Shown in pieces: positions 1 to 64,000 of a DNA stretch of 64,000 nt. Source of the stretch: Candidatus Rokuibacteriota bacterium (GTDB taxonomy: Bacteria > Methylomirabilota > Methylomirabilia > Rokubacteriales > CSP1-6). Position numbers and translations under genes: made by a program. The stretch's first letter is position 1. Every line of letters starts with the position of its first letter. Below the pieces are notes generated by a model, which searched no databases, was not told where the DNA came from, and worked only from the letters and a program-made list of their open reading frames with translations. Location of the stretch: NCBI GenBank assembly GCA_016200085.1, contig JACQFL010000050.1, positions 1 through 64,000 of the forward strand, in the 5' to 3' direction.

Positions 1-135
1 CGAGCTGCTGTCAACATTTCCCTGTGAGCAGCGGTGCGGGATGACGGCCCCGGCCGGTGCGTTCCTGCACGCCTTGCCGGAGGCCCTTGCTGGAAAACTA
101 AGAACTTACCCGATCATTTTTGCGCCGGAAAGTAG

Positions 136-1971
136 CTAGGGCGCGGCGAGCCTGGTGAAGCCATCAGCACTCCAGTCTTCGCTCCCCACGCCGTGATGCA
201 CGAAGAAGAGCCCCGCGGGATCATATTTTGCTTTCACGGCCTGCAGTCTCAGGTAGTTCGGCCCCCAAAACGATCGTTGCCAGGTCTTGTCGAAGAAGTT
301 GCTTTCCGAGACATAGGACCCCGCGTCCGGTACCACCGCCCGCAGCTCCTGCATGGCGAGGCCGATGTCACGGGAATGCTTGCGAGCGGCCGCCAGATCG
401 GGCTCGTGACCGGGAATGCCCGGGTACGCGGGAGGGCCCGCGCCCGCGATGATCGCGAGGGCGAAGGCCGTCAGTACCGCCGGATTCGTCGCCGTGTTTC
501 TGACCGCCGTCACGGCATCGGCAGGGGCGCCCCCGAGCCCCTTGTTGAAATGCAAGGCCACTGGCCAGTGCCTGGTGGCCGCGAAGAGAGCATCGGTAAA
601 GCGTCGCTGCCGATCCTCGTTCAGCAGTGAGGCGGGCAGCCACGCGGACTCGTAGCCGTGGAGGAAGAATCCCACCTCACCCTGATTGTCCGCCCACCAC
701 ACGTTGCCCTCGGGCGCGCCGGGCCGGCGGTCGGTCGACACCAGGCCGGCCAGGTTCTTCCTCAGGTATTCGGCGTTCCACAGGTTGCGGGCGGCAATGC
801 TCCCGACGCTGGGCCCCGATGCGATGGTGAAGTCCGACGGCGATCGCGCCACCCACTCGAAGAATGGGCGCCAGACACCGTCCGCCTGCTGCCGGTCCAG
901 CCCCTGGAAGACCATCGTGATGTCGAGGGTGTTGCTCGGCCGAACGGCGATGGTCTCGCCCCAGTGAGGATTGAGAAGGCTGTCGCGGTAGAAGCTGATG
1001 AACTGGCCGATCAGCCGGCGGAAGGAGGCATCGGACGCGGCCTTGATGGTCGCGCGCACTCCTCCGAAGAAGGTCGGCAGCTCGCGCGTCCTGAGCGTCA
1101 CTTTGGTGACGACGCCCAGGCTGCCGCCGCCACCGCCTTTGAGCCCCCAGAACAGGTCGGGGTTCGTGCACGCATTGGCGATCCGCACCGCGCCGTCGGC
1201 CGTGACGATCTCGGCCTCCAGCAATCCAGCCGCGGCCGTGCCGTAGTTCTTCGAGAAGCTGCCGAACCCGCCGCTCTGGACGAGCCCCGCGACACCGACG
1301 GTCAGGCATCCGCCGCCCTGAACGTACCGGCCGGCCTTGGTCGTCACGGCATCGTAGGCCTGTATCCATATCGCGCCCGCTTCCACCGTGACCGCGTGCT
1401 GCGGGGCCTCGCTTCCGGCGCACCGCTGGCCGAGAAATGCGTCGTGCAGGACGACGCGGTTCATCGCCCGCGTCCATATCATCAGGGAGTCCGCCGCGCT
1501 CGAGGTGCCCTGATAGCTGTGGCCGCCACCCTTCACGACCAGACGCAGGTTGTTCCCGCGTGCGAAGTTGACGGCGGCGACCACGTCAGCGGTGGTTCTG
1601 ACGGCGACGACGTACACGCTCGGTGCGGACATCCATGCATCCACCCAGCCGGAGGTTTGCGTTGCGCCGGGCTGATCGCCGATGTTGTAGGGGTTTTTCA
1701 GACCGTTGATCGTGTCGTGGCAGGGTGTGCTGTCCGCGGCGTTCTCACAGGCCGCGAGCGGGGGCGGCACCCTCATCAACCGTCCACCGACGTCCTGGTT
1801 CAGCCTGTCCCAGGCGGTCGCCGAAGGCCATGCGGGATCCAGAGGTCGGACCCGGCGCACGAGAGCGTTAGATTCCGTGCCGCCGGCTCGCCCCGGGTTC
1901 GGCAGCTGTGACCAGAGGACAGGCAGAAGGGGAATGATTCCTGCGCGCCTGAGGAATCCTCTCCTGTTCAT
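136..1971 (-). CDS. Secreted BBE-type FAD-dependent oxidoreductase
   Basis: A PCMH/FAD_binding_4 flavoprotein with a C-terminal berberine-bridge (BBE) domain; these oxidise sugars or small alcohols with O2. The chosen ATG begins MNRRGFLRRAG, a twin-arginine signal followed by a hydrophobic stretch, so export by Tat as a folded flavoprotein is likely; the reading frame stays open for 20 codons further upstream. GGGHSYQG supplies the histidine and QGGGCLTVG the cysteine that together bind FAD bicovalently in this family. The BBE end is visible as NYLRLQAVKAKYDPAGLF. The product is about 611 residues, long for the family. It stands alone, 237 bp from the thiC terminator. The family call is firm; the substrate is unknown. 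Confidence 0.88.
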   Translation of the reverse strand: MNRRGFLRRAGIIPLLPVLWSQLPNPGRAGGTESNALVRRVRPLDPAWPSATAWDRLNQDVGGRLMRVPPPLAACENAADSTPCHDTINGLKNPYNIGDQPGATQTSGWVDAWMSAPSVYVVAVRTTADVVAAVNFARGNNLRLVVKGGGHSYQGTSSAADSLMIWTRAMNRVVLHDAFLGQRCAGSEAPQHAVTVEAGAIWIQAYDAVTTKAGRYVQGGGCLTVGVAGLVQSGGFGSFSKNYGTAAAGLLEAEIVTADGAVRIANACTNPDLFWGLKGGGGGSLGVVTKVTLRTRELPTFFGGVRATIKAASDASFRRLIGQFISFYRDSLLNPHWGETIAVRPSNTLDITMVFQGLDRQQADGVWRPFFEWVARSPSDFTIASGPSVGSIAARNLWNAEYLRKNLAGLVSTDRRPGAPEGNVWWADNQGEVGFFLHGYESAWLPASLLNEDRQRRFTDALFAATRHWPVALHFNKGLGGAPADAVTAVRNTATNPAVLTAFALAIIAGAGPPAYPGIPGHEPDLAAARKHSRDIGLAMQELRAVVPDAGSYVSESNFFDKTWQRSFWGPNYLRLQAVKAKYDPAGLFFVHHGVGSEDWSADGFTRLAAP

Positions 1972-2207
1972 GCGCGGCAAGCCTCCCGAGTGAGCGTGAT
2001 CACCGGCGGAATTGTGCCCGCGCTGGGCCACCGAAGGTCACCGGCGCCGACGTCGTCGACACCGGCAAGCGCATGAAGCTCCCGCGTCAGCCCGCCTCCA
2101 TGCGCGGCACCAACCCGTAAGCTGCGGCCTCGTTCGAGCGCCGGCTCCGCCGGCGCCCTGCGTGGGTGGGGCGCGGGATCGAGCGACCGCCGCCGCGGTG
2201 GGGGGTC

Positions 2208-2238
2208 ATCGGGGGGAGCGGCGTTCGCTCCCCCCGAT
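2208..2238 (-). terminator. Hairpin just downstream of thiC
   Basis: A perfect 13-bp stem (2208-2220 with 2226-2238) and a 5-base loop lie two bases past the thiC stop codon. No U-run follows on the minus strand, so it is an unusual intrinsic terminator or a 3'-end-protecting hairpin. Confidence 0.6.
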
Positions 2239-2240
2239 CT

Positions 2241-4604
<2,364 letters not shown>

Positions 4605-4608
<4 letters not shown>

Positions 4609-5057
4609 TCGCCGCGGGCGGAGCCGCGGTCCGGCCACGCGCGGTGCGCGCGTGCCTCGTCGTCGTGGGCGGCGTCGTGGTGGCGATCGACGTCGGCACG
4701 GCCCGCGGCGTGATCGTCTTCGACGAGATGACGGCCGTCCCTGGCGCGCCGCCGCACGTGCGGGGCGTGGCCAACGTCGGCGGCCGCGTGGTGCCGGTCA
4801 TCGACGGCCGCCGCGCGCTCGGGCTGGGCGCCGGCCTGGAGGGCCGTCGCGCCCTGCTCGTCGAGCACGCGGGCACGGAGCTGGCCCTCACGATCGACGA
4901 CGTGCTGGGCGTCGAGGCCCTCGAGCCGGCCGCCGAGCCGGTGCCCCAGGGCTGGCTGCGCGGGTGCGCCGAGGCGCGGCTGCAGCGGGCGGGAGGCGAC
5001 GCCCCGCTGCTGAGCACGCCGCGGCTCATCGCGTCGCTGCGGAGCGTGGCGGGGTGA
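4605..5057 (+). CDS. CheW-like adaptor (PilI-like)
   Basis: A 150-residue CheW-domain protein that would link the MCP at 5158 to the CheA at 7053. The fold shows in the repeated beta-rich segments [20 protein letters not shown] and [14 protein letters not shown]. The GTG start overlaps the preceding TGA, and its own TGA overlaps the next GTG, so translation is coupled on both sides. The sequence is divergent for CheW, but position and the VxGVANVGGxVVPVID-type motif support the call. Confidence 0.8.
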
Positions 5058-5161
5058 GGCGGCGGGCGTTCCTGACCGGCCTGGACGCCGTCGACTTCGC
5101 CCACGTCGACCGCAACCGCGGGACGCCGATCACCAGCGGGAAGGCGGCGGTGACGGCGTGA
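5054..5161 (+). CDS. Possible 35-residue coupled small protein
   Basis: A short frame starts at the GTG overlapping the cheW stop and ends at a TGA overlapping the MCP's GTG. It reads [19 protein letters not shown] then a short polar tail. It resembles no family I know. The GTGA junctions on both sides suggest it is translated, either as a micro-protein or simply to carry ribosomes from cheW to the MCP gene. Confidence 0.4.
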
Positions 5162-7056
5162 GTCCCGAGGCCACGAGCACGGAGGACAACGCGCCGATGA
5201 GCGCACCCACGCGTGGCGCACGCGGAGGGCTGCTCGGCAAGCTCATCCTGTTCCTCGTCCTGGTTCTCGTGCCCCTGGCGCTGGTGACCTGGACCATCGC
5301 GGTGCAGCAGCTGCGCGCCGCCATGACCGAGGCGCTCGTCTCCAAGGGCGTGGCCCTCGCCACCAGCGTGGCGAACGCGAGCGTCGACCTCGTCGCCACC
5401 CGCGACGCCTCGAGGGTCCAGGCCTTCGTCGAGCCGTTCACCTCGATCGGCGGGGTGGCCTACGTCGTTGTCCACGATCGTGACCGGCGGCTGATCGCCC
5501 ACACCTTCACGCCGGTGGTGCCGCCGGGGCTGGTCGAGAAGAACGTTCTCCCCGGCGGCGCCGCGCGCCAGGTGCGCGACGTCGAGTACGGCGACCCGGT
5601 GACGGGCGCGCGGCGCCGCATCGTCGACATCGGCGTCCCGCTGCTGGGCGGCCAGCTCGGCGCCGTGCGGGTCGGCATGGACCGGGACCGGGTCGACGCG
5701 GCCGCCTTCCGGCAGAGCGCGGCGCTGCTGGTGGTCATGGCCCTCGCGCTGCTCGGGGCCATGGCGGCGGCGATCTCCTTCGCGCGCCGCCTCACGCGGC
5801 CGATCACGGAGCTCGTCGGTGTGGCCCGGCGCGTCGGCCGGGGCGACCTCGGCCAGACGGTCACCGTGCGCGGCAGCGACGAGGTCGCCCAGCTCGCGGA
5901 GACCTTCAACGAGACGATCGTGCGCCTGCGCGCGCAGATCACCACCGGGGCCGAGCGCGACGAGGAGCGGCGCCGCCGCGAGGAGCTGCAGGCGCACATC
6001 ACGGAGTTCCTCGACACGGCCATGCTGATCGCCGCCGGCGACCTCACCCGGCGCGGCGAGGTGACCGCCGACGTGCTCGGCAGCGTGGTGGACGCCATCA
6101 ACGTGATGGTGGACGAGATCGCCCGCATGATCGCCCAGGTAAGGGCGACCGCGGCCGCGGTGGTCGCGCGCAGCACCGAGACCATGGAGGCGACGGCGAA
6201 GGTCACCGCGGGCGCCCGCTGGCAGTCGCAGGAGGCGGTGGCGGCCGGCCGCGCGGTCGAGCAGCTCGCCGCGTCGGTCCGGCGCGTGGCCCAGAGTGCG
6301 GTGAGCGCGTCGGCGGCGGCCGCCCAGGCCCTCGCCACCGCCCATGGCGGCGACCGGTCGGTGGGCGCGAGCCTCGCCGGCATGCAGCGCATCCGGGGCG
6401 AGGTCCAGGCCATCGCCAGGAAGATCAAGCGGCTCGGCGACCGCTCGCTCGAGATCTCGGCGATCGTCGACACCATCGAGGACATCGCGTCCCAGACGAA
6501 CCTGCTCGCCGTCAACGCGGCCATCGAGGCCGCGGGCGCCGGCGAGGGCGGGCTCCGGTTCTCGGTCGTGGCCGAGGAGATCCGCAAGCTCGCGGAGCGG
6601 GCGGCGAAGGCGACCAAGGAGATCGGCGGCCTCATCCACGGCGTGCAGACCGAGACCCACGAGCTCGTCGCGCTCATGGAGAACGGCACGCGCGAGGTGG
6701 AGGCGGGCTACCGGGTGACCGTGGAGGCCGGCGAGAGCCTCAAGCAGCTGGCCACGGTCGCCCAGAGCTCGGCCGCCCTGGCCGAGGACATCTCGGTGGC
6801 CGCGCGCGAGCAGGTGCGAGGCGTGGAAGGCGTGGCGCGGGGCGTGCAGGGCATCGCCGGGGTTGCCGGCGAGATGCAGCAGGCCGTCACCTCCGTGCGC
6901 GCGGCCATGGAGCACCTCGTCCGTGTCGCCGAGGCGCTGGAGGTGGACCTCGTTCGTTTCCGGCTGCCCGACGAGCCCGCCGATCCGCGAGTGGACGGAA
7001 ACGCCGGCCGGAGCAACGGCGCCGTCCGCGCGCTGGAGGCGTCGCTCGTGTCGTGA
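5158..7056 (+). CDS. Methyl-accepting chemotaxis protein (PilJ-like)
   Basis: A 632-residue membrane chemoreceptor. Order: a short cytoplasmic tail; TM1 at about 25-48 ([17 protein letters not shown]); an extracytoplasmic Cache-like sensor of about 135 residues; TM2 at about 187-206; a HAMP domain ([12 protein letters not shown] onward); a second HAMP-like stretch; then the long signalling coiled coil. The hairpin tip that contacts CheA and CheW is intact: [19 protein letters not shown] followed by [15 protein letters not shown]. The ligand is unknown. The start is a GTG overlapping the small frame upstream, and the stop overlaps the cheA GTG. Confidence 0.92.
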
Positions 7057-9821
7057 GCACGGCAGCCGACGCCGAGCTCCTCGGCATCTTCCTGCTCGAG
7101 GCCTGGGACACCATCGCCGCCGTCGAGGCGGCGCTCGAGCGCTGGGCCTCCGCGCCCGCGCTCGGCGTGCCCGAGATCACGCCGCTCACCATCGTCGCGC
7201 ACCGGCTCAAGGGCGCCGCCGGGCTCCATGGCTTCCCCGGAGTCTCGGCCCTGGCCGCGGAAATGGAGCGGACGCTGGTCGCGCTGCCGTCACGAGAACC
7301 ACGGGCGCTCGCCGCCGGGCTCGGCACGCTGACCACGCTGTCCGCCGGCCTCAAGCCCATCTTCGACGACATCGCGGCGACGGGCCGGGAGGACGGCGAC
7401 GCCATCGCGGCGCTCCGCGCGCCGTCGCCGGACGGGGCCGCGCCGGCCGCGCCGCCCGCCGCGGCCGGCCCCGACGGGCCCGCCGAGCCCCCGAGCGCTC
7501 CCGCGTCGCCGCGCGAGATCGTCGCGCGCTTCCTCGGCGAGCACCCGGACGTCGCGGCCTTCTTCGTGCCCGAAGCGAGCGAGCAGCTCGAGGCCATCGC
7601 CGGCTGTCTGCTCGCGCTCGAGGGCCGGCACGGTGACGGCGCGGGCACGCCGGTCGATGCGCTGGCGACGATCTTTCGCGCCGCGCACACCCTCAAGGGC
7701 GCCGCCTATACCGTCGGGTGCACCCCGGTGGGCGACGCCGCGCACGAGATCGAGGACGCGCTGGCCCCGATCCAGAGCGATCGCGAGACGCTCACGCCCG
7801 CGCGGATCCAGTGGTTGTTCGAGGCCGTCGACGGCCTGCGCGCGGTGCTCGGCCTCGGGGCCGATCGCGTTGGGCGCGCGGCGCCGGCGGCCGAGGCGGC
7901 GACCGTCGCGCGCCCGAGCGCCGCGGCGCCGACGCCACCGCCGCCGGCACGGTCCACCATCCGTGTGACGGTGGCACGGCTCGACGGCCTGATGCGCCTC
8001 GCCGGCGAGCTGGCGACCGCGCGGAGCCGTCTCGACCATCGCCTGCTCGAGTTCGAACGGCTCCTCGGCGGCCTCCGTAACGGCCGCGGCCGTGTCGCGC
8101 GGACCGTCGGGGAGTTCGAGGCCCAGTACCTCGATTCGCACCCCATCCCACCCGGCATCGAGGGGCGCCACGAGTTCCCCGGGCCGCCCCGAGCGTTGGG
8201 GGTTTCGGGGGCGCCCGGAGCCCCCGAGCCCATAGACCCCGGGCTCGAGGACCTCGAGCTCGATCGCCACGACGACGTCAACATCCTGGCGCGACGGATG
8301 TCCGAGCTGTCTGCCGACCTCGGCGAGGTCGAGCTGGATTTCGCGGCGCTCCTGCGGACCCTGCGCGAGGACGCCGGGCGCATCCAGCGTCTGGTCGCCG
8401 ACATGCGCCACGCCGTCGCCGGCGCCCGGAAGCTCCCGCTCGCCGGCCTCTTCGGGCGCGTGGCCCGGCAAGTGCGCGAGGTGGCGCGCAGCACGGGCAA
8501 GCTGGTGGAGCTCGAGACGCTGGGCGAGACCGTCGAGGTCGACACCGCCATCGTCGACGCGATCGCCGAGGCTCTGCTGCACCTCGTGCAGAACGCCATC
8601 GCGCACGGCATCGAGCCGCCGCACGTCCGGCGCGCGCGGGGCAAGCCGGAGCAGGGGACGGTGCGCGTGAGCGCGGCCATGGAGGGCGCGCTCCTCGCGC
8701 TGAGCGTCGAGGACGACGGCGCGGGGCTGGACGTCGCCCGCATCCGCGCCGCCGCGGTGGCCCAGGGCCGCGTGACCGGGTCGGCCACGCTGTCGGGCGC
8801 GGACGTCACCAGCCTCATCTTCGCCCCGGGGCTGAGCACCGCGACGGCGGTGACCGCGACGGCCGGACGCGGCGTGGGGCTCGACGCCGTGCAGGCGACG
8901 GTCCACCGTCTCAACGGCGAGGTGACGGCGGACAGCCGCTCCGGCGAGGGGACACGGTTCACGCTGCGGCTTCCCGTCGCCCTCGTGATGTCGGACGCCC
9001 TGCTGGTCCGGGTCGGCGCGCACACGTTCGCGATGCCGCTGGTCGCGGTCCGGCGCGTGGCCCGCGCCCGATCCCAGGACCTCGAGCACGACGCCGGCCG
9101 CGAGACGCTCCACGTCGAGGGCGAGCCGGTCGAGCTGCTGCGCCTCGATGGCATGCTCGGCATCGCCGCGCCCGAGCACGACGCGGCGCGGCCGGTCCTC
9201 GTGCTCAAGGGGCCCCGGCGGCTGGGGATCGTCGTCGACGCCCTGCTCGGTCAGCAGGAGACGGTGACGCAGCCGCTCGGCCCGGTGCTCGCAGGGCTCG
9301 GGCCCTTCTCCGGGGCCGCGATCTCGCCGGATGGCCGCGTCGTGCTCGTCCTCGACGCCGCCGCCATCGCCGCCGCCGGGCCCGCCTCCTCCCGGCCCCC
9401 GGCCGGCGCCGCGGAGCCGGTGCTCGTGCCCGGCGAGACGCCGCGGCGCGTGCTCGTGGTCGATGACTCGCCGAGCGTCCGCAAGGTGGTGGGCGGCCTG
9501 CTCGCCCACGCCGGGCTCGAGGTGCTGACGGCGGCCGACGGCGAGGAGGCGCTGCAGGTCCTCGCGCGCGGCTCCGTCGACGTGGTGGTGACCGACCTCG
9601 AGATGCCGCGCCTCAACGGCTACGAGCTGATCGCGGACCTTGCGCACCGGCCGTCGACCCGGGACGTTCCGGTCGTCGCGCTCACCGCGCGGGTGGGCGA
9701 GCGGCACGTGGCCCTGGCCCGCCGTCTCGGCGTCGAGCACATCCTCGCCAAGCCGGTCGACGGCGCGGCGCTCGTCGGCCTCGTGCGCTCGCTGTCCCGC
9801 CCAATCTTGGAGACGGCCTAG
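7053..9821 (+). CDS. cheA: Hybrid chemotaxis kinase CheA (ChpA/PilL-like)
   Basis: A 922-residue kinase. Order: Hpt1 with H50 (AHRLKGAAG); a proline/alanine linker; Hpt2 with H212 ([12 protein letters not shown]); a dimerisation region at about 305-490; an HATPase domain with N box [13 protein letters not shown]1 DDGAGLD and G2 GRGVGLD; a CheW-like regulatory domain; and a C-terminal receiver with phosphoacceptor D848 (VVVTDLEMP). Multiple Hpt domains plus a terminal receiver are the plan of ChpA in Pil-Chp systems. The dimerisation region carries an in-frame copy of the dispersed repeat (residues about 368-393). The start is a coupled GTG. Confidence 0.93.
8157..8231 (+). repeat. Dispersed structured repeat, copy A (inside cheA)
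   Basis: One of four related copies in this window. It starts TCGAGGGGCGCCACG, continues GCCCCGAGCGTTGGGGG, and ends in a hairpin with a G-run/C-run stem and loop GCCCGGA. It is read in frame within cheA as a glycine/proline-rich insert. Confidence 0.8.
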
Positions 9822-9822
9822 C

Positions 9823-10617
9823 ATGGCCCGGGTGCTGTTCGTGGACCCGGGCGCGGAGGCCGTCGCCGCGCTGGCCGAGCGGGTCGTCATCATGGGCCAC
9901 GAGGTGGCCATCGCGCCCGGCGCGCTCTTCGCGCTCACCGCGCTCGAGCGGAGCCGCCCCGACGTCATCGTCTGCAGCGCGACGCTGCCCGACATGCCGG
10001 GCGACGAGCTCTGCGCCATCGTCCGCGCCGACCCCGACACCAAGGGCATCCTCTTCGTCCTCATCGGCACGCTCGAAGAGCTCGGGATCGCGCGGGCGAG
10101 CCAGTGCGGCGCGGACCTGATCGTGGCCGGAGCGCTCGCCGCCTGGGTCCTGCGCGGCGGGCTGCTCACCTTCCTGCGATACGCGGCCGATCCGACCGCC
10201 GCCCTGCGCGTGCCCGGCGACGGCCTCGACGCCGCGCCCGGGGGGTTCGCGGGCAGCCTCGGGGCGCTCGACGTCGCCACCGTCGTGCAGGCGGTGAGCC
10301 ACATGAACATGACCGGCCGGCTCTCGCTCGCGCTCTGTCCCGCGGCGGGACTCATCGTGTTCGACCACGGCCGGCCGATCCACGCCGAGTTCGGCGGCGA
10401 GCAGGGCGAGCGCGCCGTGATGGGCCTGCTGGTGTTTCGCGCCCGCGGCGGATCGTTCGCCTTCGCCCCGCTCGACGACGCCGCCACCGGGGCGGCGCCC
10501 CGGACCATCGACGCGACCGCGGAGCAGCTGCTCCTGGCGGCCGCCGCCCACATCGACGAGCGCTGCGCCGGCCTGGACGAGACCGCCGCGGCGCTCGCCG
10601 CCACCGAGGAGGCCTGA
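9823..10617 (+). CDS. Pseudo-receiver-DUF4388 protein
   Basis: A 264-residue protein with a receiver-like domain (about 1-120) and a C-terminal DUF4388 (PatA N-terminal-type) domain at about 140-264 (SLGALDVATVVQAVSHMNMTGRLSL). The receiver fold is recognisable, but the phosphoacceptor aspartate is replaced by S52 (VIVCSATLPDM), only one residue of the usual acidic pair remains (LFVDPG), and the usual lysine is absent. It therefore probably acts as an interaction or scaffold domain. DUF4388 proteins commonly occur with MglA and Roadblock proteins. It follows cheA by one base. Confidence 0.8.
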   Translation: MARVLFVDPGAEAVAALAERVVIMGHEVAIAPGALFALTALERSRPDVIVCSATLPDMPGDELCAIVRADPDTKGILFVLIGTLEELGIARASQCGADLIVAGALAAWVLRGGLLTFLRYAADPTAALRVPGDGLDAAPGGFAGSLGALDVATVVQAVSHMNMTGRLSLALCPAAGLIVFDHGRPIHAEFGGEQGERAVMGLLVFRARGGSFAFAPLDDAATGAAPRTIDATAEQLLLAAAAHIDERCAGLDETAAALAATEEA

Positions 10618-10618
10618 G

Positions 10619-11413
10619 ATGCGGAACGTCCTGGTCATCGACGACAGCGTGAGCGTGCGCAAGGTCATCGAGCGCGCGCTGACCAACGAGCGCACCCACG
10701 TGCTCTCCGCCTCGTCGGGCGGCGAGGCGCGGGAGCGGATCGAGAAGGAGGCGCCCGACCTGATCGTCTGCGACGTGCTCATGCCGGACGTCGACGGCTA
10801 CGAGATCTGCGAGTGGGTGAAAGCGCATCCGCGCCTGGCCGGCACGCCGGTGTTGCTCATCTCCGGCGTGATCAACGACGCCGTGCGCGCGCGCGCCGCC
10901 CAGGCGCGGGCGGACGACCTGCTCGGCAAGCCCTTCGCGCCCGAGACCCTGCTCGCCGCGGTGGAGCGGCTGCTCGAGCGGGCGTACGAGCCGACCGCGT
11001 CCGCGACGCCGGGAGCGTTCGGGCCGCGCGCGGCCCCCGGCGACGGGGCCGTGCTCGCGCCGCCCGACCTCAAGCGGCTGCTCGAGCCCTTCGGCGCGAT
11101 GCCGGGCGTGCGGCTGGCCGCGCTCGTGGACCGGGACGGCTTCATCATCGAGTCCACGGGCGACGTCGCCGTCGACGCGGAGATCGTCGGCGCGCTGGCC
11201 TCCTGCCTCGGCGAGGCGTCGGCCGGGATCGGCCGCGAGCTCGGACACGGGGCGCTGCACGGGCTCCTGCTCGAGTACGACAAGGGCGTGATCTCGCTGC
11301 ACGCCGTCGGCGACGCCGCCATGCTGGCCCTTCTCATCGCGGAAGCGCCGGCGCTCGGGAAGGTCCGCTACTACGTCCGCAAGCTGCTGCCCGAGCTGGC
11401 GCGGGCGATGTAG
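10619..11413 (+). CDS. Receiver-Roadblock/LC7 fusion
   Basis: A 264-residue protein. Residues 1-120 form an intact receiver: acidic pair VIDDS, phosphoacceptor D52 in LIVCDVLMPD, and lysine in LLGKPF. Residues about 145-264 form a Roadblock/LC7 (MglB-like) domain (MPGVRLAALVDRDGFIIES). MglB-type Roadblock proteins are GTPase-activating partners of MglA, and mglA lies two genes downstream. A phosphorylatable receiver joined to such a domain is the obvious candidate for carrying the CheA signal to MglA. This is inference; the domain calls are firm. Confidence 0.85.
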   Translation: MRNVLVIDDSVSVRKVIERALTNERTHVLSASSGGEARERIEKEAPDLIVCDVLMPDVDGYEICEWVKAHPRLAGTPVLLISGVINDAVRARAAQARADDLLGKPFAPETLLAAVERLLERAYEPTASATPGAFGPRAAPGDGAVLAPPDLKRLLEPFGAMPGVRLAALVDRDGFIIESTGDVAVDAEIVGALASCLGEASAGIGRELGHGALHGLLLEYDKGVISLHAVGDAAMLALLIAEAPALGKVRYYVRKLLPELARAM

Positions 11414-13396
11414 ATGCGGCTCTCGCTCCTGTCGCCGGGCCTGGTGCTCGGCGTGGCGGCGCCCGCGCTCGGCTACGCCGTGGTGGTGCTCCTCGGTCTC
11501 AAGGCGAGCACCGCCGGCCGGCGATGGCGAGCGACGGTCAGCCTGATCGCCGGTCATCTCGCCTGCCTCGGAGTGCTGGCCGCGCTCCTCGCCGCCGCGC
11601 AGCCCGGCGCCTACCTGCACGCCGTGGAGGCGATGCTGCAGGCGGTCACGGTCTCCCCGATGGCGCAGCTCGCGTGCGCGCTCTTGATGGCGCTGCCGCT
11701 GTGGAGCGTGCTCTCGAGCCCGGCGCCCGCGAGCGCCCGCCGCGAGCGCCGCTCGCACCATGCCCTCGACCCCGGCGGGGGCGCCGCTCGCCTGAACGGG
11801 CGCTCCGGCGCGCTCGCCGGGCTGCCGGCGTCGCGCCTCGATCCGGCGCCCGCCCCGCCGCTCGCCGTGGGCGCCGTCCCGACGCCCGCAGCGGCGCCGT
11901 CGGGCGCCGTCGCGGCCGTCACCGGCGCGCCTGTCACCGACGCGCCCGTCACGCCATGGCCGGCCGCCGGGCCGCTGACGGAGGAACCGCCGACGAGCGA
12001 GCCGCTGGACAGCCCGGGGGGCTCGAGGCGCGTCGCCCCGCTGGACGTCGACGAATCGGTCGCCCCGCTGGACGGCGACGAATCGCGCCTGGCCATCACG
12101 TTCGGCCGCGTCCGGAGCCAGCTGCCCGAGAAGGCGTTCGGCTGCCCCCTGGACGAGCTCGGGCCGCGGCTCACGACACCGGGCTGCCTGCTGGTCCCGC
12201 GCGCGCTGGTCGAGTCCCAGCTCCCCGAGGGCCTCGTCACGGTGTCGTGGGCGCTCGTCGCGGACCAGTTCCCGCGGCCGGCCGTTCTGTGGGCGGAGCC
12301 CGAGATCGTCGCGCGGCTCGTCGGCGGCGCGCTCCAGCTTCCGCTCGACGAGGTCGTGGCCCGGTGCTGGGCCACCATCACCGACGGCGCGCTCCCGAGC
12401 GCGAGCGACACCGACCTCACGCCGTTCCCCGATCTGTTCCATCCGGCCGCGCCCTCCGCGGCCGACGACCGGCCGCCGGTCGTGCCGACCCCGCTCGTCA
12501 TCGCCGGCGTCGAGCGAGTGATGAGCGATGCCGAGCAGACCGCCGCCGAGGAGGTCGCGGTCGGCGAGTCCGTGCGCGCCCGCGACGGCGTCGACGCCGC
12601 GGCGGACGACCTCATCCCTGCCGTCGCGCCGGAGGCGGAGCCCTCCCTGCGCCGGGGCGCGGACCTGACCGACGACGTCGCCACGCTGGTCGGCAGGCTC
12701 AGGGACGTCCTCGAGCGGTGGCGCGTCGGCCCTGCCTTCGCGTGGGACGCCTGCGCCGTCGAGGGACGGCCGGTCGTGGCGCTCGCCGGGAACGGGCACG
12801 CGCCCCGCGACCTGGCGCGGGTGGCCGGTCGCCTCGCGCACGTGTTCGAGACCGACACGGCCCTCGGGGCCGTGACCGAGATCGACGTCCGCCGCGCCGG
12901 CGCCACCGTCGTGGTGCTGCGCCCCGACGTCGCGGCCGCGCGGGGCCCGCTCGTCACCGCCAGCGTCAGCGGCCGGGGCACGCTGGCGTTCGCGGAGATG
13001 CTCTGTCGCCGGATCGTCGAAGGCTGCGGTGGCGCGCCGGCGGTCCGGGAGGCCGTCGCCGCGGGCGCCGCGCCGGCCATGACGGATCGCCTCGTGCGCA
13101 GGGCGGCGGGTCCGCCCGTGCGCGTGATCGCGCCGGCCGGCCGCGACGCGGACGACGTCGCCGCGGCGGCCCAGAGGCTCTTCGCCCTCGTCGAGGCGAC
13201 GGCGCTCGAGAGCGAGGAGGACGGCGCGGACGAGGTCAGCGCGCGCCTGGCCGGTGACGTGCGGCTCACGGTCAGGCCGCTGGACGACGGCGGCGCGGCG
13301 GGGGCGCTGCTGGCGCTGCTGTCCCCGGCGGGACTGCCGCGCGGTCAAGGGCGGCGGTGGCTCGCGCGCGTCACGCCGGCGGGGCCCGGGGCCTGA
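11414..13396 (+). CDS. Membrane protein of unknown function next to mglA
   Basis: A 660-residue protein I cannot assign. The first 100 residues hold about three membrane segments (LVLGVAAPALGYAVVVLLG; a second near 45-65; a third near 85-100). A Pro/Ala/Thr-rich linker follows, then a globular block near 230-320 (EKAFGCPLDELGPRL, GCLLVPRALVESQLP). Residues about 415-640 contain two alpha/beta stretches that could be diverged Roadblock-like domains. It starts one base after the receiver-Roadblock gene and ends two bases before mglA, so a role in that switch, for example as a membrane anchor, is likely but unproven. Confidence 0.6.
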   Translation: MRLSLLSPGLVLGVAAPALGYAVVVLLGLKASTAGRRWRATVSLIAGHLACLGVLAALLAAAQPGAYLHAVEAMLQAVTVSPMAQLACALLMALPLWSVLSSPAPASARRERRSHHALDPGGGAARLNGRSGALAGLPASRLDPAPAPPLAVGAVPTPAAAPSGAVAAVTGAPVTDAPVTPWPAAGPLTEEPPTSEPLDSPGGSRRVAPLDVDESVAPLDGDESRLAITFGRVRSQLPEKAFGCPLDELGPRLTTPGCLLVPRALVESQLPEGLVTVSWALVADQFPRPAVLWAEPEIVARLVGGALQLPLDEVVARCWATITDGALPSASDTDLTPFPDLFHPAAPSAADDRPPVVPTPLVIAGVERVMSDAEQTAAEEVAVGESVRARDGVDAAADDLIPAVAPEAEPSLRRGADLTDDVATLVGRLRDVLERWRVGPAFAWDACAVEGRPVVALAGNGHAPRDLARVAGRLAHVFETDTALGAVTEIDVRRAGATVVVLRPDVAAARGPLVTASVSGRGTLAFAEMLCRRIVEGCGGAPAVREAVAAGAAPAMTDRLVRRAAGPPVRVIAPAGRDADDVAAAAQRLFALVEATALESEEDGADEVSARLAGDVRLTVRPLDDGGAAGALLALLSPAGLPRGQGRRWLARVTPAGPGA

Positions 13397-13398
13397 CG

Positions 13399-14010
13399 AT
13401 GTCCGTCATCAACTACGCCGCGAAGACCGTGAACTTCAAGATCGTCTACTACGGCCCGGGCGTCGCCGGCAAGACGACCAACCTGCAGCTCCTCCACCGC
13501 CGGCTGCCGGAGGAGTCGCGCGGCGAGATGGTCACGCTGAACACCGGTGACGACCGCACGCTGTTCTTCGACTTCCTGCCCGTCTCCGCGCTCGACGTGC
13601 GCGGCTTCGCCACGCGGTTCCAGCTGTACACGGTTCCCGGCCAGCCGTACTACAACATGACGCGCAAGCTGGTGCTCCGGGGCCTCGACGGCGTCGTGTT
13701 CGTGGCCGACTCCCAGTGGGCCCGCGCGCACGACGCGGTGGCCAGCTTCCGGAACCTCGAGGAGAACCTGCGCCAGTACGGCGTGGACCTCGACCGGCTG
13801 CCCTGCGTGCTGCAGTACAACAAGCGCGACCTGCCCGGGGTGGCGCCGCGCGAGTATCTCGACTTCCTCCTCAATCGCCGGCGGGCGCCCATGCCCGCGT
13901 TCGAGGCGGTGGCCACGACGGGCGCCGGCGTGTTCGAGACGCTGAACCGCATCGCGCGGATGGTGCTGGCCGCGGAGTTCGGCGCCGACCCCCGCGCCGG
14001 GGCGGCGTGA
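13399..14010 (+). CDS. mglA: MglA-family Ras-like GTPase
   Basis: A 203-residue small GTPase. The P-loop GPGVAGKT is at 19-26. The Walker B region reads TVPGQ with T78, as in MglA, where Ras has D-x-x-G. N141-K-R-D144 is the guanine-specificity motif. MglA sets front-rear polarity and recruits motility machines in gliding and twitching bacteria and is reset by Roadblock MglB. The ATG at 13399 is chosen because homology starts there (MSVINYAAKTVNFKIVYYG). The stop overlaps the GTG of the prepilin peptidase, which joins the polarity module to the pilus genes. Confidence 0.96.
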   Translation: MSVINYAAKTVNFKIVYYGPGVAGKTTNLQLLHRRLPEESRGEMVTLNTGDDRTLFFDFLPVSALDVRGFATRFQLYTVPGQPYYNMTRKLVLRGLDGVVFVADSQWARAHDAVASFRNLEENLRQYGVDLDRLPCVLQYNKRDLPGVAPREYLDFLLNRRRAPMPAFEAVATTGAGVFETLNRIARMVLAAEFGADPRAGAA

Positions 14011-14570
14011 GCGGCGCGACCGCCCTCCGGGTCCCGCTCGCGGAGGTGGCCGCCGAGGCGCGCCGGCCCGCCGCGGCGGCGGCGACGCTGGCGCTCGCCG
14101 CCGGGCTCTGCCTGGTCGCCCTCGGCCGGCGCGGCCCGACGACGGAGACCTGGGCGCTGGCGCCCCTGCTCCTCGCGCTGGCGTGGATCGTCGTCCTCGA
14201 CGTCCGCCGCCGCGTCATTCCCGACGTGGTGACGCTGCCGGCGCTGGCGTACGCGCTCGCGCGCTCGCTCTTGCTGGATACGCCCGCCCTCGGTGCGGCC
14301 CTGCTGGGCGCGGGCCTCGCCGGCGGCGGCACGCTCCTGGTCGTGGTCCTCGCCCGCGGCGGCCTCGGCGGCGGGGACGCCAAGCTCATGGCGCTCCTGG
14401 GCGCCGCCGTCGGCTGGCGGCACGCGCTGCTCGCGCTCGCGCTGTCGCAGGTGGCGGCCGCGGCGGTGGTCATCGCGCTGATGCTCGTGCACCGGCGCGT
14501 CGTTCGAGGGCCGGTGCCCGTCGGCGCGCTCATCGCGCTCGCGGGGGCGTCGATCCTCGCGCGCGGCTGA
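14007..14570 (+). CDS. tadV: Prepilin peptidase, TadV/CpaA type (A24)
   Basis: A 187-residue polytopic membrane aspartyl protease that would cut the Flp prepilin and the TadE-like pseudopilins. Catalytic aspartates are seen in LDVRRRVIPD and in GGGDAKLMA (the GxGD motif). It lacks the N-terminal methyltransferase domain of PilD-type enzymes, as expected for Tad systems. Start is a GTG overlapping the mglA stop. Confidence 0.88.
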   Translation: MSGATALRVPLAEVAAEARRPAAAAATLALAAGLCLVALGRRGPTTETWALAPLLLALAWIVVLDVRRRVIPDVVTLPALAYALARSLLLDTPALGAALLGAGLAGGGTLLVVVLARGGLGGGDAKLMALLGAAVGWRHALLALALSQVAAAAVVIALMLVHRRVVRGPVPVGALIALAGASILARG

Positions 14571-14725
14571 TCCGGCGATTTCCCGGGCGGCGCGGCGCGT
14601 GCCGTGTTGACGCCCGCTGACAACCTGGCCGGGACGGGATGGCACGCGCGGCGCGCGCCGCGCGGCGAATCGCGTGAATCGCGCGTCGCCGACGCTGGTA
14701 CCGGACTTGCTCGTGCTGCCCGGAT

Positions 14726-15949
14726 GTGCCGAGTATTCTTCGGACGGTGATCGTCGAGCCCGATGGCGCGGCGCGCGCGATCATCGGGCAGCTGCTCGAA
14801 GGCGTGTCCGCGGTCGCGGTCGGCGACTTCGCCGGCGTGGCCGAGGCGCTGATCGAGGCGCCGCTGCGCCGGGCGGACGTCGTCGTCGTCCGGATCGGAG
14901 CCGCCGCCGACGAGCAGCGCGCGCTGCGCGCCGTCGAGCTGCTCGCGCGCACCCTCCCCGACATCTCGATCGTGGCCGTCGACGCGCACTTCTCGGCCGA
15001 CACCGTGATCGGGATGGTGCGGGCCGGCGCCGTCGAGGTCCTCCACTGGCCGCTCGATCCCGACGAGCTGCGGGAGGCCTTCGAGACCGTGCGGCGCGCC
15101 CGCCGGCGCGCGCCGCCCACGCGCCCCGCCGGCGAGCTGCTCTCGGTCTTCTCGGCCAAGGGCGGCCTCGGCGCGACGACGATCGCCACGAACACCGCCG
15201 TGCTCCTCGGCGAGCACAAGCCCGGAGGCACCGTCCTCGTCGAGCTCAACGGCCGGCCCTCCGACGCGGCCACCCTGCTCAACGTGCGCGTCACCTACTC
15301 GGTGCTCGACGCGTTTCGCAACCTCGACCGCCTGGACGAGTCCTTCCTGCGCGGGCTCATCGTCCGGCACGACAGCGGGCTCTGGGTCCTGCCCGGGCCG
15401 CTCGGCTTCGAGCCCTTCCCCGCCGGCGCGGACGACGTGCGCCACGCCCTCGGCGTCGTGCGCTCGCACTTCGACCACGTGGTCCTCGACCTGCGCCACG
15501 AGCCCGACGAGCCGACGCTGGCCGCCCTCGCGGCCTCCGACGCCGTGCTGTTCCTCACCAGCCTGGACGTGGCCGCCCTCCGGGCCTCCGCCGCGGCGCT
15601 GGCGGTCATGCGCGACGCGCGGGTGGACCTCGCGCCGGTGCGCGTGGTCGTCGTGCGCGCGGGCACGCCGGAGGACGTCACGCTGGCGCAGGCGGAGGAC
15701 ACGCTGAACGCCCGGATCGTCGCGAGCGTCGCCCACGACCACGCCGCGGTGACGGCGGCCGTCAACAGCGGCGTGCCCTTGGTCAGCGCCGCGCCGCGCT
15801 CGCGGTTCACGCGCAGCCTGCGCGAGCTCGTCGCCGCCCTGGGACAGACGGGCGCCGCGGCGGACGCGCCGGCCCGGCGGAGCCCCGCCGGCCGGCTGCG
15901 ACACGCGCTGTTCGGCCGCACGGCCGGAGCCGAAGCCCGCTCGGGCTGA
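14726..15949 (+). CDS. tadZ: TadZ/CpaE-like localisation ATPase
   Basis: A 407-residue protein with a degenerate receiver-like N-terminal domain (about 1-120) and a MinD/ParA-like ATPase domain. The deviant Walker A is AKGGLGATTIA, and the A' motif is in HVVLDLRHEP. TadZ/CpaE places the Tad machine at the cell pole. The GTG at 14726 is the first in-frame start; another GTG lies at 14747. It follows a 155-bp gap, the largest within the run, so a promoter may lie there. Having both MglA and TadZ gives this locus two potential polarity determinants. Confidence 0.88.
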   Translation: MPSILRTVIVEPDGAARAIIGQLLEGVSAVAVGDFAGVAEALIEAPLRRADVVVVRIGAAADEQRALRAVELLARTLPDISIVAVDAHFSADTVIGMVRAGAVEVLHWPLDPDELREAFETVRRARRRAPPTRPAGELLSVFSAKGGLGATTIATNTAVLLGEHKPGGTVLVELNGRPSDAATLLNVRVTYSVLDAFRNLDRLDESFLRGLIVRHDSGLWVLPGPLGFEPFPAGADDVRHALGVVRSHFDHVVLDLRHEPDEPTLAALAASDAVLFLTSLDVAALRASAAALAVMRDARVDLAPVRVVVVRAGTPEDVTLAQAEDTLNARIVASVAHDHAAVTAAVNSGVPLVSAAPRSRFTRSLRELVAALGQTGAAADAPARRSPAGRLRHALFGRTAGAEARSG

Positions 15950-16015
15950 GGAGGTGAGAGATCCGGCGGAGCGGATGACGTCACGCGGAAGACCGAAACC
16001 TGAAAGGAGACGGGT

Positions 16016-16207
16016 ATGACCAAGCTGATGACAGCCCTGAGAGACGAGAGCGGGATCGAGACCCTGGAGTGGATCGCGGTCGGCGTGCTGATCCTCATCG
16101 TCGCCTTCGCGATCTATCCCGGCGCGCTGCAGGGCGCGCTGAACACCGTGGTGGGCAACGTCGGCAACGCGCTCACGACCCAGTCCCAGAACCTGGGCGG
16201 CAGCTGA
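16016..16207 (+). CDS. flp: Flp-type major pilin
   Basis: A 63-residue Flp/Fap prepilin. The leader ends in DESG, cleavage would leave IETLEWIAVGVLILIV, and glutamate is at +5, with tryptophan at +6 where Flp pilins usually have tyrosine. A single hydrophobic helix is followed by a short polar tail. A strong Shine-Dalgarno (AAAGGAGA) precedes the ATG, the best in the operon, which fits a highly expressed structural subunit. The TadV-type peptidase at 14007 would process it. Confidence 0.92.
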   Translation: MTKLMTALRDESGIETLEWIAVGVLILIVAFAIYPGALQGALNTVVGNVGNALTTQSQNLGGS

Positions 16208-16265
16208 TCCGACGGGCTGAGCGGGGGGTCCGCGCGCCGGACCCCCCGCGCCGACGTGAGGCACG

Positions 16266-16760
16266 GTGAGAACGCGTTTCCGAATCGCGTTGTCGAGGAG
16301 CGCCACGGCGCAGCATGGGCGCTCCGAGCGTTGGGGGGGTTGGGGGGCGCTCGGAGCCCCCCATGGAGTCAGTCGCGGGTCGGCGCTCCTGGAGTTCACC
16401 GCGCTCCTGCCCGTCTTCGCCCTGATGCTCATGGTGACGCTCGAGCTGAGCCGGGCGTGGTTCGCCCTGAACATCGTGACGTCGGCGGCCCGCGAGGGCG
16501 CGCGCGCCGGCTCCGTCGTCGCGTCCGGCTCGGTCGCCGCCACGGCGACGTCGCGGATCGATCAGGTGCTCGGCGCCGCGGGGACGGCGTGCGCGAACGG
16601 TACCTGCACGGTGATCTGCTCGCCCTCGCCCTGTCAGGCGGATTCCCAGGTGCAGGTGAGCGTGACGATCCCGTTCCGGACCGTCGTGCCGCTGATCCTG
16701 CCCGCGCTCAGCTCGATCAACGTCGTGCAGACCGCGCGCATGCGGTGGGAAGGCCCCTGA
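16266..16760 (+). CDS. tadE: TadE-like pseudopilin
   Basis: A 164-residue TadE-family minor pilin. The core begins SRGSALLEFTALLPVFALML, with the pilin-like glutamate and membrane helix, followed by a small extracytoplasmic domain containing four cysteines. The N-terminal 40 residues are atypical because the gene start overlaps dispersed repeat copy B. The only in-frame starts are GTG 16266 and TTG 16290; the ATGs at 16315 and 16363 are out of frame. Confidence 0.82.
   Translation: MRTRFRIALSRSATAQHGRSERWGGWGALGAPHGVSRGSALLEFTALLPVFALMLMVTLELSRAWFALNIVTSAAREGARAGSVVASGSVAATATSRIDQVLGAAGTACANGTCTVICSPSPCQADSQVQVSVTIPFRTVVPLILPALSSINVVQTARMRWEGP
16293..16363 (+). repeat. Dispersed structured repeat, copy B (inside tadE)
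   Basis: It shares TCGAGGAGCGCCACG and GCTCCGAGCGTTGGGGG with the other copies. GCTCCGAGCG and CGCTCGGAGC form a perfect 10-bp inverted repeat. The alternative pairing TGGGGGGC/GCCCCCCA uses part of the same bases, so two folds compete. Confidence 0.8.
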
Positions 16761-16769
16761 GGAGCGCCC

Positions 16770-17648
16770 GTGACACGCCGGTTCATCGCCATCCTCGTCT
16801 TCGCGACCGCGGCGGGGCTCCTCGCCAGCGTCGTGGTCTATCGCGTCGTCGTGAACTACCAGACGGCCGCCGCCGATCTCGAGCAGAACAGCGAGGACGT
16901 CGTCGTGGCGGCCCTGAACATGGGGTTCGCCGAGAAGATCGGCCCCGCGCACGTCCGGCTGATGCGATGGCCGAAGAGCGCGATGCCGGCCGGCGCCGTG
17001 CGGCGGCTCGCCGATGCCCAGGGACGGATCGTGCGCACCTCGCTCGTGGCCGGCGAGCCGCTGCTCGAGGCGAAGCTCGCCCCCGAGATGGCGGGCCGCG
17101 GCGGGCTGATGCCGATGCTCGTCCCCGAGGGACAGCGCGCGGTCACCATCAAGGTCGACGACGCGGTCAAGGAGTCGGGGTTCATCCTGCCCAACAGCCA
17201 CGTGGACGTCGTGGTCAGCATGGCCAGGACGCCCGGCGCGGGCGAGCGCGTGGCCAAGCTCATCCTGCAGGACGTCGTCGTGCTCGCGGCGGGGCAGACG
17301 GTCGAGATGCGGGACAACAAGCCGGTCTCCGTGACCACGGTGACGCTGGCCTTGACGCCCGAGCAGACCGAGCGGCTGGTCCTCGCCCAGACCGACGGAC
17401 GGCTGACCCTGACCACCCGCAACCTCGGCGACAAGCAGCTCGTCCGCACCCCCGGGGCCACGCCCGCCTCGCTGCTCGCCGACGGCGCGCCGGCGCCGGT
17501 CGCCGCCGCGCCGCTCCGGGCGGTCGCGGCGCCGCCGCGCGCCGAGAGCTACGTGGTCACGGTCCTCCGCTCCGGCAAGCCCAGCCAGCAGATGCTGGTC
17601 CGGGACGGGGCGCAGGACCAGTGGATGGACGTCGATCCCCACAAGTGA
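16770..17648 (+). CDS. cpaB: CpaB/RcpC pilus assembly protein
   Basis: A 292-residue Tad assembly protein with an N-terminal membrane anchor (FIAILVFATAAGLLASVVVY), a SAF domain (MPAGAVRRL through EPLLEAKLAPE) and the RcpC-type domain (VPEGQRAVTIKVDD, GFILPNSHVDVVVS). CpaB is thought to stabilise the secretin in the periplasm. GTG start, nine bases after tadE. Confidence 0.93.
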   Translation: MTRRFIAILVFATAAGLLASVVVYRVVVNYQTAAADLEQNSEDVVVAALNMGFAEKIGPAHVRLMRWPKSAMPAGAVRRLADAQGRIVRTSLVAGEPLLEAKLAPEMAGRGGLMPMLVPEGQRAVTIKVDDAVKESGFILPNSHVDVVVSMARTPGAGERVAKLILQDVVVLAAGQTVEMRDNKPVSVTTVTLALTPEQTERLVLAQTDGRLTLTTRNLGDKQLVRTPGATPASLLADGAPAPVAAAPLRAVAAPPRAESYVVTVLRSGKPSQQMLVRDGAQDQWMDVDPHK

Positions 17649-17670
17649 GGGACGCGGAGGAGATCCGGGC

Positions 17671-18120
17671 ATGGGACGATTCGCGACGGGCTGGGTGACG
17701 ATCGCGCTCGCGGCGGTGACCGGCATCGCCGGCGCGCAGACGCCGCTGCGCTTCCACGTGGGCGTCGACAGGTCGCGGATCCTGGAGCTCGAGGAGCCGA
17801 TGACGAAGGTCGCGATCACCACGCCCGCCATCGCGGACGTGTCGGTCCTCTCGCCGACCTCGTTGCTGGTGAACGGCAAGTCCGCCGGCGTCACCTCGCT
17901 GCTCGTGTTCGGCCGGAGCCGCCCGGCGCGCGCCTTCGACCTGGTGGTGCAGCCCGGCCCGCTGGTGGAGCCCGGCGCGCCGCCGCCCGACGTCGAGGCC
18001 CACGGCGTGCAGGTCCAGCGCGGCGACAAGATCACCGTCCAGGTCTTCGTGCGCGACCGCGCGCGCGCCTGGCTGGAGCTCGGCGCGGGCCGGCCGCCGG
18101 CGGAGGCGACGAAGCGGTGA
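17671..18120 (+). CDS. Stand-alone secretin N-domain protein
   Basis: A 149-residue exported protein (signal ending GIAGAQT) consisting only of the pilus/secretin N-terminal domain. Its [19 protein letters not shown] and [16 protein letters not shown] match [19 protein letters not shown] and [16 protein letters not shown] in the full secretin that starts at its stop codon, so it is a tandem partial paralogue. It lacks the beta-barrel secretin domain. It could cap or seed the secretin ring, or form a mixed N-ring. Confidence 0.8.
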
Positions 18121-19529
18121 CGGTGGCCGGGCGCGCCGCCGCCGTCGCGATTGCGCTGGCCCTCCTGGCGGCGGCCGCCGGGCCGGCCGTCGCGCAGCCG
18201 GCGGCGGCCGGGGGCGTCATCCGCCTCGACGTCACCATCGGCAAGTCCCAGGTGGTCGACCTCAAGGAGCCGTTCACGCGGGTCTCGGTCACGAGCCCCG
18301 CCATCGCCGACGTGTTCGTGGTGACGCCCAACCAGATCCTCATCAACGGCAAGGCGGTCGGCGTCACCTCGCTGGTCGTCTTCTATCCCGAGCGCACGGT
18401 CTTCTTCGACCTGACCGTGACCACCGACGTGGGCCTGCTCCAGGAGCGGCTCAGGCAGGTGGCGCCGCGCGACGAGATCCACGTCTACCCGGCGGGGGAG
18501 GCCATCATCCTCACCGGCGCGGTCTCCAGCTCCGCCGTCGCCGCCGCCGCCGCCGAGGTGGCGGCCACGGTGGCCCCGAAGGGCAGGGTCGTGAACCTCA
18601 TCACCCTGACCGACGTGAAGCCGCAGCAGGTGCTCCTGCAGGTGCACGTCGCCGAGGTGGCGCGCTCGGCCCTGCGCGAGCTGGGGCTCAGCATCCGCGC
18701 CCTCGGCGGCAACACCCTGATCGGCGCCGCGATGGCCGGCAATCCCTTCACCGCGGCCCTCGGGGCCCTCGGTCCCACCATCCTCGGCCCGGCGAGCCAG
18801 TCGCAGCAGTTCACGCCGGACTTCAACTTCGACGGCGCGCACATCTTCCTGTCCGACGCCAACCGCAACTACTCCGGGCTCGTGCACGCTCTGGCCGAGC
18901 GCAACCTGCTGCGCACGCTGGCCAAGCCGAACCTCGTCACCCAGAGTGGCAAGGAGGCCAAGTTCCTCTCGGGCGGCGAGTTCCCGTTCCCCGTCGCGCA
19001 GCAGAACAACACGCTCTCCGTGGAGTTCAAGGAGTTCGGGGTGGGGCTGATCTTCACGCCCGTGGTGGTGGACGGCGACACCATCAACCTGCGGATCCTG
19101 CCCCAGGTCTCGAGCCTCGACTTCTCGCAAGGCCTGATCTCGGCCGGCTTCAAGATCCCGGTGATCCGGAAGAACCAGGCGTTCACCACCGTCAGCCTCC
19201 GGGACGGCGAGTCCTTCGCCATCGCCGGCCTGATCAACAACGAGGTGCGGCAGGCGGTGGACAAGGTCCCGCTGCTCGGCGACATCCCCATCCTCGGGGC
19301 CCTGTTCCGCAGCACCCGGTTCCAGAACAACGAGACCGAGCTCGTCTTCCTCGTCACCGTCAAGCTCGTGAAGCCGGCCCCGGCGGGCGCCGCGGCCGCG
19401 CCCGATCCCGCCGCGCTCATGGAGCTGCGGGAGGCCGAGAAGAAAGAGTTCACGCTCGTGCCCGGCGTGCCCGGCGTCGGCGAGGTCGTGGACCGGCCCT
19501 TCGGGACGAGCAACCTGCCGGAGCCATGA
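18117..19529 (+). CDS. cpaC: Tad secretin CpaC/RcpA
   Basis: A 470-residue outer-membrane secretin: signal peptide to about residue 27 (AVAQPAAA), a secretin N-domain, a BON-like segment ([18 protein letters not shown]), then the type II/III secretin domain ending in the family signature [14 protein letters not shown]. It forms the gated channel for the Flp pilus. The GTG start overlaps the stop of the stand-alone N-domain gene. Confidence 0.95.
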
Positions 19530-20872
19530 CGAGCGGGCCACCGCGGACCGAGCCCGCGGCCGGCGCGCGTCCCGGCGCCCGGCTGCGCGGGCACGCCGGC
19601 CACGCCGAGCTCAAGACACGCATCCACCGGCAGCTCATCGAGCGCCTGGACCTCTCCAAGGTGGGCGCGGTCCGGCCGGAAGCGCTGCGCCTGCAGATCG
19701 GGCGGATCGTCGAGGAGATGCTGGTCGGCGACGACACGCCGCTCACGCGCCACGAGCGCGAGCAGATCATCGTCGAGATCCAGCACGAGACCTTCGGGCT
19801 GGGGCCGCTGCAGCCCCTCATGCAGGACCCGACGGTGTCGGACATCCTGGTCAACGGCGCCGCCGCCGTCTTCGTCGAGCGCCGCGGCAAGCTGGAGCGC
19901 ACGAGCGTCCGGTTCCGGGACGACGCGCACCTGCTGCAGATCATCGAGCGCATCGTCTCCGCGGTGGGCCGGCGGGTCGACGAGTCGTCGCCGATGGTCG
20001 ACGCCCGCCTCGCCGACGGTTCCCGCGTCAACGCCATCATCCCGCCGCTGGCGCTCGACGGGCCGGTGCTCTCGATCCGCCGCTTCGCCGTCGATCCACT
20101 GAAGATGGACGACCTCCTGCGCCTGCGCACGCTGACCCCGGCGCTGGCCGAGTTCGTGGCCGGCGCGGTGCGGGCCCGCCTCAACGTGCTCGTCTCGGGC
20201 GGTACCGGCGCGGGCAAGACCACGCTGCTCAACGTGCTCTCCAACGCCATCCCCGCCACCGAGCGCATCGTCACCATCGAGGACTCCGCCGAGCTGCAGC
20301 TGCAGCAGGAGCACGTCGTCCGCCTGGAGACGCGGCCGGCCAACGTGGAGGGCGTGGGCGCGGTCGTCCAGCGCGACCTGGTGCGCAACGCGCTCCGGAT
20401 GCGCCCCGACCGGATCGTGGTCGGCGAGGTGCGCGGTGCCGAGGTGCTGGACATGCTCCAGGCCATGAACACCGGCCACGACGGCTCGCTCTCCACCGTC
20501 CACGCGAACGCCTCGCGGGACGCGCTGTCGCGGGTCGAGACCATGGTCCTGATGGCGGGCGTCGCGCTGCCGATCCGCGCGCTGCGAGACTACATCGCCT
20601 CGGCCCTGGACATGATCGTCCACGTCGCGCGGCTGAGCGACGGCACCCGGAAGATCGTCCGGGTGACCGAGATCGCGGGCATGGAGGAAGACGTCATCAC
20701 CACCCAGGACATCTTCGTGTTCGAGCAGCAGGGCATCGACCGCGACGGCCGCGTGGTCGGCTTCCATCGCGCCACCGGCGTCCGTCCCAAGTTCAGCGAC
20801 CGCCTCGGCCGCGCCGGCATCCAGCTGGGCGACCAGCTCTTCGACCCGTCGCGGCGGCAGGCCTCCGTCTGA
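19526..20872 (+). CDS. tadA: Tad pilus ATPase TadA/CpaF
   Basis: A 448-residue secretion ATPase of the VirB11/GspE superfamily that powers pilus assembly and, in Tad systems, probably retraction. Walker A is [13 protein letters not shown] (about 226); the His box region reads [20 protein letters not shown]. There is no separate PilT-like ATPase in the locus. The start overlaps the secretin stop, and its own stop overlaps tadB by one base. Confidence 0.96.
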
Positions 20873-21792
20873 TGGCGCTGCTCGCCGCCGCCGTCGTCTT
20901 CGCCGCGGTGGCCGTGCTCGTGGCCGGCGTCTGGCTGGCGTCGCTGCCGCGCCAGCGCGCCGGCGCCCGCCTGCGCGTCGCCGGCCCGGCGGACCCCGTG
21001 GACGCGGCGATCCTGCGCGCCCAGATCCCCCGCGGCCGCGGGCTGTCGCTGGTCGCGCGGCTGGCGCGGCTCGCGGGCCAGAGCGGCTACGCCGGCACCG
21101 TGGCCGATCTCCTGTTCCTGATCGGCGTCTTCTCCGTGGGCGGCGGCATCATCGGCTGGTTCCGCGCCGGCGGCCCCGTCTGGGCGCTGCTGGGCGCCGC
21201 GGTCGTGGGGCCCTTGCCGATCGCCTCCGTGGTGTACCGGCGCTACCACCGCATCAAGGTCTTCCAGGAGCAGTTTCCGGACGCGCTCGACATGATCGCG
21301 CGCTCGATCCGCGCGGGCCACGCCCTGGGCGCGGCCATCCGCACCGTGGGCGACGAGCTGCCGCCGCCGGTCGGCGAGGAGTTCACGAAGGTCGCCGAGG
21401 AGGTGCGTCTGGGCCGCGACCCCTCGGAGGCGCTGTTCCACCTCGAGGACCGGGCGCCCACGGAGGACGTGGCGTTCTTCTGCGCGGCGCTGCGGATCCA
21501 GCGCAACGCCGGCGGCAACCTCGCCGAGATCCTCGACCGGCTGAGCGAGGTGATCCGCGAGCGGTTCAAGCTGCTGAGCCACGCGCGGGTGCTGTCGGCC
21601 CAGCACCGCTACACCGCCATCTGCGTGGGCCTGTCGCCCATCATCTTCAGCGTGGTCTTCCAGGTGATGCGGCCGGGATACTTCGCCCCGCTGCTGGAGT
21701 CCCCCCTTGCGCCGTGGGTGCTCGGCACGGGCGTGGGGCTCGAGGCCGTCGGCTTCCTGCTCATCTGGCGCATCGCCACGGTGAAGGTGTGA
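20872..21792 (+). CDS. tadB: Tad inner-membrane platform protein TadB
   Basis: A 306-residue T2SSF-domain membrane protein. Hydrophobic segments lie at the N-terminus, at about 82-120, and at the C-terminus; the cytoplasmic T2SSF block contains FPDALDMIARSIRAGHALG. It pairs with TadC to form the platform on which TadA acts. The gene overlaps both neighbours by one base. Confidence 0.93.
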   Translation: MALLAAAVVFAAVAVLVAGVWLASLPRQRAGARLRVAGPADPVDAAILRAQIPRGRGLSLVARLARLAGQSGYAGTVADLLFLIGVFSVGGGIIGWFRAGGPVWALLGAAVVGPLPIASVVYRRYHRIKVFQEQFPDALDMIARSIRAGHALGAAIRTVGDELPPPVGEEFTKVAEEVRLGRDPSEALFHLEDRAPTEDVAFFCAALRIQRNAGGNLAEILDRLSEVIRERFKLLSHARVLSAQHRYTAICVGLSPIIFSVVFQVMRPGYFAPLLESPLAPWVLGTGVGLEAVGFLLIWRIATVKV

Positions 21793-22742
21793 TGGTGCTG
21801 CTCGCCGCGGTGGCGCTGACGTTCGTCACGGGGCTCGGCGTGACCCTGCTCGCCGCCTACCTGTTCCTCAGAGCGTGGCCGGCCGTCAGCGCCGACCGTC
21901 TCCGCCCCGCGCTCTCGCCCATCGACGACGCCGAGGCGTTGCGGTTCGAGGACCGGCCCCGGCCGCGCGCCCTCGAGGTCGCCGAGCGGATCGGCCGGAG
22001 GTTCGGCACCCACGACGCCGGCAAGCTGTCGGCCTACCGCCGCAAGCTGCTCGTCGCCGGCTTCCCCGACCCGCGCGCCGTCGCCGTGCTCGTGGGCGCC
22101 AAGATCGGGCTCGCGGTGACCGCCCCCGCGCTGTACCTCTTCTGGGGATTCGTCGTCCTGCAGCGGGCGCTGCCGAACCTCGCGCCGACCTGCGTCGCCC
22201 TCGCCGCCGCCGGCCTCTTCGCGCCCGATGTCTGGCTGCGCAGCCGCCGGGTGGCCCGCCAGCGCGAGATCGTCAACGCCCTGCCCGACGTCCTCGACCT
22301 GCTCATGGTGTGCGTCGAGGCGGGCATGGGCTTCGACGCGGCGGTCGCCCGCGTGGCGGAGCAGCCGCCGCGCCGTGGCAGCCCGCTGCACGACGCGCTC
22401 ATGCTCATGCACCTGGAGACACGGGCCGGACGCGGGCGCGAGGAGGCGCTCCGCGCCCTCGCCGAGCGTACCGGGGTCGCCGAGGTGCGCTCGATCGTCA
22501 GCGCGTTCATCCAGACCGACCGCCTCGGCACCCCGCTCGGCCGGACCCTGCGCGTGCACGCGGAGGCGGCCCGGGTGGCGCGGCGGCACCGGGCCGAGGA
22601 GCGCGCCCAGCTCGCACCGGTCAAGATGATCTTCCCCACGGTGTTCTTCCTCATGCCGTCGTTCTTCCTGGTGGCCATGGGGCCGTCGCTCCTGCTCCTC
22701 ATGAAGCTGTTCTCGTCGATGGGAGGGCTGCAACCGAGATGA
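21792..22742 (+). CDS. tadC: Tad inner-membrane platform protein TadC
   Basis: A 316-residue T2SSF-domain protein and second platform subunit. Characteristic segments are NALPDVLDLLMVCVEAGMGF and the C-terminal FPTVFFLMPSFFLVAMGPS membrane helix. ATG overlaps the tadB TGA by one base. Confidence 0.93.
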   Translation: MVLLAAVALTFVTGLGVTLLAAYLFLRAWPAVSADRLRPALSPIDDAEALRFEDRPRPRALEVAERIGRRFGTHDAGKLSAYRRKLLVAGFPDPRAVAVLVGAKIGLAVTAPALYLFWGFVVLQRALPNLAPTCVALAAAGLFAPDVWLRSRRVARQREIVNALPDVLDLLMVCVEAGMGFDAAVARVAEQPPRRGSPLHDALMLMHLETRAGRGREEALRALAERTGVAEVRSIVSAFIQTDRLGTPLGRTLRVHAEAARVARRHRAEERAQLAPVKMIFPTVFFLMPSFFLVAMGPSLLLLMKLFSSMGGLQPR

Positions 22743-23350
22743 ACCGGACGGCACGATGGATCGCGGCGGGCCCGCTCCTCGCCACCCTGGCCCTCGCGGC
22801 GCCGGTGGTCGCGCAGGATCGCGTGGCGGAGGTCAAGACGTGGGACGGCCGGACGTGGCGCCTGAGCCAGCCGACGTTCGAGGTGTTCTACACGATCATG
22901 GCGCCCGGCGCCCCCGCGCTGGATGGCGGCGGGCCGGCGGCGCCGTCCGGCGGCGGCCCGATGATCATTCCCCAGACGATGGGCGCCCAGCGGGGGTTCG
23001 GCACGCTGCAGGCCGAGGCGCAGGCGCTCGAGCGCCGCGGGGTGGACTCCACCCAGGGACGCCGCGCGCGCAACACGCTGACCGTGAGCCGCGCGGGCGT
23101 CGAGACGCAGGTGCCGGTCGAGCGCATCGCGAGCCTCGTCCTCAGCCGCGCCCCGGTCACGATCAACCGCCTGCCGCCCCACGTCGCGCGCGCCCACTTC
23201 CGGTACGCCGCGCGCATCGTGCTGATCGACGGCGCGGTCGTGGACGCCGACGCGGTGAGCCTCGGCACCACGATCCTGCGCGGGACGGCGGCCGAGGGGC
23301 GCGTCGACGTGCCCTGGGAGGCCATCGAGTCCGTCCGCTTCACGAGGTGA
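22739..23350 (+). CDS. Exported protein of unknown function in the Tad operon
   Basis: A 203-residue protein with a Sec signal (LLATLALAAPVVAQ). The mature part starts with a small beta-rich segment (RVAEVKTWDGRTWRLSQPTFEVFYTI), then a Gly/Pro-rich linker, then two stretches, VPVERIASLVLSRAP and VPWEAIESVRF, that look like an internal duplication. I do not recognise a family. The coupled start inside the Tad run suggests a periplasmic or pilus accessory. Confidence 0.65.
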   Translation: MNRTARWIAAGPLLATLALAAPVVAQDRVAEVKTWDGRTWRLSQPTFEVFYTIMAPGAPALDGGGPAAPSGGGPMIIPQTMGAQRGFGTLQAEAQALERRGVDSTQGRRARNTLTVSRAGVETQVPVERIASLVLSRAPVTINRLPPHVARAHFRYAARIVLIDGAVVDADAVSLGTTILRGTAAEGRVDVPWEAIESVRFTR

Positions 23351-23354
23351 CATC

Positions 23355-24596
23355 ATGACGACGCACATCGGTCGCGGGCGGGACCGTCTGGCAAACGAGC
23401 GGGGCAGCATGCTGCTGTTCACCACCGGACTGCTGGGCCTGTTCCTCGTCATGGGCGGGGCCGCCGTGGACCTCGCCTACCTGGCCGCCGCCAGCGGCGA
23501 GATGCAGCGGAGCGTCGACGCCGCGGCGCTGGCGGGCGCGGGCAAGCTCGGCTTCGACGCCACGGTGTTTTCCACCGTGCGTGCGACGGCGCAAACCTAC
23601 GCGGCCGCCAATCCCTACCGTGACCTCGCGCAGGCCGGCGCGTACAGCAACGTCGCCCTCGGGCTGAACACCGGCAACGCCACGACGGGCAGCATCGTGC
23701 TCGGGCTCTGGGATCCGGCCAAGCCGGCGGGCATCGGCGCCGGCAGGCGCTTCGAGCCCTCCCTCGACGGCACGCGGGTCAACGCCGTGCTCTGCCAGTA
23801 CCAGGCGACCGTGCCGCCCACGTTCCTCAGGCTCATCGGCCAGACCTCGCTCGGCGCGGCGGTGCAGGCCATCGCGGTCTCGAACCCGCCCTCCGGCCTG
23901 CCCGCGTCGGCGCCGCTCTTCCCGATCGGCGTCAGCCCGTGCAGCTTCGCCAACAACAGCTCGGCGGGGTGCGGCGGCCAGCTCAGCATCCAGTTCGCGC
24001 CGACCCCGAACAACAACGGCGCGTGGGTCAACATCCACGGCACGGGGACGCCGAACGCTGCCCAGACGAGGAACGACATCACCGCCGTCGCGAACGGCAC
24101 GCCGGCCGGATCGACCTTGACGGTTGATTCCATGGTGGGGACGGACAACGGCGAGGAGCAATCCGCCTTCGACACCCTGGCCGACGACTTCGTCACGAAG
24201 TTCAACGCCTCGGCCGGCCATCCGATCATCATCAAGGACTCGTCGGGCAACGTCGCCTACAGCGGACAGGGCTGGCTCGTGTACGTCCCCGTCATCGCGA
24301 CGACGTGCCCGCCGGGACCGGTCAACAACACCGACAACATCGTCGGCTGGACGCAGTTCGTCATCACCCAGGTCTTCGACAAGAACCGCGGCGTGCGGCA
24401 AGGCGGCGCCGCCCGGGGCTGCATGGTCGTCAACCACAACCCCGCCGTCAACATCTGGGACGCCGACTGCACGAATGCGCCGCCGCAGACCGCGACGATC
24501 TACGGGATCTTCGACTGCGCGCCCATACAGGGGCAGTCGCTCGCGACGCCGGGACCGCGCACCGCGCTCGCCACCCGCATCAAGCTGGTGAACTGA
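23355..24596 (+). CDS. tadG: TadG-like pilus assembly protein
   Basis: A 413-residue protein with the TadE/TadG N-terminal pattern: a short basic tail with ERGSMLLFTTGLLGLFLVMG forming the single membrane helix, then AVDLAYLAAASGEMQRSVDA AALAGA, the usual Flp-pilus TadG_N motif. The large extracytoplasmic region contains several cysteines and no clear von Willebrand A metal site. The family call rests on the N-terminus and on context. Confidence 0.8.
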   Translation: MTTHIGRGRDRLANERGSMLLFTTGLLGLFLVMGGAAVDLAYLAAASGEMQRSVDAAALAGAGKLGFDATVFSTVRATAQTYAAANPYRDLAQAGAYSNVALGLNTGNATTGSIVLGLWDPAKPAGIGAGRRFEPSLDGTRVNAVLCQYQATVPPTFLRLIGQTSLGAAVQAIAVSNPPSGLPASAPLFPIGVSPCSFANNSSAGCGGQLSIQFAPTPNNNGAWVNIHGTGTPNAAQTRNDITAVANGTPAGSTLTVDSMVGTDNGEEQSAFDTLADDFVTKFNASAGHPIIIKDSSGNVAYSGQGWLVYVPVIATTCPPGPVNNTDNIVGWTQFVITQVFDKNRGVRQGGAARGCMVVNHNPAVNIWDADCTNAPPQTATIYGIFDCAPIQGQSLATPGPRTALATRIKLVN

Positions 24597-24597
24597 G

Positions 24598-25353
24598 ATG
24601 CGCGCCAGGCGCGCCCGTGCCATGTGGCTTGCTCTGCTGGTGCTCTCGGCCCCCGCCGCGGGCGGATGCGCGGCGGCGGGCATGGCCGTCAGCCCCGTGA
24701 TGTCAGCCGTCCAGGCCGTCGCTTACCGGCGCGTCGAGCGGACGTTCGCCGAGGAGCGGCCGATCGTGGGCGTCGCGCTCGTCGACGTCCTGCTGCGCGC
24801 CGGCGTCGAGATCGGCGCCGTGGAGCGGGACGAAGACACCTGGACGCTGCGCGCGCGCAGCGAAGGCGTCACGGTCACGGCGTCCCTGGCGCTCGTGACC
24901 TCCCGGCTGACCCGGGTGACCATGGGCGTCGAGACCGGCGGCATCATCGCCGACAAGGACACGGCCGCCGAGATCCTCGGCCAGGTGGCCGCCACGCTCG
25001 CGGCCCGCTCGGCGCCCGCCGCCGGCCTCCGCGATCGCCAGGCCGCCGCCCAGGCGGAGGCCCTCGGAGCGCTCCGGGAGGAGATCCGTCGCATCCGCCT
25101 CGAGCTGGCCGGCCGGGAGAGGGCGCGGCCGCCCGCCGCGGCGCCCGCGCCGGTCGCACCGATCGTCGTCGTGCCGCCGTCGTACGGCGTCCCCACCGTG
25201 ATGACGCCGCCGTCGCCGAGCGCGCCGGCCGTCGCCGTGGCGTCGCCCGCCGTCGCCGCGGTGGCGTGGCCGCTCCCACCACTGGAACCGCTGGGCGCCC
25301 CCATGGCCCTGCACCCCGTCGGCACGCTGCCTGCGGCGCCGTCGCTGCGATAG
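24598..25353 (+). CDS. DUF3568-like lipoprotein
   Basis: A 251-residue lipoprotein. The signal ends in APAAGGC with C24 as the lipidated residue. Residues about 40-140 resemble the small DUF3568 lipoprotein domain (YRRVERTFAE, VEIGAVERDEDTWTLRA). A short charged helix (LGALREEIRRIRLELAGRER) follows, then a long Pro/Val/Ala-rich tail of the kind that spans the periplasm. It could act as a pilotin or envelope tether for the Tad secretin; this is inference from position. Confidence 0.6.
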   Translation: MRARRARAMWLALLVLSAPAAGGCAAAGMAVSPVMSAVQAVAYRRVERTFAEERPIVGVALVDVLLRAGVEIGAVERDEDTWTLRARSEGVTVTASLALVTSRLTRVTMGVETGGIIADKDTAAEILGQVAATLAARSAPAAGLRDRQAAAQAEALGALREEIRRIRLELAGRERARPPAAAPAPVAPIVVVPPSYGVPTVMTPPSPSAPAVAVASPAVAAVAWPLPPLEPLGAPMALHPVGTLPAAPSLR

Positions 25354-25438
25354 CCCGGATCGTCATGGACGACGCGCGCGCGTCCTACGGCGTCGCGCCC
25401 GCTGGGCCGCGAATCTAGAGCCCCGGAGGCGAGCGGCG

Positions 25439-26992
25439 ATGGCGGTCACCACGGCGCGGGTTCCCGATGCGGCCGCGTGGATCGGCGAGGACGATCCCGG
25501 CGCGGCGCCGTCACGCCTGCAGGCGTTCAGGACGCGGCGCGAGCGCCGCCACCGCCGCCACCGCCTCGGTGTCGCGGCGTACGTCTCCGTCCTCGTGCAC
25601 CTCGGCCTCGTCGCCGTCGCCCTGCGGGCGCTGACCGCGCCGGCCGGGCACGACGTCGACGTGTTCGCGGCCGCGACGATCGTCGAGCTCGCCGACGCGG
25701 ACGACCGACCGGCGCCGCCCGTGGCCGCCCCGCCGGCGGCCACGCCATCCGTGGCCACGCCCGCCCGGACCGCCGCCATGCCGGCGCGGGCCTGGACGCC
25801 CGGGGCCACGGCCCCGGACGCGGAGCTCACGCTCGCGTCCGCCGACGCTGAGGCTGGCGTGACGGACGCCGGGACGTCGCTCCAGCCCGCGGCGCTCGTC
25901 GTCGACGCCCCCGCGCCGCCGCCGGCGGCCGTCCTCGCGGCGTTGCCCGTCGCGCCGCCGCACGGCAGCCCGTGGGGCGCCGGGCTCGGGCCCGTCGTGC
26001 TGAGGCTGGACGGGCCGCGAACGCGGACGACCACGCGCCCGTCCGAGACGATCTCGGGGCGCGTCGTGGGGGGGACGCCGGCCCGCCTGATCGTGGACGC
26101 CAACGACGTCGAGCGTGAGATCGCCCTTCGCGGCGACGCGTTCGAGGCCACCGTGGCGCTGCGCCGGGGGCTGAACGTGGTGCGCGTGCGCGCGGTCGAC
26201 GCGAGCGGCACGCCGACGGAGGAGACGATCGCCGTGGACTTCACGCCGCCGCCGCCCGCGGTGGCGATCACGTCGCCCGGCGACGGGCAGGTGGTGACGG
26301 CCGCGACCACGACCGCCATCGAGGGCGTCGTGGACGCGGACGGTGACTTCACGGTCTGGATCGTCTCGGGTGACCGCGAGGTCGCCGTCCCCGTCCGGGA
26401 TGGCCGCTTCAGGCAGATCGTTCCCCTCACGGCTCCGGTCGTCCGGCTGTGGGCCGAGGTGCGACCCGAGGGCGGACCGGCCGTCCGCAGCGAGCCGGTG
26501 ACGATCGTGACGAGCCTCGAGCCGGTGGCGGTGCTGGCCATGGACTGGGTCGATACGGGGCCCGGCCTGGAAGCGGAGGTCCGGGCGAGCTGGCGGTCGC
26601 GCGCGGACCGGGCCGATGCCGCGGCCCAGCCCCTGGCCCTCGGGAGGATCGCCGCCGCGCACAACGCCCGGTTGCCCGAGCTCGTGTACCTGAAATCGCC
26701 CCGGCCCGGCGTCTACACGTTCGAGGTCCGCTACCGCGGCCCGGCCCCGGCGGGCGCCTCGCTGCGTCCCGTGCTGTACCTGCCGGCCGAGGGCGGGCTC
26801 AAGGCGAAGAGCCCGCAGCGGACGGTCCTCGACGGGTCGGGACAGGTCGTCGTGGCGAGACTCCTCCTGCCCCAGGGCGTGCTGTGGGACGACACGGAGT
26901 GGTTCACCGGGCAGAGCGAGAGCGCGGACACGATCACGAGGTTCCGGCTCCCCGAGGGCGTGGTGTGGACCGAGGCCAAGACCGCGCGATGA
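25439..26992 (+). CDS. TonB-like anchored protein with Ig-like domains
   Basis: A 517-residue protein. A basic cytoplasmic tail (RRERRHRRHRLG) precedes one membrane helix (VAAYVSVLVHLGLVAVALRA), as in TonB-type proteins, then a Pro/Ala linker. Two Ig-like/bacterial beta-sandwich units follow, the second starting PPPAVAITSPGDGQVVTA. The C-terminal 150 residues are unassigned. No TonB C-terminal domain is seen. Its stop overlaps the next start. Confidence 0.6.
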   Translation: MAVTTARVPDAAAWIGEDDPGAAPSRLQAFRTRRERRHRRHRLGVAAYVSVLVHLGLVAVALRALTAPAGHDVDVFAAATIVELADADDRPAPPVAAPPAATPSVATPARTAAMPARAWTPGATAPDAELTLASADAEAGVTDAGTSLQPAALVVDAPAPPPAAVLAALPVAPPHGSPWGAGLGPVVLRLDGPRTRTTTRPSETISGRVVGGTPARLIVDANDVEREIALRGDAFEATVALRRGLNVVRVRAVDASGTPTEETIAVDFTPPPPAVAITSPGDGQVVTAATTTAIEGVVDADGDFTVWIVSGDREVAVPVRDGRFRQIVPLTAPVVRLWAEVRPEGGPAVRSEPVTIVTSLEPVAVLAMDWVDTGPGLEAEVRASWRSRADRADAAAQPLALGRIAAAHNARLPELVYLKSPRPGVYTFEVRYRGPAPAGASLRPVLYLPAEGGLKAKSPQRTVLDGSGQVVVARLLLPQGVLWDDTEWFTGQSESADTITRFRLPEGVVWTEAKTAR

Positions 26993-27915
26993 TCCACGCC
27001 GCGATCCGGATGCTCGCCGCGAGCCAGAACGTGGACGGAGGCTGGGGCAGCCGGCGTGGCCGGCAGAGCGCCACCGAGCCGACGGCCTTCGCGCTGCTCG
27101 CGCTCGCTCACCTCGGCGCAGGCGAGCTGTCCGGAGCCATGGCGCGCGGCACATCGTGGCTCGAGGGACAGCAGCGGGCGGACGGCAGCTGGCCCGCGAC
27201 GGTGCGCGTCGACGAGGGTGGATGGCCCACCTCGGCGGCGGTGCTGGCGATGGCCGCGCTGGCCGGCAACCGGCCGTCCGCGCTGCGCGGCGCGGGCTGG
27301 CTGCTGACGCAGCCCGTCTACCGGGAGAGCGCCATCGACGCGCTCGCGCGCCGCCTGGGGCGCCGGCGCTGGGACTTCGGCGATCTGGACCCGGGCCTCG
27401 CCGGATGGCCGTGGGTGGGCTCGACGGCGAGCTGGGTGGAGCCGACCGCCTACGCGCTCATGGCGCTCAAGAAGCTGCGCCCGGGACGCGATCCCCGGTG
27501 GGCGCAGCCGCGGCTGGGGGAAGCCGAGGCGATGCTGCTGAACCGGACCTGCCGCGACGGCGGCTGGAACTACGGCAACCGGGAGGTGCGAGGCCAGGCG
27601 CTGCCGGCGTTCCCCGACGTCACTGCGGCCGCGCTCATCGCGCTGCGGGACGTCCTCGACCCTCCCGTCGCGGCCGAGAGCCTCGGGGCGCTCGAGCGGA
27701 TGCTGGAGCAGGTCCGCTCGGGGCTCAGCCTCGGCTGGGGCGTGCTCTGCCTCGAGCTCTACGGCGTGCCGGCCGCGCGGCACGCGCGCGCGCTCGCGCG
27801 CGCCTGGGAGGCGACGCGCTTCCTGGGCGACACGAAGACGATCGCGCTGGCCGTGCTCGCGCTGAGCGACGGCGCCGCGGTCTTCATCGCGCCCGAGCGT
27901 GCGCGCGGGGGTTGA
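26989..27915 (+). CDS. Prenyltransferase/squalene-cyclase-repeat protein
   Basis: A 308-residue protein made of alpha-alpha barrel repeats of the prenyltransferase/squalene-oxidase type: SQNVDGGWGSRRG, QRADGSWPATV and CRDGGWNYGNREV, each followed by a helix with xxxTAxALLAL. Catalytic DxDD of squalene-hopene cyclases is absent, and the protein is about half their length, so cyclase activity is doubtful; a binding or structural role is as likely. ATG overlaps the preceding stop. It forms a pair with the DUF362 gene downstream. Confidence 0.7.
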   Translation: MIHAAIRMLAASQNVDGGWGSRRGRQSATEPTAFALLALAHLGAGELSGAMARGTSWLEGQQRADGSWPATVRVDEGGWPTSAAVLAMAALAGNRPSALRGAGWLLTQPVYRESAIDALARRLGRRRWDFGDLDPGLAGWPWVGSTASWVEPTAYALMALKKLRPGRDPRWAQPRLGEAEAMLLNRTCRDGGWNYGNREVRGQALPAFPDVTAAALIALRDVLDPPVAAESLGALERMLEQVRSGLSLGWGVLCLELYGVPAARHARALARAWEATRFLGDTKTIALAVLALSDGAAVFIAPERARGG

Positions 27916-27922
27916 GCGGGCC

Positions 27923-28876
27923 GTGCTGACCCGTCGCGCGTTCGTGACCGCCGCGCTCGCCGGCGCGATGACGGGCGGGTGCCGCCAGGACCGGCGCTGG
28001 ACGCGGTCGGCCTGGCGACGGCCGCCCAGCTCGCGGGTGGCCATCCTGCCGGCGATCGACTACACGCGACCGCTGGCCGACGTCGTGCTGAGCGGGCTGC
28101 GCCTGTTCCGTCTCGACGTGCGCGACCGGCGCGTCGTGCTCAAGCCGAACCTCGTGGAGTTCGACCCGGCCGGGGTGATCAACACCCATCCGACCGTCGT
28201 CGCGGCCGCCATCGACGCGTTTCGCGCGCTCGGCGCGCGCGAGGTGCTGGTGGCCGAAGGGCCGGGGCACCGCCGCGACACCGAGTATCTGTTGACCGCG
28301 TCGGGACTGCACGCCGCGCTCGAGGCGCGCGGCGTCCCCTACGTCGACCTGAACCAGGACGACGTGACGCGCACGCGCCTGCTGTCCTCCTACACCGGGC
28401 TCGGCCACCTCTATCTGCCCGAGACGATTCTCGACGCCGACCTGCTCGTGTCGATGCCGAAGCTCAAGACGCACCACTGGGCCGGGGTCACCCTGTCGCT
28501 CAAGAACATGTTCGGGGTCGTGCCCGGCGGCGTGTACGGCTGGCCCAAGAACGTGCTGCACTGGGCCGGCATCGCCGAGAGCATTCTCGACATCAACGCC
28601 GCGCTCGCGATGCCGCGCTTCGCGATCGTCGACGGCGTGGTCGGGATGGAAGGCGACGGCCCCATCCGGGGCGGGCCGCGCGCCGTGGGCGTGCTCGTGA
28701 TGGGGGAGGACTGGGTGGCCGTCGACGCCACCGCGGCGCGGCTCATGACGATCGACCCCGAGGGGATCGGCTATCTCGCCGAGGCCGCCCGCTTCCTCGG
28801 CAACGCGTCGGAGGCCGCCGTCGTGCAGGTCGGCGAGCCGATCGAGAAGTTCGCGCGGAGGTTCCGGCCGGCCTGA
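27923..28876 (+). CDS. DUF362 protein, predicted Tat lipoprotein
   Basis: A 317-residue DUF362-family protein. The chosen GTG gives a start LTRRAFVTAALAGAMTGGC: twin arginines, a hydrophobic stretch and a lipobox cysteine, so it is probably exported by Tat and lipidated. Family motifs include VVLKPNLVEFDP, VNTHP-type INTHPTVV, and MPKLKTHHWAGVTLSLKNMFG. No extra ferredoxin cluster motifs are present. An earlier GTG at 27899 would overlap the previous gene by 17 bp. This is the last gene of the plus-strand run. Confidence 0.78.
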   Translation: MLTRRAFVTAALAGAMTGGCRQDRRWTRSAWRRPPSSRVAILPAIDYTRPLADVVLSGLRLFRLDVRDRRVVLKPNLVEFDPAGVINTHPTVVAAAIDAFRALGAREVLVAEGPGHRRDTEYLLTASGLHAALEARGVPYVDLNQDDVTRTRLLSSYTGLGHLYLPETILDADLLVSMPKLKTHHWAGVTLSLKNMFGVVPGGVYGWPKNVLHWAGIAESILDINAALAMPRFAIVDGVVGMEGDGPIRGGPRAVGVLVMGEDWVAVDATAARLMTIDPEGIGYLAEAARFLGNASEAAVVQVGEPIEKFARRFRPA

Positions 28877-28893
28877 CGATCGAGAAACTTCAC

Positions 28894-29120
28894 CGTTCGG
28901 CTCGCCGCGGCGGCAGCGGCTCACCTCACACGGATTCCGAAATGTCCCTGCTCGGCCGAGCGCGCGGTGCGCGCTCACCTCGCCCCCCGTTCGGCTCGCC
29001 GCGGCGGTAGCGGCTCACCTCACACGGATTCCGAAATTTCCCTGCTCGGCCGAGCGCGCGGTGCGCGCTCACCTCGCCCCCCGTTCGGCCCGCCGCTGCG
29101 GCAGCGGCTCACCTCACACG
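28894..29120 (+). repeat. 94-bp tandem repeat, about 2.4 copies
   Basis: Copies begin with CGTTCGGC at about 28894, 28988 and 29082, and carry CAGCGGCTCACCTCACACGG and CTCGGCCGAGCGCGCGG. The first two are nearly identical; the third stops after the CTCACACGG block. The array fills the gap between the DUF362 gene and the LLM gene at 29159 and could affect its expression. It has no spacers. Confidence 0.85.
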
Positions 29121-29158
29121 GCCACGTGCTATCATCGCGGGCACCCGGGAGGCGTGCC

Positions 29159-30361
29159 ATGAAGGTCTGTTTCTTTCACCTGATGCCGTATCGTTTCCTG
29201 CCCGACGACTTCGAGCGGAAGTACCGCTCGGTGTGGGTCGACGTGCCCCACAGCCTCTACGACCCGGAGAAGACGGCGGGCCTCTACCACGAGTTCCTCG
29301 ACGAGCTGGAGTTCGCGGAGACGAGCGGCTTCGACGGCCTGTGCGTCAACGAGCACCACAACAACGCCTACGGCCTCATGCCCTCGCCCAACCTCATGGC
29401 GGCCACCCTCACGCGCCGCACCTCGCGCGCGGCCATCGTCGTGCTCGGCAACAGCCTGGCCGCCTACAACCCGCCGCTGCGCGTCGCCGAGGAGTTCGCG
29501 ATGCTCGACCTCCTGAGCGGCGGCCGGCTGGTGGCGGGCTTCCCCGTCGGCACCTCGATGGACATGAACTTCGCGTACGGCGTGAATCCCGCCACCCTGC
29601 GCGAGCGGTACTACGAGGCGCACGACGTGGTCATGCAGGCGTGGACGCGGCCGGAGGTGACCTCGTTCAACGGCAAGTACAACCAGCTGCGCTACATCAA
29701 CATCTGGCCGCAGCCGCTGCAGAAGCCGCACCCGCCCGTGTGGATCCCCGGCGGCGGCAGCGTCGAGACGTGGGAGTGGACGGCCAGGCTCGACTACGTC
29801 TACTGCTACCTCTCCTACTTCGGCTACAAGCGCGGCAAGGTCACCATGGACGGCTTCTGGGAGGCCATCCACCGCGTGGGCGCCGACGACAACCCCTTCC
29901 GCGCCGGCTTCCTGCAGCTCGTGTGCGTCGCCGACAGCGACGCCGAGGCCGAGCGCCTCTACTTCCCGCACGTGCACTACTTCTACCAGAAATGCCTGAA
30001 CGTCTGGGAGGGGTTCGCCGAGGCGCCCGGCTATCGCACGCTCAAGACCATGCAGGTCGGCGCGCGGCCCCAGGTGGGCGCGCAGGCCCGGAAGATCCGC
30101 CAGGAGCTCGACTGGGCCAAGTACGTCGAGCAGGGCTACGTGATCGCGGGCGGCCCGGCCACGGTGCGCCAGCAGCTCATGGAGTGCATCAAGAGCCTGC
30201 GCGTGGGGCACCTGATGGTGCTCCTGCAGATCGGCAGCATGCCGAAGGACCTCACCTTCCACAACATCGAGCTGTTCACGCGCGACGTGCTCCCCCACCT
30301 GCGCGGCGCGTGGCCGGGCTACAAGGACCGCTGGTGGCCCGAGGCGGCGAGCCAGGCATGA
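29159..30361 (+). CDS. LLM-class flavin-dependent oxidoreductase
   Basis: A 400-residue luciferase-like monooxygenase (bacterial luciferase/F420 enzyme superfamily). The start MKVCFFHLMPYRFLPDDF is preceded by GGGAGG. Typical blocks are FDGLCVNEHHNNAYGLMPSP, FAMLDLLSGGRLVAGFPVG and KPHPPVWIPGGGS. Such enzymes oxidise organic substrates with reduced FMN or F420. It heads a four-gene set with a hydrolase, an SDR and a broken second LLM gene, and its stop overlaps the hydrolase start. Confidence 0.92.
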   Translation: MKVCFFHLMPYRFLPDDFERKYRSVWVDVPHSLYDPEKTAGLYHEFLDELEFAETSGFDGLCVNEHHNNAYGLMPSPNLMAATLTRRTSRAAIVVLGNSLAAYNPPLRVAEEFAMLDLLSGGRLVAGFPVGTSMDMNFAYGVNPATLRERYYEAHDVVMQAWTRPEVTSFNGKYNQLRYINIWPQPLQKPHPPVWIPGGGSVETWEWTARLDYVYCYLSYFGYKRGKVTMDGFWEAIHRVGADDNPFRAGFLQLVCVADSDAEAERLYFPHVHYFYQKCLNVWEGFAEAPGYRTLKTMQVGARPQVGAQARKIRQELDWAKYVEQGYVIAGGPATVRQQLMECIKSLRVGHLMVLLQIGSMPKDLTFHNIELFTRDVLPHLRGAWPGYKDRWWPEAASQA

Positions 30362-31218
30362 GTGCGCGCCGCACCTCCGCGCGCCGTCGCCCGGCGCCGG
30401 AGCGCCGCCCGTCGCGTGGTGCGCGCCCGTCCGGCGCGCGGCATGAGATGACCGTGAAGGTGTGGGCGGGAGCGGTGGAGCTCCGCGTGCTCGCGGCGGG
30501 CCGGGGCGCGCCGCTCGTGTACTTGCACGCCTACCACGAGCGGGGCGGCTGGCCGGCCTGCCTCGATCGCCTGGCCGAGCGGTTCACGGTCTACGCGCCG
30601 TATCACCCGGGCGTGCAGGGCTCCCAGGGCGTCGAGTCTCTCGACGACGTGGCCGACCTGACCCTCGCCTACGACGAGCTGCTCGGCGCGCTCGGGCTGG
30701 CGAGCGCGCATCTCGTCGGCCACGGCTTCGGGGGGATGATGGCCGCGGAGCTCGCCGCCACCGTCCCGCTCCGCGCGCGGAAGGTCGTGCTCGTCTCGCC
30801 GCTCGGGCTCTGGCGCGACGACCTCGCGGGCGAGGACATCCTCGTGCTGCCCGAGCACGAGCTCGGCGCCGTGCTCTGGAAGGACCCGCACTCGGACGCC
30901 GCCCGCCGCTGGGCCACGCTGCCCGAGGCGGACGCCGACAACGTCGCGGCGCAGATCGAGTCCATCCAGCGACGCGCGGCGATGGCGAAGTTCGTCTGGC
31001 CCATCGCCGACAAGGGCCTGCGCAAGCGGCTGCACCGCCTGACCGCCCCCACGCTCGTGCTGTGGGGCGACGCCGACCGCGCCAACCCGCCGGGATACGC
31101 CGACGAGTGGAAGCGCCGGGTGCCCGGCGCGCGGGTGAAGGTGATGCCCGGCGGCCACATGCTGATCCACGAATCACCGGACGCCACCGCCCGGGCGGTG
31201 AGGGAGTTCCTGTCATGA
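30358..31218 (+). CDS. Alpha/beta hydrolase-fold protein lacking the serine nucleophile
   Basis: A protein of 286 residues from the coupled ATG, or 256 from the ATG at 30448, where homology starts (MTVKVWAGAVELRVL). The fold is clear: oxyanion segment PLVYLHAYHERGGWP, nucleophile elbow near residue 122, acid in LVLWGDADRANPP, histidine in MPGGHMLIHE. The elbow reads LVGHGFGGMM, with glycine where Gly-x-Ser-x-Gly has serine, so ordinary esterase chemistry is unlikely. Overlaps the LLM gene before it and the SDR gene after it. Confidence 0.85.
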   Translation: MSARRTSARRRPAPERRPSRGARPSGARHEMTVKVWAGAVELRVLAAGRGAPLVYLHAYHERGGWPACLDRLAERFTVYAPYHPGVQGSQGVESLDDVADLTLAYDELLGALGLASAHLVGHGFGGMMAAELAATVPLRARKVVLVSPLGLWRDDLAGEDILVLPEHELGAVLWKDPHSDAARRWATLPEADADNVAAQIESIQRRAAMAKFVWPIADKGLRKRLHRLTAPTLVLWGDADRANPPGYADEWKRRVPGARVKVMPGGHMLIHESPDATARAVREFLS

Positions 31219-32009
31219 CGGCGTTTCCGCTCGTGCCCGGCGCCGCCGTCGTCACCGGCGGCGGCTCCGGTCTCGGTCGCGGCATCGCGCTGGCCCTCGC
31301 GGCGGGCGGCGCGCCGGTCGCCGTGGTCGACTTGCTGCCCGAGGGCGGCAAGGAGACCGTCGATCTGATCCAGGGCCAGGGCGGCAAGGCGACGTTCGTG
31401 GAGGCCGACGTCAGCCGCTGGGCCGACGTCGATCGCGCGTTCACCGCGGCCGTGCAAGCGCTCGGCCCGCTCGGCATCGCCGTCAACGCCGCGGGCATCC
31501 TCGACGGCTATGCCAGCGCGGCCGAGCTGAGCCCCGAGGTGTGGGAGCGGGTGATCGGCATCGATCTGAGCGGCGTGTTCTACTCCTGCAAGCGCGCGCT
31601 GGCCGAGCTCCTGCCGCGCGGCGCCGGGCGGATCGTGAACATGGCCTCCGTGGCCGGGCTGATCGGCGGGGGCGGCGGCGCCGCCTACGTCGCGGCCAAG
31701 CACGGCGTCGTCGGGCTCACCCGGCAGCTCGCGGTCACCTACGCCGATCGCGGCGTGACCATCAACGCCATCAACCCGGGCCCCATCCTCACGGGCCTGC
31801 GCGCGCACTCGGCCCGGATCCTCGGCGCCGGCGCCCCGCCCATGCGGGGCATCGGCGGCGACGAGGCCGCCATCCGCGCCGTCGTGCCCGCCGGGCGGCG
31901 CGGGACGATCGAGGACGTCGCGGCGGCCTGCTGCTACCTCGCCTCGGAGGCCGCGGCCTACGTGACCGGGCACACGCTCGTGGTCGACGGGGGCTGGACG
32001 GCCCGATGA
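31215..32009 (+). CDS. Short-chain dehydrogenase/reductase
   Basis: A classical SDR of 264 residues. Cofactor motif TGGGSGLG at 14-21 with an acidic VVDLL after strand 2, suggesting NAD(H). NAAG, catalytic serine in NMASVAG and YVAAK near residue 158 complete the active site. It ends with the usual C-terminal YVTGHTLVVDGGW. The stop overlaps the start of the broken LLM gene, so the four genes were probably one operon. Confidence 0.93.
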   Translation: MTAFPLVPGAAVVTGGGSGLGRGIALALAAGGAPVAVVDLLPEGGKETVDLIQGQGGKATFVEADVSRWADVDRAFTAAVQALGPLGIAVNAAGILDGYASAAELSPEVWERVIGIDLSGVFYSCKRALAELLPRGAGRIVNMASVAGLIGGGGGAAYVAAKHGVVGLTRQLAVTYADRGVTINAINPGPILTGLRAHSARILGAGAPPMRGIGGDEAAIRAVVPAGRRGTIEDVAAACCYLASEAAAYVTGHTLVVDGGWTAR

Positions 32010-33149
32010 TCACCAGGTTCTCGGTCCTCTACGTGGGGCAGATCGAGCTCGACCACGTGGGCCGCGACGGCACGCCCGCCAACGAGCGGCGCTAGCCCAA
32101 CGAGCGGCTCGCCCAGGCGTTCGCCACCGCGCGCGACGTGGCGCAGACCATGGACGACCTGGGCGACTACTGTCTCTGGACGGCCGAGCACCACTTCCAG
32201 CGCGAGGGCTACGAGGTCTTCCGAACCTCATCCTCATGTCGACGTGGCTGGCCATCCAGACGCGGCGGCTCAAGCTCGGCTGCGCCTTCAACATCCTGCC
32301 CATGTGGCATCCCGTCCGGCTCGCCGAGGACTACGCCGTCGCCGACATCGTCACCGAGGGGCGGGTCATCATGGGCGTCGGCCGCGGCTACCACACGCGC
32401 GAGGTCGAATTCTTCGGCGCGCCCATGCTCGACAACGAGGCCAATCGCGAGCTCTTCGAGGAGCAGATGGAGGTGTTCCTCAAGTGCTTCGGCGAGGAGT
32501 CCTTCAGCCACCACGGCAAGCACTACGACATCCCGCCGCCCGTGCCGTACCGCGGCTACGAGCTGCGCGAGGTGACGTGCGTGCCGCGGCCGATCCACCG
32601 GCCCGTGGAGATCTGGCAACCCATCGCCAGCGGCAAGACCCTCGACTACATCGCGAGCCGCGGGGTCAAGGGCATGATCACCTCAACGGCGAGCGGATCG
32701 TGGACCAGATCTTCCACGCGTATCGCGATGCGGCCGCGCGGGCCGGCCGGCGGCTCGCCCTCGGCGAGGACCTCTGCTGGGGCGTGGGCCTCTACCTCGC
32801 CGACACCCAGGCCGAGGCGATGCGCCGCGTGGAGCCGTCGCACGACGAGCGGTACAAGTGGTTCGCGCCGTTCGGCTTCGTGCGCTACGCGGACGCGCAC
32901 GGCCGGCCGTGGGGCACGCCGGGCGCGCCGGCGCGCGCGCCCACGCTGGCCGAGGGCGTGGCGCAGAAGGCGTGGATCTGCGGGCCCCCCTCGCACGCCA
33001 TCGAGGTCATCCGGGAGTTCGAGGCGCGCTATCCGGGCCTCGACCAGATGATGATCCACTGGGCGGAGGGGCTGCCCCCGCACGAGTTCAAGGAGCAGCT
33101 GGCGTGGTTCGCCCGCGCGGTGATGCCGGCCGTCACGCGGAGGGGCTGA
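32006..33149 (+). pseudogene. LLM-class oxidoreductase, disrupted by a stop and two frameshifts
   Basis: LLM homology runs through three frames. It starts at ATG 32006 and meets TAG at 32093-32095 (ANERR, stop, PNERLAQ). It continues in frame to EGYEVF near 32220, where loss of one C in a C-run shifts it to NLILMSTWLAIQTRRLK. Near 32680 another single-base loss moves it to LNGERIVDQIFHAYRD, which runs to 33149. All parts are in order, so the gene was recently intact, or the lesions are sequencing errors in C-runs. Confidence 0.8.
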
Positions 33150-33208
33150 TACCCTCCCCCGGTATTTTTCCGATGCACGAGGGCCCCCAACGGGTGGTGT
33201 TTTCCCTT

Positions 33209-33238
33209 TTGCTCCCCTCGTAGGTGTGGTAGTAATAC
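33209..33238 (+). promoter_or_regulatory. Possible sigma-70-like promoter for the SWIB-like gene
   Basis: TTGCTC at 33209-33214 and TAATAC at 33233-33238 are spaced by 18 bases, in one of the few AT-richer patches here. Between the -10 and the coding start, GTGTGGTA and TACCACAC form an 8-bp inverted repeat that could fold in the 5' leader or act as an operator. Confidence 0.4.
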
Positions 33239-33287
33239 CCCCGGGGTCAGGCAGGGCCCGGACCTTACCACACGAGGAGGAGGAGAC

Positions 33288-33455
33288 ATGGCGAAGAAGG
33301 CGGCCAAGAAGGCGTTCGGGGGCTACGCGCTCAACTTCAAGGGCTGCAACGACACGCTGGAGTCGCTCTTCGGGTCCGCGCCCATCGGACCCTCCGTGAT
33401 GACGAAGAAGCTGTGGGCGTACGTGAAGCGGCACAAGCTCGGGCGCAAGAGCTAG
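33288..33455 (+). CDS. 55-residue basic SWIB-like mini-protein
   Basis: ATG with a strong AGGAGGAGGAG site just upstream, a plausible promoter and a perfect terminator hairpin downstream, so it is a self-contained gene. The product has a lysine-rich start (MAKKAAKKAFGG) and ends VMTKKLWAYVKRHKLGRKS. That last part resembles the conserved helix of SWIB/MDM2 domains (x-KKxWxYIKxHxL), but the rest of the domain is too short. It may be a small DNA- or chromatin-binding protein. The family call is tentative; the gene itself is well supported. Confidence 0.7.
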   Translation: MAKKAAKKAFGGYALNFKGCNDTLESLFGSAPIGPSVMTKKLWAYVKRHKLGRKS

Positions 33456-33482
33456 CGCGAAGCGCGCGGTCCACCATCCCTT

Positions 33483-33515
33483 GCTCGAGGGGGGCCGTCA
33501 CGGCCCCCCTCGAGC
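33483..33515 (+). terminator. Strong symmetrical hairpin between convergent genes
   Basis: A perfect 15-bp stem (33483-33497 with 33501-33515) and loop TCA. It lies 28 bp past the SWIB-like gene and 45 bp past the end of the dehalogenase on the other strand, so it can serve both. There is no long T-run on either side. Confidence 0.7.
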
Positions 33516-33559
33516 CACCCCCAACGGCCACGCCGGCACGAGGCCGGTGCTCGCACCGC

Positions 33560-34207
33560 TCAGGCAGGAAGCTCGTCGAGGCGCGTGACGATGAGGTCCG
33601 GCTGCACGCCGAGCTCCTCGGGGGGCTGGCTCGAGCGGTTGCACCACGCCACGCGATAGCCGAAGGCCTTGGCGCCCGCGACGTCCCAGGCGTTGGACGA
33701 CACGAACAGCAGCTCACCCGCCGGGATCCCGAGGTGCCGGGGCCCGAGCGCGTAGACGGCGGGGGAGGGTTTGTAAGTCTTCACCTCGTCGACCGAGATG
33801 ACGTGCTCGAGCGACGAGCCGATCCTCGCCGAGGCGACCGCCGCCGCGAGCATCGCGGGCGCGCCGTTGGAGAGGACGGCGCGCGGCCGCCCGGCCAGAC
33901 GCGCCAGCGCGCCGGGGACCTCGGGGAAGCACGCGAGGCTGAGGTACGCCGTCATGAGCCGATCGAGCTGGGCGTTGCTGGCCGTCAGCCCGAGGCGCCG
34001 GACCGTGAACCGGAGCGCGGCCTCGGTCACCGCCCAGAAGTCCTCGTAGCGGCCCATGAGGGCGCGCAGCCACGTGTATTCCAGCTGCTTCTGTCGCCAC
34101 GTCTGTGAGAGCAACACGGGGTCGGCGGTGATCTCGCGGCCGGCCTCGACGACGGAGTGCACGTCGAAGAGCGTGCCGTAGGCGTCGAAGACGTAGCCGC
34201 GGATCAT
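33560..34207 (-). CDS. Haloacid dehalogenase type II (HAD superfamily)
   Basis: A 215-residue HAD hydrolase. Nucleophile D8 lies in YVFDAYGTLFDVHSV, then LSNGAP, the lysine of YKPSP, and SSNAWDVAGAKAFG, the motif typical of L-2-haloacid dehalogenases. These replace halogen on 2-haloacids with hydroxyl. The ATG at 34207 is chosen because homology starts there. It is the last gene of a minus-strand series, 22 bp after the D,D-carboxypeptidase. Confidence 0.88.
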   Translation of the reverse strand: MIRGYVFDAYGTLFDVHSVVEAGREITADPVLLSQTWRQKQLEYTWLRALMGRYEDFWAVTEAALRFTVRRLGLTASNAQLDRLMTAYLSLACFPEVPGALARLAGRPRAVLSNGAPAMLAAAVASARIGSSLEHVISVDEVKTYKPSPAVYALGPRHLGIPAGELLFVSSNAWDVAGAKAFGYRVAWCNRSSQPPEELGVQPDLIVTRLDELPA

Positions 34208-34229
34208 GGCGCCGGCCGAGGGCAGGGGC

Positions 34230-35141
34230 TCAGCCGCGCGAGAAGGTGCGGCGCACGCGCACGCCACGCCTGACCGCGGGCTTCACGGGCTCGGCGGCCA
34301 GCGCGGGCGCCAGCCCGGTCTCCACGAACGCGTACTGCAGCAGCCTCTTGCCGTCGAGGAAGGACAGGGCGCGGCTGCGCGCGCCGAGGATGATCATGAT
34401 GAACTGCTGCCCGCTCCGCCACGCCGAGACGGCCAGGTTGTAGCCCGCCTCGTTGGTGAACCCGGTCTTGAGCGCCTGCACGCCCCCCTGGTCGTTGAAG
34501 AGCGGAATGCGGCGCGCGTACACGCGCCCCTTCCACACGAACGTCTGCCCGCCGAGCATGGGGCGCGCGGCGGGGTGGTCGTCGAGCAGGCGGGTGATGA
34601 GCACGGCGAGGTCGCGCGCGTTGCTGGTCTGGCGCGGATCGGGCAGGCCGTGCGGGTTGGCGAAGCGCGTCGCCGCGAGCCCCATCTCCTGGGCCTTGGC
34701 GTTCATGCGCGTGACGAACGCGGTCTCGTCGCCCCCGAGGTGCTCGGCCACCGCCTCGGCGGCGTCGTTGGCGGACGCGATGGCGACGCCCTCGAGCAGG
34801 ACGCGCAGCGGCACCACCTCGCCGGCCCTGAGCCCCATGCGATAGCGCGCGATCGTGGCCGCGTAGTGGCTGACGAGGACCGGAGCGTCCAGGTCCGCCC
34901 GCCCGGCCTCGGCGTCCTCGAAGGCCAGGTAGAGGGTCATCAGCTTGGTCAGGCTGGCCGGGGCGTGCTCGGCCTCGGCGTTCTTGGCGTAGAGGATCCG
35001 CCCGTCCGCGTCGAGCAGCAGCACGGACTCGGCGTTGAGGGCCGGCGGCCGCACCCCCTGGGCGAGCACGGGCGAGGCGAAGAGCAGGACCGCGAGGGTG
35101 GCGAGCGGCGCGAGCCGGCGCGTCTGGGACACTACGGACAT
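34230..35141 (-). CDS. D-alanyl-D-alanine carboxypeptidase (PBP5/6 family)
   Basis: A 303-residue exported S11 peptidase that trims the terminal D-Ala of peptidoglycan stem peptides. Signal peptide to about residue 27 (LLFASPVLAQ). Active-site motifs are S63-LTK66 (ASLTKLM), SAN in IASANDAAE, and KTG in ALKTGFTNEAGYN. The C-terminal beta domain and amphipathic anchor of PBP5 are missing, so it is a short soluble form. Confidence 0.93.
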   Translation of the reverse strand: MSVVSQTRRLAPLATLAVLLFASPVLAQGVRPPALNAESVLLLDADGRILYAKNAEAEHAPASLTKLMTLYLAFEDAEAGRADLDAPVLVSHYAATIARYRMGLRAGEVVPLRVLLEGVAIASANDAAEAVAEHLGGDETAFVTRMNAKAQEMGLAATRFANPHGLPDPRQTSNARDLAVLITRLLDDHPAARPMLGGQTFVWKGRVYARRIPLFNDQGGVQALKTGFTNEAGYNLAVSAWRSGQQFIMIILGARSRALSFLDGKRLLQYAFVETGLAPALAAEPVKPAVRRGVRVRRTFSRG

Positions 35142-35180
35142 TCTAGTCAGCGAGGAAAACCCCGAGCAAGCAAAAACGGC

Positions 35181-35450
35181 TCAGCGAACGGCCTGCTTGA
35201 GCTCCTTGGACGGCTTGAAACGGGGCACACGCCCGGCCACCGTGCAGGCCTCCCCGGTGCGCGGGTTCCGGAGGGTGCGCGGCCGGCGCCGCGCCACCGC
35301 GAAGGTGCCGAACCCGACGAGGGTGACGGTATCGCCGCGCTTGAGCGAGGTGCGGATGCCCACGAGCATCGCGCGCAGGGCCCGCTCCGCGCCGGCCCGC
35401 GACCAGCCGGCCTCCTCCGCCATGCGCGCGGCGAGCTTGGCGCGCGTCAT
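35181..35450 (-). CDS. HU-family DNA-binding protein
   Basis: An 89-residue HU/IHF-type nucleoid protein. The signature region reads VGFGTFAVARRRPRTLRNP followed by TGE, and the C-terminal PRFKPSKELKQAV fits the family. The N-terminal helices are alanine- and arginine-rich. It begins one base after the zinc-ribbon/PCP_red gene ends, so the two are probably co-transcribed. Confidence 0.93.
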   Translation of the reverse strand: MTRAKLAARMAEEAGWSRAGAERALRAMLVGIRTSLKRGDTVTLVGFGTFAVARRRPRTLRNPRTGEACTVAGRVPRFKPSKELKQAVR

Positions 35451-35957
35451 CTACATGCCGAAGGCGCCGCGCGCCTCGTCCATCACCGCCTCGGTGACGG
35501 TGGTCAGGCCCCGGGCATCCGCCAGCCGCTCGATGGCCTTGCGCGCCATCGGGCGGATGAACTCCGGAATGCGCGCGACGCGCGCCTCGGCCTCGGGCGT
35601 CCAGGCGAGGCCGGGCGGCGCGGTGGCCTCGCCGGCGTTGAGCATGGCCGCGAAGGGGCACGACGGCCCGTCGGCCACGGCGGGCTCGGTGGCCTCGCCC
35701 TCTGCGCTCTCGAAGGCGCCCGCGCGCGTGCCCGTCATCGAGGCGCGCACGTGCTCGAAGGGCTGCGCCTCGACGGTGCGCCCGCCGATCTTGACGCCCA
35801 GGCTCCTCACCATCTGGGTCTCGAACGGGTTCGTGAGCATCGCCACGCGGAAGCCGCACTCGGGGCAGCGGAAGGTGACGGTCAGCGAGCCCTCGTCGGG
35901 CCCCTCGGTGCCGTGCAGCTTCATCGGCTCGTCGCAGTCGAGGCAGAGGAACTTCAT
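35451..35957 (-). CDS. Zinc-ribbon protein with PCP_red domain
   Basis: A 168-residue protein. An N-terminal zinc ribbon is built from CLDC and CPEC. A variable acidic linker follows, then a C-terminal PCP_red domain (WTPEAEARVARIPEFIRPMA and then TTVTEAVMDEAR), named from protochlorophyllide reductase subunits but found in many non-photosynthetic bacteria. There are no other bacteriochlorophyll genes here, so a photosynthetic role is unlikely. The function is unknown. Confidence 0.82.
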   Translation of the reverse strand: MKFLCLDCDEPMKLHGTEGPDEGSLTVTFRCPECGFRVAMLTNPFETQMVRSLGVKIGGRTVEAQPFEHVRASMTGTRAGAFESAEGEATEPAVADGPSCPFAAMLNAGEATAPPGLAWTPEAEARVARIPEFIRPMARKAIERLADARGLTTVTEAVMDEARGAFGM

Positions 35958-35964
35958 GGCCCGC

Positions 35965-36294
35965 TCATTCTAGAGCAGAGGCGGCGCGCTGTCGACGCCA
36001 CCGGGCCACGCTCGGCCACGCCGCGCGCGCCGAGGGCAGGAGCATGACGAGGATCGACGCGACACCGAAGCCGACGACGAGCCACTCGCGCAGCACGAGC
36101 CCCCGGAGCGCGATCACCGACAGCAGCACGTACGCCGAGAACCGCGCGCGCGGATGGCGATACCAGAGCAGGCCCGCCACCACGGGCGCCGCGAGCCCCG
36201 AGATCCACCAGCGCGTCGCCAGGGCCGCCCCGCTGTAGGCCAGCAGGGCGACGGGGAGCAGGGTGACCACGAGCGGGCGCGCGGGGGGAGCCAC
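35965..36294 (-). CDS. Small membrane protein of unknown function
   Basis: A 109-residue protein from the GTG at 36294. Three to four hydrophobic segments are visible (LVVTLLPVALLAYSGAALA; ISGLAAPVVAGLLWY; AYVLLSVIALRGLVL; VVGFGVASILVMLLP) and it ends in a basic tail. No family is recognised. The frame is open to 36417, but the upstream part is arginine-rich and unlikely to be coding. Its stop lies seven bases before the PCP_red gene. Confidence 0.6.
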   Translation of the reverse strand: MAPPARPLVVTLLPVALLAYSGAALATRWWISGLAAPVVAGLLWYRHPRARFSAYVLLSVIALRGLVLREWLVVGFGVASILVMLLPSARAAWPSVARWRRQRAASALE

Positions 36295-36361
36295 GGCGCG
36301 AGCGTACGGAGGGCGTCCCGCCCTGTCAAACCCGCGCCCGATCGCGCCGGGGCGATCTGGG

Positions 36362-37471
36362 CTACCGCGCGAAGCGTCCGGGCGCGAATGCATCGAGCGC
36401 GACCTTGGTCGTGTCACTCAGGATGAGATCGGCGATGACGCGCCCCATGGCGGGGCCGAACAAGATGCCCTTGCGGCCGCCCCCGGTGGCCATGTAGACG
36501 CCGTCGATCCCCGGCACGCGACCGAGCAACAGCAGGCCGTCGGACGCGAGGGGACGCAGGCAGGCGGTCTGATGGACGAGCTGCGCGTCGGCCATCGCGG
36601 GCATCATCCGCACCAGCGCGGCGCCGATCTCGTCGCGGGCTGCGGGCGTCGTCTCCTCGTCGAAGCCCGCCTCCTCCTCCGTCGTTCCCGCCCACAGCAG
36701 GCCGTCCGGCTTGGTCGTGGCGTAGTTGTGGCCCCAGCCGACGGAGCAGGCGACCGGGGGATCAGGCGCCCGGAGGCGCAGGATCTGGCCCTTGAGCGGG
36801 CGGACCTCGATGGGCACGCCGAGCCAGGCCGAGGCCTCGCCGCTCCAGGGGCCGAGGCCGAGGACCACTGAGGAACAGTCGAGCGAGCCCCGCTCGAGGA
36901 GCACGCCGGTCACCCGCCGGCCATCGCGCCGCAGGCCGGTGACCCGCCCGTGCCGCACGGTCACGCCCAGGCGCTCGGACGCCCGGGTGAGCGCCAGCAC
37001 CAGACGATACGGCTCGACGTCGGCGGTGCCCTCGATCGAGACGGCCCCGAGCGCCTCGTCCGAGATGCGCGACTCGATGCGGCGCGCCTCCGAGGCGTCG
37101 ACCCAGCGCGCCGTGTACCCGGGTTGCCGCTGCTGCCACGACAGCGCGCCCTGGAGCCTCCGCGCGTCGGAGTCGGTGAAGGCGAGGGCGAGCGAGGAGC
37201 GCACGCGGAAATCGATGTCGATACCCGTCTCCTCGCCCACGCTTCCGGCGAGCTCGCGGTGGAGCCGCATGCCCTCCTGGGCGATCTCGGCGAGCGGTCC
37301 CGGGATGCCGAAGCCACTGAGCGGGCTCAGCCCGCCGTACGCGAAGCCCGAGGCATGGCTCCCGATGGCGTCCCGCTCGATCACCACGCTGGGAACGCCC
37401 GCCCGGGCGAGGTAGTAGGCCGTGGTCATGCCGACGATCCCGCCGCCCACGATCACGACGTCGCTGGCCAT
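36362..37471 (-). CDS. FAD-dependent amine/amino-acid oxidase (DadA/glycine oxidase-like)
   Basis: A 369-residue DAO-family flavoenzyme. The ATG at 37471 leads directly into VVIVGGGIVGMTTAYYLARA, the FAD dinucleotide-binding motif, then VVIERD. Later blocks are YGGLSPLSG, a substrate-domain segment LGLGPWSGEAS, and the C-terminal GGGRKGILFGPAMG FAD contact. Such enzymes oxidise D-amino acids, glycine or sarcosine. The substrate is not evident. Confidence 0.88.
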   Translation of the reverse strand: MASDVVIVGGGIVGMTTAYYLARAGVPSVVIERDAIGSHASGFAYGGLSPLSGFGIPGPLAEIAQEGMRLHRELAGSVGEETGIDIDFRVRSSLALAFTDSDARRLQGALSWQQRQPGYTARWVDASEARRIESRISDEALGAVSIEGTADVEPYRLVLALTRASERLGVTVRHGRVTGLRRDGRRVTGVLLERGSLDCSSVVLGLGPWSGEASAWLGVPIEVRPLKGQILRLRAPDPPVACSVGWGHNYATTKPDGLLWAGTTEEEAGFDEETTPAARDEIGAALVRMMPAMADAQLVHQTACLRPLASDGLLLLGRVPGIDGVYMATGGGRKGILFGPAMGRVIADLILSDTTKVALDAFAPGRFAR

Positions 37472-37779
37472 CGTGTCCCGATCCTTTCTCGCCGTCGCCG
37501 ACTCTCGAGAACGACACCTCAGTGTATCCGGAGGCCCGGCGCGGGCGCACGCGCGGCGAACGCGGAATAGCGCCGGTGGCGTCTCCACGATCCGGCTTCA
37601 GGCGAGTGTGCGGACGGCGGTGGGCCAGGCCGGAGAAGCGACCGTGGTCTGGAGACTGCTCATCGCTGTTCCGACCGGCTTTCCTGCGCTCGTTCGCGGT
37701 GCTCACGGGGCTCGCGACGCGACGCCGGCTCGGTATGGTGCTAAAATCGATCCGCATTCGGCCCGAAAGCCCGCGAAAT
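37472..37779 (+). other. Gap before tRNA-Thr; possible -10 only
   Basis: No credible gene in 308 bp. TAAAAT at 37742-37747, 32 bases before the tRNA, could be its -10 element; no good -35 is visible at the right spacing. Confidence 0.35.
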
Positions 37780-37854
37780 GCCGGGGTAGCTCAGAGGCAG
37801 AGCAACTGATTCGTAATCAGTAGGTCGCGGGTTCGACTCCCGCCCCCGGCTCCA
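37780..37854 (+). tRNA. tRNA-Thr (anticodon CGT)
   Basis: A 75-base cloverleaf with acceptor stem GCCGGGG/CCCCGGC, D arm with AGCTCAGAGGCAGAGC, anticodon stem-loop ACTGATTCGTAATCAGT (anticodon CGT), T arm CGGGTTCGACTCCCG, discriminator T and encoded CCA. It reads ACG. Its 3' 45 bases are duplicated at 55821-55865. Confidence 0.96.
37810..37854 (+). repeat. attL-like direct repeat (3' part of tRNA-Thr)
   Basis: These 45 bases, from the anticodon loop to CCA, are identical to 55821-55865 and in the same orientation. This is the usual footprint of site-specific integration at a tRNA 3' end. Confidence 0.8.
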
Positions 37855-37894
37855 GTTGAATGGCCAACCGGAGCCTGTCAGTAGGAATGAGAGC

Positions 37895-38655
37895 GTGCCG
37901 TGCAAGGCCAGTCAGCGCTGCCGGTGAAAGTCCGGTCCAAGGAAGTGTCGGTACACCTTGGTAGCTACCCGGGAGACGGCGAGGGCGACCGACCCGTCGA
38001 AGCCTCGGGAACAGAGATCCGCCTTGGGCGGGTCAGCGAGCGTACGGGCCGCAACGCGAGTGAAGCCTGAGCAGGCCCCGAAAGGTTGAATGCGAGCGCC
38101 GAGTCTCCTCTCATTGGACGAAGGCCGCCGAGGCGATCGGATCTACCGACGCGGGAAGATCGCTCGGCTCGCCGGGGTAGTGGGCGCAGCACGTACGCAC
38201 GCGGTGACTGGCAACACGGGAGGCCTGTTGCGCGGCCGGGGCGACCCGGCACCGGGTCCCTTCGGGGGATGGGCGCGGCAGGCGCCGGAGGGGCCCAGAG
38301 TACCGCTGAAGCGGGGTAACGCCCGTGGAGGGAAGGGGCCCTGGTTCGGGGCGCGCTCGGCCGAGCCGAGGGGAGGGGGATTGGCGTGAGCCTGGCAACC
38401 CCCGCGAACCTCCGGAGGCTCCAACGGGCGCTGTACGTGACGGCCAAGCGGGATCCAGCGCGGCGGTTCGATGTCCTGTACGACAAGGTGTGGCGTGAAG
38501 ACATCCTCGCCCACGCATTCGCGCTCAGCCGGAAGAACGGGGGCGCGCCGGGCGTGGACGGGGTGACCTTCGCCCAGATCGAGGCGTACGGCGTGGCCCG
38601 CTGGCTGGGCGAGCTGAGGGAGGAGGTTCGAACAGGACGCTACACCCCGCAGCCT
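37895..38655 (+). mobile_element. Truncated group II intron (5' part)
   Basis: The segment has the conserved look of a bacterial group II intron domain I: GGTGAAAGTCCGGTCCAAGG, TTGGTAGCTACCC, CGAAGCCTCGGGAACAGAG, CGCAACGCGAGTGAAGCC and ATTGGACGAAGGCCGCCGAG. It is followed by the first part of a reverse-transcriptase gene. Domains V and VI are not seen; homology ends near 38655, so the intron is 3'-truncated and inactive. The 5' end at about 37895 (GTGCCG) is approximate. Confidence 0.75.
38386..38655 (+). pseudogene. Group II intron reverse transcriptase, N-terminal fragment
   Basis: About 90 residues from a GTG start match the RT0/RT1 region of LtrA-type maturases: RFDVLYDKVWREDILAHAFA, then NGGAPGVDGVTF and TGRYTPQP. 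The expected catalytic segments, including YADD and the maturase domain, are missing; the frame continues to 38871 only as unrelated residues. Confidence 0.8.
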
Positions 38656-38956
38656 GGACGGCGTCGCTGCGTTGTTGAACGGCGGGAAGGCGAGCGGGCG
38701 CCGACCCGCCGGACATCTGCCCGTGCGGGCAGATCACTGCGCCCGATCGCTTCAAGCGCCCCGGCGGGGCTCACCGCGCGGAGAGCCACCGACATGGTGG
38801 CCCTCTGGACGGCGCGTCCGGCGTCCGCTGCCCGGCAGGCGGGGGAAAAGACGGACCGCATCACTCGCTGAAGGCTCTTGCAAACGCGCGGCGAACGCGC
38901 CACCATCCCCCATCGGTGTGAGCGCCGAATGTTGATGGCGCGCGCGAGGGCCCGAC
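38656..38956 (+). other. Junk-like stretch after the truncated intron
   Basis: No gene is recognised. It contains a near-perfect palindrome at 38715-38734 (arms ATCTGCCCG/CGGGCAGAT), related to the one at 43428-43449. Confidence 0.4.
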
Positions 38957-39832
38957 ATGATCAGCGATGCCCAGAGAGACGCCTATCAGCGCGACGGATT
39001 CATCGTCGTTCCCGACCTGCTGGGGCCAGCGCAGCTGGCCAGACTGCGTCGGATCATCGCCGAGCTCGTGGCCGGTGCCGCCGCGGTGGACACCCACACC
39101 GCGGTGTACGACCTCGAGCCCGGGCACACCCGGGCCGAGCCCAAGGTCCGGCGCATCAAGACGCCGCACGAGGTGCACCCCGCGTTCTATGACGTGGTCC
39201 GCAACCCCGACGTGATCGCGGTTCTCACCGCGCTCATCGGGCCCGACCTGCGCCTGCACAGCTCCAAGCTCAACATGAAGTCGGCGAGGTACGGCTCGCC
39301 GGTCGAGTGGCATCAGGACTGGGCGTTCTATCCACACACGAACGACGACATCCTGGCCATCGGCGTGATGCTCGACGACGTGGACCTCGAGAACGGCCCG
39401 CTGCTCGTCACGCCGGGCACGCACAAAGGCCCCGTGTGGAACCATCACGGCGAGGACGGTCGCTTCTGCGGCCTGACCGATCCCGCCGACATCGCGAACG
39501 AGATCGCTAATGCGGTGCCGCTGACCGGCCGCGCCGGCAGCATGTCGTTCCACCACGTGCGCGCGCTGCACGGCTCCGCGCTCAATACGTCGGATCGCAG
39601 CCGCAACCTGCTGCTCTATGGGATCGCCGCGGCGGACGCCTGGCCTCTCCTCGGTGTCCCGGATCTCGACGAGTTCAACAGCCGGATGCTGAGCGGCAAG
39701 CCGAGCGTGGAGCCGCGGCTGGTACCGGTCCCGGTGCGACTGCCCCTGCCTCCGGCCGCGCGGCAGGGATCGATCTACGAGAACCAGGCGGAAGCCAACC
39801 GGTCGTACTTCAAGAAGGCGGTGGTCCGATGA
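38957..39832 (+). CDS. Phytanoyl-CoA dioxygenase (PhyH) family protein
   Basis: A 291-residue Fe(II)/2-oxoglutarate dioxygenase. The iron facial triad is H119-Q-D121 (VEWHQDWAF) and the distal histidine in FHHVRALHGS; a 2-oxoglutarate-binding arginine probably lies in TSDRSRNLL. The first part, MISDAQRDAYQRDGFIVVPD, is typical of the family. The stop overlaps the start of the ABC binding protein, so the hydroxylation substrate may be what the transporter imports. Confidence 0.9.
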   Translation: MISDAQRDAYQRDGFIVVPDLLGPAQLARLRRIIAELVAGAAAVDTHTAVYDLEPGHTRAEPKVRRIKTPHEVHPAFYDVVRNPDVIAVLTALIGPDLRLHSSKLNMKSARYGSPVEWHQDWAFYPHTNDDILAIGVMLDDVDLENGPLLVTPGTHKGPVWNHHGEDGRFCGLTDPADIANEIANAVPLTGRAGSMSFHHVRALHGSALNTSDRSRNLLLYGIAAADAWPLLGVPDLDEFNSRMLSGKPSVEPRLVPVPVRLPLPPAARQGSIYENQAEANRSYFKKAVVR

Positions 39833-41430
39833 CCGAGCAACTGTTCACTCGTCGCGCGTTGCTCGCCGGCCTCGGCGGCGCCGGAGGCCTGGCCCTGTTG
39901 CACTCCCGCACGCCGGCGGCGCTCGGCCAGACGGCGCCGGCCATCAAACGCGGGGGAACCTTCGTCGAGTCCATCAACTGGACGTATCCGACGCTGGATT
40001 CCCATCTCTCGAGCCAGCCGTTCATGGCGGGCTTCGAGGCCATGTACAACACGCTCGTGCGCTTCGAGCTCGCGGATCAGAAGACCGGCGAGCAAAAGGT
40101 GGTCGGCGACCTGGCCGAGTCGTGGGAGCAGCCCGACCCGAAGACCCTGCTCTTCAAGCTGAGACAGGGCGTCGCCTTCCACGACGGCAGCGCCTTCGAC
40201 GCCGAGGTGGCCGCGTGGAACGTATTGCGCGTCCGCGATCACCCGAAATCGCAGTGGAAGACGCAGCTCGGCGTGCTCGAGTCGGCGGAGGCCCTGAACA
40301 AGAGCACCCTGCGCCTGAAGCTCAAGACGCCGAGCCCGGGCTTCCTGCGCAGCCTGGCGTATGCGTCCGGGGCGCGCGTGTACATGCAGTCGAAGGCCGC
40401 CACGGACAAGCTGGGCGAGGATGGTTTCGCCCGGAACCCGGTGGGCACGGGGCCGTTCAGGTACAAGCAGTGGATCACCGACGACCGCGTGATCCTCGAG
40501 CGCAACCCGAACTACTTCGAGACCGGAGCGGATGGCAAGCCGCTGCCGTACCTCGACGGGTTCGTCGGCCGGTTCGTGCCCGACCCCACCGTCGCGCTGG
40601 TGGACATGCGCGCCGGCGCCGTTCACCTGGTCGAGTGGGTGCCCACCAAGGACGTCGCCGCCGTCAAGGCCGATCCCAACCTCGTGCTGTACGAGCTGCC
40701 GTGGGCCGGCCAGAACTACTTCAAGGTCGGCTTCAACGCCAAGGCCGCCCCGTTCAGTGACATGCGGGTTCGCCAGGCCGCCCTGATGGCCATCGATCGG
40801 GCCGGCATGGCCAAGGCCCTCGGTTTCGGGGTCGGCGTTCCCCACTACTATCCGTTCTGGCTGCCGCGCACGCTCGGTTACGACGAGAGCGTCACCAAGA
40901 ACGAGTACAACCCGGCCCGAGTGAAGGAGCTGCTGACGGCGGCGAGGTATCCCAACGGCATCTCGGTCGAGCTGAAGGTGATCAGCCGCGAGCCCGAGAA
41001 CACCATCGGCGAGTTCGCGCAGCAGATGTGGTCGGCCGTGGGCATCAAGACCAAGCTCGTGAGCCTGGAGCGGCTCGCCTGGATCGACGCCGTGCGCGCT
41101 AACAACTTCCAGGCCGCGTTCTGGCGAGGCGTGTTCCAGACGGTGGTCGATCCCGACGTGCTCAAGACGCGGATCAAATGCGGCGCGCCGGCGAACTGGG
41201 CGCAGGTCTGTGATCCCGACATCGACCGGCTCATGGACGAGGGCGGCGCCACCCTAGACACGAGGAAGCGGCACGAGATCTATCGGAACGTGCTGCGACT
41301 CATCCAGGAGCGCGCGTACCTGGGCACAGGGATCGTGATGCCCTTGCTGATGGCCTATCGCAAGGACGTGCAGGGGCTGAAGTTCAACTTCCAGGTGCCG
41401 CACGTGACGACCACGTGGCTCGCGAAGTGA
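39829..41430 (+). CDS. ABC transporter substrate-binding protein (peptide/nickel family 5)
   Basis: A 533-residue SBP_bac_5 lipid-free binding protein. Signal peptide is of Tat type (FTRRALLAGLGGAGGLALL). Core motifs: LAESWEQPDPKTLLFKLRQG, VAFHDGSAFDA, NPVGTGPFRYKQW. Substrates of the family include peptides, nickel and glycosides. It is coupled to the PhyH gene. The two matching permeases lie downstream on the opposite strand; no ATPase is present. Confidence 0.93.
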   Translation: MTEQLFTRRALLAGLGGAGGLALLHSRTPAALGQTAPAIKRGGTFVESINWTYPTLDSHLSSQPFMAGFEAMYNTLVRFELADQKTGEQKVVGDLAESWEQPDPKTLLFKLRQGVAFHDGSAFDAEVAAWNVLRVRDHPKSQWKTQLGVLESAEALNKSTLRLKLKTPSPGFLRSLAYASGARVYMQSKAATDKLGEDGFARNPVGTGPFRYKQWITDDRVILERNPNYFETGADGKPLPYLDGFVGRFVPDPTVALVDMRAGAVHLVEWVPTKDVAAVKADPNLVLYELPWAGQNYFKVGFNAKAAPFSDMRVRQAALMAIDRAGMAKALGFGVGVPHYYPFWLPRTLGYDESVTKNEYNPARVKELLTAARYPNGISVELKVISREPENTIGEFAQQMWSAVGIKTKLVSLERLAWIDAVRANNFQAAFWRGVFQTVVDPDVLKTRIKCGAPANWAQVCDPDIDRLMDEGGATLDTRKRHEIYRNVLRLIQERAYLGTGIVMPLLMAYRKDVQGLKFNFQVPHVTTTWLAK

Positions 41431-41440
41431 TCAGTTGAAG

Positions 41441-41512
41441 CTGGGGGCCCCGACATGGCCCCCAGACCCCTAGCGCTCGGGGCGCCGCGGGGAACCCGTG
41501 GCACCCTTCGAT
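41441..41512 (-). repeat. Dispersed structured repeat, copy D, between convergent genes
   Basis: On the minus strand it reads TCGAAGGGTGCCACGGG, then GCGCCCCGAGCGCTAGGGG, ending in a perfect hairpin CTGGGGGCC/GGCCCCCAG (41441-41449 with 41457-41465). It sits between the convergent binding-protein and permease genes and may act as a terminator for both. Confidence 0.78.
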
Positions 41513-41526
41513 TCTCCGACCGGCTC

Positions 41527-42405
41527 CTAGCTTTCGCCCCGCTGCCAGAGCCGCGGATCGAGGCCGCGCCGGAGGCCGTCGCCCAGGAGGTTGAAGGCCA
41601 GGACGGTCACGAAGATCGCCGCGCCGGGTGCGAACGAGAGCCACGGCGCCTGCTGCATGTACTGGTAGCCCGCCTTGAGCATCGACCCCCAGCTCGACGC
41701 GGGCGGCTCGATGCCCAGACCGAGGAAGCTGAGGGCGGCCTCCACGACGATGGCGGAGGCCACGAGCAGGGACGCCTGCACGACGATGGGCGCGATGACG
41801 TTGGGCCAGACGTGCAGGAGCATGATGCGGCCGGGCGTGGCGCCGAGCGCCCGCGCCGCCGCGACGAAATCGCGCTCGCGGACCGACAGCGTCTGTCCCC
41901 GCACCAGACGCGCGAACACAGGCGTGAACACGATGCCGATGGCGAGCATCGCGTTCGTGAGACCGGGACCGAGGCTGGCCGCGATGGCGAGGGCCAGCAC
42001 GAGCGTGGGAAACGACCACAGCGCGTCGATCAGCAGCATCAACACGTCGTCCAGCCAGCCTCCGTGGTATCCCGCCAGCATTCCCAGGAGCACGCCCGCG
42101 AGCAACGCGAACCCTACCGAGACGACACCGGCCTGCACCGACGTGCGCGTGCCGTAGATGATGCGGCTCAGCACGTCCCGCCCCAGCTGGTCGGTGCCGA
42201 GCAGATGAGCGGGCCGTGGCGCGGCGAGCACTCCGGCGTCTTGCGGCCGGTTCGGATCGTACGGCGCGATCACGTCCGCCCCGAGCGCGACGAGGAGCAC
42301 CACGGCAACGACGACCAGCCCGAAGCCCGCCCCGCGGGTCTCCAGCGCGCGGGCCAGCAGAGCGCCGAGCCAGCGTGACCGCGGAGGGCCGAGCCGTCGG
42401 ACCAC
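41527..42405 (-). CDS. ABC transporter permease, DppC-like
   Basis: A 292-residue inner-membrane permease of the peptide/nickel family. Segments: N-terminal helix (FGLVVVAVVLLVALGADVIA), then APYDPNRPQD and HLLGTDQLGRDVLSRIIYGT, the DppC signature, and the EAA-type loop AARALGATPGRIMLLHVWPN. It follows the DppB-like gene by 13 bp. Confidence 0.93.
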   Translation of the reverse strand: MVRRLGPPRSRWLGALLARALETRGAGFGLVVVAVVLLVALGADVIAPYDPNRPQDAGVLAAPRPAHLLGTDQLGRDVLSRIIYGTRTSVQAGVVSVGFALLAGVLLGMLAGYHGGWLDDVLMLLIDALWSFPTLVLALAIAASLGPGLTNAMLAIGIVFTPVFARLVRGQTLSVRERDFVAAARALGATPGRIMLLHVWPNVIAPIVVQASLLVASAIVVEAALSFLGLGIEPPASSWGSMLKAGYQYMQQAPWLSFAPGAAIFVTVLAFNLLGDGLRRGLDPRLWQRGES

Positions 42406-42418
42406 GATCGTCCTTTCG

Positions 42419-43369
42419 CTACCGGTAGCGGATGCGCGGGTCGAGGAACGCGTAGAGGAGATCGGTCATCAGGTTCGCCAGGACCACCGCGAGCGCGAGG
42501 ATGAGCACCACGCCCTGCAGCATCGGGAAGTCGCGGAAGAAGATCGAATCCGCGGCCAGACGGCCCAGCCCCGGGAGCGCGAAGATCGTCTCCACGACGA
42601 CCGCGCCGCCGAACAATCGCCCGGTTTGCAGGCCGATGACGGTGACCACCGGAATCAGCGCGTTCTTCAGGGCATGGCGCCCGACGACGCGCCCTTCCGC
42701 CAGCCCCTTCGCCCTTGCCACGATGACGTACTCCTGCTGCAGGACCTCGATCAGCGAGGAGCGGAGCTGTCGCATCACCACGGCCGCGAGCGCCATCCCG
42801 AGCGAGAGGGCCGGCAGCAGCATCGACTGGACGCTCGGCCACGAGCCCTGCGCAAACGGCACGTACCCGGAGGGGGGTAGCACCTTGAGCCACACGGAGA
42901 AGACGTAGATGAGCATGATGCCCAGCCAGAAATCCGGGACGGCCACCCCGCTCATCGCCAGGAGCGTGCCCACCTTGTCGGCGATCGAGTTGGGGCGGAC
43001 CGCGGAGAGGATGCCGACCGGCACGGCGATCAGCAGCGCGACCATCATCGCCGTCGCCGTGAGGTGGAGCGTCACCGGAAAGCGGGCCAACAGTCCTTCG
43101 AGCGCCGGCTCGCGCGTGCGGATCGATCGTCCGAGGTCACCGCGGAGCACGCGGCCCAGCCACTTCGCGTATTGCACGGGCACCGGCTGATCGAGACCGA
43201 GCTCCTTCCGCATCGTCTCGTACATCACCTTGTCCCGCATGTTCGCCTCGCCGATGTAGGCGAGCGCGGGATCACCGGGCAAGAGCAGCGCCACCGAGAA
43301 GGTCACGAGTGTGACCAGGAACAGTAGCGGCACCACGTACACGAGCCGGCGCAGGATGTACCCTCTCAC
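42419..43369 (-). CDS. ABC transporter permease, DppB-like
   Basis: A 316-residue permease partner. MRGYILRRLVYVVPLLFLVT at the start and the EAA loop VARAKGLAEGRVVGRHALKN are typical of DppB. With the DppC-like gene it would form the channel for the binding protein at 39829. No ATPase gene lies nearby; ATPases may be supplied elsewhere or lost when the island was rearranged. Confidence 0.93.
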   Translation of the reverse strand: MRGYILRRLVYVVPLLFLVTLVTFSVALLLPGDPALAYIGEANMRDKVMYETMRKELGLDQPVPVQYAKWLGRVLRGDLGRSIRTREPALEGLLARFPVTLHLTATAMMVALLIAVPVGILSAVRPNSIADKVGTLLAMSGVAVPDFWLGIMLIYVFSVWLKVLPPSGYVPFAQGSWPSVQSMLLPALSLGMALAAVVMRQLRSSLIEVLQQEYVIVARAKGLAEGRVVGRHALKNALIPVVTVIGLQTGRLFGGAVVVETIFALPGLGRLAADSIFFRDFPMLQGVVLILALAVVLANLMTDLLYAFLDPRIRYR

Positions 43370-44590
43370 AGGCCGTCCGCCGCTCCTCTACTCCACGGCC
43401 CGCGGTCAATGGCGCGATGGAGATCCAACTCTGCCCGCGCGGGCAGAGTGGCGTGCCGCGCCACTGGTTGCGCCAGCCTTGTCTCTATCCGCCGCGTGGT
43501 GGCCGGCACCGGCGGCAGTTCTTTGTCGGCGATGTCCTCGTCCTCGGTGCGGAGCCCATATCCACTATCTTTCCACTACTCGCCGCGGTTCGGCCGCCTC
43601 GCTACCGTGGTCCACGGCCCGGATCTAGGAGGCGGGCTGGGGACTCGGCGAGCCCGGACGATCCGTTCCACGCACGCTCAGTTACGCGGGGTCGGCGTTT
43701 GGCGGCCGCGCAACGGACTTGATCGTACGCCGCTCCTTTGCCCCGCCCACCCCCGGCGTCGCCACCGTGAGCGGCCTGCTCACGGGCCTTGGTGCCCTGA
43801 TAAGTAGCGTCGGATAGCACTATCTTCGCACTACTGCCCATCTCGAGCACGGGCCACGACCCACATCTACGGACAGGCCGCGCGGCTCGGCGAGCGCTCT
43901 GGGCCAGGGTGCCTGGCGAGGAGTGATCGGAGCCGCGCTGCTCGGCCCTCGGACGTTCAATTCTCCGGCGTGTCTCGAGACTCAGGAGGCGGGGAGCGGC
44001 GGGTGTGCAGCGACGGCGGAAGCGAGGTGATGGTGACCTCTGCTACCACGCGTGCTCGCCCCCGGCTCCATCCGTTTCAAATACTTCCGACTCACCCTCC
44101 GACGACGGACCCGTTTGCCGCGAGATGGGGCTGGCGGGGCGACGGGACGACGATTCGGTGTTGGTGCAGCAGTTCAGGTGGGTAGCGCGCGAGACGGCGC
44201 GGCGCACCGAGAATTGACCTTCATCGCCACGCTTTACGCGGCAACTCGCGGAGGCCACTGCCGGAAGCCGCCGTTCCTCACCGCGTTGTCTTCGAGGCGC
44301 GCGCAGGCGCACGCTCGCTGGGGCCCGCCCGGTATCCGCGACAAGATTGGCGCGGCCATCGATCCGCTCGGCAGCGACGACTACGAGGTCGAGATGGAAG
44401 CGGAGGCCGACGTCGCGCCGTATCGGGGTGGGGGGCGTCCGCGGCTTGACAAAAGTCATGTGAACATGATTACTTCGGCGCGCCGCGGCGTCCTCGGCGC
44501 CAGCGTGCCGGCGCCGCAGTATTCACCACTCCGAACCCACGGAGGGCATGCCTGCCGCCCGGTACCCCAGTGGCACGAATGGAGACGATG
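43370..44590 (+). other. 1.2-kb decayed intergenic stretch
   Basis: No convincing gene on either strand. It contains a perfect 22-bp palindrome at 43428-43449 (arm ACTCTGCCCGC), and two loosely similar segments near 43560 and 43818 (both with CACTATCTT and CACTACT). Base composition is less GC-biased than the flanks. It looks like eroded DNA between two island modules. Confidence 0.5.
43428..43449 (+). repeat. Perfect 22-bp palindrome
   Basis: Arms ACTCTGCCCGC and GCGGGCAGAGT. The inner 18 bases match the palindrome at 38715-38734 except at one central base. Both lie at edges of broken or displaced modules within the tRNA island. Confidence 0.55.
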
Positions 44591-44680
44591 ATGACCGAGG
44601 GCCAGGCCCCCGGGGCAGGGATCCAAGGCCGCGGCCGGGGACACGCTCGGGCCGGGGGACACCGACATGACCGCGATGTC

Positions 44681-44863
44681 TCCGGCTACAAGATTCGCGT
44701 GGTCGATGAGCGCCCGCCCGGCCATCCGCAAGAGAAGTTGCTCACGGAGTTTCGCGAGGCCTGCGCCGAGCGTTTCGGCTGTGAGCCGAATGCCTGCGCG
44801 GCACTCGCATATGACGCCTTCACGGCGCTCGTGAAGGTGCTGCCCACGCTCGTCAGCCGCTGA
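44681..44863 (+). pseudogene. C-terminal fragment of a LivK-type binding protein
   Basis: About 60 residues: LLTEFREACAERFGCEPNA then AALAYDAFTALVKVL. This is the C-terminal pattern of branched-chain amino-acid (type I periplasmic) binding proteins. The rest is missing, and the upstream residues in the frame are low-complexity. The stop overlaps the LLM start at 44863. Confidence 0.45.
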
Positions 44864-45873
44864 TGAAGTTCGGGCTGATCCTGAACACGCAGTTCGTGGC
44901 CGGCGAGGACGCGCGCGTCAAGGTGCGCGACCTCGTCGACCAGGTGCGGGCGGCGCGCGACGCCGGTTTCGACTCCGTGGCGGTCAGCCACCACTATCTC
45001 CTCACGCCGTTCCAGATGGTGCAGCCCCTGCCGCTGCTCGGCCGGCTGGCCGCGGAGGCGGGGGCGATGCGCCTCATCACGAACATCTTCCTGCTCACCA
45101 TTCACACCCCGGCCTACGTGGCGGAGCAGGTCGCCTCGATGGACGTCCTTACCGGGGGCCGCTTCGTGTTCGGCGTGGGACTCGGCTACCGGCCGGAGGA
45201 GTTCGAGGGCATGGGCGTCGAGATGAAGACGCGCGTGTCTCGCTTTCTCGAGATCCTCGCGGTGGCCCGCCGGCTGTGGACGGAGGACGTCGTCACCCAC
45301 ACGGGCCGCCACTTCACCCTCACGAACGCCTCGCTGGCGCTGAAGCCGGTGCAGCGCCCGCATCCGCCGATCTGGATCGCCGCCAGCGGCGACGCCGCCT
45401 TCGATCGGGCCGCGCGCCACGGCGACGCCTGCCTCATCAACCCGCACGCGAGCCTGCCGACCCTGCGGCGGCAGATGGCCATCTACCGCACGGCGCTCGC
45501 CGAGGTCGGGAAGCCGTTCCCCGCCGAGGCGCCGATCTTCAAGGAGTGCTCGGTGGCGCGCACCCGCGAGCAGGCGCGGCGGGACGCCGAGCCGTACCTG
45601 CTGCAGAAGTACAAGGCGTACGCGGACTGGGGGCTCGACAAGCCGATGCCCAAGGGTGAGAGCCTCTCGGTGCCGTACGACGACCTCGTCCGCGACCGCT
45701 TCATCGTCGGCACGCCGGACGAGTGCCGCGCCGAGATCTGCCGCTATCGCGAGCTGCTCGGTGTCAACTACTTCCTTCTCCGCCCGCAGTGGCCGGGCGT
45801 GCCGCAGAAGCGCGTCCTGGAACAGATCGAGCTGATCGGCCAGGCGCTCGTTCCGAGCCTGCGGTCGGCGTGA
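44863..45873 (+). CDS. LLM-class flavin-dependent oxidoreductase
   Basis: A 336-residue luciferase-like monooxygenase. MKFGLILNTQF, DSVAVSHHYLLTPFQ, TGGRFVFGVGLGYRPEEF and RPHPPIWIAASGD are family blocks. It heads the molybdenum hydroxylase cluster and has a broken paralogue at 53875 at the other end. FMN- or F420-dependent oxidation of an organic substrate is likely; the substrate may be shared with the hydroxylases. Confidence 0.92.
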   Translation: MKFGLILNTQFVAGEDARVKVRDLVDQVRAARDAGFDSVAVSHHYLLTPFQMVQPLPLLGRLAAEAGAMRLITNIFLLTIHTPAYVAEQVASMDVLTGGRFVFGVGLGYRPEEFEGMGVEMKTRVSRFLEILAVARRLWTEDVVTHTGRHFTLTNASLALKPVQRPHPPIWIAASGDAAFDRAARHGDACLINPHASLPTLRRQMAIYRTALAEVGKPFPAEAPIFKECSVARTREQARRDAEPYLLQKYKAYADWGLDKPMPKGESLSVPYDDLVRDRFIVGTPDECRAEICRYRELLGVNYFLLRPQWPGVPQKRVLEQIELIGQALVPSLRSA

Positions 45874-46022
45874 AGGTCCGCAAGCGCCCGCCGGCCGCCG
45901 GGCCCGCCGCGAGGCCCGATCCGTCGTGGGACCGCCCGGTCCCGCCGCTCTACTCCCGCGTGTTCCGCACGCTCGAGCGCCCCGGCTGCGGCGAGGCGGT
46001 CCGGGAAGCGGGCCTCGGATGA
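45870..46022 (+). CDS. 50-residue coupled small protein
   Basis: A GTG overlaps the LLM stop, and the TGA overlaps the ATG of the flavin subunit. The product starts VKVRKRPPAAGPAARPDPSW and ends LYSRVFRTLERPGCG plus nine residues. There is no known family. The proline/arginine-rich start and tight coupling on both sides support translation; it may be an accessory subunit or simply a coupling frame. Confidence 0.5.
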   Translation: MKVRKRPPAAGPAARPDPSWDRPVPPLYSRVFRTLERPGCGEAVREAGLG

Positions 46023-46882
46023 AGCCCGCCCCCCTCGAGTACCTCGCAGCGGCGACAGCCGAGGAGGCCCTCGCCGCCCTCGCGCGCTTCGACGGCAACG
46101 CGCGATTACTCGCCGGCGGGCAGAGCCTGGTGCCGCTCTTGAGCATGCGGCTGCTGCGCCCGACGGCGGTGATCGACATCAACGGGATTCGCGGGCTCGA
46201 TCGCATCGCGGCCGGCGACGGCGTGGTGCGGATCGGCGCGCTGGCCCGGTACTCCGCGCTGCAGGCGTCGGCCGTGATCCGGGAGCGGGTCCCGCTGCTC
46301 GCCAAGGCCGTCCCGTTCGTCGGCGACCGGCAGATCCGCAACCGCGGCACGCTCGGCGGCGCGCTCTGCCACGCCGATCCGGCCGGCGAGATGGCCCTCT
46401 GCGCGGTGACGCTCGTCGCGCGTCTGCGCATCGTCGGCCGCGCGGGCCGCCGCGAGCTCGACGCCGAGGCGTTCTTCCAGGGGCCGTACACGACGGCGCT
46501 CGAGCCGACCGAGATGCTGGAGGCGGTGGAGTTCCCGGACGGCGCGGGCGCCGAGGCGGTCGTCGTGGAGCACGCGCGGCGGCACGGCGACTTCGCCGTG
46601 GTCAGCGTGGCCGCCACCGGCCTGCCCGCGCCTGACGGGAGCTGGCGCTGGATCCGCATCGGGCTCGGCGCCGTCGCCGACCGCGCTCGCTACGCGCGCC
46701 GCGCCTCCGAGGGGCTCGCGGGCACGCGGCTGCAACCCGCCGACGTCGAGGCGGCGGCGGCGCGCTGCCTGGAGGACGCCGAGCCGGCCGCGGACGTCCG
46801 CGCCTCCGCCGAGTACCGGCGGCACCTCCTTCCGATCCTCGTGGAGCGCGCGCTCGGCGAGCTGGCGCGGCGGCGGCGATGA
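46019..46882 (+). CDS. Molybdenum hydroxylase FAD subunit (CoxM-like)
   Basis: A 287-residue FAD_binding_5/CO_deh_flav_C protein that passes electrons from the iron-sulphur subunit to an acceptor. FAD motifs: NARLLAGGQSLVPLLSMRL and RNRGTLGGALCHADPAGEM. C-terminal ASAEYRRHLLPILVERAL is characteristic. It starts within the stop of the small gene and overlaps the 2Fe-2S subunit gene. Confidence 0.94.
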   Translation: MKPAPLEYLAAATAEEALAALARFDGNARLLAGGQSLVPLLSMRLLRPTAVIDINGIRGLDRIAAGDGVVRIGALARYSALQASAVIRERVPLLAKAVPFVGDRQIRNRGTLGGALCHADPAGEMALCAVTLVARLRIVGRAGRRELDAEAFFQGPYTTALEPTEMLEAVEFPDGAGAEAVVVEHARRHGDFAVVSVAATGLPAPDGSWRWIRIGLGAVADRARYARRASEGLAGTRLQPADVEAAAARCLEDAEPAADVRASAEYRRHLLPILVERALGELARRRR

Positions 46883-47370
46883 GCGCGCGAGTGACGGTGG
46901 CGCTGCGAGTCAACGGCCGGGCCTACGAGCGCGTGGTCGAGAGCCGCCGGCTGCTCGTCGACTTCCTGCGCCACGAGCTCCAGCTTCACGGCACCCACGT
47001 CGGCTGCGAACAGGGCGTCTGCGGCGCCTGCACGGTGCTGCTCGACGGCGAGCCGGTGAAGTCGTGCCTCATGCTCGCGCCCCAGGCGCACGGCCACTCG
47101 ATCACGACCGTCGAGGGGCTCGCGGGACGGGGCGAGCTGCACGCCGTGCAGCAGGCGTTCCGCGACGCGCACGCGCTCCAGTGCGGGTACTGCACGCCGG
47201 GCTTTCTGCTGGCCGCCGTCGCGCTGGCCGATCACGGCGTCGCCCTGGAGGGCGCAGCGCTGCGTGAGGAACTGGCCGGCAACCTCTGCCGGTGCACGGG
47301 CTACCAGAACATCGTCGAGGCCATCGAGCGCTACCTGCGCCAGGCCGCCGGCGGACGGCGCGATGGATAA
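46879..47370 (+). CDS. Molybdenum hydroxylase 2Fe-2S subunit (CoxS-like)
   Basis: A 163-residue protein with two [2Fe-2S] clusters. The plant-type ferredoxin cluster is in GCEQGVCGACTVLLDG, and the helical-bundle cluster in QCGYCTPGFLL and NLCRCTGYQNI. It links the molybdenum centre of the large subunit at 47363 to the FAD subunit. It overlaps both neighbours. Confidence 0.96.
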   Translation: MSARVTVALRVNGRAYERVVESRRLLVDFLRHELQLHGTHVGCEQGVCGACTVLLDGEPVKSCLMLAPQAHGHSITTVEGLAGRGELHAVQQAFRDAHALQCGYCTPGFLLAAVALADHGVALEGAALREELAGNLCRCTGYQNIVEAIERYLRQAAGGRRDG

Positions 47371-49708
47371 GCTCCCCTGGCTCGGCGCCAGCGTGAAGCG
47401 GAAGGAGGACGACCGCCTCCTCCGCGGCAGCGGCCGCTTCCTCGACGACGTCGAGGAGACGCTCGCCCTCCACCTGGCCATCGGCCGCTGCCCGTACCCG
47501 CACGCGCGCATCCGGCGCATCGATGCGGCGCGCGCGCTCGAGCTGAGCGGCGTCGAGACCGTGCTCATCGGCGAGCAGGTTGTGGCGCGGACGGAGCCGA
47601 TCACGGTCCTGCGCCCGTTTCCCGGCTCGGCGCCCACCGTCTTCCACGGGATGGCGCACGGCGTCGCGCGCTATGAGGGCGAGCCGGTGGTGGCGGTGGC
47701 GGCCGTCGACCGCTACGTGGCCGAGGACGCGCTCGAGCTGATCGACGTCGACTACGAGCCGCTGCCCCACGTCATCACCGTCGAGGACGCGCTCCGGCCT
47801 GGGGCCCCGCAGCTCCACGCCACCGTGCCGGGAAACGTCGTCGTCGAATCGACCGTGCGCGCGGGCGAGCCGGACAAGCGGCTGGCCGACGCGGCCGTGA
47901 CCGTCGACGGCACCTTCCGCATCAACCGGGTGAGTGGCGCGCCGATCGAGACGCGCGGCGTGATCGCGCGCTGGGCGGAGGACACGAGCACGCTCGAGCT
48001 GTGGGCCTCCACGCAGACGCCGCACCTGCTGCGCGCTCAGCTCGCGCACTGCCTGCGCATGGACGAGACCGACGTGCGCGTGATCGCGCCGGACGTCGGG
48101 GGCGCCTTCGGCCTCAAGATCGGCGTCTACCCGGAGGACATCATCGCCGCCCTGCTCGCCATCGACACGCGGCGCCCGGTGAAGTGGATCGAGGACCGCA
48201 CGGAGTTCTTCCGGGGCGCCGCCCACGCGCGCGAGGCCGTCCACGCGCTGACGATCGGGGCCGACCGCGACGGCGCGCTGCTCGTGCTGCGCGACCGGTA
48301 CCTGATCGACCTCGGCGCCTATCACGGGCCGCTGGGACCGCCGCTGCTGACCAGCATCATGCTCGCCGGGCCCTATCGCCTCCACGACGCCGAGATCCAC
48401 CGCCGCGTCGTGCTCACCAACAAGGTGCCCATGGGGGCCTACCGCGGCTACGGGCAGGCCGAGTCGAACTACGTGCGCGAGGTCCTCGTCGACCGGCTCG
48501 CGCGCCGCCTGGGGCAGGATCCCGCCGACTTCCGGCGCCGCAATCTCTTGCGGCCCGACGAGCTGCCGTTCAAGAACGTCAGCGGCGCGACGTACGACAG
48601 CGGCGACTACGCGCGCGGCCTCGAGCGGGCGCTCTCGCGCGTGGGATACGAGACGTTCCGCACGCGACAGAAGGCGTGGCGGCAGCAGGGGCGCCACGTC
48701 GGCGTCGGCATGTCGTGCTACGTGGAGTTCACCGGCTATCCGTCCTCCGCGTTCCTCGGCCGCACTGGCGCGCGCTTCGGCGCCTACGAGAGCGTGACGC
48801 TGCGCATGGACCGGGCCGGGCGCGCAGCCCTCTCCACCGGCGTCTCGACCTTCGGGCAGGGCACGGAAACGACCTTCGCCCAGATGGCGGCCTCGCTGCT
48901 GGGGCTCGATCCCGTCGACGTCGCGATTCACCGCGGCGACTCGCAGGGCACGCCGTACAGTGTCGGCGGCTTCGCGAGCCGCACGATGATCGCGGGCGCC
49001 GGCGCCATCGAGAAGGCGGCCGGCCAGATCCGGGACAAGATGCTGCGGATCGCGGGCCATATCCTCGACGTCGACCCCGCCGCGCTCGAGGCGACCGCCG
49101 GCATGATCCGCCGCCGCGACGATCCGTCCGTGCAGGTCTCGATCCAGCGGGTGTCGGAGGCCGCCTTCCTGGGCCATCCGCTGCCGCCGGGCGAGGACCC
49201 GGGGCTGGAGGCGACGGCCTACTTCGATCCGCCGTCGTCGGCGTTCGGGTACGGCACGGTGGTCGCGCAGGTCGAGGTCGACGCGCGCAGCGGCGAGTTC
49301 GCGCTGCAGCGCTACATCCTCGTCCACGACTGCGGCACCCAGGTCAACCCGATGATCGTCGAGGGCCAGGTGCAGGGCGCGGTGGCGCAGGGCATCGCGG
49401 CCGCGCTGTTCGAGGAGCTCGTCTACGACCGCGAGACGGGGCAGCTCGTCAACGGGACGATGGTCGACTACTTCATGCCGACGGCGGCGGATCTGCCGGC
49501 CTTCGAGCTGGACCACCTGGAGACGCCCTCGCCGGTGACGCCGTTCGGCATCAAGGGCGTGGGCGAGGGCGGCACGATCGCGGCCGCGGCCGCGATCACG
49601 AACGCCGTCTGCGACGCGCTGGCGCCCTTCGGCGTGGATCTGGACCGGTTGCCCGTCACGGCGGAATCGATCTGGCGCGCGCTCGCCGGCGCGCGCGCGA
49701 AAGGATAG
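47363..49708 (+). CDS. Molybdenum hydroxylase large subunit (xanthine oxidase family), set 1
   Basis: A 781-residue molybdopterin-cytosine-dinucleotide-binding subunit. It starts MDKLPWLGASVKRKEDDRLL; Moco contacts include DVGGAFGLK, GAYRGYGQAE, and the C-terminal catalytic glutamate in GIKGVGEGGTI. The active-site loop reads AYRGYG, not the AYRCSFR of form I CO dehydrogenase, so CO is not the expected substrate; an aromatic or heterocyclic compound or aldehyde is more likely. ATG at 47363 overlaps the 2Fe-2S gene. Confidence 0.93.
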   Translation: MDKLPWLGASVKRKEDDRLLRGSGRFLDDVEETLALHLAIGRCPYPHARIRRIDAARALELSGVETVLIGEQVVARTEPITVLRPFPGSAPTVFHGMAHGVARYEGEPVVAVAAVDRYVAEDALELIDVDYEPLPHVITVEDALRPGAPQLHATVPGNVVVESTVRAGEPDKRLADAAVTVDGTFRINRVSGAPIETRGVIARWAEDTSTLELWASTQTPHLLRAQLAHCLRMDETDVRVIAPDVGGAFGLKIGVYPEDIIAALLAIDTRRPVKWIEDRTEFFRGAAHAREAVHALTIGADRDGALLVLRDRYLIDLGAYHGPLGPPLLTSIMLAGPYRLHDAEIHRRVVLTNKVPMGAYRGYGQAESNYVREVLVDRLARRLGQDPADFRRRNLLRPDELPFKNVSGATYDSGDYARGLERALSRVGYETFRTRQKAWRQQGRHVGVGMSCYVEFTGYPSSAFLGRTGARFGAYESVTLRMDRAGRAALSTGVSTFGQGTETTFAQMAASLLGLDPVDVAIHRGDSQGTPYSVGGFASRTMIAGAGAIEKAAGQIRDKMLRIAGHILDVDPAALEATAGMIRRRDDPSVQVSIQRVSEAAFLGHPLPPGEDPGLEATAYFDPPSSAFGYGTVVAQVEVDARSGEFALQRYILVHDCGTQVNPMIVEGQVQGAVAQGIAAALFEELVYDRETGQLVNGTMVDYFMPTAADLPAFELDHLETPSPVTPFGIKGVGEGGTIAAAAAITNAVCDALAPFGVDLDRLPVTAESIWRALAGARAKG

Positions 49709-49711
49709 CCG

Positions 49712-50176
49712 ATGCAGATCCAGGAGACGTTCACCGTCGACGCGCCTCCGGCGACGGTGTGGAAGTTCTTCGAGGACATCGAACGGGTGGCGCGCTGCGT
49801 CCCCGGCGTGCAGTCGGTCGACGTGCTGGGACCCGACCGCTACAAGGTGCTCGCCGCCCAGAAGGTCGGCTTCATCTCTGCCACCTTCGAGATGGTGACC
49901 CAGATCGAGGGCAGGGATCCGCTCAAGTCGCTGGCGCTCTCGTCCGTCGGCAAGAGCGTGAAGGGCGCGATCGGCAACCTCCGCTCGAAGGAGCGCGTCG
50001 ACTTCGAGGCCACGCCGGAGGGCGGCACGCGCGTGACGCTCACCTCGGAGATGGCCGTCGGCGGGATGCTGGGCGCGCTCGGCCACAAGGCGGTCGCCTC
50101 GAAGTCGAAGGAAATCACCGAGAAGTTCGCCGCGGCGCTGCAGGCGGAGCTCCGGGCGGGAGGGGCGGGACGCTGA
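49712..50176 (+). CDS. CoxG-like SRPBCC protein
   Basis: A 154-residue START/SRPBCC-fold protein of the CO dehydrogenase subunit G family (MQIQETFTVDAPPATVW, ARCVPGVQSVDVLG). CoxG proteins bind membrane lipid or quinone-like ligands and recruit the dehydrogenase to the membrane. Lies three bases after the set 1 large subunit, completing an M-S-L-G order. Confidence 0.9.
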   Translation: MQIQETFTVDAPPATVWKFFEDIERVARCVPGVQSVDVLGPDRYKVLAAQKVGFISATFEMVTQIEGRDPLKSLALSSVGKSVKGAIGNLRSKERVDFEATPEGGTRVTLTSEMAVGGMLGALGHKAVASKSKEITEKFAAALQAELRAGGAGR

Positions 50177-50208
50177 TCCAGGCGCGCCCATCTCTGACAG
50201 GAGACGGC

Positions 50209-52536
50209 ATGGCGGACACGGTGGTCGTCGGCAAGTCGGTGGTGCGAACGGACGCGGCCGCCAAGGTCCGCGGCGGCGCGATGTACGGGGTAGACGTCCG
50301 CTTCGGCGGCATGCTCGTCGGCAAGACGCTCCGCGCCGGCATCCCGCACGCGCGCATCGTGAACCTCGAGACGTCGGCGGCGGCGAAGGTGCCGGGCGTG
50401 CGCGCCATCGTCACCGGGCCGGACTGTTCGCGCCGCCACGGCCTCTTCCAGAAGGACCAGCCGGCGCTCGCCATCGACCGCGTGCGCTACGCGGGCGAGG
50501 TCGTGGCGGCGGTGGCGGCCGAGGACGAGGAGGCCGCGCAGGAGGCGATCGAGCGGATTGCCGTCGACTACGAGGAGCTGCCCGGCGTGTTCGACGTGAT
50601 GGAGGCGGTGGCGCCGGGGGCACCGTTGATCCACCCGGACCAGATGTCGTACGAGCGCGCGCAGGTCACCGGCCTCGTGCTGAACCCCGTGCCCGACAGT
50701 AACATCTCGTACCACTTCAAGCTCCGCCGCGGCGACGTCGAGGCGGCCTGGTCGCAGTGCGACCTCGTGGTCGAGGACACGTTCTCGACGCAGTTCGTCC
50801 AGTACGCGCACCTCGAGCCGCACGTCACCATCGCGCTCTACGACGCGACCGGCGTGCTGACGCTGTGGACCAGCACGATGGGCCCGCACACGGTGCGCGA
50901 CATGCTGGCGGATCTCCTGCAGCTCCCGCAGCAGCGCGTGCGCGTCATCACCAACATGGTCGGCGGCGGCTACGGCTCCAAGATGTACCTGCGAGCCATC
51001 AACCCGGCCGCGGCGCTCCTCGCCATGAAGGTGCCGAACCGCCACGTGCGCATCCTTTTCGACCGCGAGGACGAGTTCCTGAGCTGCGCGGGACGGCTGC
51101 CCACGCGGACCACCATGAAAACCGGCGTCAAGCAGGACGGCACGCTGGTGGCGCGGCAGTCGACGATCTACTGGGAGAAGGGCGCGTACGCCGACATCGG
51201 CGCCGTCATCGTGCGTAACGCGAGCTACTGCTCGCTCGGGCCCTACCGGATCCCCAACGCGCGCATCGACGGCTACCTCGTCTACACCAACCGGCAGCCC
51301 GGCGGCGGCTTCCGTGGCCTCGGCATCCCGCAGGTGTCGTGGGCGGGCGAGCAGCAGATGGACCGCGTGGCGCGCGAGCTCGGGATGAGCCCGCTGGCGC
51401 TCCGGCGCAGGAACATCCTGGGCGAGGACGACGTCAGCGTGACGGGCGAGCGCATGCACCGCGTGGGAGTGGGCGAGTGCCTGGAGCGGGTGGCCGCAGC
51501 CATCGGCTACGAACGACCGCTCGAGCGGACGGCGCCGTCGGGCGCGCGCCGCGGCCGCGGACTCGCCTGCATCCTCAAGTCGACGCTGACGCCGACGGCG
51601 TCGTTCGGTTTCGTCAAGCTCAACAATGATGGGAGCGTCGACGTGATTACCAGCGCCGTCGAGCACGGCCAGGGCGCCCACACCGTGCTGGCGCAGATCG
51701 CGGCCGAGGAGCTGTCGGTGCCGCTCGACAAGGTCCGCTGCGTGATGCCCGACACGAGCGTGACGCCGTTCGACCGGTCGTCGACCTCCAGCCGCACGAC
51801 CTTCCACATGGGGCTCGTGGTGAAGGAGGCCTCCGCCGACGTGCGTCGCCAGCTCCTCGACATGGCCGGCGCCGTCATCGAGGTGCACCCGCGCGACCTC
51901 GAGATCCGCGACGGCGCGGTGGCCGTGCGCGGCGCGCCGGACCGCGCGCTCAGCTACGGGCAGGTCATTGCCAGGTTCTACGGCGGCCCCGGGACCGTGC
52001 TGGGCAAGGGCGTCGTCAACACCAAGCCGCTCTACGACACCATGAACGCCGAGACCGGGCAGTCCAGCCGGCCGTCGATCTTTTGGATGTACGCGGCCAT
52101 CGGCATCGAGGCAGAGGTCGATCCCGACACCGGACAGCTCACCGTCGGGCGGATGGCGTCCGCCGCGGACGCCGGCAAGGCGATCAACCCGCTCGCCTGC
52201 GTGCAGCAGATCGACGGCTCCGCGATCATGGGCCTGGGCATGGCCATGATGGAGGAGGTCGCCTTCGACGGCGGCCGCACGCTGAACCCGACGTTCCTCG
52301 ACTACAAGATCCCGACCACGGTGGACGTGCCCGACACGGACGTGATCATCGTCGAGAGTGGGCACGACGAGGGGCCGTACGGAGCCAAGGGTATCGGCGA
52401 GCCGGCGATCGCACCCGTCCCCGCCGCGTTGGGCAACGCGGTGTACGACGCGGTCGGCGTCCAGGTGAAGGACCTGCCGATTCGCGCCGAGAAGATCTAC
52501 CGCGCGCTGCGGGCGAAGGGTGAGGAGCGCGGATGA
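50209..52536 (+). CDS. Molybdenum hydroxylase large subunit, set 2
   Basis: A 775-residue xanthine dehydrogenase-family subunit. ATG at 50209 follows an ACAGGAGA site. Moco contacts include MVGGGYGSK, GGGFRGLGIPQ and the catalytic glutamate in YGAKGIGEPAI. It is only distantly like set 1 and closer in style to 4-hydroxybenzoyl-CoA reductase or xanthine dehydrogenase alpha subunits. The active-site loop is again not of CO dehydrogenase type. The stop overlaps the second FAD subunit. Confidence 0.93.
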   Translation: MADTVVVGKSVVRTDAAAKVRGGAMYGVDVRFGGMLVGKTLRAGIPHARIVNLETSAAAKVPGVRAIVTGPDCSRRHGLFQKDQPALAIDRVRYAGEVVAAVAAEDEEAAQEAIERIAVDYEELPGVFDVMEAVAPGAPLIHPDQMSYERAQVTGLVLNPVPDSNISYHFKLRRGDVEAAWSQCDLVVEDTFSTQFVQYAHLEPHVTIALYDATGVLTLWTSTMGPHTVRDMLADLLQLPQQRVRVITNMVGGGYGSKMYLRAINPAAALLAMKVPNRHVRILFDREDEFLSCAGRLPTRTTMKTGVKQDGTLVARQSTIYWEKGAYADIGAVIVRNASYCSLGPYRIPNARIDGYLVYTNRQPGGGFRGLGIPQVSWAGEQQMDRVARELGMSPLALRRRNILGEDDVSVTGERMHRVGVGECLERVAAAIGYERPLERTAPSGARRGRGLACILKSTLTPTASFGFVKLNNDGSVDVITSAVEHGQGAHTVLAQIAAEELSVPLDKVRCVMPDTSVTPFDRSSTSSRTTFHMGLVVKEASADVRRQLLDMAGAVIEVHPRDLEIRDGAVAVRGAPDRALSYGQVIARFYGGPGTVLGKGVVNTKPLYDTMNAETGQSSRPSIFWMYAAIGIEAEVDPDTGQLTVGRMASAADAGKAINPLACVQQIDGSAIMGLGMAMMEEVAFDGGRTLNPTFLDYKIPTTVDVPDTDVIIVESGHDEGPYGAKGIGEPAIAPVPAALGNAVYDAVGVQVKDLPIRAEKIYRALRAKGEERG

Positions 52537-53405
52537 TCCTGCGCCCGTTCGAGTACGTCGAAAGCCAGACGGTGGACGATGCCGTCGCAGCGCTCCGGGG
52601 CGGAGGCGATGACGCGCGGGTCATCGCCGGCGGCACGGCGCTGGTGCCGCTCATGAAGCACGCGGTGCTGCGCCCCGCGCGGCTCGTCAGCATCGCGCGG
52701 GTCCCCGGGCTCGCCGACATCGCCCCGGCAACGTCGGGTGGCCTGCGCATCGGCGGCGTCGCCACCCACTGGGCCGTGTCGCACGCGACGCTCGTGCGGG
52801 AGCGCAGCCCGTTGCTGGCCTACGCGTGCGCGCGGGTGGCGAGCCCGACCGTGCGCAGCATGGGGACGCTGGGCGGTAACCTCTGCTACGGCGAGTCGGC
52901 ATCGGACCCGGCGCCGGCGCTCCTCGCCCTTCGCGCCACCGTCCGACTGCACGGCCCCGGCGGCGCGCGCACGGTGCCGATCACCGAGTTCTTCACCGGC
53001 TTCTACGAGACGGCGCTGCAGGAGGCCGAGGTGCTGACCAGCCTCGACGTACCCGCCATGCCCGCCGGCGCGCGCTGGCGGTATCTCAAGTGGACGCCGC
53101 GCGCGCAGGAGGACAAGGCGCTGGTGGGGCTGGCGGCCATGCTCGTGCTGGACGGCCACCGCTGTCGCGTCGCGCGCCTGGCGGTGGGCGGCGTCGGCGC
53201 CTCGCCCGTGGTGCTCGCGCGCGCCGAACAGGCACTGGAGGGCCAGGAGCTCGACGAGGCGACGATCGCGCGGGCGGCGGACGCGGCCGCCGGCGAGGTC
53301 GAGCCGATGGACGACCTGCAGGGCAGTGCCGAGTACCGGCGCGACATGCTGCGCGTCTGGGTGCGGCGCGTCGTGGCCGGCCTGGCGGAAGGGAGAGCGT
53401 CGTAA
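52533..53405 (+). CDS. Molybdenum hydroxylase FAD subunit, set 2
   Basis: A 290-residue CoxM-type flavoprotein. FAD motifs: ARVIAGGTALVPLMKHAVL and RSMGTLGGNLCYGESASDP. C-terminal QGSAEYRRDMLRVWVRRV. It shares its last base with the start of the 2Fe-2S subunit gene, giving an L-M-S order opposite to set 1. Confidence 0.94.
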   Translation: MILRPFEYVESQTVDDAVAALRGGGDDARVIAGGTALVPLMKHAVLRPARLVSIARVPGLADIAPATSGGLRIGGVATHWAVSHATLVRERSPLLAYACARVASPTVRSMGTLGGNLCYGESASDPAPALLALRATVRLHGPGGARTVPITEFFTGFYETALQEAEVLTSLDVPAMPAGARWRYLKWTPRAQEDKALVGLAAMLVLDGHRCRVARLAVGGVGASPVVLARAEQALEGQELDEATIARAADAAAGEVEPMDDLQGSAEYRRDMLRVWVRRVVAGLAEGRAS

Positions 53406-53878
53406 TGCCGGTGGTGGAGCTCACCGTCAACGAGCGTGCGGTGCGCGTGGACGTTCCGGGCCAGTGGACGCTGATCCAGCTGCTCCGCGACGGCCTGGGG
53501 CTACTCGGGACCAAGGAAGGCTGCGGCGAGGGCTCGTGCGGCGCGTGTACGGTGCTGGTCGACGGCCGGCTCACGCGCGCGTGCCTGGCGCTGGCCGTAC
53601 GCGCGGACGGCGCGCGAGTGACGACGATCGAGGGCGTCGGCACCGACGCCGCGCTGCACCCGATCCAGGATGCGTTCGTGCGCCACGGCGCCATCCAGTG
53701 CGGCTTTTGCACGCCGGGTCTCGTCATCACCACCAAGGCCCTGCTCGACGAGCATCCCTGGCCGACCGACCACGACATCCGAGAGTTCCTGAGCGGCAAC
53801 TTCTGCCGCTGCGCCGGCTACAACCTGATCCTCAACGCGGTCCGCGACGCCGCGGGCGTCGTCACGGAGAAGCGATGA
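53405..53878 (+). CDS. Molybdenum hydroxylase 2Fe-2S subunit, set 2
   Basis: A 157-residue CoxS-type protein with both clusters: GCGEGSCGACTVLVDG, then QCGFCTPGLVI and NFCRCAGYNLI. It overlaps its FAD subunit gene by one base and the following broken LLM gene by four. Confidence 0.96.
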   Translation: MPVVELTVNERAVRVDVPGQWTLIQLLRDGLGLLGTKEGCGEGSCGACTVLVDGRLTRACLALAVRADGARVTTIEGVGTDAALHPIQDAFVRHGAIQCGFCTPGLVITTKALLDEHPWPTDHDIREFLSGNFCRCAGYNLILNAVRDAAGVVTEKR

Positions 53879-54972
53879 AGGACATGCGCGTCGCCGCGGC
53901 CCAGAGCGCCATCGACCCGCCCGTAGCCGGCCCACGGCCGCGAGCGGACGCGCCACGTCGAACGGAACGCAAACGGCAGGACGACCGCACGTTGAGATTC
54001 GGACTGCTCCTCAACACGCAATTCCCTCCCGGCGAGAGCGCCAGCAAACGGCTCGAGGGCCTGCTGGACCAGGTGCGCGCCGCGCGCGACAACGGCCTGC
54101 ACTCACTGGGGGTGAGCCAGCACTACCTGGCGACGCCGTTCCAGATGCTGCAGTAGGTGCCCGTGCTCGGCCGGATGGCGGCGGAGGCCGGCTCCATGCA
54201 CATCGGCACCAACATCTTCCTGCTTCCGATCCACAATCCCGTGTACGTGGCCGAGCAGGTGGCGACACTCGACGTCATCTGCGGAGGCCGCTTCATCTTC
54301 GGCTGCGGCCTTGGCTACCGTCCCGAGGAGTTCAACGCCTTTGACGTGGAGATGAAGGTGCGCGTGTCGCGGTTCCTCGAGGTGCTCCAAGTCGCCCAGC
54401 AGCTGTGGACCGAGCCCGAGGTGACTCACGAGGGCCGCCATTTCCGGCTGCACCGCGCGGTGCTGACCCTCAAGCCGGTGCAGCGCCCGCATCCACCGGT
54501 GTGGATCGCGGCCAGCGGTGACCCGGCCGTTGAGCGCGCGGCCAGGCACGGCGACGCCTGGCTCATCAACCCGCACGCAAGTCTGCCGACGCTGGAGCGC
54601 CAGATGGCGCTCTATCGGAGGACGCTTCAGGCTGCGGGACGCCCGTTCCCGAGCGACGCCCCGATCCTCAAGGAGTTCCGCATCGCCGGCACGCGCCGCG
54701 CCGCCCTCGATGAGTCGAAGCCTTATCTCGAGCCGAAATATCGTGCGTATGCGGACTGGGGCCTCGACAAACCAATGCCGAAGGAGGAGAGTCTCTCGGT
54801 GCCGTTCGAGCGTCTGGCTCGCGACCGGTTCATCCTCGGCAATGCGGAAGAATGTCGAACCGACATCGAGCGGCACGTCCGCACCCTCGGAGTGAATCAC
54901 TTCATCTTCCGGGTCCAGTGGCCCGGAGTCCCAAGAGGACGCGCTCGGCCAGATCGCGCAGCTGGGTCGTGA
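53875..54972 (+). pseudogene. LLM-class oxidoreductase with amber stop and C-terminal frameshift
   Basis: A paralogue of the gene at 44863. Homology runs from LRFGLLLNTQF to FQMLQ, meets TAG at 54154-54156, and resumes in the same frame with VPVLGRMAAEAGSMHIG. The intact paralogue reads FQMVQPLPLLGR here. Near VQWPGVP the frame breaks; the expected end (EDALGQIAQLG) appears in another frame to about 55016. Two lesions point to a pseudogene or two sequence errors. The N-terminal 40 residues before homology are atypical. Confidence 0.8.
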
Positions 54973-55155
54973 GGTAGTTCAGAGGACACGGGGTGGGGAT
55001 CGATGACATCGACCGCGTTCGCCACGAGGAGAAAGACGCTCCGCCGGAGTCTGATGCTGGTCCAAACGGCAGAGGCGTTCAATTGCGCCATCGCCCGGGC
55101 GTGTGCGGCAGGGCAGGTGGACGGCTCATCGCGGCGGCGACGTGAGGCAGCAACG

Positions 55156-55389
55156 TCAGGCGAAGACGGTCGGCGCCTCCACGGGCGTCTGGAGGGCCTC
55201 GAGCGCCTTCATGACGGGCCGCTTGCGGAACCGCCGCCCGTCGTCGCGGCTCAGCGCCGGATCGCCGCCGACGCTCGTGATCGCCTTGCCGCGGACGATC
55301 CGATTCGAGCCGATCGACTTCGCCAGGGCGTCGAGCGCGCTCAACTGCGCGACCGGAGTGCCGTGCGCCTCGATCTCCTTCGCTGCCGC
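55156..55389 (-). pseudogene. C-terminal fragment resembling a GrdB-family selenoprotein B reductase
   Basis: About 78 residues on the minus strand: KEIEAHGTPVAQLSALDAL, KSIGSNRIVRGKAITS, GGDPALSRDDG and MKALEALQTPVE. This matches my memory of the C-terminus of the glycine/sarcosine/betaine/D-proline reductase selenoprotein B family (GSNRIV near a proline-rich loop, then KALEALxT). The upstream part is missing, so it is a remnant. The family call needs a search. Confidence 0.4.
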
Positions 55390-55820
55390 GGCGCCGCCGA
55401 CTCTGAGTTCCCACCGATTAGATGACTCACGTGCCGGACGAAGCCATCCGAGGATTCAGCCGAGGCGAAACCGGAGCGTTTTCGGACTGCGGAGGCGCTC
55501 CGCCGATCGGGTACCAACGGAGCCGAAGGAGGCCACGCCGAGCCGCACTTGCCAGGGGTCACTTACTCCGGTTCTCGCGGACTTGGAGCTTCCCCGTCCT
55601 CCTCGGTGGGCTGCTCGTCTTTAATCGGCGGGTCGTCGAGAGATGGTGCCGGGTGTGCAGCAGCTATCGCCGGCTCCAACGCCCTATGAGTGATGGTGCC
55701 AACGTGGTGCCAAAGGTAGACAGGTGATCGCGCCCCCACCGAACGTGTCGTCAGGTGGAAGCGTTGTCGGATTGCTCGCCTGGGCGCTCTTGGTCCTTCT
55801 GCGTCGGTTCCTGGTCGGGC
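55390..55820 (+). other. Island right end, no gene recognised
   Basis: The short open frames on both strands show no family features. An integrase would be expected here, but none is visible. The same applies to 54973-55155. Confidence 0.5.
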
Positions 55821-55865
55821 TTCGTAATCAGTAGGTCGCGGGTTCGACTCCCGCCCCCGGCTCCA
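55821..55865 (+). repeat. attR-like direct repeat (3' part of tRNA-Thr)
   Basis: An exact 45-base copy of 37810-37854, from the anticodon loop to CCA. The 5' half of a tRNA is absent, so this is not a gene. It marks the right end of the presumed island. Confidence 0.85.
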
Positions 55866-55937
55866 TCGGAATCGGAGACTTCCGACGCCCCCCCCCCCAC
55901 GGGCCCTTGCCCCGACGCTTTCGGAGGCACGCCATGT

Positions 55938-56159
55938 CTAACCCTTCTGCCTTGACGGCCGCCGCTTACCCAAGAGCTTCGCGAGCCGGGCCACCGGCTC
56001 CGGGATCGGCAGCTCGTCGCGCTCGTACCGCGCCAGCGTGTTGGCGTGGACGCCGAGCCGCGCGGCGAACGCCACCTGCGTCCACGTCCCGCGCAGCCCC
56101 CGGAGCTCCTTGCCCGTCACGATGTCGAGCCCGTGGATCATCAGCCAGCGGCTCGTCAC
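55938..56159 (-). CDS. XRE-family helix-turn-helix regulator
   Basis: A 73-residue single-domain DNA-binding protein. The HTH is TQVAFAARLGVHANTLARYE, preceded by GKELRGLRG and followed by LPIPEPVARLAKLLGKR. It lies just outside the right direct repeat and may be a leftover regulator. Start chosen at MTSRWLMIHGLDIV; a later ATG (MIHGLDI) would also leave the HTH intact. Confidence 0.8.
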   Translation of the reverse strand: MTSRWLMIHGLDIVTGKELRGLRGTWTQVAFAARLGVHANTLARYERDELPIPEPVARLAKLLGKRRPSRQKG

Positions 56160-56259
56160 GCGCCGATTCAGCCGATCCCGTGATTCGAGCGCGGGGTGCT
56201 CCGCCCATGAATCAGCGGCGTCTCCTGGGCCAGAAGACGCCGCTTGGCATGCTGGGCGA

Positions 56260-58116
56260 CTACTGGTCCACGAGGTTGACGGTGGTCGAGTGGGTCAAGG
56301 CGCCGCTCGTCCCCGTGATCCTCAACGTGTAGGTCCCGTTGCGCGTGATCCTGGCGGTGTCCACCGTCAGCGTGGATGTTCCCGAGCCGGTCACCGTGGG
56401 CGGACTGAACGTGACGACCGGGCGCGGGGGCTGACCTGTGAGCGCCAGGGTCACGACCCCGGTGAACCCGTTCACGGCCCCGATCGTCACCGTATAGGTC
56501 GCGGCGCTTCCATTGTGCGTGGTCCGAGAGGGCGGGGTCGCCGCGATGCTGAAGTCGGGGTTGCCCACCACGCCGGTGCAATTGTTCATGGCGAAGGACC
56601 CGATCCGGGTGCTCCAGTTGAAGCTGCCGCTGGTCGTCAAATACTGGGTGGTGTACCAGAACGTGCAGTCGTCGATCGGGTCGATCTGGATGGCGCTGTA
56701 GTCACCCCAGCGGCTCAGGCCGCCGGTCTGGGAGCCGGTGCCGGTGAGCATGACGGCGTCCGATTGCATCGTGCCCGCCGCATCGCCTGGCTCGCGCCCG
56801 GTGTAGTTGATGCCGGGATGCACGCTGCTGCTGGAGACGCTGTAGCCCATGGCAATGTCGCCGGCTTTGTCCGTCCCGATGCTGCCCATCCAGCGGAAGT
56901 TGGCGTCCGGAGCAAACGTGCCCTGCTGGAAGACATTCACCGCGCCGTTCGGGTCGCGCAGTTCATACCAGCGAACGCCCCCGCCCGTTCCGGCCGTGAC
57001 CGAGTGGTTGGTGACGAGCGCTTCGTGGTCCGCGAACTTGCGGTAGGCCAGGCGGTACATCAACCGGTCCCCCAGGGAATCCAGCGTCTGGCTGGTACCC
57101 GACTGCGGGACGCACGTTCCGCCGCCGCAGAGCATCGAGAAGGCCGCCACGGCCAGGGTGGTCGGCCCCGTGAAGGTGGAGCTCGGCGGGCTGGCGAAAT
57201 TCGGGCTCAGCTTGAACAGGTTCAGGTGGCTGGTATCCGGGAAGTTCAGGAAATATCCGGGGGATCCTGCGGGCGGGGCCGTGGGACCCTCGGCGTCGGA
57301 GGGCAGGAACCCGCCGTCATTGTTCACCGGGAAGCAGATCTGCGTGGCGGTCGGGGAGGCCGCGAGCATCGCCGCGCGGTCGTAGGCGCACAGGTCCGCC
57401 CCGACAAAGCTCTGAGCGTTGGCGAACAGGTTGTACGTGGCCAGGTAAGCCGAGTTGCTCGCCGTCGGCCAAACGCCCAGCTTCGGGTAGTCGTTCAAGG
57501 TTGTCCCGAAATCGTAGGAATAGAGAGCGTACGCGCCGGTGGGGTCGTTCGTGGTGGAGACCGCGATACACTCCTTGAACGTGCTGCCGAGACCGATCAC
57601 GGAGATCAGCCAGCGGTCGGCCGTCCGGTCATACAGGGCGATGGGGTCGCTGCCGTTGCCGTTGCAGGGCGCGCCCAGGGTGCTGAAGATCGAGCCCAGC
57701 GCTTTCGGGTAACCCGGGACGATCAGGCCGCTCTTGCTGTACACCGCGTACTCCACGTTCACGACATGCACGATGTGGTTCGGTCCCACGGCGAGGTTGG
57801 CATCCGACGGCGCCCAGCCGTTTGCCCCCACCCCGTCGAACTGGATCCCTGGCGTGGCATTGACCAGTGGTCCGTACGCGGTTTGCAGGGCGGGATCAGG
57901 TATCGGCGCACGGGGAGGATGGGGAATGGGCTGCACCGGGATGATGGTGTGCCCTCCCGCGGGCGCGGCAGGGGGCGCCTGCGACTGGGGCGGCGAAATC
58001 GCGAACTGGGTCGGGGACGTCACCACCGGCTTGCTCGTCTGGCCCGACGCGAGGGCCGCAGTCATCGCCAGACCGATGGCGATAGCATGCGCTTGCGCGA
58101 TCCTCTTGAACGACAT
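56260..58116 (-). CDS. Large exported protein with C-terminal Ig-like domain
   Basis: A 618-residue secreted protein. ATG at 58116 is preceded by GGGGAG and begins a signal peptide (AIAIGLAMTAALASGQ). A proline-rich segment leads to a beta-rich body with repeated WLISVIG/YLATYNLF-type blades that could be a propeller. The last 95 residues form an Ig-like domain (PDFSIAATPPSRTTHNGSAA, then TLTVDTARITRNGTYTL). No catalytic motif is recognised. AT content is slightly higher than in its neighbours. Monocistronic. Confidence 0.75.
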   Translation of the reverse strand: MSFKRIAQAHAIAIGLAMTAALASGQTSKPVVTSPTQFAISPPQSQAPPAAPAGGHTIIPVQPIPHPPRAPIPDPALQTAYGPLVNATPGIQFDGVGANGWAPSDANLAVGPNHIVHVVNVEYAVYSKSGLIVPGYPKALGSIFSTLGAPCNGNGSDPIALYDRTADRWLISVIGLGSTFKECIAVSTTNDPTGAYALYSYDFGTTLNDYPKLGVWPTASNSAYLATYNLFANAQSFVGADLCAYDRAAMLAASPTATQICFPVNNDGGFLPSDAEGPTAPPAGSPGYFLNFPDTSHLNLFKLSPNFASPPSSTFTGPTTLAVAAFSMLCGGGTCVPQSGTSQTLDSLGDRLMYRLAYRKFADHEALVTNHSVTAGTGGGVRWYELRDPNGAVNVFQQGTFAPDANFRWMGSIGTDKAGDIAMGYSVSSSSVHPGINYTGREPGDAAGTMQSDAVMLTGTGSQTGGLSRWGDYSAIQIDPIDDCTFWYTTQYLTTSGSFNWSTRIGSFAMNNCTGVVGNPDFSIAATPPSRTTHNGSAATYTVTIGAVNGFTGVVTLALTGQPPRPVVTFSPPTVTGSGTSTLTVDTARITRNGTYTLRITGTSGALTHSTTVNLVDQ

Positions 58117-58291
58117 CGTCAGAACTCCCCATTTCTTTCGTACTGGGTCCTGGGACTCCGCTGGTCTGGGCTGCAGTGTAGTTGTCGCGCGCGCCCCCAT
58201 CAAGGGTGTTGCCGACGTGTCGCCCCTAAACTCCTCGCGCCAGCGTGGTACGCTCCGGCGTGTCGACCTCACCGTCGAAGGGGCCTTCAGG

Positions 58292-59248
58292 ATGAGCCAC
58301 CCGGGCGATCCCGACGCCGCGCGGCTGCTGCGCGCGTACCAGGCGCAGGAGCAGCGATTCGTCGAGCGGCGCTTCCCGCTCGAGTTCGCGCCCGAGGTGC
58401 CGGCGATCCGCGAGCTGTACAGCCAGGCCAAGGGCTTCCGGTGGAACCCGGAGACGGACATCCCGTGGGACCGCTTCGAGCCCGTACGCTACGCCAAGGA
58501 GGCGCGCGAAGCGGCGCGGCGGACGTGGAGCCGTCGCGCGTGGGGCGTGTACCCGGGGCTCATGGAGAGCACCGCGCTCTTGATCCGCTTCTGTCTGGAG
58601 TCGGGCACGCTCGGCATGGACACCAAGCTCTTCCTGTCCTTTCGTCCCGCGGAGGAGGCGAAGCACCTCGAGGTGTGCCACCTGCTCGCGGAGCGGCTCG
58701 GCGGCTACGAGCCCGATCCCGGCGAGGCCGGCCTCGCGCGCGCCAGCAATCATCCCTTCGCGCAGGCGGCGCTCGACGCCGACGTGCCGGTGGAGGCGTA
58801 CATCGCGGCGCTCGGCGCGCTCGACGACCAGCTGGACCTCAACCTCTACCTGAGCCATCTGCAGCAGGCGAGGGACGAGGTCGTGCGCACGGCGCTGCGG
58901 CTCATCGCCGGCGACCGGCAGCGCCACGTCGCCTTCGCGTGGACGTTCCTCGGCAGCCGCGTGCCCGGCCTCGACGCGCGCGGCCGGGCCAGCGTCGTCG
59001 CGACGGTGCACGATCTGCTCGGCCAGGTCATCCTCGCGGGGTACCGGAACACGTGGCTGCTGCCCGCGGGCAGCCGCGAGCCGTGGCTCGCCGCGGAAGA
59101 GGAGACGGCGCGCCAGGGCCTGGGCGCCTCGACGGTGGCGCAGGAGCGGAGCGTGCTGCGGGCCACGGTGGCGCAGGTCCGCGAGCGGCTCGCGGCGTGG
59201 AGGCTGGCGCTGCCGCGCGTCACGCATCCGGAGCTCGGCACCCTCTGA
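58292..59248 (+). CDS. Ferritin-like protein with degenerate diiron site
   Basis: A 318-residue helical protein paralogous to the next gene (shared YSQAKGFRWNPETDIPWDRF / WQRAKTLEWDPQTDIPWEEL pattern). The first half of the diiron site is kept (E92; E122-A-K-H125), but the third-helix glutamate pair is D179-Q180 and the second ExxH is R209-Q-R-H212. It should bind iron poorly and may be a structural partner of the intact paralogue. Start is ATG 58292. Confidence 0.75.
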   Translation: MSHPGDPDAARLLRAYQAQEQRFVERRFPLEFAPEVPAIRELYSQAKGFRWNPETDIPWDRFEPVRYAKEAREAARRTWSRRAWGVYPGLMESTALLIRFCLESGTLGMDTKLFLSFRPAEEAKHLEVCHLLAERLGGYEPDPGEAGLARASNHPFAQAALDADVPVEAYIAALGALDDQLDLNLYLSHLQQARDEVVRTALRLIAGDRQRHVAFAWTFLGSRVPGLDARGRASVVATVHDLLGQVILAGYRNTWLLPAGSREPWLAAEEETARQGLGASTVAQERSVLRATVAQVRERLAAWRLALPRVTHPELGTL

Positions 59249-59273
59249 GCGTCACGGTGAGAGGAGAGGCGGC

Positions 59274-60200
59274 ATGCTGATGGACAAGGAGCGCACGCAG
59301 GCGTACGTGCTCGAGCAGCGCTATCCGCTGCCGCTGCGCCCGGCGATGCCCGACGTGTGGCAGCTCTGGCAGCGGGCGAAGACGCTCGAGTGGGATCCGC
59401 AGACGGACATCCCCTGGGAGGAGCTCCAACCCGAGCGCTACAGCCCCGAGCAGCAGCTGGCCGCGCAGATGTACTGGAGCCGGCGCACGTGGGGCGAGTA
59501 CGGCGCCATCTCCGAGAGCCCGGCGCTCCTGCTGCGGTTCTGTCTCGAGCGACGGCTGCCGGATCTGCAGTTCTTCTTCACCATGCGCACCATGGAAGAG
59601 GGCCGACACGCCGAGGCCTCGTGGCTCATGGCCGAGCGGCTCGGCCGGTACTTCCCGCAACCGCAGAACCCGCCGACCGCCGGCGCCGTCGGCACCCACG
59701 GCGTGCGCCGCATGGCCTTCGATCCGGAGACGTCGCTCGAGGGCATCTTCGCCAGCCTCGTCTGCGCGGCGGAGGAGATCCTGATCGACGTGTTCAAGGC
59801 CACCGTCCACAAGGCGACCAACCCGGCCGTGCGCCGGCTGATGGAGCTGATCCTGCGCGACGAGGTGCGCCACATCGCCTTCGGCTGGCAGTGCCTGGAC
59901 GCCTGGGCGCCGTCCTTCACGCCCGAGACGGTGCGGAACATCGAGTCGGCGGTGGTGACGATGATCGAGAACGTGGAGTTCCGGGGCTACCGCAACCTGT
60001 GGCTGGCCATCGAGGGCGGCAGCGCGACGCCCGCCGAGATCGAGGCGGACCGGATCTCCTGCGAGGCCGGCCTGGGCGGCAGCACGCCCGAGGACGAGAT
60101 GAGCGTCTTCCCCGACTTCCTGAAAAAGATCCGCGCGCGCATGGCGCCGTGGGGAGTGAGCATCCCCCTCTTCGATCACCCGCGGCTGGGGAAGGTCTAG
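59274..60200 (+). CDS. Ferritin-like diiron protein
   Basis: A 308-residue four-helix protein with a full carboxylate-bridged diiron set: E81; E109-G-R-H112; E167/E168; E197-V-R-H200. This is the ligand plan of ferritin-like R2/desaturase-type oxidases, so an O2-activating N- or C-oxygenase or desaturase role is plausible. It is 25 bp after the degenerate paralogue and preceded by GAGAGGAGG. Confidence 0.8.
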   Translation: MLMDKERTQAYVLEQRYPLPLRPAMPDVWQLWQRAKTLEWDPQTDIPWEELQPERYSPEQQLAAQMYWSRRTWGEYGAISESPALLLRFCLERRLPDLQFFFTMRTMEEGRHAEASWLMAERLGRYFPQPQNPPTAGAVGTHGVRRMAFDPETSLEGIFASLVCAAEEILIDVFKATVHKATNPAVRRLMELILRDEVRHIAFGWQCLDAWAPSFTPETVRNIESAVVTMIENVEFRGYRNLWLAIEGGSATPAEIEADRISCEAGLGGSTPEDEMSVFPDFLKKIRARMAPWGVSIPLFDHPRLGKV

Positions 60201-60214
60201 CAGCGTGACGGAGT

Positions 60215-60287
60215 ATCGAGGGGCGCCACGGGTGTCCCGGGGCGCCCCGAGCGTCGGGGGGCCTGGGGGGCGCCCGGAGCCCCCCAG
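60215..60287 (+). repeat. Dispersed structured repeat, copy C
   Basis: It reads TCGAGGGGCGCCACGGG, GCGCCCCGAGCGTCGGGG, and ends in a perfect 9-bp hairpin CTGGGGGGC/GCCCCCCAG with loop GCCCGGA. It lies between the diiron gene and the large-subunit gene, ending nine bases before the latter's GTG, so it may control its translation. Confidence 0.82.
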
Positions 60288-60296
60288 CGTCAACCG

Positions 60297-62594
60297 GTGA
60301 AGTTCGTCGGCGACCGGCTCCTCCGCAAGGAGGATCCGCGCCTGGTCCAGGGACGCGGGCGATACGTGGGCGACATCGCGCTGCCCGGCATGCTCCACGC
60401 CGCCATCCTGCGCAGCCCGCACGCCCACGCCCGCATCGGCGCCATCGACGCCGCGCGCGCGCTGGACGCGCCCGGCGTGGCCGGGGTGGTGACGTTCGCC
60501 GATCTTGGAGACGCGGCGCGCCCGCTGCCGATCGTGCCGCCGCACCCGGCGCTGCGGGCGAAGAACTTCCATCTCCTCGCCGGCGACCGCGCGCGCTTCG
60601 TCGGCGAGGCCGTCGCGGTGGTGCTGGCGGACAGCCGCTACGCGGCCGAGGACGCGCGTGCGCTCGTCGACGTCGCCTACGAGCCGCTGGCCTCCGTGCA
60701 GGAGCCGACCGCGCCGGGGTCGGCGCTGGTGCACGACGACGTTCCCGACAACCTCGCGGGGCGGGTGACCCTGTCGCGCGGCGATGTGACGGCCGCGCTG
60801 GCCGCCACGCCCCGGCGCGCCACCGTGCAGCTGACCATCGGTCGCGCCGGCGGCCAGCCGATGGAGACACGGGGGCTCGTCGCCGAGCACAACGCGGCGA
60901 CGGGGCTCCTGACGGTGTGGGCGTCGTCGCAGGTGCCGCACCAGGTGCGGCAGTTCATCTGCGATCTGCTGGGGCTCGAGCCGCACCACGTGCGGGTCAT
61001 CGCGCCGGACGTCGGCGGCGGCTTCGGCGCCAAGCTGATCGTCTATCCGGAAGACGTCCTGATCCCGTTCCTGGCGCTGCGCGTCGGGCGCCCCGTGCGC
61101 TGGCTCGAGGACCGCGTCGAGCACATGCTGGCGGCGACGCAGGAGCGCACGCAGATCCACGCGGTCACCGTCGGCTTCGACGACGACGGCCGGCTGCTCG
61201 CGCTGCGCGACGAGTTCGTCCACGACACGGGCGCCTACACGCCGCGCGGGCTGGTGGTGCCGCTCCTGAGCGCGTCCATGCTGGCCGGGCCCTACCACAT
61301 CCCGAACGTCGAGGTGCGCTTCGACAGCGTCTACACCAACCGCGTCCCGGTCACGCCGTACCGCGGCGCCGGCCAGCCGCAGGCCGTGTTCGTCATCGAG
61401 CGGGTCATGGACCTGATCGCCCGCGAGACCGGCCGCGACCGCGTCGCCGTCCGCTTCGCCAACCTCGTGCCGCCGACCGCCATGCCGTACGACGTCGGGC
61501 TGCCGAACTACCGCGGCTCCGGCAACGTCGTCTACGACAGCGGCGACTACCCGGCCGTGCTCCGGCGGGCGCTGGAGATGTCGGACTACGAAGGCCTCGC
61601 GAAGGAATGCCTGCGCGCGCGGCAGGACGGGCGCCTGCTCGGCCTCGGCGTCGCGTGCTACGTCGAGCTGACCGGCGTCGGCCCGTTCGAGGGCGCGACG
61701 ATCCGCGCCGACACGGCGGGGCGCATCACGGTCTTCACCGGCGTGCCGTCGCAGGGGCAGGGGTTGGAGACGACGCTGGCCCAGATCGCCGCCGACGAGC
61801 TCGGCGTCACGCCCGAGGACGTCACCGTGATCGGCGGCGACACCCTCGGGATCGGGCAGGGGATCGGGACGTTCGCGAGCCGCGCCGCCGTCGTGGGCGG
61901 CACCGCCGTCGCCCTGGCCGCTCGCGCGCTGCGGGCGAAGGCCGTGCGGCTGGCCGCGCAGGCGCTCGGCGTGCCGGAGGACAAGGTCCAGCAGCACGGC
62001 AAGGTCTTCGCGGAGGGCGCCAGGCCCGCGCACCGCGTCGAGCTGGGGCGAGTCGCGTCCGTGGCCGCGCTCGCCTCGGCCGCGCAGGGCGTGGCGCCCG
62101 GCCTCGAGGCCACGCACTTCTTCCAGCCGCCCGACATCGCGTACGCGAGCGGCGCCCACGTGGCGCTGGCCGAGGTGGACCCGGACACGCTGCGGGTGCG
62201 CATCCGGGCCTACTGGGTGAGCCACGACAGCGGCCGGCTCATCAACCCGACCATCGTCGAGGGCCAGATCCAGGGGGCGGTCGCGCTCGGGCTCGGCAGC
62301 GCGCTCTTCGAGGAGATCCGCTACGACGCCGAGGGCCAGCCGCTGGCCGTGACCTTCATGGATTACGCGCTGCCGCGCAGCGACGACGTCCCGCCGCTCC
62401 AGATCGACCACCTCGAGACGCCGTCGCCGCTGAACCCGCTGGGGCTCAAGGGCGTGGGCGAATCCGGCACGCTGCCGGTGCCGGCGGTCGTGGCCTCCGC
62501 GGTCGAGGACGCGCTGTTGGAGCGCGGCATCCGCGTGGAGTCCATGCCCCTGACGCCGGCGGCGCTGCGGCGCTTGCTTCGGCCGGAGGATTAG
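60297..62594 (+). CDS. Molybdenum hydroxylase large subunit, set 3 (no partner genes)
   Basis: A 765-residue xanthine oxidase-family subunit. It starts with GTG in VKFVGDRLLRKEDPRLVQGR; Moco motifs are DVGGGFGAK, VTPYRGAGQPQ and catalytic glutamate in GLKGVGESGTL. The loop is of the broad AYRGAG type. No FAD or 2Fe-2S subunit genes lie in this module, so it must borrow subunits (for example from the sets at 46019 or 52533) or be an orphan. Confidence 0.92.
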   Translation: MKFVGDRLLRKEDPRLVQGRGRYVGDIALPGMLHAAILRSPHAHARIGAIDAARALDAPGVAGVVTFADLGDAARPLPIVPPHPALRAKNFHLLAGDRARFVGEAVAVVLADSRYAAEDARALVDVAYEPLASVQEPTAPGSALVHDDVPDNLAGRVTLSRGDVTAALAATPRRATVQLTIGRAGGQPMETRGLVAEHNAATGLLTVWASSQVPHQVRQFICDLLGLEPHHVRVIAPDVGGGFGAKLIVYPEDVLIPFLALRVGRPVRWLEDRVEHMLAATQERTQIHAVTVGFDDDGRLLALRDEFVHDTGAYTPRGLVVPLLSASMLAGPYHIPNVEVRFDSVYTNRVPVTPYRGAGQPQAVFVIERVMDLIARETGRDRVAVRFANLVPPTAMPYDVGLPNYRGSGNVVYDSGDYPAVLRRALEMSDYEGLAKECLRARQDGRLLGLGVACYVELTGVGPFEGATIRADTAGRITVFTGVPSQGQGLETTLAQIAADELGVTPEDVTVIGGDTLGIGQGIGTFASRAAVVGGTAVALAARALRAKAVRLAAQALGVPEDKVQQHGKVFAEGARPAHRVELGRVASVAALASAAQGVAPGLEATHFFQPPDIAYASGAHVALAEVDPDTLRVRIRAYWVSHDSGRLINPTIVEGQIQGAVALGLGSALFEEIRYDAEGQPLAVTFMDYALPRSDDVPPLQIDHLETPSPLNPLGLKGVGESGTLPVPAVVASAVEDALLERGIRVESMPLTPAALRRLLRPED

Positions 62595-62611
62595 CTGGAG
62601 CTCGGCCCACG

Positions 62612-63142
62612 TCAGAGCGTGCAGGCCGGCCGTTCGAGGTCGAGCACCATGACGAGACGGCCGAAGCCGATGTACTGGCCGATCATCATGCCCAGCTCGA
62701 CGATCTGGGCGTCGGTGAACTGAGCACGCAGAGCGCGGAAGAAGTTATCGTCGATCGCGTGGTGGCTCATTGCCATGAGCTCGGCAAAGCGGAGCGCGAT
62801 CTTTTCCTGCGCCGTGAAGGCGTCGCTCTCCTGATAGGTGTCCAACGCAGCGATCTTTTCTTCGGTCAAGCCCTGTTGCATCGCCGATGCAAAACGCCCA
62901 CGCTTTCAGGTGAAGCAGTTGTTGAGCTGCGCGATCCTCAGACGGACGAGCTCTTTGAGCACGGGCTCCACCGAGCCGCTGGTATGCCAGGGAAAGTAGA
63001 ACTGGAAGTAGGCCTGGAGCATCTCAGGGCAGTGTCCCAGGACCTGGAACATGGTAGCCTGCCCAGTCACTGCCGCGCGCGCGACGTGTTTCGCGAATTC
63101 CGGAGTGAGCTGATTTCTTTCCAAGACACTGAGACGCGACAT
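62612..63142 (-). CDS. AhpD/carboxymuconolactone decarboxylase-family selenoprotein (UGA read as Sec)
   Basis: Two in-frame halves separated by one TGA (62906-62908) together give one complete CMD-family protein of 176 residues. The joined active site reads LNNCFT-U-KRGRFASAM, so the normal C-x-x-C of AhpD-like thiol peroxidases is C76-x-x-U79. Flanks fit the family: ELVRLRIAQLNNC before and GLTEEKIAALDTYQES after. A SECIS-like hairpin follows the UGA at the right distance. ATG 63142 has a perfect GGAGGAG site; 14 more codons are open upstream. Likely a peroxide-reducing redox enzyme. The alternative is a nonsense pseudogene. Confidence 0.82.
62876..62892 (-). promoter_or_regulatory. Bacterial SECIS-like hairpin
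   Basis: Minus-strand TTGCATCGGCGATGCAA: a perfect 7-bp stem with apical loop GGC. Twenty bases separate the UGA from the first loop G, within the range known for bacterial SECIS elements, and the loop starts with the expected GG. Confidence 0.75.
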
Positions 63143-63224
63143 GTACTCCTCCTTCGAGGTGAATGCCGATTTCGTGACCGGCAAGGCGCCGAAGCCACTC
63201 GACGAAGGTCCTCACCGTCATATG

Positions 63225-63881
63225 TTAGAGAAGAGCCGGCAAGTCGGTAAGATCACGAATCTCGAAGTCGGGCTGTGGCACGTCCGGCCGGCGCCGTCGA
63301 CCATTGCGGTTGACCCACACGACCCGCAGGCCGGCCGCCTTCGCGCCCTTGACGTCGTCCACGTCGCTGTCGCCGACGTGCAGAACTTCATTCGGTCGGA
63401 GGCCCAGGTGTTCCAGCGCTCTCTGGAACACGAGCCGATGCGGCTTGTAGGCGCGCACCGTCTCGGAGACGAGAATGAACCGGACGGGCAAGGCGAAGTT
63501 CCAGGCGGCGACGTGTTCATGATCGGCATTGGAAACAATCGCGGATGGTATCGGCCCGAGCGCGTTCAACACCGCGAGCGTTTCCGGGTACAGCTCCACC
63601 GTCGTCGTCACCTGAAAGAAAAGGTCGACGTACGGGGCCGCATCAGCGATGACACCACACTGTTGCAACACGCGCGAGAGAACCTGCCCCTGGATCTCTC
63701 TGAGCGTCCGGAACGCCGACGATTGCGTCGCCTCGTGGTAGAGATCGATCCAGGACCGGTACACGTCCTCGATGCGCACAGGCAACCCGTGATCGGCCAC
63801 GATACGTCGAGGGATCAGCATCAGACCCTCGTTGCGCAGTAGCGTGCCGTAGGCGTCAAAGGTCACGGCTTTGACAGGCAT
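63225..63881 (-). CDS. HAD-superfamily hydrolase
   Basis: A 218-residue HAD phosphatase- or dehalogenase-like enzyme. Nucleophile D in VTFDAYGTLL, SNADHEH (motif II), lysine in AYKPHRLVF, and acidic motif GDSDVDDVKGAK. It differs from the gene at 33560 in lacking the SSNAWD motif, so a phosphatase is more likely. It lies 82 bp upstream of the selenoprotein start on the same strand. Confidence 0.85.
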   Translation of the reverse strand: MPVKAVTFDAYGTLLRNEGLMLIPRRIVADHGLPVRIEDVYRSWIDLYHEATQSSAFRTLREIQGQVLSRVLQQCGVIADAAPYVDLFFQVTTTVELYPETLAVLNALGPIPSAIVSNADHEHVAAWNFALPVRFILVSETVRAYKPHRLVFQRALEHLGLRPNEVLHVGDSDVDDVKGAKAAGLRVVWVNRNGRRRRPDVPQPDFEIRDLTDLPALL

Positions 63882-63982
63882 CTCATCAGGTGGCGCCGGT
63901 TCGCGACGCGCGGCTGCCCATACGTGCGTATTCTAGTCGCGTCGAATTCCCCGGAAGCCCAAACAATCGCGAGGGGGGCGTG

Positions 63983-64000
63983 ATGTTCACCCAGCTCGAA
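63983..64000 (+). CDS. Start of a gene running out of the window
   Basis: ATG (MFTQLE) preceded by GAGGGGGG; only six codons are visible. A GTG three bases earlier is an alternative start. No product can be named. Confidence 0.4.

Follow-up and report, generated by a model that had tools for sequence, protein, structure and literature searches.

The squalene-cyclase-like toroid protein (PT) and the DUF362 protein encoded behind the Tad operon of the window, the 64,000-nucleotide stretch of DNA analysed here, form a gene pair that recurs across several bacterial phyla and is linked to pilus genes. The pair is undescribed; in the part of the open-access literature that was covered, no paper was found that connects Tad pili with DUF362 or with squalene-cyclase-like proteins, and two papers mention 'Tad pilus' and 'squalene' together. 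To our knowledge, DUF362 proteins and stand-alone squalene-cyclase-like proteins are both common and mostly lack a known function; the present results link one clade of each to type IV filaments. We give a probability of about 40% to the reading that PT and DUF362 are an exported two-protein accessory complex whose target is pilin, with the C-terminal tail as the probable site of action.

The features of the locus are given in Table 1. The names CpaC, CpaF, TadB and TadC are ones we presume from gene order and relatives. The ORF at 16016 lies between CpaE and TadE, and its motif, size and position led us to presume that it is a Flp pilin. It matched nothing in Pfam up to E 0.01 and did not reach the gathering score of PF04964, and its score against our own profile is circular because the profile was seeded with it. 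When PF04964 was applied to two further pilins, one passed (L050, 61.3 bits) and the other fell below (L019, 25.2 against the 32.2 needed).

Table 1. Features of the Tad locus in the window, with the basis for each assignment.
Feature	Position	Strand	Basis
Presumed Flp pilin, 63 aa, ends ...NLGGS	16016..16207	+	SGIETLEW prepilin-like motif, hydrophobic stretch, size, place
Tad core: CpaC, CpaF, TadB, TadC, then small class-conserved protein	18117..23350	+	ORFs, relatives
CpaF (Tad ATPase)	19526-20872	+	
Small class-conserved protein	about 22751-23350	+	Present in 5/7 relatives' Tad loci read
TadG-like protein	23355..24596	+	Pfam Tad_C and Tad above cut-off
Lipoprotein	24598..25353	+	Signal with Cys; class-level Tad neighbour
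TonB-like/Ig protein	25439..26992	+	Glucodextran_B (Ig-like) 2.8e-10
PT, squalene-cyclase-like toroid protein	26989..27915	+	SQHop_cyclase_C 3.7e-9
DUF362 protein	27923..28876	+	Pfam DUF362 3.7e-50

A preliminary description had placed four genes with coupled starts after the Tad operon and had suggested that their products may form a single envelope complex. The four plus-strand ORFs do lie directly 3' of TadG. Coupling is seen between TadG and the lipoprotein (1 nt gap) and between the Ig protein and PT (4 nt ATGA overlap), and nearly so between PT and DUF362 (7 nt apart if translation starts at 27923), but the lipoprotein and Ig genes are separated by 85 nt. The single complex is not supported, as relatives keep lipoprotein/Ig and PT/DUF362 separately, and the four genes are two units. 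Among the loci read, all four occur together in the window only; genome G012 has Ig-PT-DUF362, with the lipoprotein not detected. The four genes were not found to live mostly apart from Tad, since both PT-bearing genomes among 60 of the window's class have CpaF. PT is absent from six of the eight CpaF genomes of that class.

The lipoprotein and the Ig protein belong to the Tad operons of the window's class, and among the loci read they also occur in Tad loci without PT-DUF362. The Ig protein, which consists of one N-terminal hydrophobic segment, a Pro-rich part and an Ig-like domain, was found in 7 of the 60 class genomes, ie 5/8 with CpaF against 2/52 without; it is enriched in CpaF genomes and not strictly tied to them. 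The lipoprotein gave no Pfam match above cut-off; it has relatives in G050 (L077) and G017 (L082), and a weak one in L105. The two may be envelope components of the Tad machine in their own right, specific to this class.

DUF362 lies downstream of PT on the same strand in 59 of 65 PT loci, a total which includes one doubtful PT match (L067). The two genes overlap in 40 of the 53 loci with a called start, 18 of them by 4 nt, and one of the 40 (-487 nt) results from a miscalled start. Four loci (genomes G063, G072, G079 and G082) have no DUF362 within about 10 kb of PT. Genomes behind 50 of the 65 loci were tested for CpaF, and 47 of the 50 had it. Within the fetched DNA of about 10 kb, tad assembly genes were present at 10 of 59 pairs, a Flp pilin at 19 and one or the other at 20; the remaining 39 had neither in the DNA fetched, some contigs being short. 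Among the matches listed, 17 of 49 genomes had a Flp pilin no more than 10 kb from PT, against about 0.6 expected by chance. For evenly drawn genomes, with the seed genomes G107 and G071 excluded, CpaF was present in 7/12 with the DUF362 marker against 73/383 without it (Fisher p 0.004); removing one partial CpaF leaves 6/12 (p 0.018), and the association is not significant in the G107 draw alone (p 0.27).

The arrangement of these neighbours is not constant. One locus (L108) contains a TadB-TadC-PT-DUF362 run. At another (L024) a pilin that carries an N-methylation motif and scores above the Pfam N_methyl cut-off stops some 40 nt short of PT, and N_methyl pilins end about 160-170 nt before PT at L111 and L112, in genomes without detected CpaF. 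Loci from different groups differ in gene order, suggesting that the linkage had more than one origin. Strict dependence of the pair on Tad was rejected in view of six PT-DUF362 genomes in which CpaF was not detected (G202, G378, G476, G064, G067 and G105); no Flp match was among those listed for G067 and G105. The pair is enriched in CpaF genomes and not confined to them.

Flp pilins were counted with purpose-built profiles seeded with pilins of these loci, not with Pfam, and only matches of at most 90 aa with E no higher than 1e-6 were counted. Seven genomes (G202, G378, G462, G476, G458, G304 and G233) were excluded from the search. Control Tad genomes were chosen by absence of the DUF362 marker alone, and 61 of 70 remained after the filters and the removal of genomes without a match. 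Among the matches listed and fetched, an [AGS]S end was found in 26/30 pilins lying up to 10 kb from PT, in 67/110 other pilins of PT-bearing genomes and in 6/102 pilins from the 61 Tad genomes without the marker. The tail is thus not confined to pilins adjacent to the pair. By genome, and again among the matches listed, at least one Flp pilin with this end is present in 38/46 PT-bearing genomes and in 34/41 of those with DUF362 seen beside PT, against 5/66 Tad genomes that lack either the DUF362 marker or PT. The genomes of the four PT loci lacking a nearby DUF362 also carry such pilins. Singulisphaera acidiphila DSM 18658 has the pair (L038), and the three of its pilins that were read end in GS or AS. 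Within the window's class, a GGS end is found in 2/2 genomes with PT, and Ser in 0/5 Tad genomes without PT for which a pilin was read.

These counts overstate independence because the pilins and the genomes are related. When only the drawn genomes and G012 are considered, the end is seen in 4/8 against 5/66 (p 0.006, among the matches listed). Clustering of the pilins at 60% identity by single linkage merged nearly all of them, and matched pairs served as the ancestry control instead. Of 14 mutual-best pilin pairs across the groups, five have [AGS]S on the PT-bearing side only, none on the control side only, and nine on neither. The link between the Ser tail and the pair is partly confounded by ancestry. 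Among the matches listed, eight of the 46 PT-bearing genomes have no [AGS]S pilin (G060, G069, G071, G074, G075, G081, G104 and G109), nor do the drawn genomes G275, G284 and G493, and the pilins of G470 end in LS. PT-bearing genomes also contain a second pilin class ending in ...GATGQ or GASGQ, and the N_methyl pilins adjoining PT have a final GT or IN in place of Ser. The preliminary description had suggested that the proteins anchor or modify the pilus. Enrichment of the pair beside Tad/Flp genes, together with the shared C-terminal Ser, favours modification, for PT-DUF362, over anchoring, which gains nothing from these results.

PT is predicted to be a single alpha/alpha toroid (pLDDT 93.8, pTM 0.92). 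The model aligns with squalene-hopene and drimenyl cyclases with Z about 25, the sequence identity being about 20%, and with sugar epimerases and GH76 enzymes with Z about 22. The DxDD motif, already noted as missing from the window's PT, is present in 0/49 aligned sequences (the window and 48 relatives), and terpene cyclisation was rejected for want of it. No Cys or His is conserved at 80% or more among the 49, so PT has no zinc site of the prenyltransferase kind and zinc prenyl transfer was likewise rejected. The motifs WxW...W.xPT and DGGWNYGN are invariant. A hydrophobic N-terminal segment was found in 0/49.

DUF362 scores 171.2 bits against its family profile (PF04015; gathering score 24). 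The GTG start at 27923 reads VLTRRAFVTAALAGAMTGGC and is better than the listed GTG at 27899. The earlier assignment as a Tat-lipoprotein, predicted to be exported, holds for the twin-arginine start; the lipobox (TGG-C) is not canonical. RR occurs within the first 45 residues in 39 of 41 DUF362 proteins, and RRx[FLVAI] in 34. Structure prediction gives the protein the LarA-type fold of nickel-pincer racemases: the model (pLDDT 90.2) reached Z 15.0-17.4 against 11 chains of the LarA or malate racemase type and against 4nar, a Thermotoga protein that is uncharacterised, with the next row at 7.1. One paper places DUF362 and LarA in the same Pfam clan (PMC11770544). At the sequence level the two do not match significantly (E 0.45). 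In a weak profile alignment, with residue numbers counted by hand, H184 aligns with LarA H174 and the invariant K194 keeps the +10 spacing of LarA K184, which makes these two positions plausible; H116 is one position off LarA H108, H213 stands at +29 where LarA has +26 (H200), and no counterpart of LarA R75 was seen.

The tentative reading is that PT and DUF362 make up a two-subunit complex which serves type IV filaments, mostly Tad pili, as an accessory, and that overlapping or abutting genes allow the two to be produced together. As PT has no signal of its own, we propose that it folds onto DUF362 in the cytoplasm and leaves through the Tat pore on the DUF362 signal. Export of this 'hitchhiker' kind, in which the partner lacks a signal, has precedents (PMC4273604, PMC10924467). 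Counted against the reading is that Flp tails come to lie outside the inner membrane, where a PT that was not exported could not reach them. Once outside, the complex would be held by the DUF362 N-terminus or by lipid, the toroid cavity of PT would recognise the [Ala/Gly/Ser]-Ser tail of the Flp pilin, and the LarA-like DUF362 would perform chemistry on the pilin. A more specific version, in which a Tat-exported heterodimer is a pilin-processing enzyme whose toroid reads the small-residue-Ser tag and whose nickel-pincer (or similar hydride-transfer) subunit alters the terminal Ser, is improbable. The change might be epimerisation or oxidation, for example, leaving the pili capped, cross-linked or sticky. 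If the tentative reading is right, a C-terminal processing step would be added to pilus biology, and the LarA fold would gain a role beyond small-molecule racemisation.

The pair might instead make or tailor a sugar or isoprenoid-linked donor, with which a separate membrane glycosyltransferase loads the pilin at its terminal Ser. Large membrane proteins resembling GT-C transferases do adjoin the pair: one family (family X) at 8 of 59 pair loci (L003-L067) and at two class Tad loci without PT (L080, L081), and a second after DUF362 in L007, L019, L030, L032 and L049, with Flp adjacent in four. The epimerase and GH76 alignments of PT fit such a role, and RcpC has been implicated in Flp glycosylation (PMC12307814). 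However, 'glycosyltransferase' is a reading only, because the tested members of both families gave no Pfam or NCBIfam match above cut-off; neither family is present at most pair loci, and an export signal on DUF362 would be odd for donor synthesis. We consider this explanation rather unlikely. Similar odds attach to an envelope task unrelated to pili, in which case shared regulation would place the pair in Tad operons and the Ser tail would reflect pilin ancestry. The 39 pairs without a tad or Flp gene nearby, the six genomes without detected CpaF and the non-significant G107 draw would all be expected from it; the excess of Flp pilins near PT, the apparent repeated origin of the linkage and the five matched pairs with Ser on the PT-bearing side only would not.

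PT could also be a cytoplasmic proofreading chaperone which holds DUF362 until its cofactor is in, leaving DUF362 to act outside alone. This is quite improbable. It would account for a PT without a signal, a partner with a Tat motif and overlapping genes (known Tat chaperones are helical, which is counted in its favour), but the invariant motifs of PT resemble a binding or active site, and PT occurs at four loci with no DUF362 in reach.

Compared to known systems, PT is like class II terpene cyclases such as squalene-hopene cyclase in its alpha/alpha toroid and its SQHop_cyclase_C match, and differs from squalene-hopene cyclase in being one toroid of about 300 aa without DxDD. The alpha/alpha toroid fold is common to many other enzymes. 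By profile (E about 1e-7) PT is also a toroid relative of the beta subunits of protein farnesyltransferases, which read protein C-termini. Protein prenyltransferase beta subunits have conserved Asp/Cys/His zinc ligands; PT differs in having no such site, and Flp pilins have no CaaX tail. DUF362 has its predicted fold in common with the LarA superfamily of nickel-pincer nucleotide enzymes, and differs by its Tat motif. RcpC and other Tad accessory proteins are likewise encoded with tad genes, whereas PT and DUF362 match other families.

The four genes that follow TadG encode a lipoprotein, a TonB-like/Ig protein, a squalene-cyclase-like toroid protein (PT) and a DUF362 protein (see table). Downstream from TadG the junctions are a 1 nt gap, an 85 nt gap, a 4 nt overlap and a 7 nt gap; the coupled starts claimed for all four in the preliminary description hold between TadG and the lipoprotein and between Ig and PT, and fail at the 85 nt between lipoprotein and Ig. 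DxDD is absent from the window PT, as had been noted. The small ORF between CpaE and TadE gave no Pfam match, so its identification as a Flp pilin, which it looks like, rests on motif and place. The genes leading into the Tad operon suggest polarity control of the pilus; the large protein among them has no Pfam match, and the GTPase matches Arf just under the cut-off. The 94 nt repeat immediately after DUF362 consists of two 98% identical copies plus a third, of which at least 41 nt are present.

Positions of genes and features in the window and at other PT loci (L-numbers)
Sequence	Positions	Strand	Feature	Remark
Window	10619-14010		response-regulator/Roadblock protein, large protein, MglA-like GTPase	lead into Tad operon
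Window	16016-16207		presumed Flp pilin	ends NLGGS
Window	22751-23350		small protein between TadC and TadG	no family above cut-off; counterparts in 5/7 relatives' Tad loci read
Window	24598-25353	+	lipoprotein	
Window	25439-26992	+	TonB-like/Ig protein	
Window	26989-27915	+	PT	squalene-hopene cyclase C-terminal family, above cut-off
Window	27923-28876	+	DUF362	PF04015, 3.7e-50
Window	28893-29121		94 nt tandem repeat	
L021	11803-13362	-	DSDTGWH membrane protein	
L024	9430-9933		N_methyl-type pilin	before PT
L049	4715-6316		membrane protein with Flp sequence	after DUF362
L111	616-1203		N_methyl-type pilin	before PT
L112	7484-8110		N_methyl-type pilin	before PT

Among 60 genomes of the window's class, its own included, the Tad ATPase CpaF was found in 8, PT in 2 and the Ig protein in 7. 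Both PT genomes (p 0.016) and 5 of the 7 Ig genomes (p 0.0002) carry CpaF; in the profiling against Tad proposed earlier, both are enriched with CpaF but not strictly tied to it. CpaF was not detected in the Ig genomes G002 (locus L104), given as 100% complete, and G049, whose Ig contig (L105) is only 4.7 kb. The Tad loci of relatives read TadG-Ig-PT-DUF362 in G012, TadG-Ig without PT in G051, and lipoprotein plus Ig without PT in G017 and G050 (Ig divided between two contigs in the latter). The lipoprotein and Ig protein therefore belong to Tad loci at class level, with PT-DUF362 as an addition; these differing combinations do not bear out a single complex of all four.

Sixty-five PT relatives turned up when genome contigs were scanned, with titles from Acidobacteria, Verrucomicrobia, Planctomycetes, Gemmatimonadetes, Deltaproteobacteria and others, although phylum titles of MAG records may be wrong (L021 and L051 are suspects). 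A same-strand DUF362 follows PT in 59; 40 of 53 with a script-called start overlap PT (one a miscalled start), 18 by 4 nt. DUF362 was not found within about 10 kb of PT at L006, L015, L022 and L025; L018 is cut by its contig end and L067 is a weak PT match. W140, W142, W149, P152, T153 and DGGWNYGN are invariant in all 49 aligned PT, as are K180, K182, H184, H185, W186, K194, N195, W207, P208, K209, N210 and H213 in all 41 aligned DUF362. Two evenly drawn genome sets (seeds G107 and G071) held the DUF362 marker in 6/198 and 8/199 genomes, adjoined by PT in 13 of the 14 (weakly in G493; none in G462).

Of the 50 tested genomes behind PT loci, 47 have CpaF (not found in G064, G067 and G105), against a background of 41/198 and 40/199 among drawn genomes. 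With the seeds left out, CpaF occurs in 7/12 marker genomes vs 73/383 others (p 0.004; p 0.018 without one partial CpaF); per set, p was 0.27 (G107) and 0.03 (G071). Rescoring of 40 CpaF-negative genomes found CpaF in none. TadB-TadC-PT-DUF362 form a single run in G275, where CpaF was not found. In the DNA fetched for 59 pairs, tad assembly genes lie by 10, Flp genes by 19 and either by 20, and at L019 four consecutive Flp genes follow the pair. Among the matches listed, Flp lies within 10 kb of PT in 17 of 49 genomes vs about 0.6 expected. N_methyl-type pilin genes precede PT by about 40 nt at L024 and about 160-170 nt in G378 and G476 (L111, L112); since CpaF was not detected in the latter two, the role of the pair may extend to other type IV filaments.

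At L049 a membrane-protein ORF carries a Flp sequence in frame at its C-terminus, either a fusion or an assembly error. Near the pair there is also a large membrane protein family with a DSDTGWH motif, GT-C-like by eye (L008, L009, L010, L020, L021, L027, L048, L050, L106, L107). It recurs in two PT-free class Tad loci (L080, L081), and members tested matched no Pfam or NCBIfam family.

Among the matches listed, the last residue is Ser in 70% of 131 distinct pilins from PT genomes vs 10% of 102 from controls (Tad genomes without the DUF362 marker), and the penultimate is Ala, Gly or Ser in 79% vs 36%. The combined [AGS]S end occurs, among those matches, in 26/30 pilins within 10 kb of PT, 67/110 elsewhere in PT-bearing genomes and 6/102 controls; by genome, in 38/46 PT-bearing (34/41 where DUF362 was seen next to PT) vs 5/61 controls and none of 5 PT-negative Tad class members with a pilin read (p 1e-16 for this contrast, counting related genomes as independent). 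The drawn genomes plus G012 give the fairer contrast, 4/8 vs 5/66 (p 0.006, among the matches listed). In 14 mutual-best cross-group pilin pairs, a Ser-type end was on the PT side only in 5, the control side only in 0 and neither in 9; the G076/G453 pair, 70% identical in the core, ends YTGAS in the PT-bearing genome and YTG in the other. A second, highly uniform Flp class ends ...SIGATGQ or ASGQ, with a Ser end in no copy read (PT-bearing G070, G073, G074, G076, G080, G086, G087, G089, G106).

Hitchhiker export via Tat is a known route (PMC4273604, PMC10924467). RR stands near the N-terminal start in 39/41 DUF362, and a hydrophobic N-terminal segment was found in 0/49 PT. Overlapping genes, a single signal and a common neighbourhood suggest, from sequence, that PT-DUF362 is a Tat hitchhiker pair; PT would leave the cytoplasm with DUF362 on the latter's signal. 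Because the pilin C-terminus finishes outside the inner membrane, an exported complex could reach it, where the PT toroid may read the tail and DUF362 may alter it. A glycan-based explanation for the pair, drawn from the unnamed membrane proteins adjoining it, is considered unlikely.

The PT model (pLDDT 93.8) is one alpha/alpha toroid, similar to squalene-hopene and drimenyl cyclases (Z about 25) and also to GH76 enzymes and epimerases (Z about 22); function therefore cannot be read from the fold. The DUF362 model (pLDDT 90.2) resembles 11 chains of the lactate racemase (LarA, a nickel-pincer enzyme) or malate racemase type and 4nar, with Z 15.0-17.4, the next row being 7.1. In a non-significant profile alignment, from which DUF362 numbering was counted, H184 aligns with LarA H174, whereas LarA R75 has no counterpart. 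The invariant K194 has the same spacing as LarA K184, the cofactor lysine according to PMC11770544.

Follow-up and report, generated by a model that had tools for sequence, protein, structure and literature searches.

Tycheposon-like tRNA elements encode their own tyrosine recombinase at the tRNA end. The tDNA islands catalogued by Islander (Hudson, Lau and Williams, PMC4383910) include a class 'A', 3' fragment type, in which foreign DNA lies between an intact tRNA gene and a displaced fragment in the same orientation, with crossover in the anticodon loop and an integrase within the interval. Islander also describes tandem arrays, in which successive elements occupy one tDNA and each has its own fragment and integrase. 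Table 1 of that work lists 125 arrays of at least two members and four of at least three (PMC4383910). Tyrosine recombinases that use such sites take the anticodon loop of about 7 bp as their overlap region and the stem as the dyad (PMC8371274), and integration sites centred on the anticodon were likewise described by Islander (PMC4383910). Archaeal integrated elements without an integrase have been explained by loss of the gene after integration (PMC8371274). We found nothing specific in the literature on genomic islands of Rokubacteria.

We analysed a window that comprises positions 1-64000 of a contig 190,725 bases long, in an assembly of 57 contigs (3.57 Mb). The features of its tRNA-Thr(CGT) locus are collected in Table 1; elsewhere in the window, Rfam detected a TPP riboswitch (RF00059, 55.6 bits) at 3945-4055 on the minus strand. 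The preliminary description had reported that the tRNA 3' end, 37810-37854, recurs in the same orientation at 55821-55865, and this repeat is exact (45 of 45 bases, plus strand, E 4.5e-17, which excludes chance). It is the sole partial copy of tRNA-Thr at 100% identity in the 3.57-Mb assembly; the next-best matches reached at most 79% over most of the gene or covered 28 bp. An exact-match genome scan found identical 45-base copies in three family-level relatives (G011, G026 and G018). With an intact tDNA, a displaced fragment in the same orientation and flanks that are joined in some relatives (G032, G022 and nearly G004), the locus belongs to the wider class of tDNA islands. Its interval contains no integrase, and the strict, putatively active class of Islander does not apply. 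Also unlike the islands of that catalogue (PMC4383910), the locus holds stacked relics and not one clean pair. We consider it likely that this tDNA island of a known kind is better seen as a stack of three or more elements, now decayed, in a phage attachment site. Both the tDNA island and the tandem array are known; the host lineage is new.

Table 1. Features of the tRNA-Thr(CGT) locus, with positions in the window
Feature	Position	Strand	Basis
Conserved left core genes	29159-36270		Precede tRNA in relatives
DAO-family FAD oxidoreductase, located between tRNA and left core	36362-37471	-	Pfam, comparison of relatives
Intact tRNA-Thr(CGT), attB	37780-37854	+	ARAGORN, Rfam
Anticodon loop TTCGTAA (tRNA nt 31-37), putative 7-bp crossover region	37810-37816	+	Fragment limits across genomes
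Putative element A1, 6.2 kb	37855-44070	+	Matrix, composition, Rfam, Pfam
3'-truncated group II intron: D1-D4 part 37918-38059, RT/maturase start from 38386	37918-38659	+	
PhyH-family dioxygenase	38957-39832	+	PF05721, E 6e-33
Family-5 solute-binding protein	39829-41430	+	PF00496, E 5e-72
Two peptide-type ABC permeases: OppC-like 41527-42405, OppB-like 42419-43369	41527-43369	-	Pfam
Relic att (tRNA nt 62-75, ACTTCC at +12), putative A1/A2 junction	44057-44070	+	Matrix, 27.1 bits (controls about 8)
Putative element A2, 11.8 kb, ending in the 45-bp repeat	44071-55865	+	Matrix, Pfam
LLM-class oxidoreductase	44863-45873	+	Pfam
Two CO-dehydrogenase/xanthine-dehydrogenase-like gene sets and a CoxG-like gene	46019-53878	+	Pfam
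LLM pseudogene, stop at 54154-54156	53875-54972	+	
45-bp repeat (tRNA nt 31-75), displaced 3' half, putative A2/B junction	55821-55865	+	Sequence match
Putative element B, window part; runs to contig 69125, 13.3 kb in total	55866-64000	+	Relics, Pfam, relatives

Comparison with relatives, none of them from the same genus, established that DNA has entered this site. The left core lies ahead of the same tRNA in at least 15 relatives. In two of them (G032 and G022), the site is empty: the tRNA is followed within 34-68 bp by a conserved short gene, which we take to be RidA-like, and a TPR gene. The site of G004 is nearly empty, with the right core within 531 bp of the tRNA. In ten genomes, including the source genome, the right core begins about 5-32 kb from the tRNA, among them about 5 kb in G033, 5.7-6.6 kb in G028, G031 and G003, 8.5-9 kb in G011 and G005, 12 kb in G018 and 19 kb in G016. 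A displaced 3' fragment in G025 lies 84 bp ahead of the right-core gene, where the tRNA stands in empty genomes. None of the tRNA-Thr sites searched in relatives carried the window's cargo at high identity. Because empty sites exist in G032 and G022, the DNA behind tRNA-Thr(CGT) is inserted, and the site is an integration hotspot filled differently from genome to genome. The preliminary description had proposed acquired DNA in the tRNA gene with an att-like boundary and had called for an empty site with joined flanks; these relatives supply it. In G031, contigs C37 and C239 respectively end in and start with the tRNA plus upstream bases, or the reverse, and look as if the assembly had hit a repeated or variable junction.

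The right repeat, which had been taken as the end of the insertion, is not its end. Both core flanks of the source genome lie on one contig in the order found in relatives, with the TPR gene 32 kb from the tRNA at about contig position 70.3 kb. Since the hotspot's right core is this far away, the inserted DNA extends beyond the 18 kb between the repeats and continues to contig position 69125, where chromosome follows. DNA has been added on the 5' side of the tRNA as well. In none of the other genomes compared does the DAO gene adjoin the tRNA, and its relatives in G019, G002 and G007 (75-84%) sit at tRNA-free places, which suggests that it is probably a separate insertion. A search for a 5' tRNA fragment that would account for the extra DAO gene found none.

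We searched for further traces of integration with a matrix of tRNA 3' ends plus 20 downstream bases, built from 13 sites of other genomes with the source genome excluded. Over 74 kb of the source contig, the matrix gave peaks at 55866 (34.3 bits), 44071 (27.1), 37855 (22.9) and 69124 (12.4), all on the tRNA strand. The next match scored 10.0 bits, and background reached at most 6.5 bits in reversed sequence and 8.1 in shuffles. Fragments in the same orientation thus follow one another serially, as in tandem arrays, at 44057-44070, at 55821-55865 and, more weakly, at contig positions 69106-69125. This outer relic lies beyond the window and matches the tRNA over 19 of 20 bp, and the conserved core restarts there. 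A downstream motif, ACTTCC at about +12, occurred at 11 of 33 other sites, where shuffles would give 0.7; it was missing from the nearly or fully empty G004, G022 and G032 and from some occupied sites. The motif appears to be element-derived, and it is perhaps an integrase arm site or an integrase 3' end, the latter because the stop codon of the G015 and G029 integrases falls there. The motif beside the 44057-44070 relic points to a junction of two elements. The outer relic lacks it, as expected of chromosomal DNA. Composition also shifts at about 44 kb, coinciding with the 44057 relic: GC and 4-mer distance are about 0.685 and 0.22-0.26 in A1 and 0.70-0.74 and 0.18-0.20 in most of A2.

These results make it probable that at least three elements of 6.2, 11.8 and 13.3 kb, about 31 kb together, integrated successively at one attB. 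Several observations count against this model: the 44057 relic retains just 14 tRNA bases, the outer relic scores little above the next-best match (12.4 against 10.0 bits), and the intact tRNA of the window has no downstream motif. In 4-mer composition, the 18 kb as a whole departs weakly from the core (p 0.017), and B does not depart from it. The preliminary description had read the locus as one 18-kb island. Its 18 kb are indeed inserted and bounded by repeats, but a single element spanning 37855-55865, acquired in one integration with the 44057 relic as a chance match or internal cargo sequence, is unlikely. In favour of that reading, no fragment on the contig other than the 45-bp repeat is well preserved; against it stand the strength of the 44057 relic (27.1 bits, controls about 8, with a matrix from other genomes), its correct strand and motif spacing, the composition shift at the relic, and the extension of the insertion beyond the repeat to the outer relic. 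One outcome that the preliminary description had named as refuting, a right repeat left by another event, is half borne out, in that the repeat would belong to a different insertion from the DNA adjoining the tRNA.

The cargo of the proposed elements is mainly catabolic and transport genes. The preliminary description had noted an intron fragment and catabolic genes, and profile searches bear out both. A1 begins with the intron fragment (Rfam RF02003 at 37918-38059, 99.8 bits), whose truncated group II RT ORF matches only positions 2-66 of the 353 in TIGR04416 (E 1.8e-8); a search for further copies of this intron found none. The dioxygenase and transport genes follow, and the end of A1 is decayed. 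In A2, LLM genes flank both CO-dehydrogenase-like gene sets, whose genes start at 46019 (M), 46879 (S), 47363 (L), 49712 (CoxG-like), 50209 (L), 52533 (M) and 53405 (S). A pattern search of the CoxL-like proteins for the form I CO dehydrogenase signature AYxCSFR gave no match, and we therefore call the proteins CO-dehydrogenase-like only. Part of the A2 set occurs in G032 at 70-78% protein identity, rearranged and in a tRNA-free place, and the tRNA-Thr site of that genome is empty. A tRNA-Arg predicted at 48501-48591 falls within a CoxL-like gene, has no Rfam match and looks spurious. Within the window, B contains an HTH gene, a 523-aa protein (56260-57831, no Pfam match), ORFs of 318 and 308 aa, a CoxL-like gene and gene pieces; past the window, it encodes an Oxidored_FMN protein and two amidohydrolases. 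Related copies of the 523-aa protein occur in the genome, one of them on the source contig (179355-180611, 57%), and the last 100 residues of the protein correspond to repeated modules in long ORFs of G003.

Integrases adjoin this tRNA in relatives. Tyrosine integrase genes lie next to tRNA-Thr in G015, G019, G029 and G018. Those of G015 and G029 are just downstream and convergent, at about 13 bp, and that of G019 is in the same place and broken. G018 (C49; tRNA at L040 3547-3618) has the mirror-image arrangement: its integrase, 57% identical to that of G015, lies upstream of the tRNA, the last 13 or so codons coincide with tRNA nt 1-40, and 5' tRNA fragments are found 13-15 kb upstream. Pieces of this integrase-into-tRNA arrangement are kept in G033, G028 and G002. 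The large terminase subunit encoded by the G018 element and the head maturation protease encoded by that of G029 identify both as phages or phage-derived. They share with the source locus the same attB and the same crossover loop, whereas the window's elements have no recognised phage structural gene or integrase. Searches for free phages returned little: in IMG/VR, one contig with this att site had tRNA-Thr intact and gave no convincing match to an integrase, the G029 integrase retrieved a single relative at 28%, and nearly all relatives in GenBank phages were below 60% identity, the best-covering at about 30%.

Fragments also accumulate serially elsewhere. One G016 contig (C135; L036, L122) carries four tRNA 3' fragments 0.5-2.9 kb apart and no integrase, and a G021 contig (C51; L115) has two more 3' fragments about 1.7 and 3.7 kb past the tRNA, seen by matrix scan only. 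The G016 fragments are directly preceded by a GC-rich hairpin-like sequence of the GCGGGCCGG..CCGGCCCGC type.

The source locus itself has no apparent means of mobility. As the preliminary description had observed, an integrase is absent: no PF00589 protein, and no tyrosine recombinase of the kind that marks tycheposon-like elements, occurs on the contig, and we looked for integrase remnants in the 31 kb and found none. Phage structural or packaging genes were absent from Pfam scans of called genes and PHROGs scans of the unassigned ORFs tested; these scans returned only a generic HTH protein and the intron RT, which does not place the locus among prophages. Pfam scans of called genes also detected no relaxase, type IV secretion or conjugation gene. 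Lacking any recognised gene of these kinds, the stack is probably decayed and immobile. In Islander's arrays (PMC4383910), every member is required to have an integrase; none is present here, and two of the three fragments are degraded. Archaeal elements without an integrase (PMC8371274) are similar in this respect and differ in host, which is bacterial here, and in cargo, which is mainly catabolic here.

The preliminary description had raised mobilisation in trans, and integrase-free islands could still be moving by means of the integrases of phages that share the att site. Phage-type integrases do occupy the same tRNA in other genomes, and no PF00589 protein is encoded on the contigs of G000, G007, G016, G025 and G027 that retain 3' fragments; decay would give the same pattern, however, useless phage genes being lost. 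The source assembly encodes no close relative of the tRNA-Thr integrases (its three PF00589 proteins are only 26-34% identical to them, over parts, and were rejected as a resident trans-acting source), the 31 kb contains pseudogenes and truncated genes, and no near-identical island turned up in another genome. Current mobility in trans is improbable. It is equally doubtful that catabolic cargo travels integrase-free through phage integrases at tRNA-Thr(CGT) and stacks metabolic genes in this way, as the G016 fragments might be taken to illustrate.

We located the crossover by aligning fragments to the intact tRNA of their own genome, or, for G025, to a relative's tRNA. Displaced 3' fragments are exact from nt 31 in G000, in G007, in three of four cases in G016 and in one of the two cases in G025; the second G025 fragment and the fragment of G027 start at nt 29-30. 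Displaced 5' fragments are exact up to nt 37 in G018 and G015, and a second G018 copy stops at nt 34, through one mismatch. The segment common to both sides, nt 31-37 (TTCGTAA), is likely the crossover region, and these limits agree with the anticodon-loop class of tyrosine-integrase sites. The 45-bp repeat begins exactly at the same loop edge as these independent fragments and both core flanks stand on one contig in the relatives' order, so that an assembly artefact, or copying of a tRNA fragment by some process other than site-specific integration, is very improbable, even in a draft multi-contig genome without the integrase and from a lineage known from metagenomes.

The reading we favour, successive integration, would run as follows. 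tRNA-Thr(CGT) would be an attachment site used repeatedly in this lineage by phage-type tyrosine integrases. An incoming element would bring a copy of the tRNA 3' half and recombine within the 7-bp anticodon loop, restoring the tRNA and displacing the old 3' half outward. B would have integrated first, then A2, then A1, the newest, which would have supplied the restored 3' half. This yields the layout tRNA, A1, the 44057-44070 relic, A2, the 45-bp attR at 55821-55865, B, the 69106-69125 relic and core. Each element would once have had an integrase, and integrases and any transfer genes would have been lost later by decay while catabolic and transport cargo was retained. Since the 31 kb holds neither an integrase nor a remnant of one, we infer from the relatives that a kin of their phage-type integrases may have performed the recombination in the source genome.

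The locus offers a comparative view of how metabolic genes are gained in a lineage of soil and groundwater that is known almost exclusively through metagenomes. The capture of one tRNA from both sides by related integrases provides a natural measure of the crossover region, which is the anticodon loop. Phages would dock at this tRNA gene, and the site would fill, decay and fill again.

Follow-up and report, generated by a model that had tools for sequence, protein, structure and literature searches.

The selenoprotein gene and its in-frame UGA codon

The window, i.e. the complete stretch of 64,000 nucleotides that was analysed, carries a predicted selenoprotein gene of the CMD family on its minus strand, the strand having been left unstated in an earlier note on this DNA. 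The gene starts with the ATG at position 63142, ends with a UGA at 62614-62612 and contains a single in-frame UGA (62908-62906), which is codon 79. The locus comprises the following features:

63225..63881, minus strand: HAD-like hydrolase gene, upstream, separated from the selenoprotein gene by a gap of 82 bp; absent beside the orthologue
63143..63154, minus strand: ribosome-binding site region, AAGGAGGAGTAC directly 5' of the ATG at 63142
62612..63142, minus strand: predicted selenoprotein gene, CMD family, 176 residues plus stop
62951..62953, minus strand: codon of Glu64, equivalent of AhpD Glu118; invariant and, as in AhpD, placed 12 residues ahead of the first motif Cys (Cys76)
62915..62917, minus strand: codon of Cys76, which opens the C-x-x-U motif; invariant in the alignment
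62906..62908, minus strand: in-frame UGA, predicted Sec79 (translation and homologue alignment)
62894..62896, minus strand: codon of Arg83, corresponding to AhpD His137; invariant Arg in 34 aligned relatives
62876..62892, minus strand: putative upper stem-loop of a bacterial SECIS element, 7 bp, GGC loop at 62883-62885 (folding, covariation and published model)
62612..62614, minus strand: terminal UGA stop (translation; UGA is also the most frequent stop in the window)

Translated with the in-frame UGA as selenocysteine (Sec), the gene reads MSRLSVLE...LRIAQLNNCFTUKRGRFASAMQQG...ERPACTL, the active-site motif being C76-F-T-U79. Translation and homologue alignment both place the single UGA exactly at the second cysteine of a C-x-x-C motif, as had been claimed in the earlier note. 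Its expectation that gene finders would call two short genes also holds, a standard ORF finder splitting the gene into products of 92 and 89 amino acids. One match to the Pfam domain PF02627 covers residues 39-121 and runs through the UGA (E=2e-13; 50.6 bits vs. a gathering cut-off of 23), in agreement with the claim that both halves align to the family without a gap. The AAGGAGGAGTAC preceding ATG1 represents a strong ribosome-binding site, and none was found before the internal ATG88. Neither a sigma-70-type promoter nor an intrinsic terminator was seen near the gene.

Conservation of the UGA codon

UGA occupies the same codon in 53 of the 56 sequences aligned across the site (window gene included), the other three having TGC. 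Loci with UGA were detected in six phyla (Pseudomonadota, Myxococcota, Thermodesulfobacteriota, Actinomycetota, Planctomycetota and the window's own class). The nearest orthologue (G045), from the same family as the host, is 84% identical and shares the position of the UGA. Close relatives were also examined for the other sense or nonsense changes that the earlier note named as speaking against selenocysteine, and they keep the UGA. According to the Nei-Gojobori comparison with G045, dN/dS is 0.228 before the UGA and 0.127 after it (dS 0.47, dN 0.060); the downstream half therefore appears to be translated and constrained. Furthermore, a count over 11 host-family genomes gave 150 CMD domains, of which 69 hold one TGA and none holds TAA or TAG.

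The putative SECIS element

The predicted hairpin UUGCAUC-GGC-GAUGCAA spans nucleotides 14-30 after the UGA, the first paired base being nucleotide 14, and its first loop G is nucleotide 21, with 20 nucleotides between. The earlier description of a 7-bp stem with a GGC loop, starting 14 bases after the UGA and with the loop G 20 bases away, is thus exact in every detail. The published bacterial SECIS model allows a loop of 3-9 nt, a stem of 4-16 bp and a distance of 16-37 nt from the UGA, with a G in the first two loop positions and a minimum free energy of at most -7.5 kcal/mol (PMC13188914). As to the SECIS check suggested in the earlier note, the hairpin lies within all limits of this model (a GGC loop of 3 nt on a stem of 7 bp, with G as the first loop base and a distance of 20 nt) and shows covariation. 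The fold energy of the 44-nt stretch containing it, -12 kcal/mol, is likewise within the model limit.

For its composition the single-sequence fold energy is ordinary (z = -0.75, not significant) and did not prove a SECIS element; therefore covariation was used. In 33 distinct sequences the covariation of the hairpin was 0.731 vs. 0.192 ± 0.027 in shuffled controls, 87.4% of the hairpin cells were paired (55.8 shuffled) and 70 cells were changed on both sides (23.3 shuffled), none of 500 shuffles reaching these three values, though the shuffles ignore relatedness. Slid pairings, a control which keeps relatedness, also fell far short of the true pairing with 0.09-0.17 (at most 0.173). Of the 8 hairpin pairs, 2, 3 and 4 remain in the three Cys homologues. 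The significance of the putative element hence comes from comparison, i.e. from the shared UGA together with the covariation, and the locus provides a covarying SECIS family with Cys controls.

Selenocysteine machinery of the host genome

The host genome of the window (G000; 3.57 Mb, 57 contigs, 94.6% complete) was found to contain selA, selB, selD and tRNA-Sec, as the earlier note had supposed when it proposed that the host has Sec machinery. The tRNA-Sec (69.8 bits) was identified by ARAGORN as tRNA-SeC with the anticodon TCA (UCA). Approximately 1.4 kb downstream of it lies selA (SelA PF03841, E=2.5e-148), which is overlapped by 4 bp by selB (362.7 bits, winged-helix domains present). The selD gene (334.8 bits) is located on a separate contig and has one in-frame TGA within. 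The selD match with one in-frame TGA, at G000:C12:115796-116740 (L043), probably encodes a Sec-containing SelD. A tRNA-Sec match above the Rfam cut-off was obtained in 81 of the 99 genomes searched.

The host SelB and tRNA-Sec(UCA) would be expected to decode UGA 79 as selenocysteine, with the hairpin located 14-30 nt further downstream giving the direction.

Alternative explanations of the in-frame UGA

A dead gene or a wrong base, in which a Cys codon (TGC or TGT) had become TGA, would fit the unremarkable energy of the lone hairpin, and from TGC it takes a single base change. This explanation can be dismissed in view of the UGA shared with the 84% identical orthologue and with nearly all homologues, the low dN/dS past the UGA, the absence of UAA and UAG from all 69 interrupted CMD domains and the covariation of the hairpin. 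Two separate short genes, the second starting from ATG88 (62881), are listed as such by the ORF finder. However, the Pfam domain runs across the UGA, a strong ribosome-binding site is present at ATG1 and none at ATG88, and conservation continues without a break through codons 80-87, a stretch that would not be translated if the second half were a gene of its own; such an arrangement deserves hardly any credence.

A reassignment of UGA to a standard amino acid in the host genome would equally have the codon read as sense in this gene, but UGA serves as stop more often than any other codon among the gene-like ORFs of the window (20 of 34), and it also ends the selenoprotein gene. Given furthermore the presence of SelA, SelB and a tRNA-Sec with the UCA anticodon, and the alignment of the UGA position with Cys, reassignment can likewise be dismissed. 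Judging from the sequence comparisons, we consider it nearly certain that 62612-63142 is a genuine selenoprotein gene with predicted Sec insertion.

Fold, active site and family placement

The AlphaFold2 model of the protein is all-helical (pLDDT 90.8). Its best matches in the PDB are AhpD-like PA0269, a D. radiodurans protein and other peroxidase-related proteins (TM 0.7-0.84), followed by the debrominase Bmp8 (TM 0.78) and the AhpD of S. pneumoniae. The relay residues Glu118, Cys130, His132, Cys133 and His137 of AhpD have their counterparts in Glu36, Cys48, Tyr50, Cys51 and His55 of PA0269, a weak peroxidase (PMC3141380). Glu64, Cys76 and Sec79 of the predicted selenoprotein match this relay, Thr78 replaces His132/Tyr50 and Arg83 replaces the His, so that the full Glu/Cys/Cys/His relay of AhpD is not present. 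The AhpD core model TIGR00778 gave 19 bits vs. a cut-off of 27.8, and the protein scores below the cut-offs of the AhpD, peroxidase-related and every other matched NCBIfam family. Because of the invariant Arg in place of the catalytic His the protein should not be called AhpD proper, and since that His is missing peroxidase activity should not be assumed. The earlier assignment as an AhpD/CMD selenoprotein thus stands at the level of the CMD/AhpD-like superfamily (PF02627), whereas "AhpD" was too specific.

The best NCBIfam match, NF053654 (GroundWater_YciW, "YciW-related (seleno)protein"; E=3e-21), also matches all 34 aligned relatives, but with 75.9 bits vs. a cut-off of 310 the selenoprotein belongs to a related but separate subfamily. 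PA0269 of Pseudomonas aeruginosa (2ijc, 2o4d) has the same fold and the Glu-(11)-Cys-x-x-Cys helix hairpin, but differs in having Cys for Sec, His for Arg and a shorter N-terminus. The AhpD of Mycobacterium tuberculosis shares the redox motif and the Glu position; however, it is without Sec and has His137. Bmp8 shares the AhpD-like fold and is a Cys enzyme solved with brominated pyrrole. A testable contrast is offered by the Sec/Arg and the Cys/His type of active site, both of which occur in this fold.

Possible function and gene neighbourhood

The product would be an all-helical protein of 176 residues, CMD/AhpD-like and with C76-x-x-U79 as its redox pair. Sec79, at the second motif position like Cys133 of AhpD, may attack an oxidised substrate (a peroxide, a disulfide or some other electrophile), Cys76 would resolve the product by forming a Se-S bond, and a donor of the thioredoxin or lipoamide type may reduce the pair again. 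The low pKa of a selenol might lessen the need for the His-based proton relay of AhpD, which would fit the Arg83 found in place of His. However, the three Cys relatives carry the same Arg. The fold and the redox motif support a thiol/selenol redox enzyme, and a role of the reductase or peroxidase type is therefore probable. The protein may conceivably act as a peroxidase or as an AhpC adaptor, while the assignment of any one substrate class would be doubtful.

No ahpC adjoins the gene; 16 AhpC/TSA domains occur elsewhere in the genome. No conserved neighbours were evident between the two closest orthologues, and no substrate was indicated. What recurs around the gene in other phyla is limited to loose catabolic genes (luciferase-like monooxygenase, thiolase, nitroreductase).

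These neighbours, the HAD-like gene upstream, the fold match to Bmp8 and the replacement of the AhpD His by Arg would agree with a reductive dehalogenase-like or other electrophile-detoxifying enzyme in which Sec79 attacks a halogen or other electrophile and Cys76 resolves, as opposed to a peroxidase or AhpC adaptor. While compatible with the gene being a selenoprotein gene, this function seems distinctly unlikely, since the linkage to the HAD gene is not kept in the orthologue and other AhpD-like folds are at least as close as Bmp8. A broader proposal would combine two parts, namely that the Arg-type CxxU proteins are a distinct group in which Sec and the invariant Arg replace the AhpD Cys/His relay and which acts on electrophiles (organohalides, quinones) and not as AhpC adaptor, and that CMD proteins have become a main, expanded selenoprotein class of the lineage; taken jointly we regard it as speculative and rather unlikely. 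The thiol/selenol redox enzyme of less specified substrate is the function we favour.

Evolution and distribution

The window gene is paired with G045 in the tree, close to Sec proteins of Gammaproteobacteria and Myxococcota, other genes of the host family being placed elsewhere. The distribution of the gene in the host family is patchy, and horizontal transfer is possible. Cys is found at the position of Sec79 in PA0269 and in the three Cys homologues (L023, L028, L030), which are nested within Sec clades under a midpoint root. On that root the sequences suggest a Sec-to-Cys change in one or two events, possibly with loss of the hairpin. SelB exceeded the cut-off in 17 of the 21 Sec hosts, several MAGs being incomplete. 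The idea that Cys versions are confined to hosts without SelB failed, since SelB passes the cut-off in two of the three Cys hosts.

Selenoproteins of the CMD type with a CxxU motif were described in 2005 and 2008 (PMC1088965, PMC2398784), in accordance with the earlier note, which had mentioned AhpD-like selenoproteins from metagenomes. The Sargasso Sea set contained four sequences of CMD domain-containing CxxU selenoproteins (PMC1088965), and the GOS data 70 sequences of "AhpD-like 2" selenoproteins, which were commoner in nonmarine samples (PMC2398784). By their published descriptions they share with the present protein PF02627, Sec at the second position of CxxU and a bacterial SECIS element, but come from another lineage. 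PMC13188914 cites a MAG of Methylomirabilota for which 63 selenoproteins were predicted. Genes for particulate methane/ammonia monooxygenase (PF02461), observed in another family of the host's class, make Methylomirabilota the probable phylum of the host as well. Both the kind of protein and the selenoprotein richness of Methylomirabilota are thus already published, and what is new is a further member in a lineage rich in selenoproteins. The locus represents a clear case of a predicted selenoprotein that standard annotation would split, and the same error must affect many genes of the lineage because nearly half of the sampled CMD domains carry UGA.

Further observations in the genome and the window

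Six more CMD domains with one TGA were detected in G000:

C3:46210-46449 (L083)
C35:35169-35405 (L084)
C2:45707-45952 (L086)
C29:4285-4431 (L090)
C15:15517-15729 (L091)
C22:5888-6070 (L089)

In five of the six a hairpin follows a CxxU motif; two of these five, on C35 and C29, adjoin a second CMD domain without TGA, apparently forming tandem-domain proteins. Among the 16 AhpC/TSA (peroxiredoxin/thioredoxin-like) domains in G000, six have a single TGA and none has TAA or TAG; the genome is therefore probably rich in selenoproteins.

When the window was scanned for further genes of the CxxU/UxxC type, a single additional match emerged, at 48039, in a seemingly noncoding frame as judged by eye. 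A TPP riboswitch barely over the Rfam cut-off was found at 3945-4055 on the minus strand. At 37780-38059 a tRNA-Thr is closely followed by a match to group II intron D1-D4 (99.8 bits), which suggests an intron adjoining a tRNA gene.
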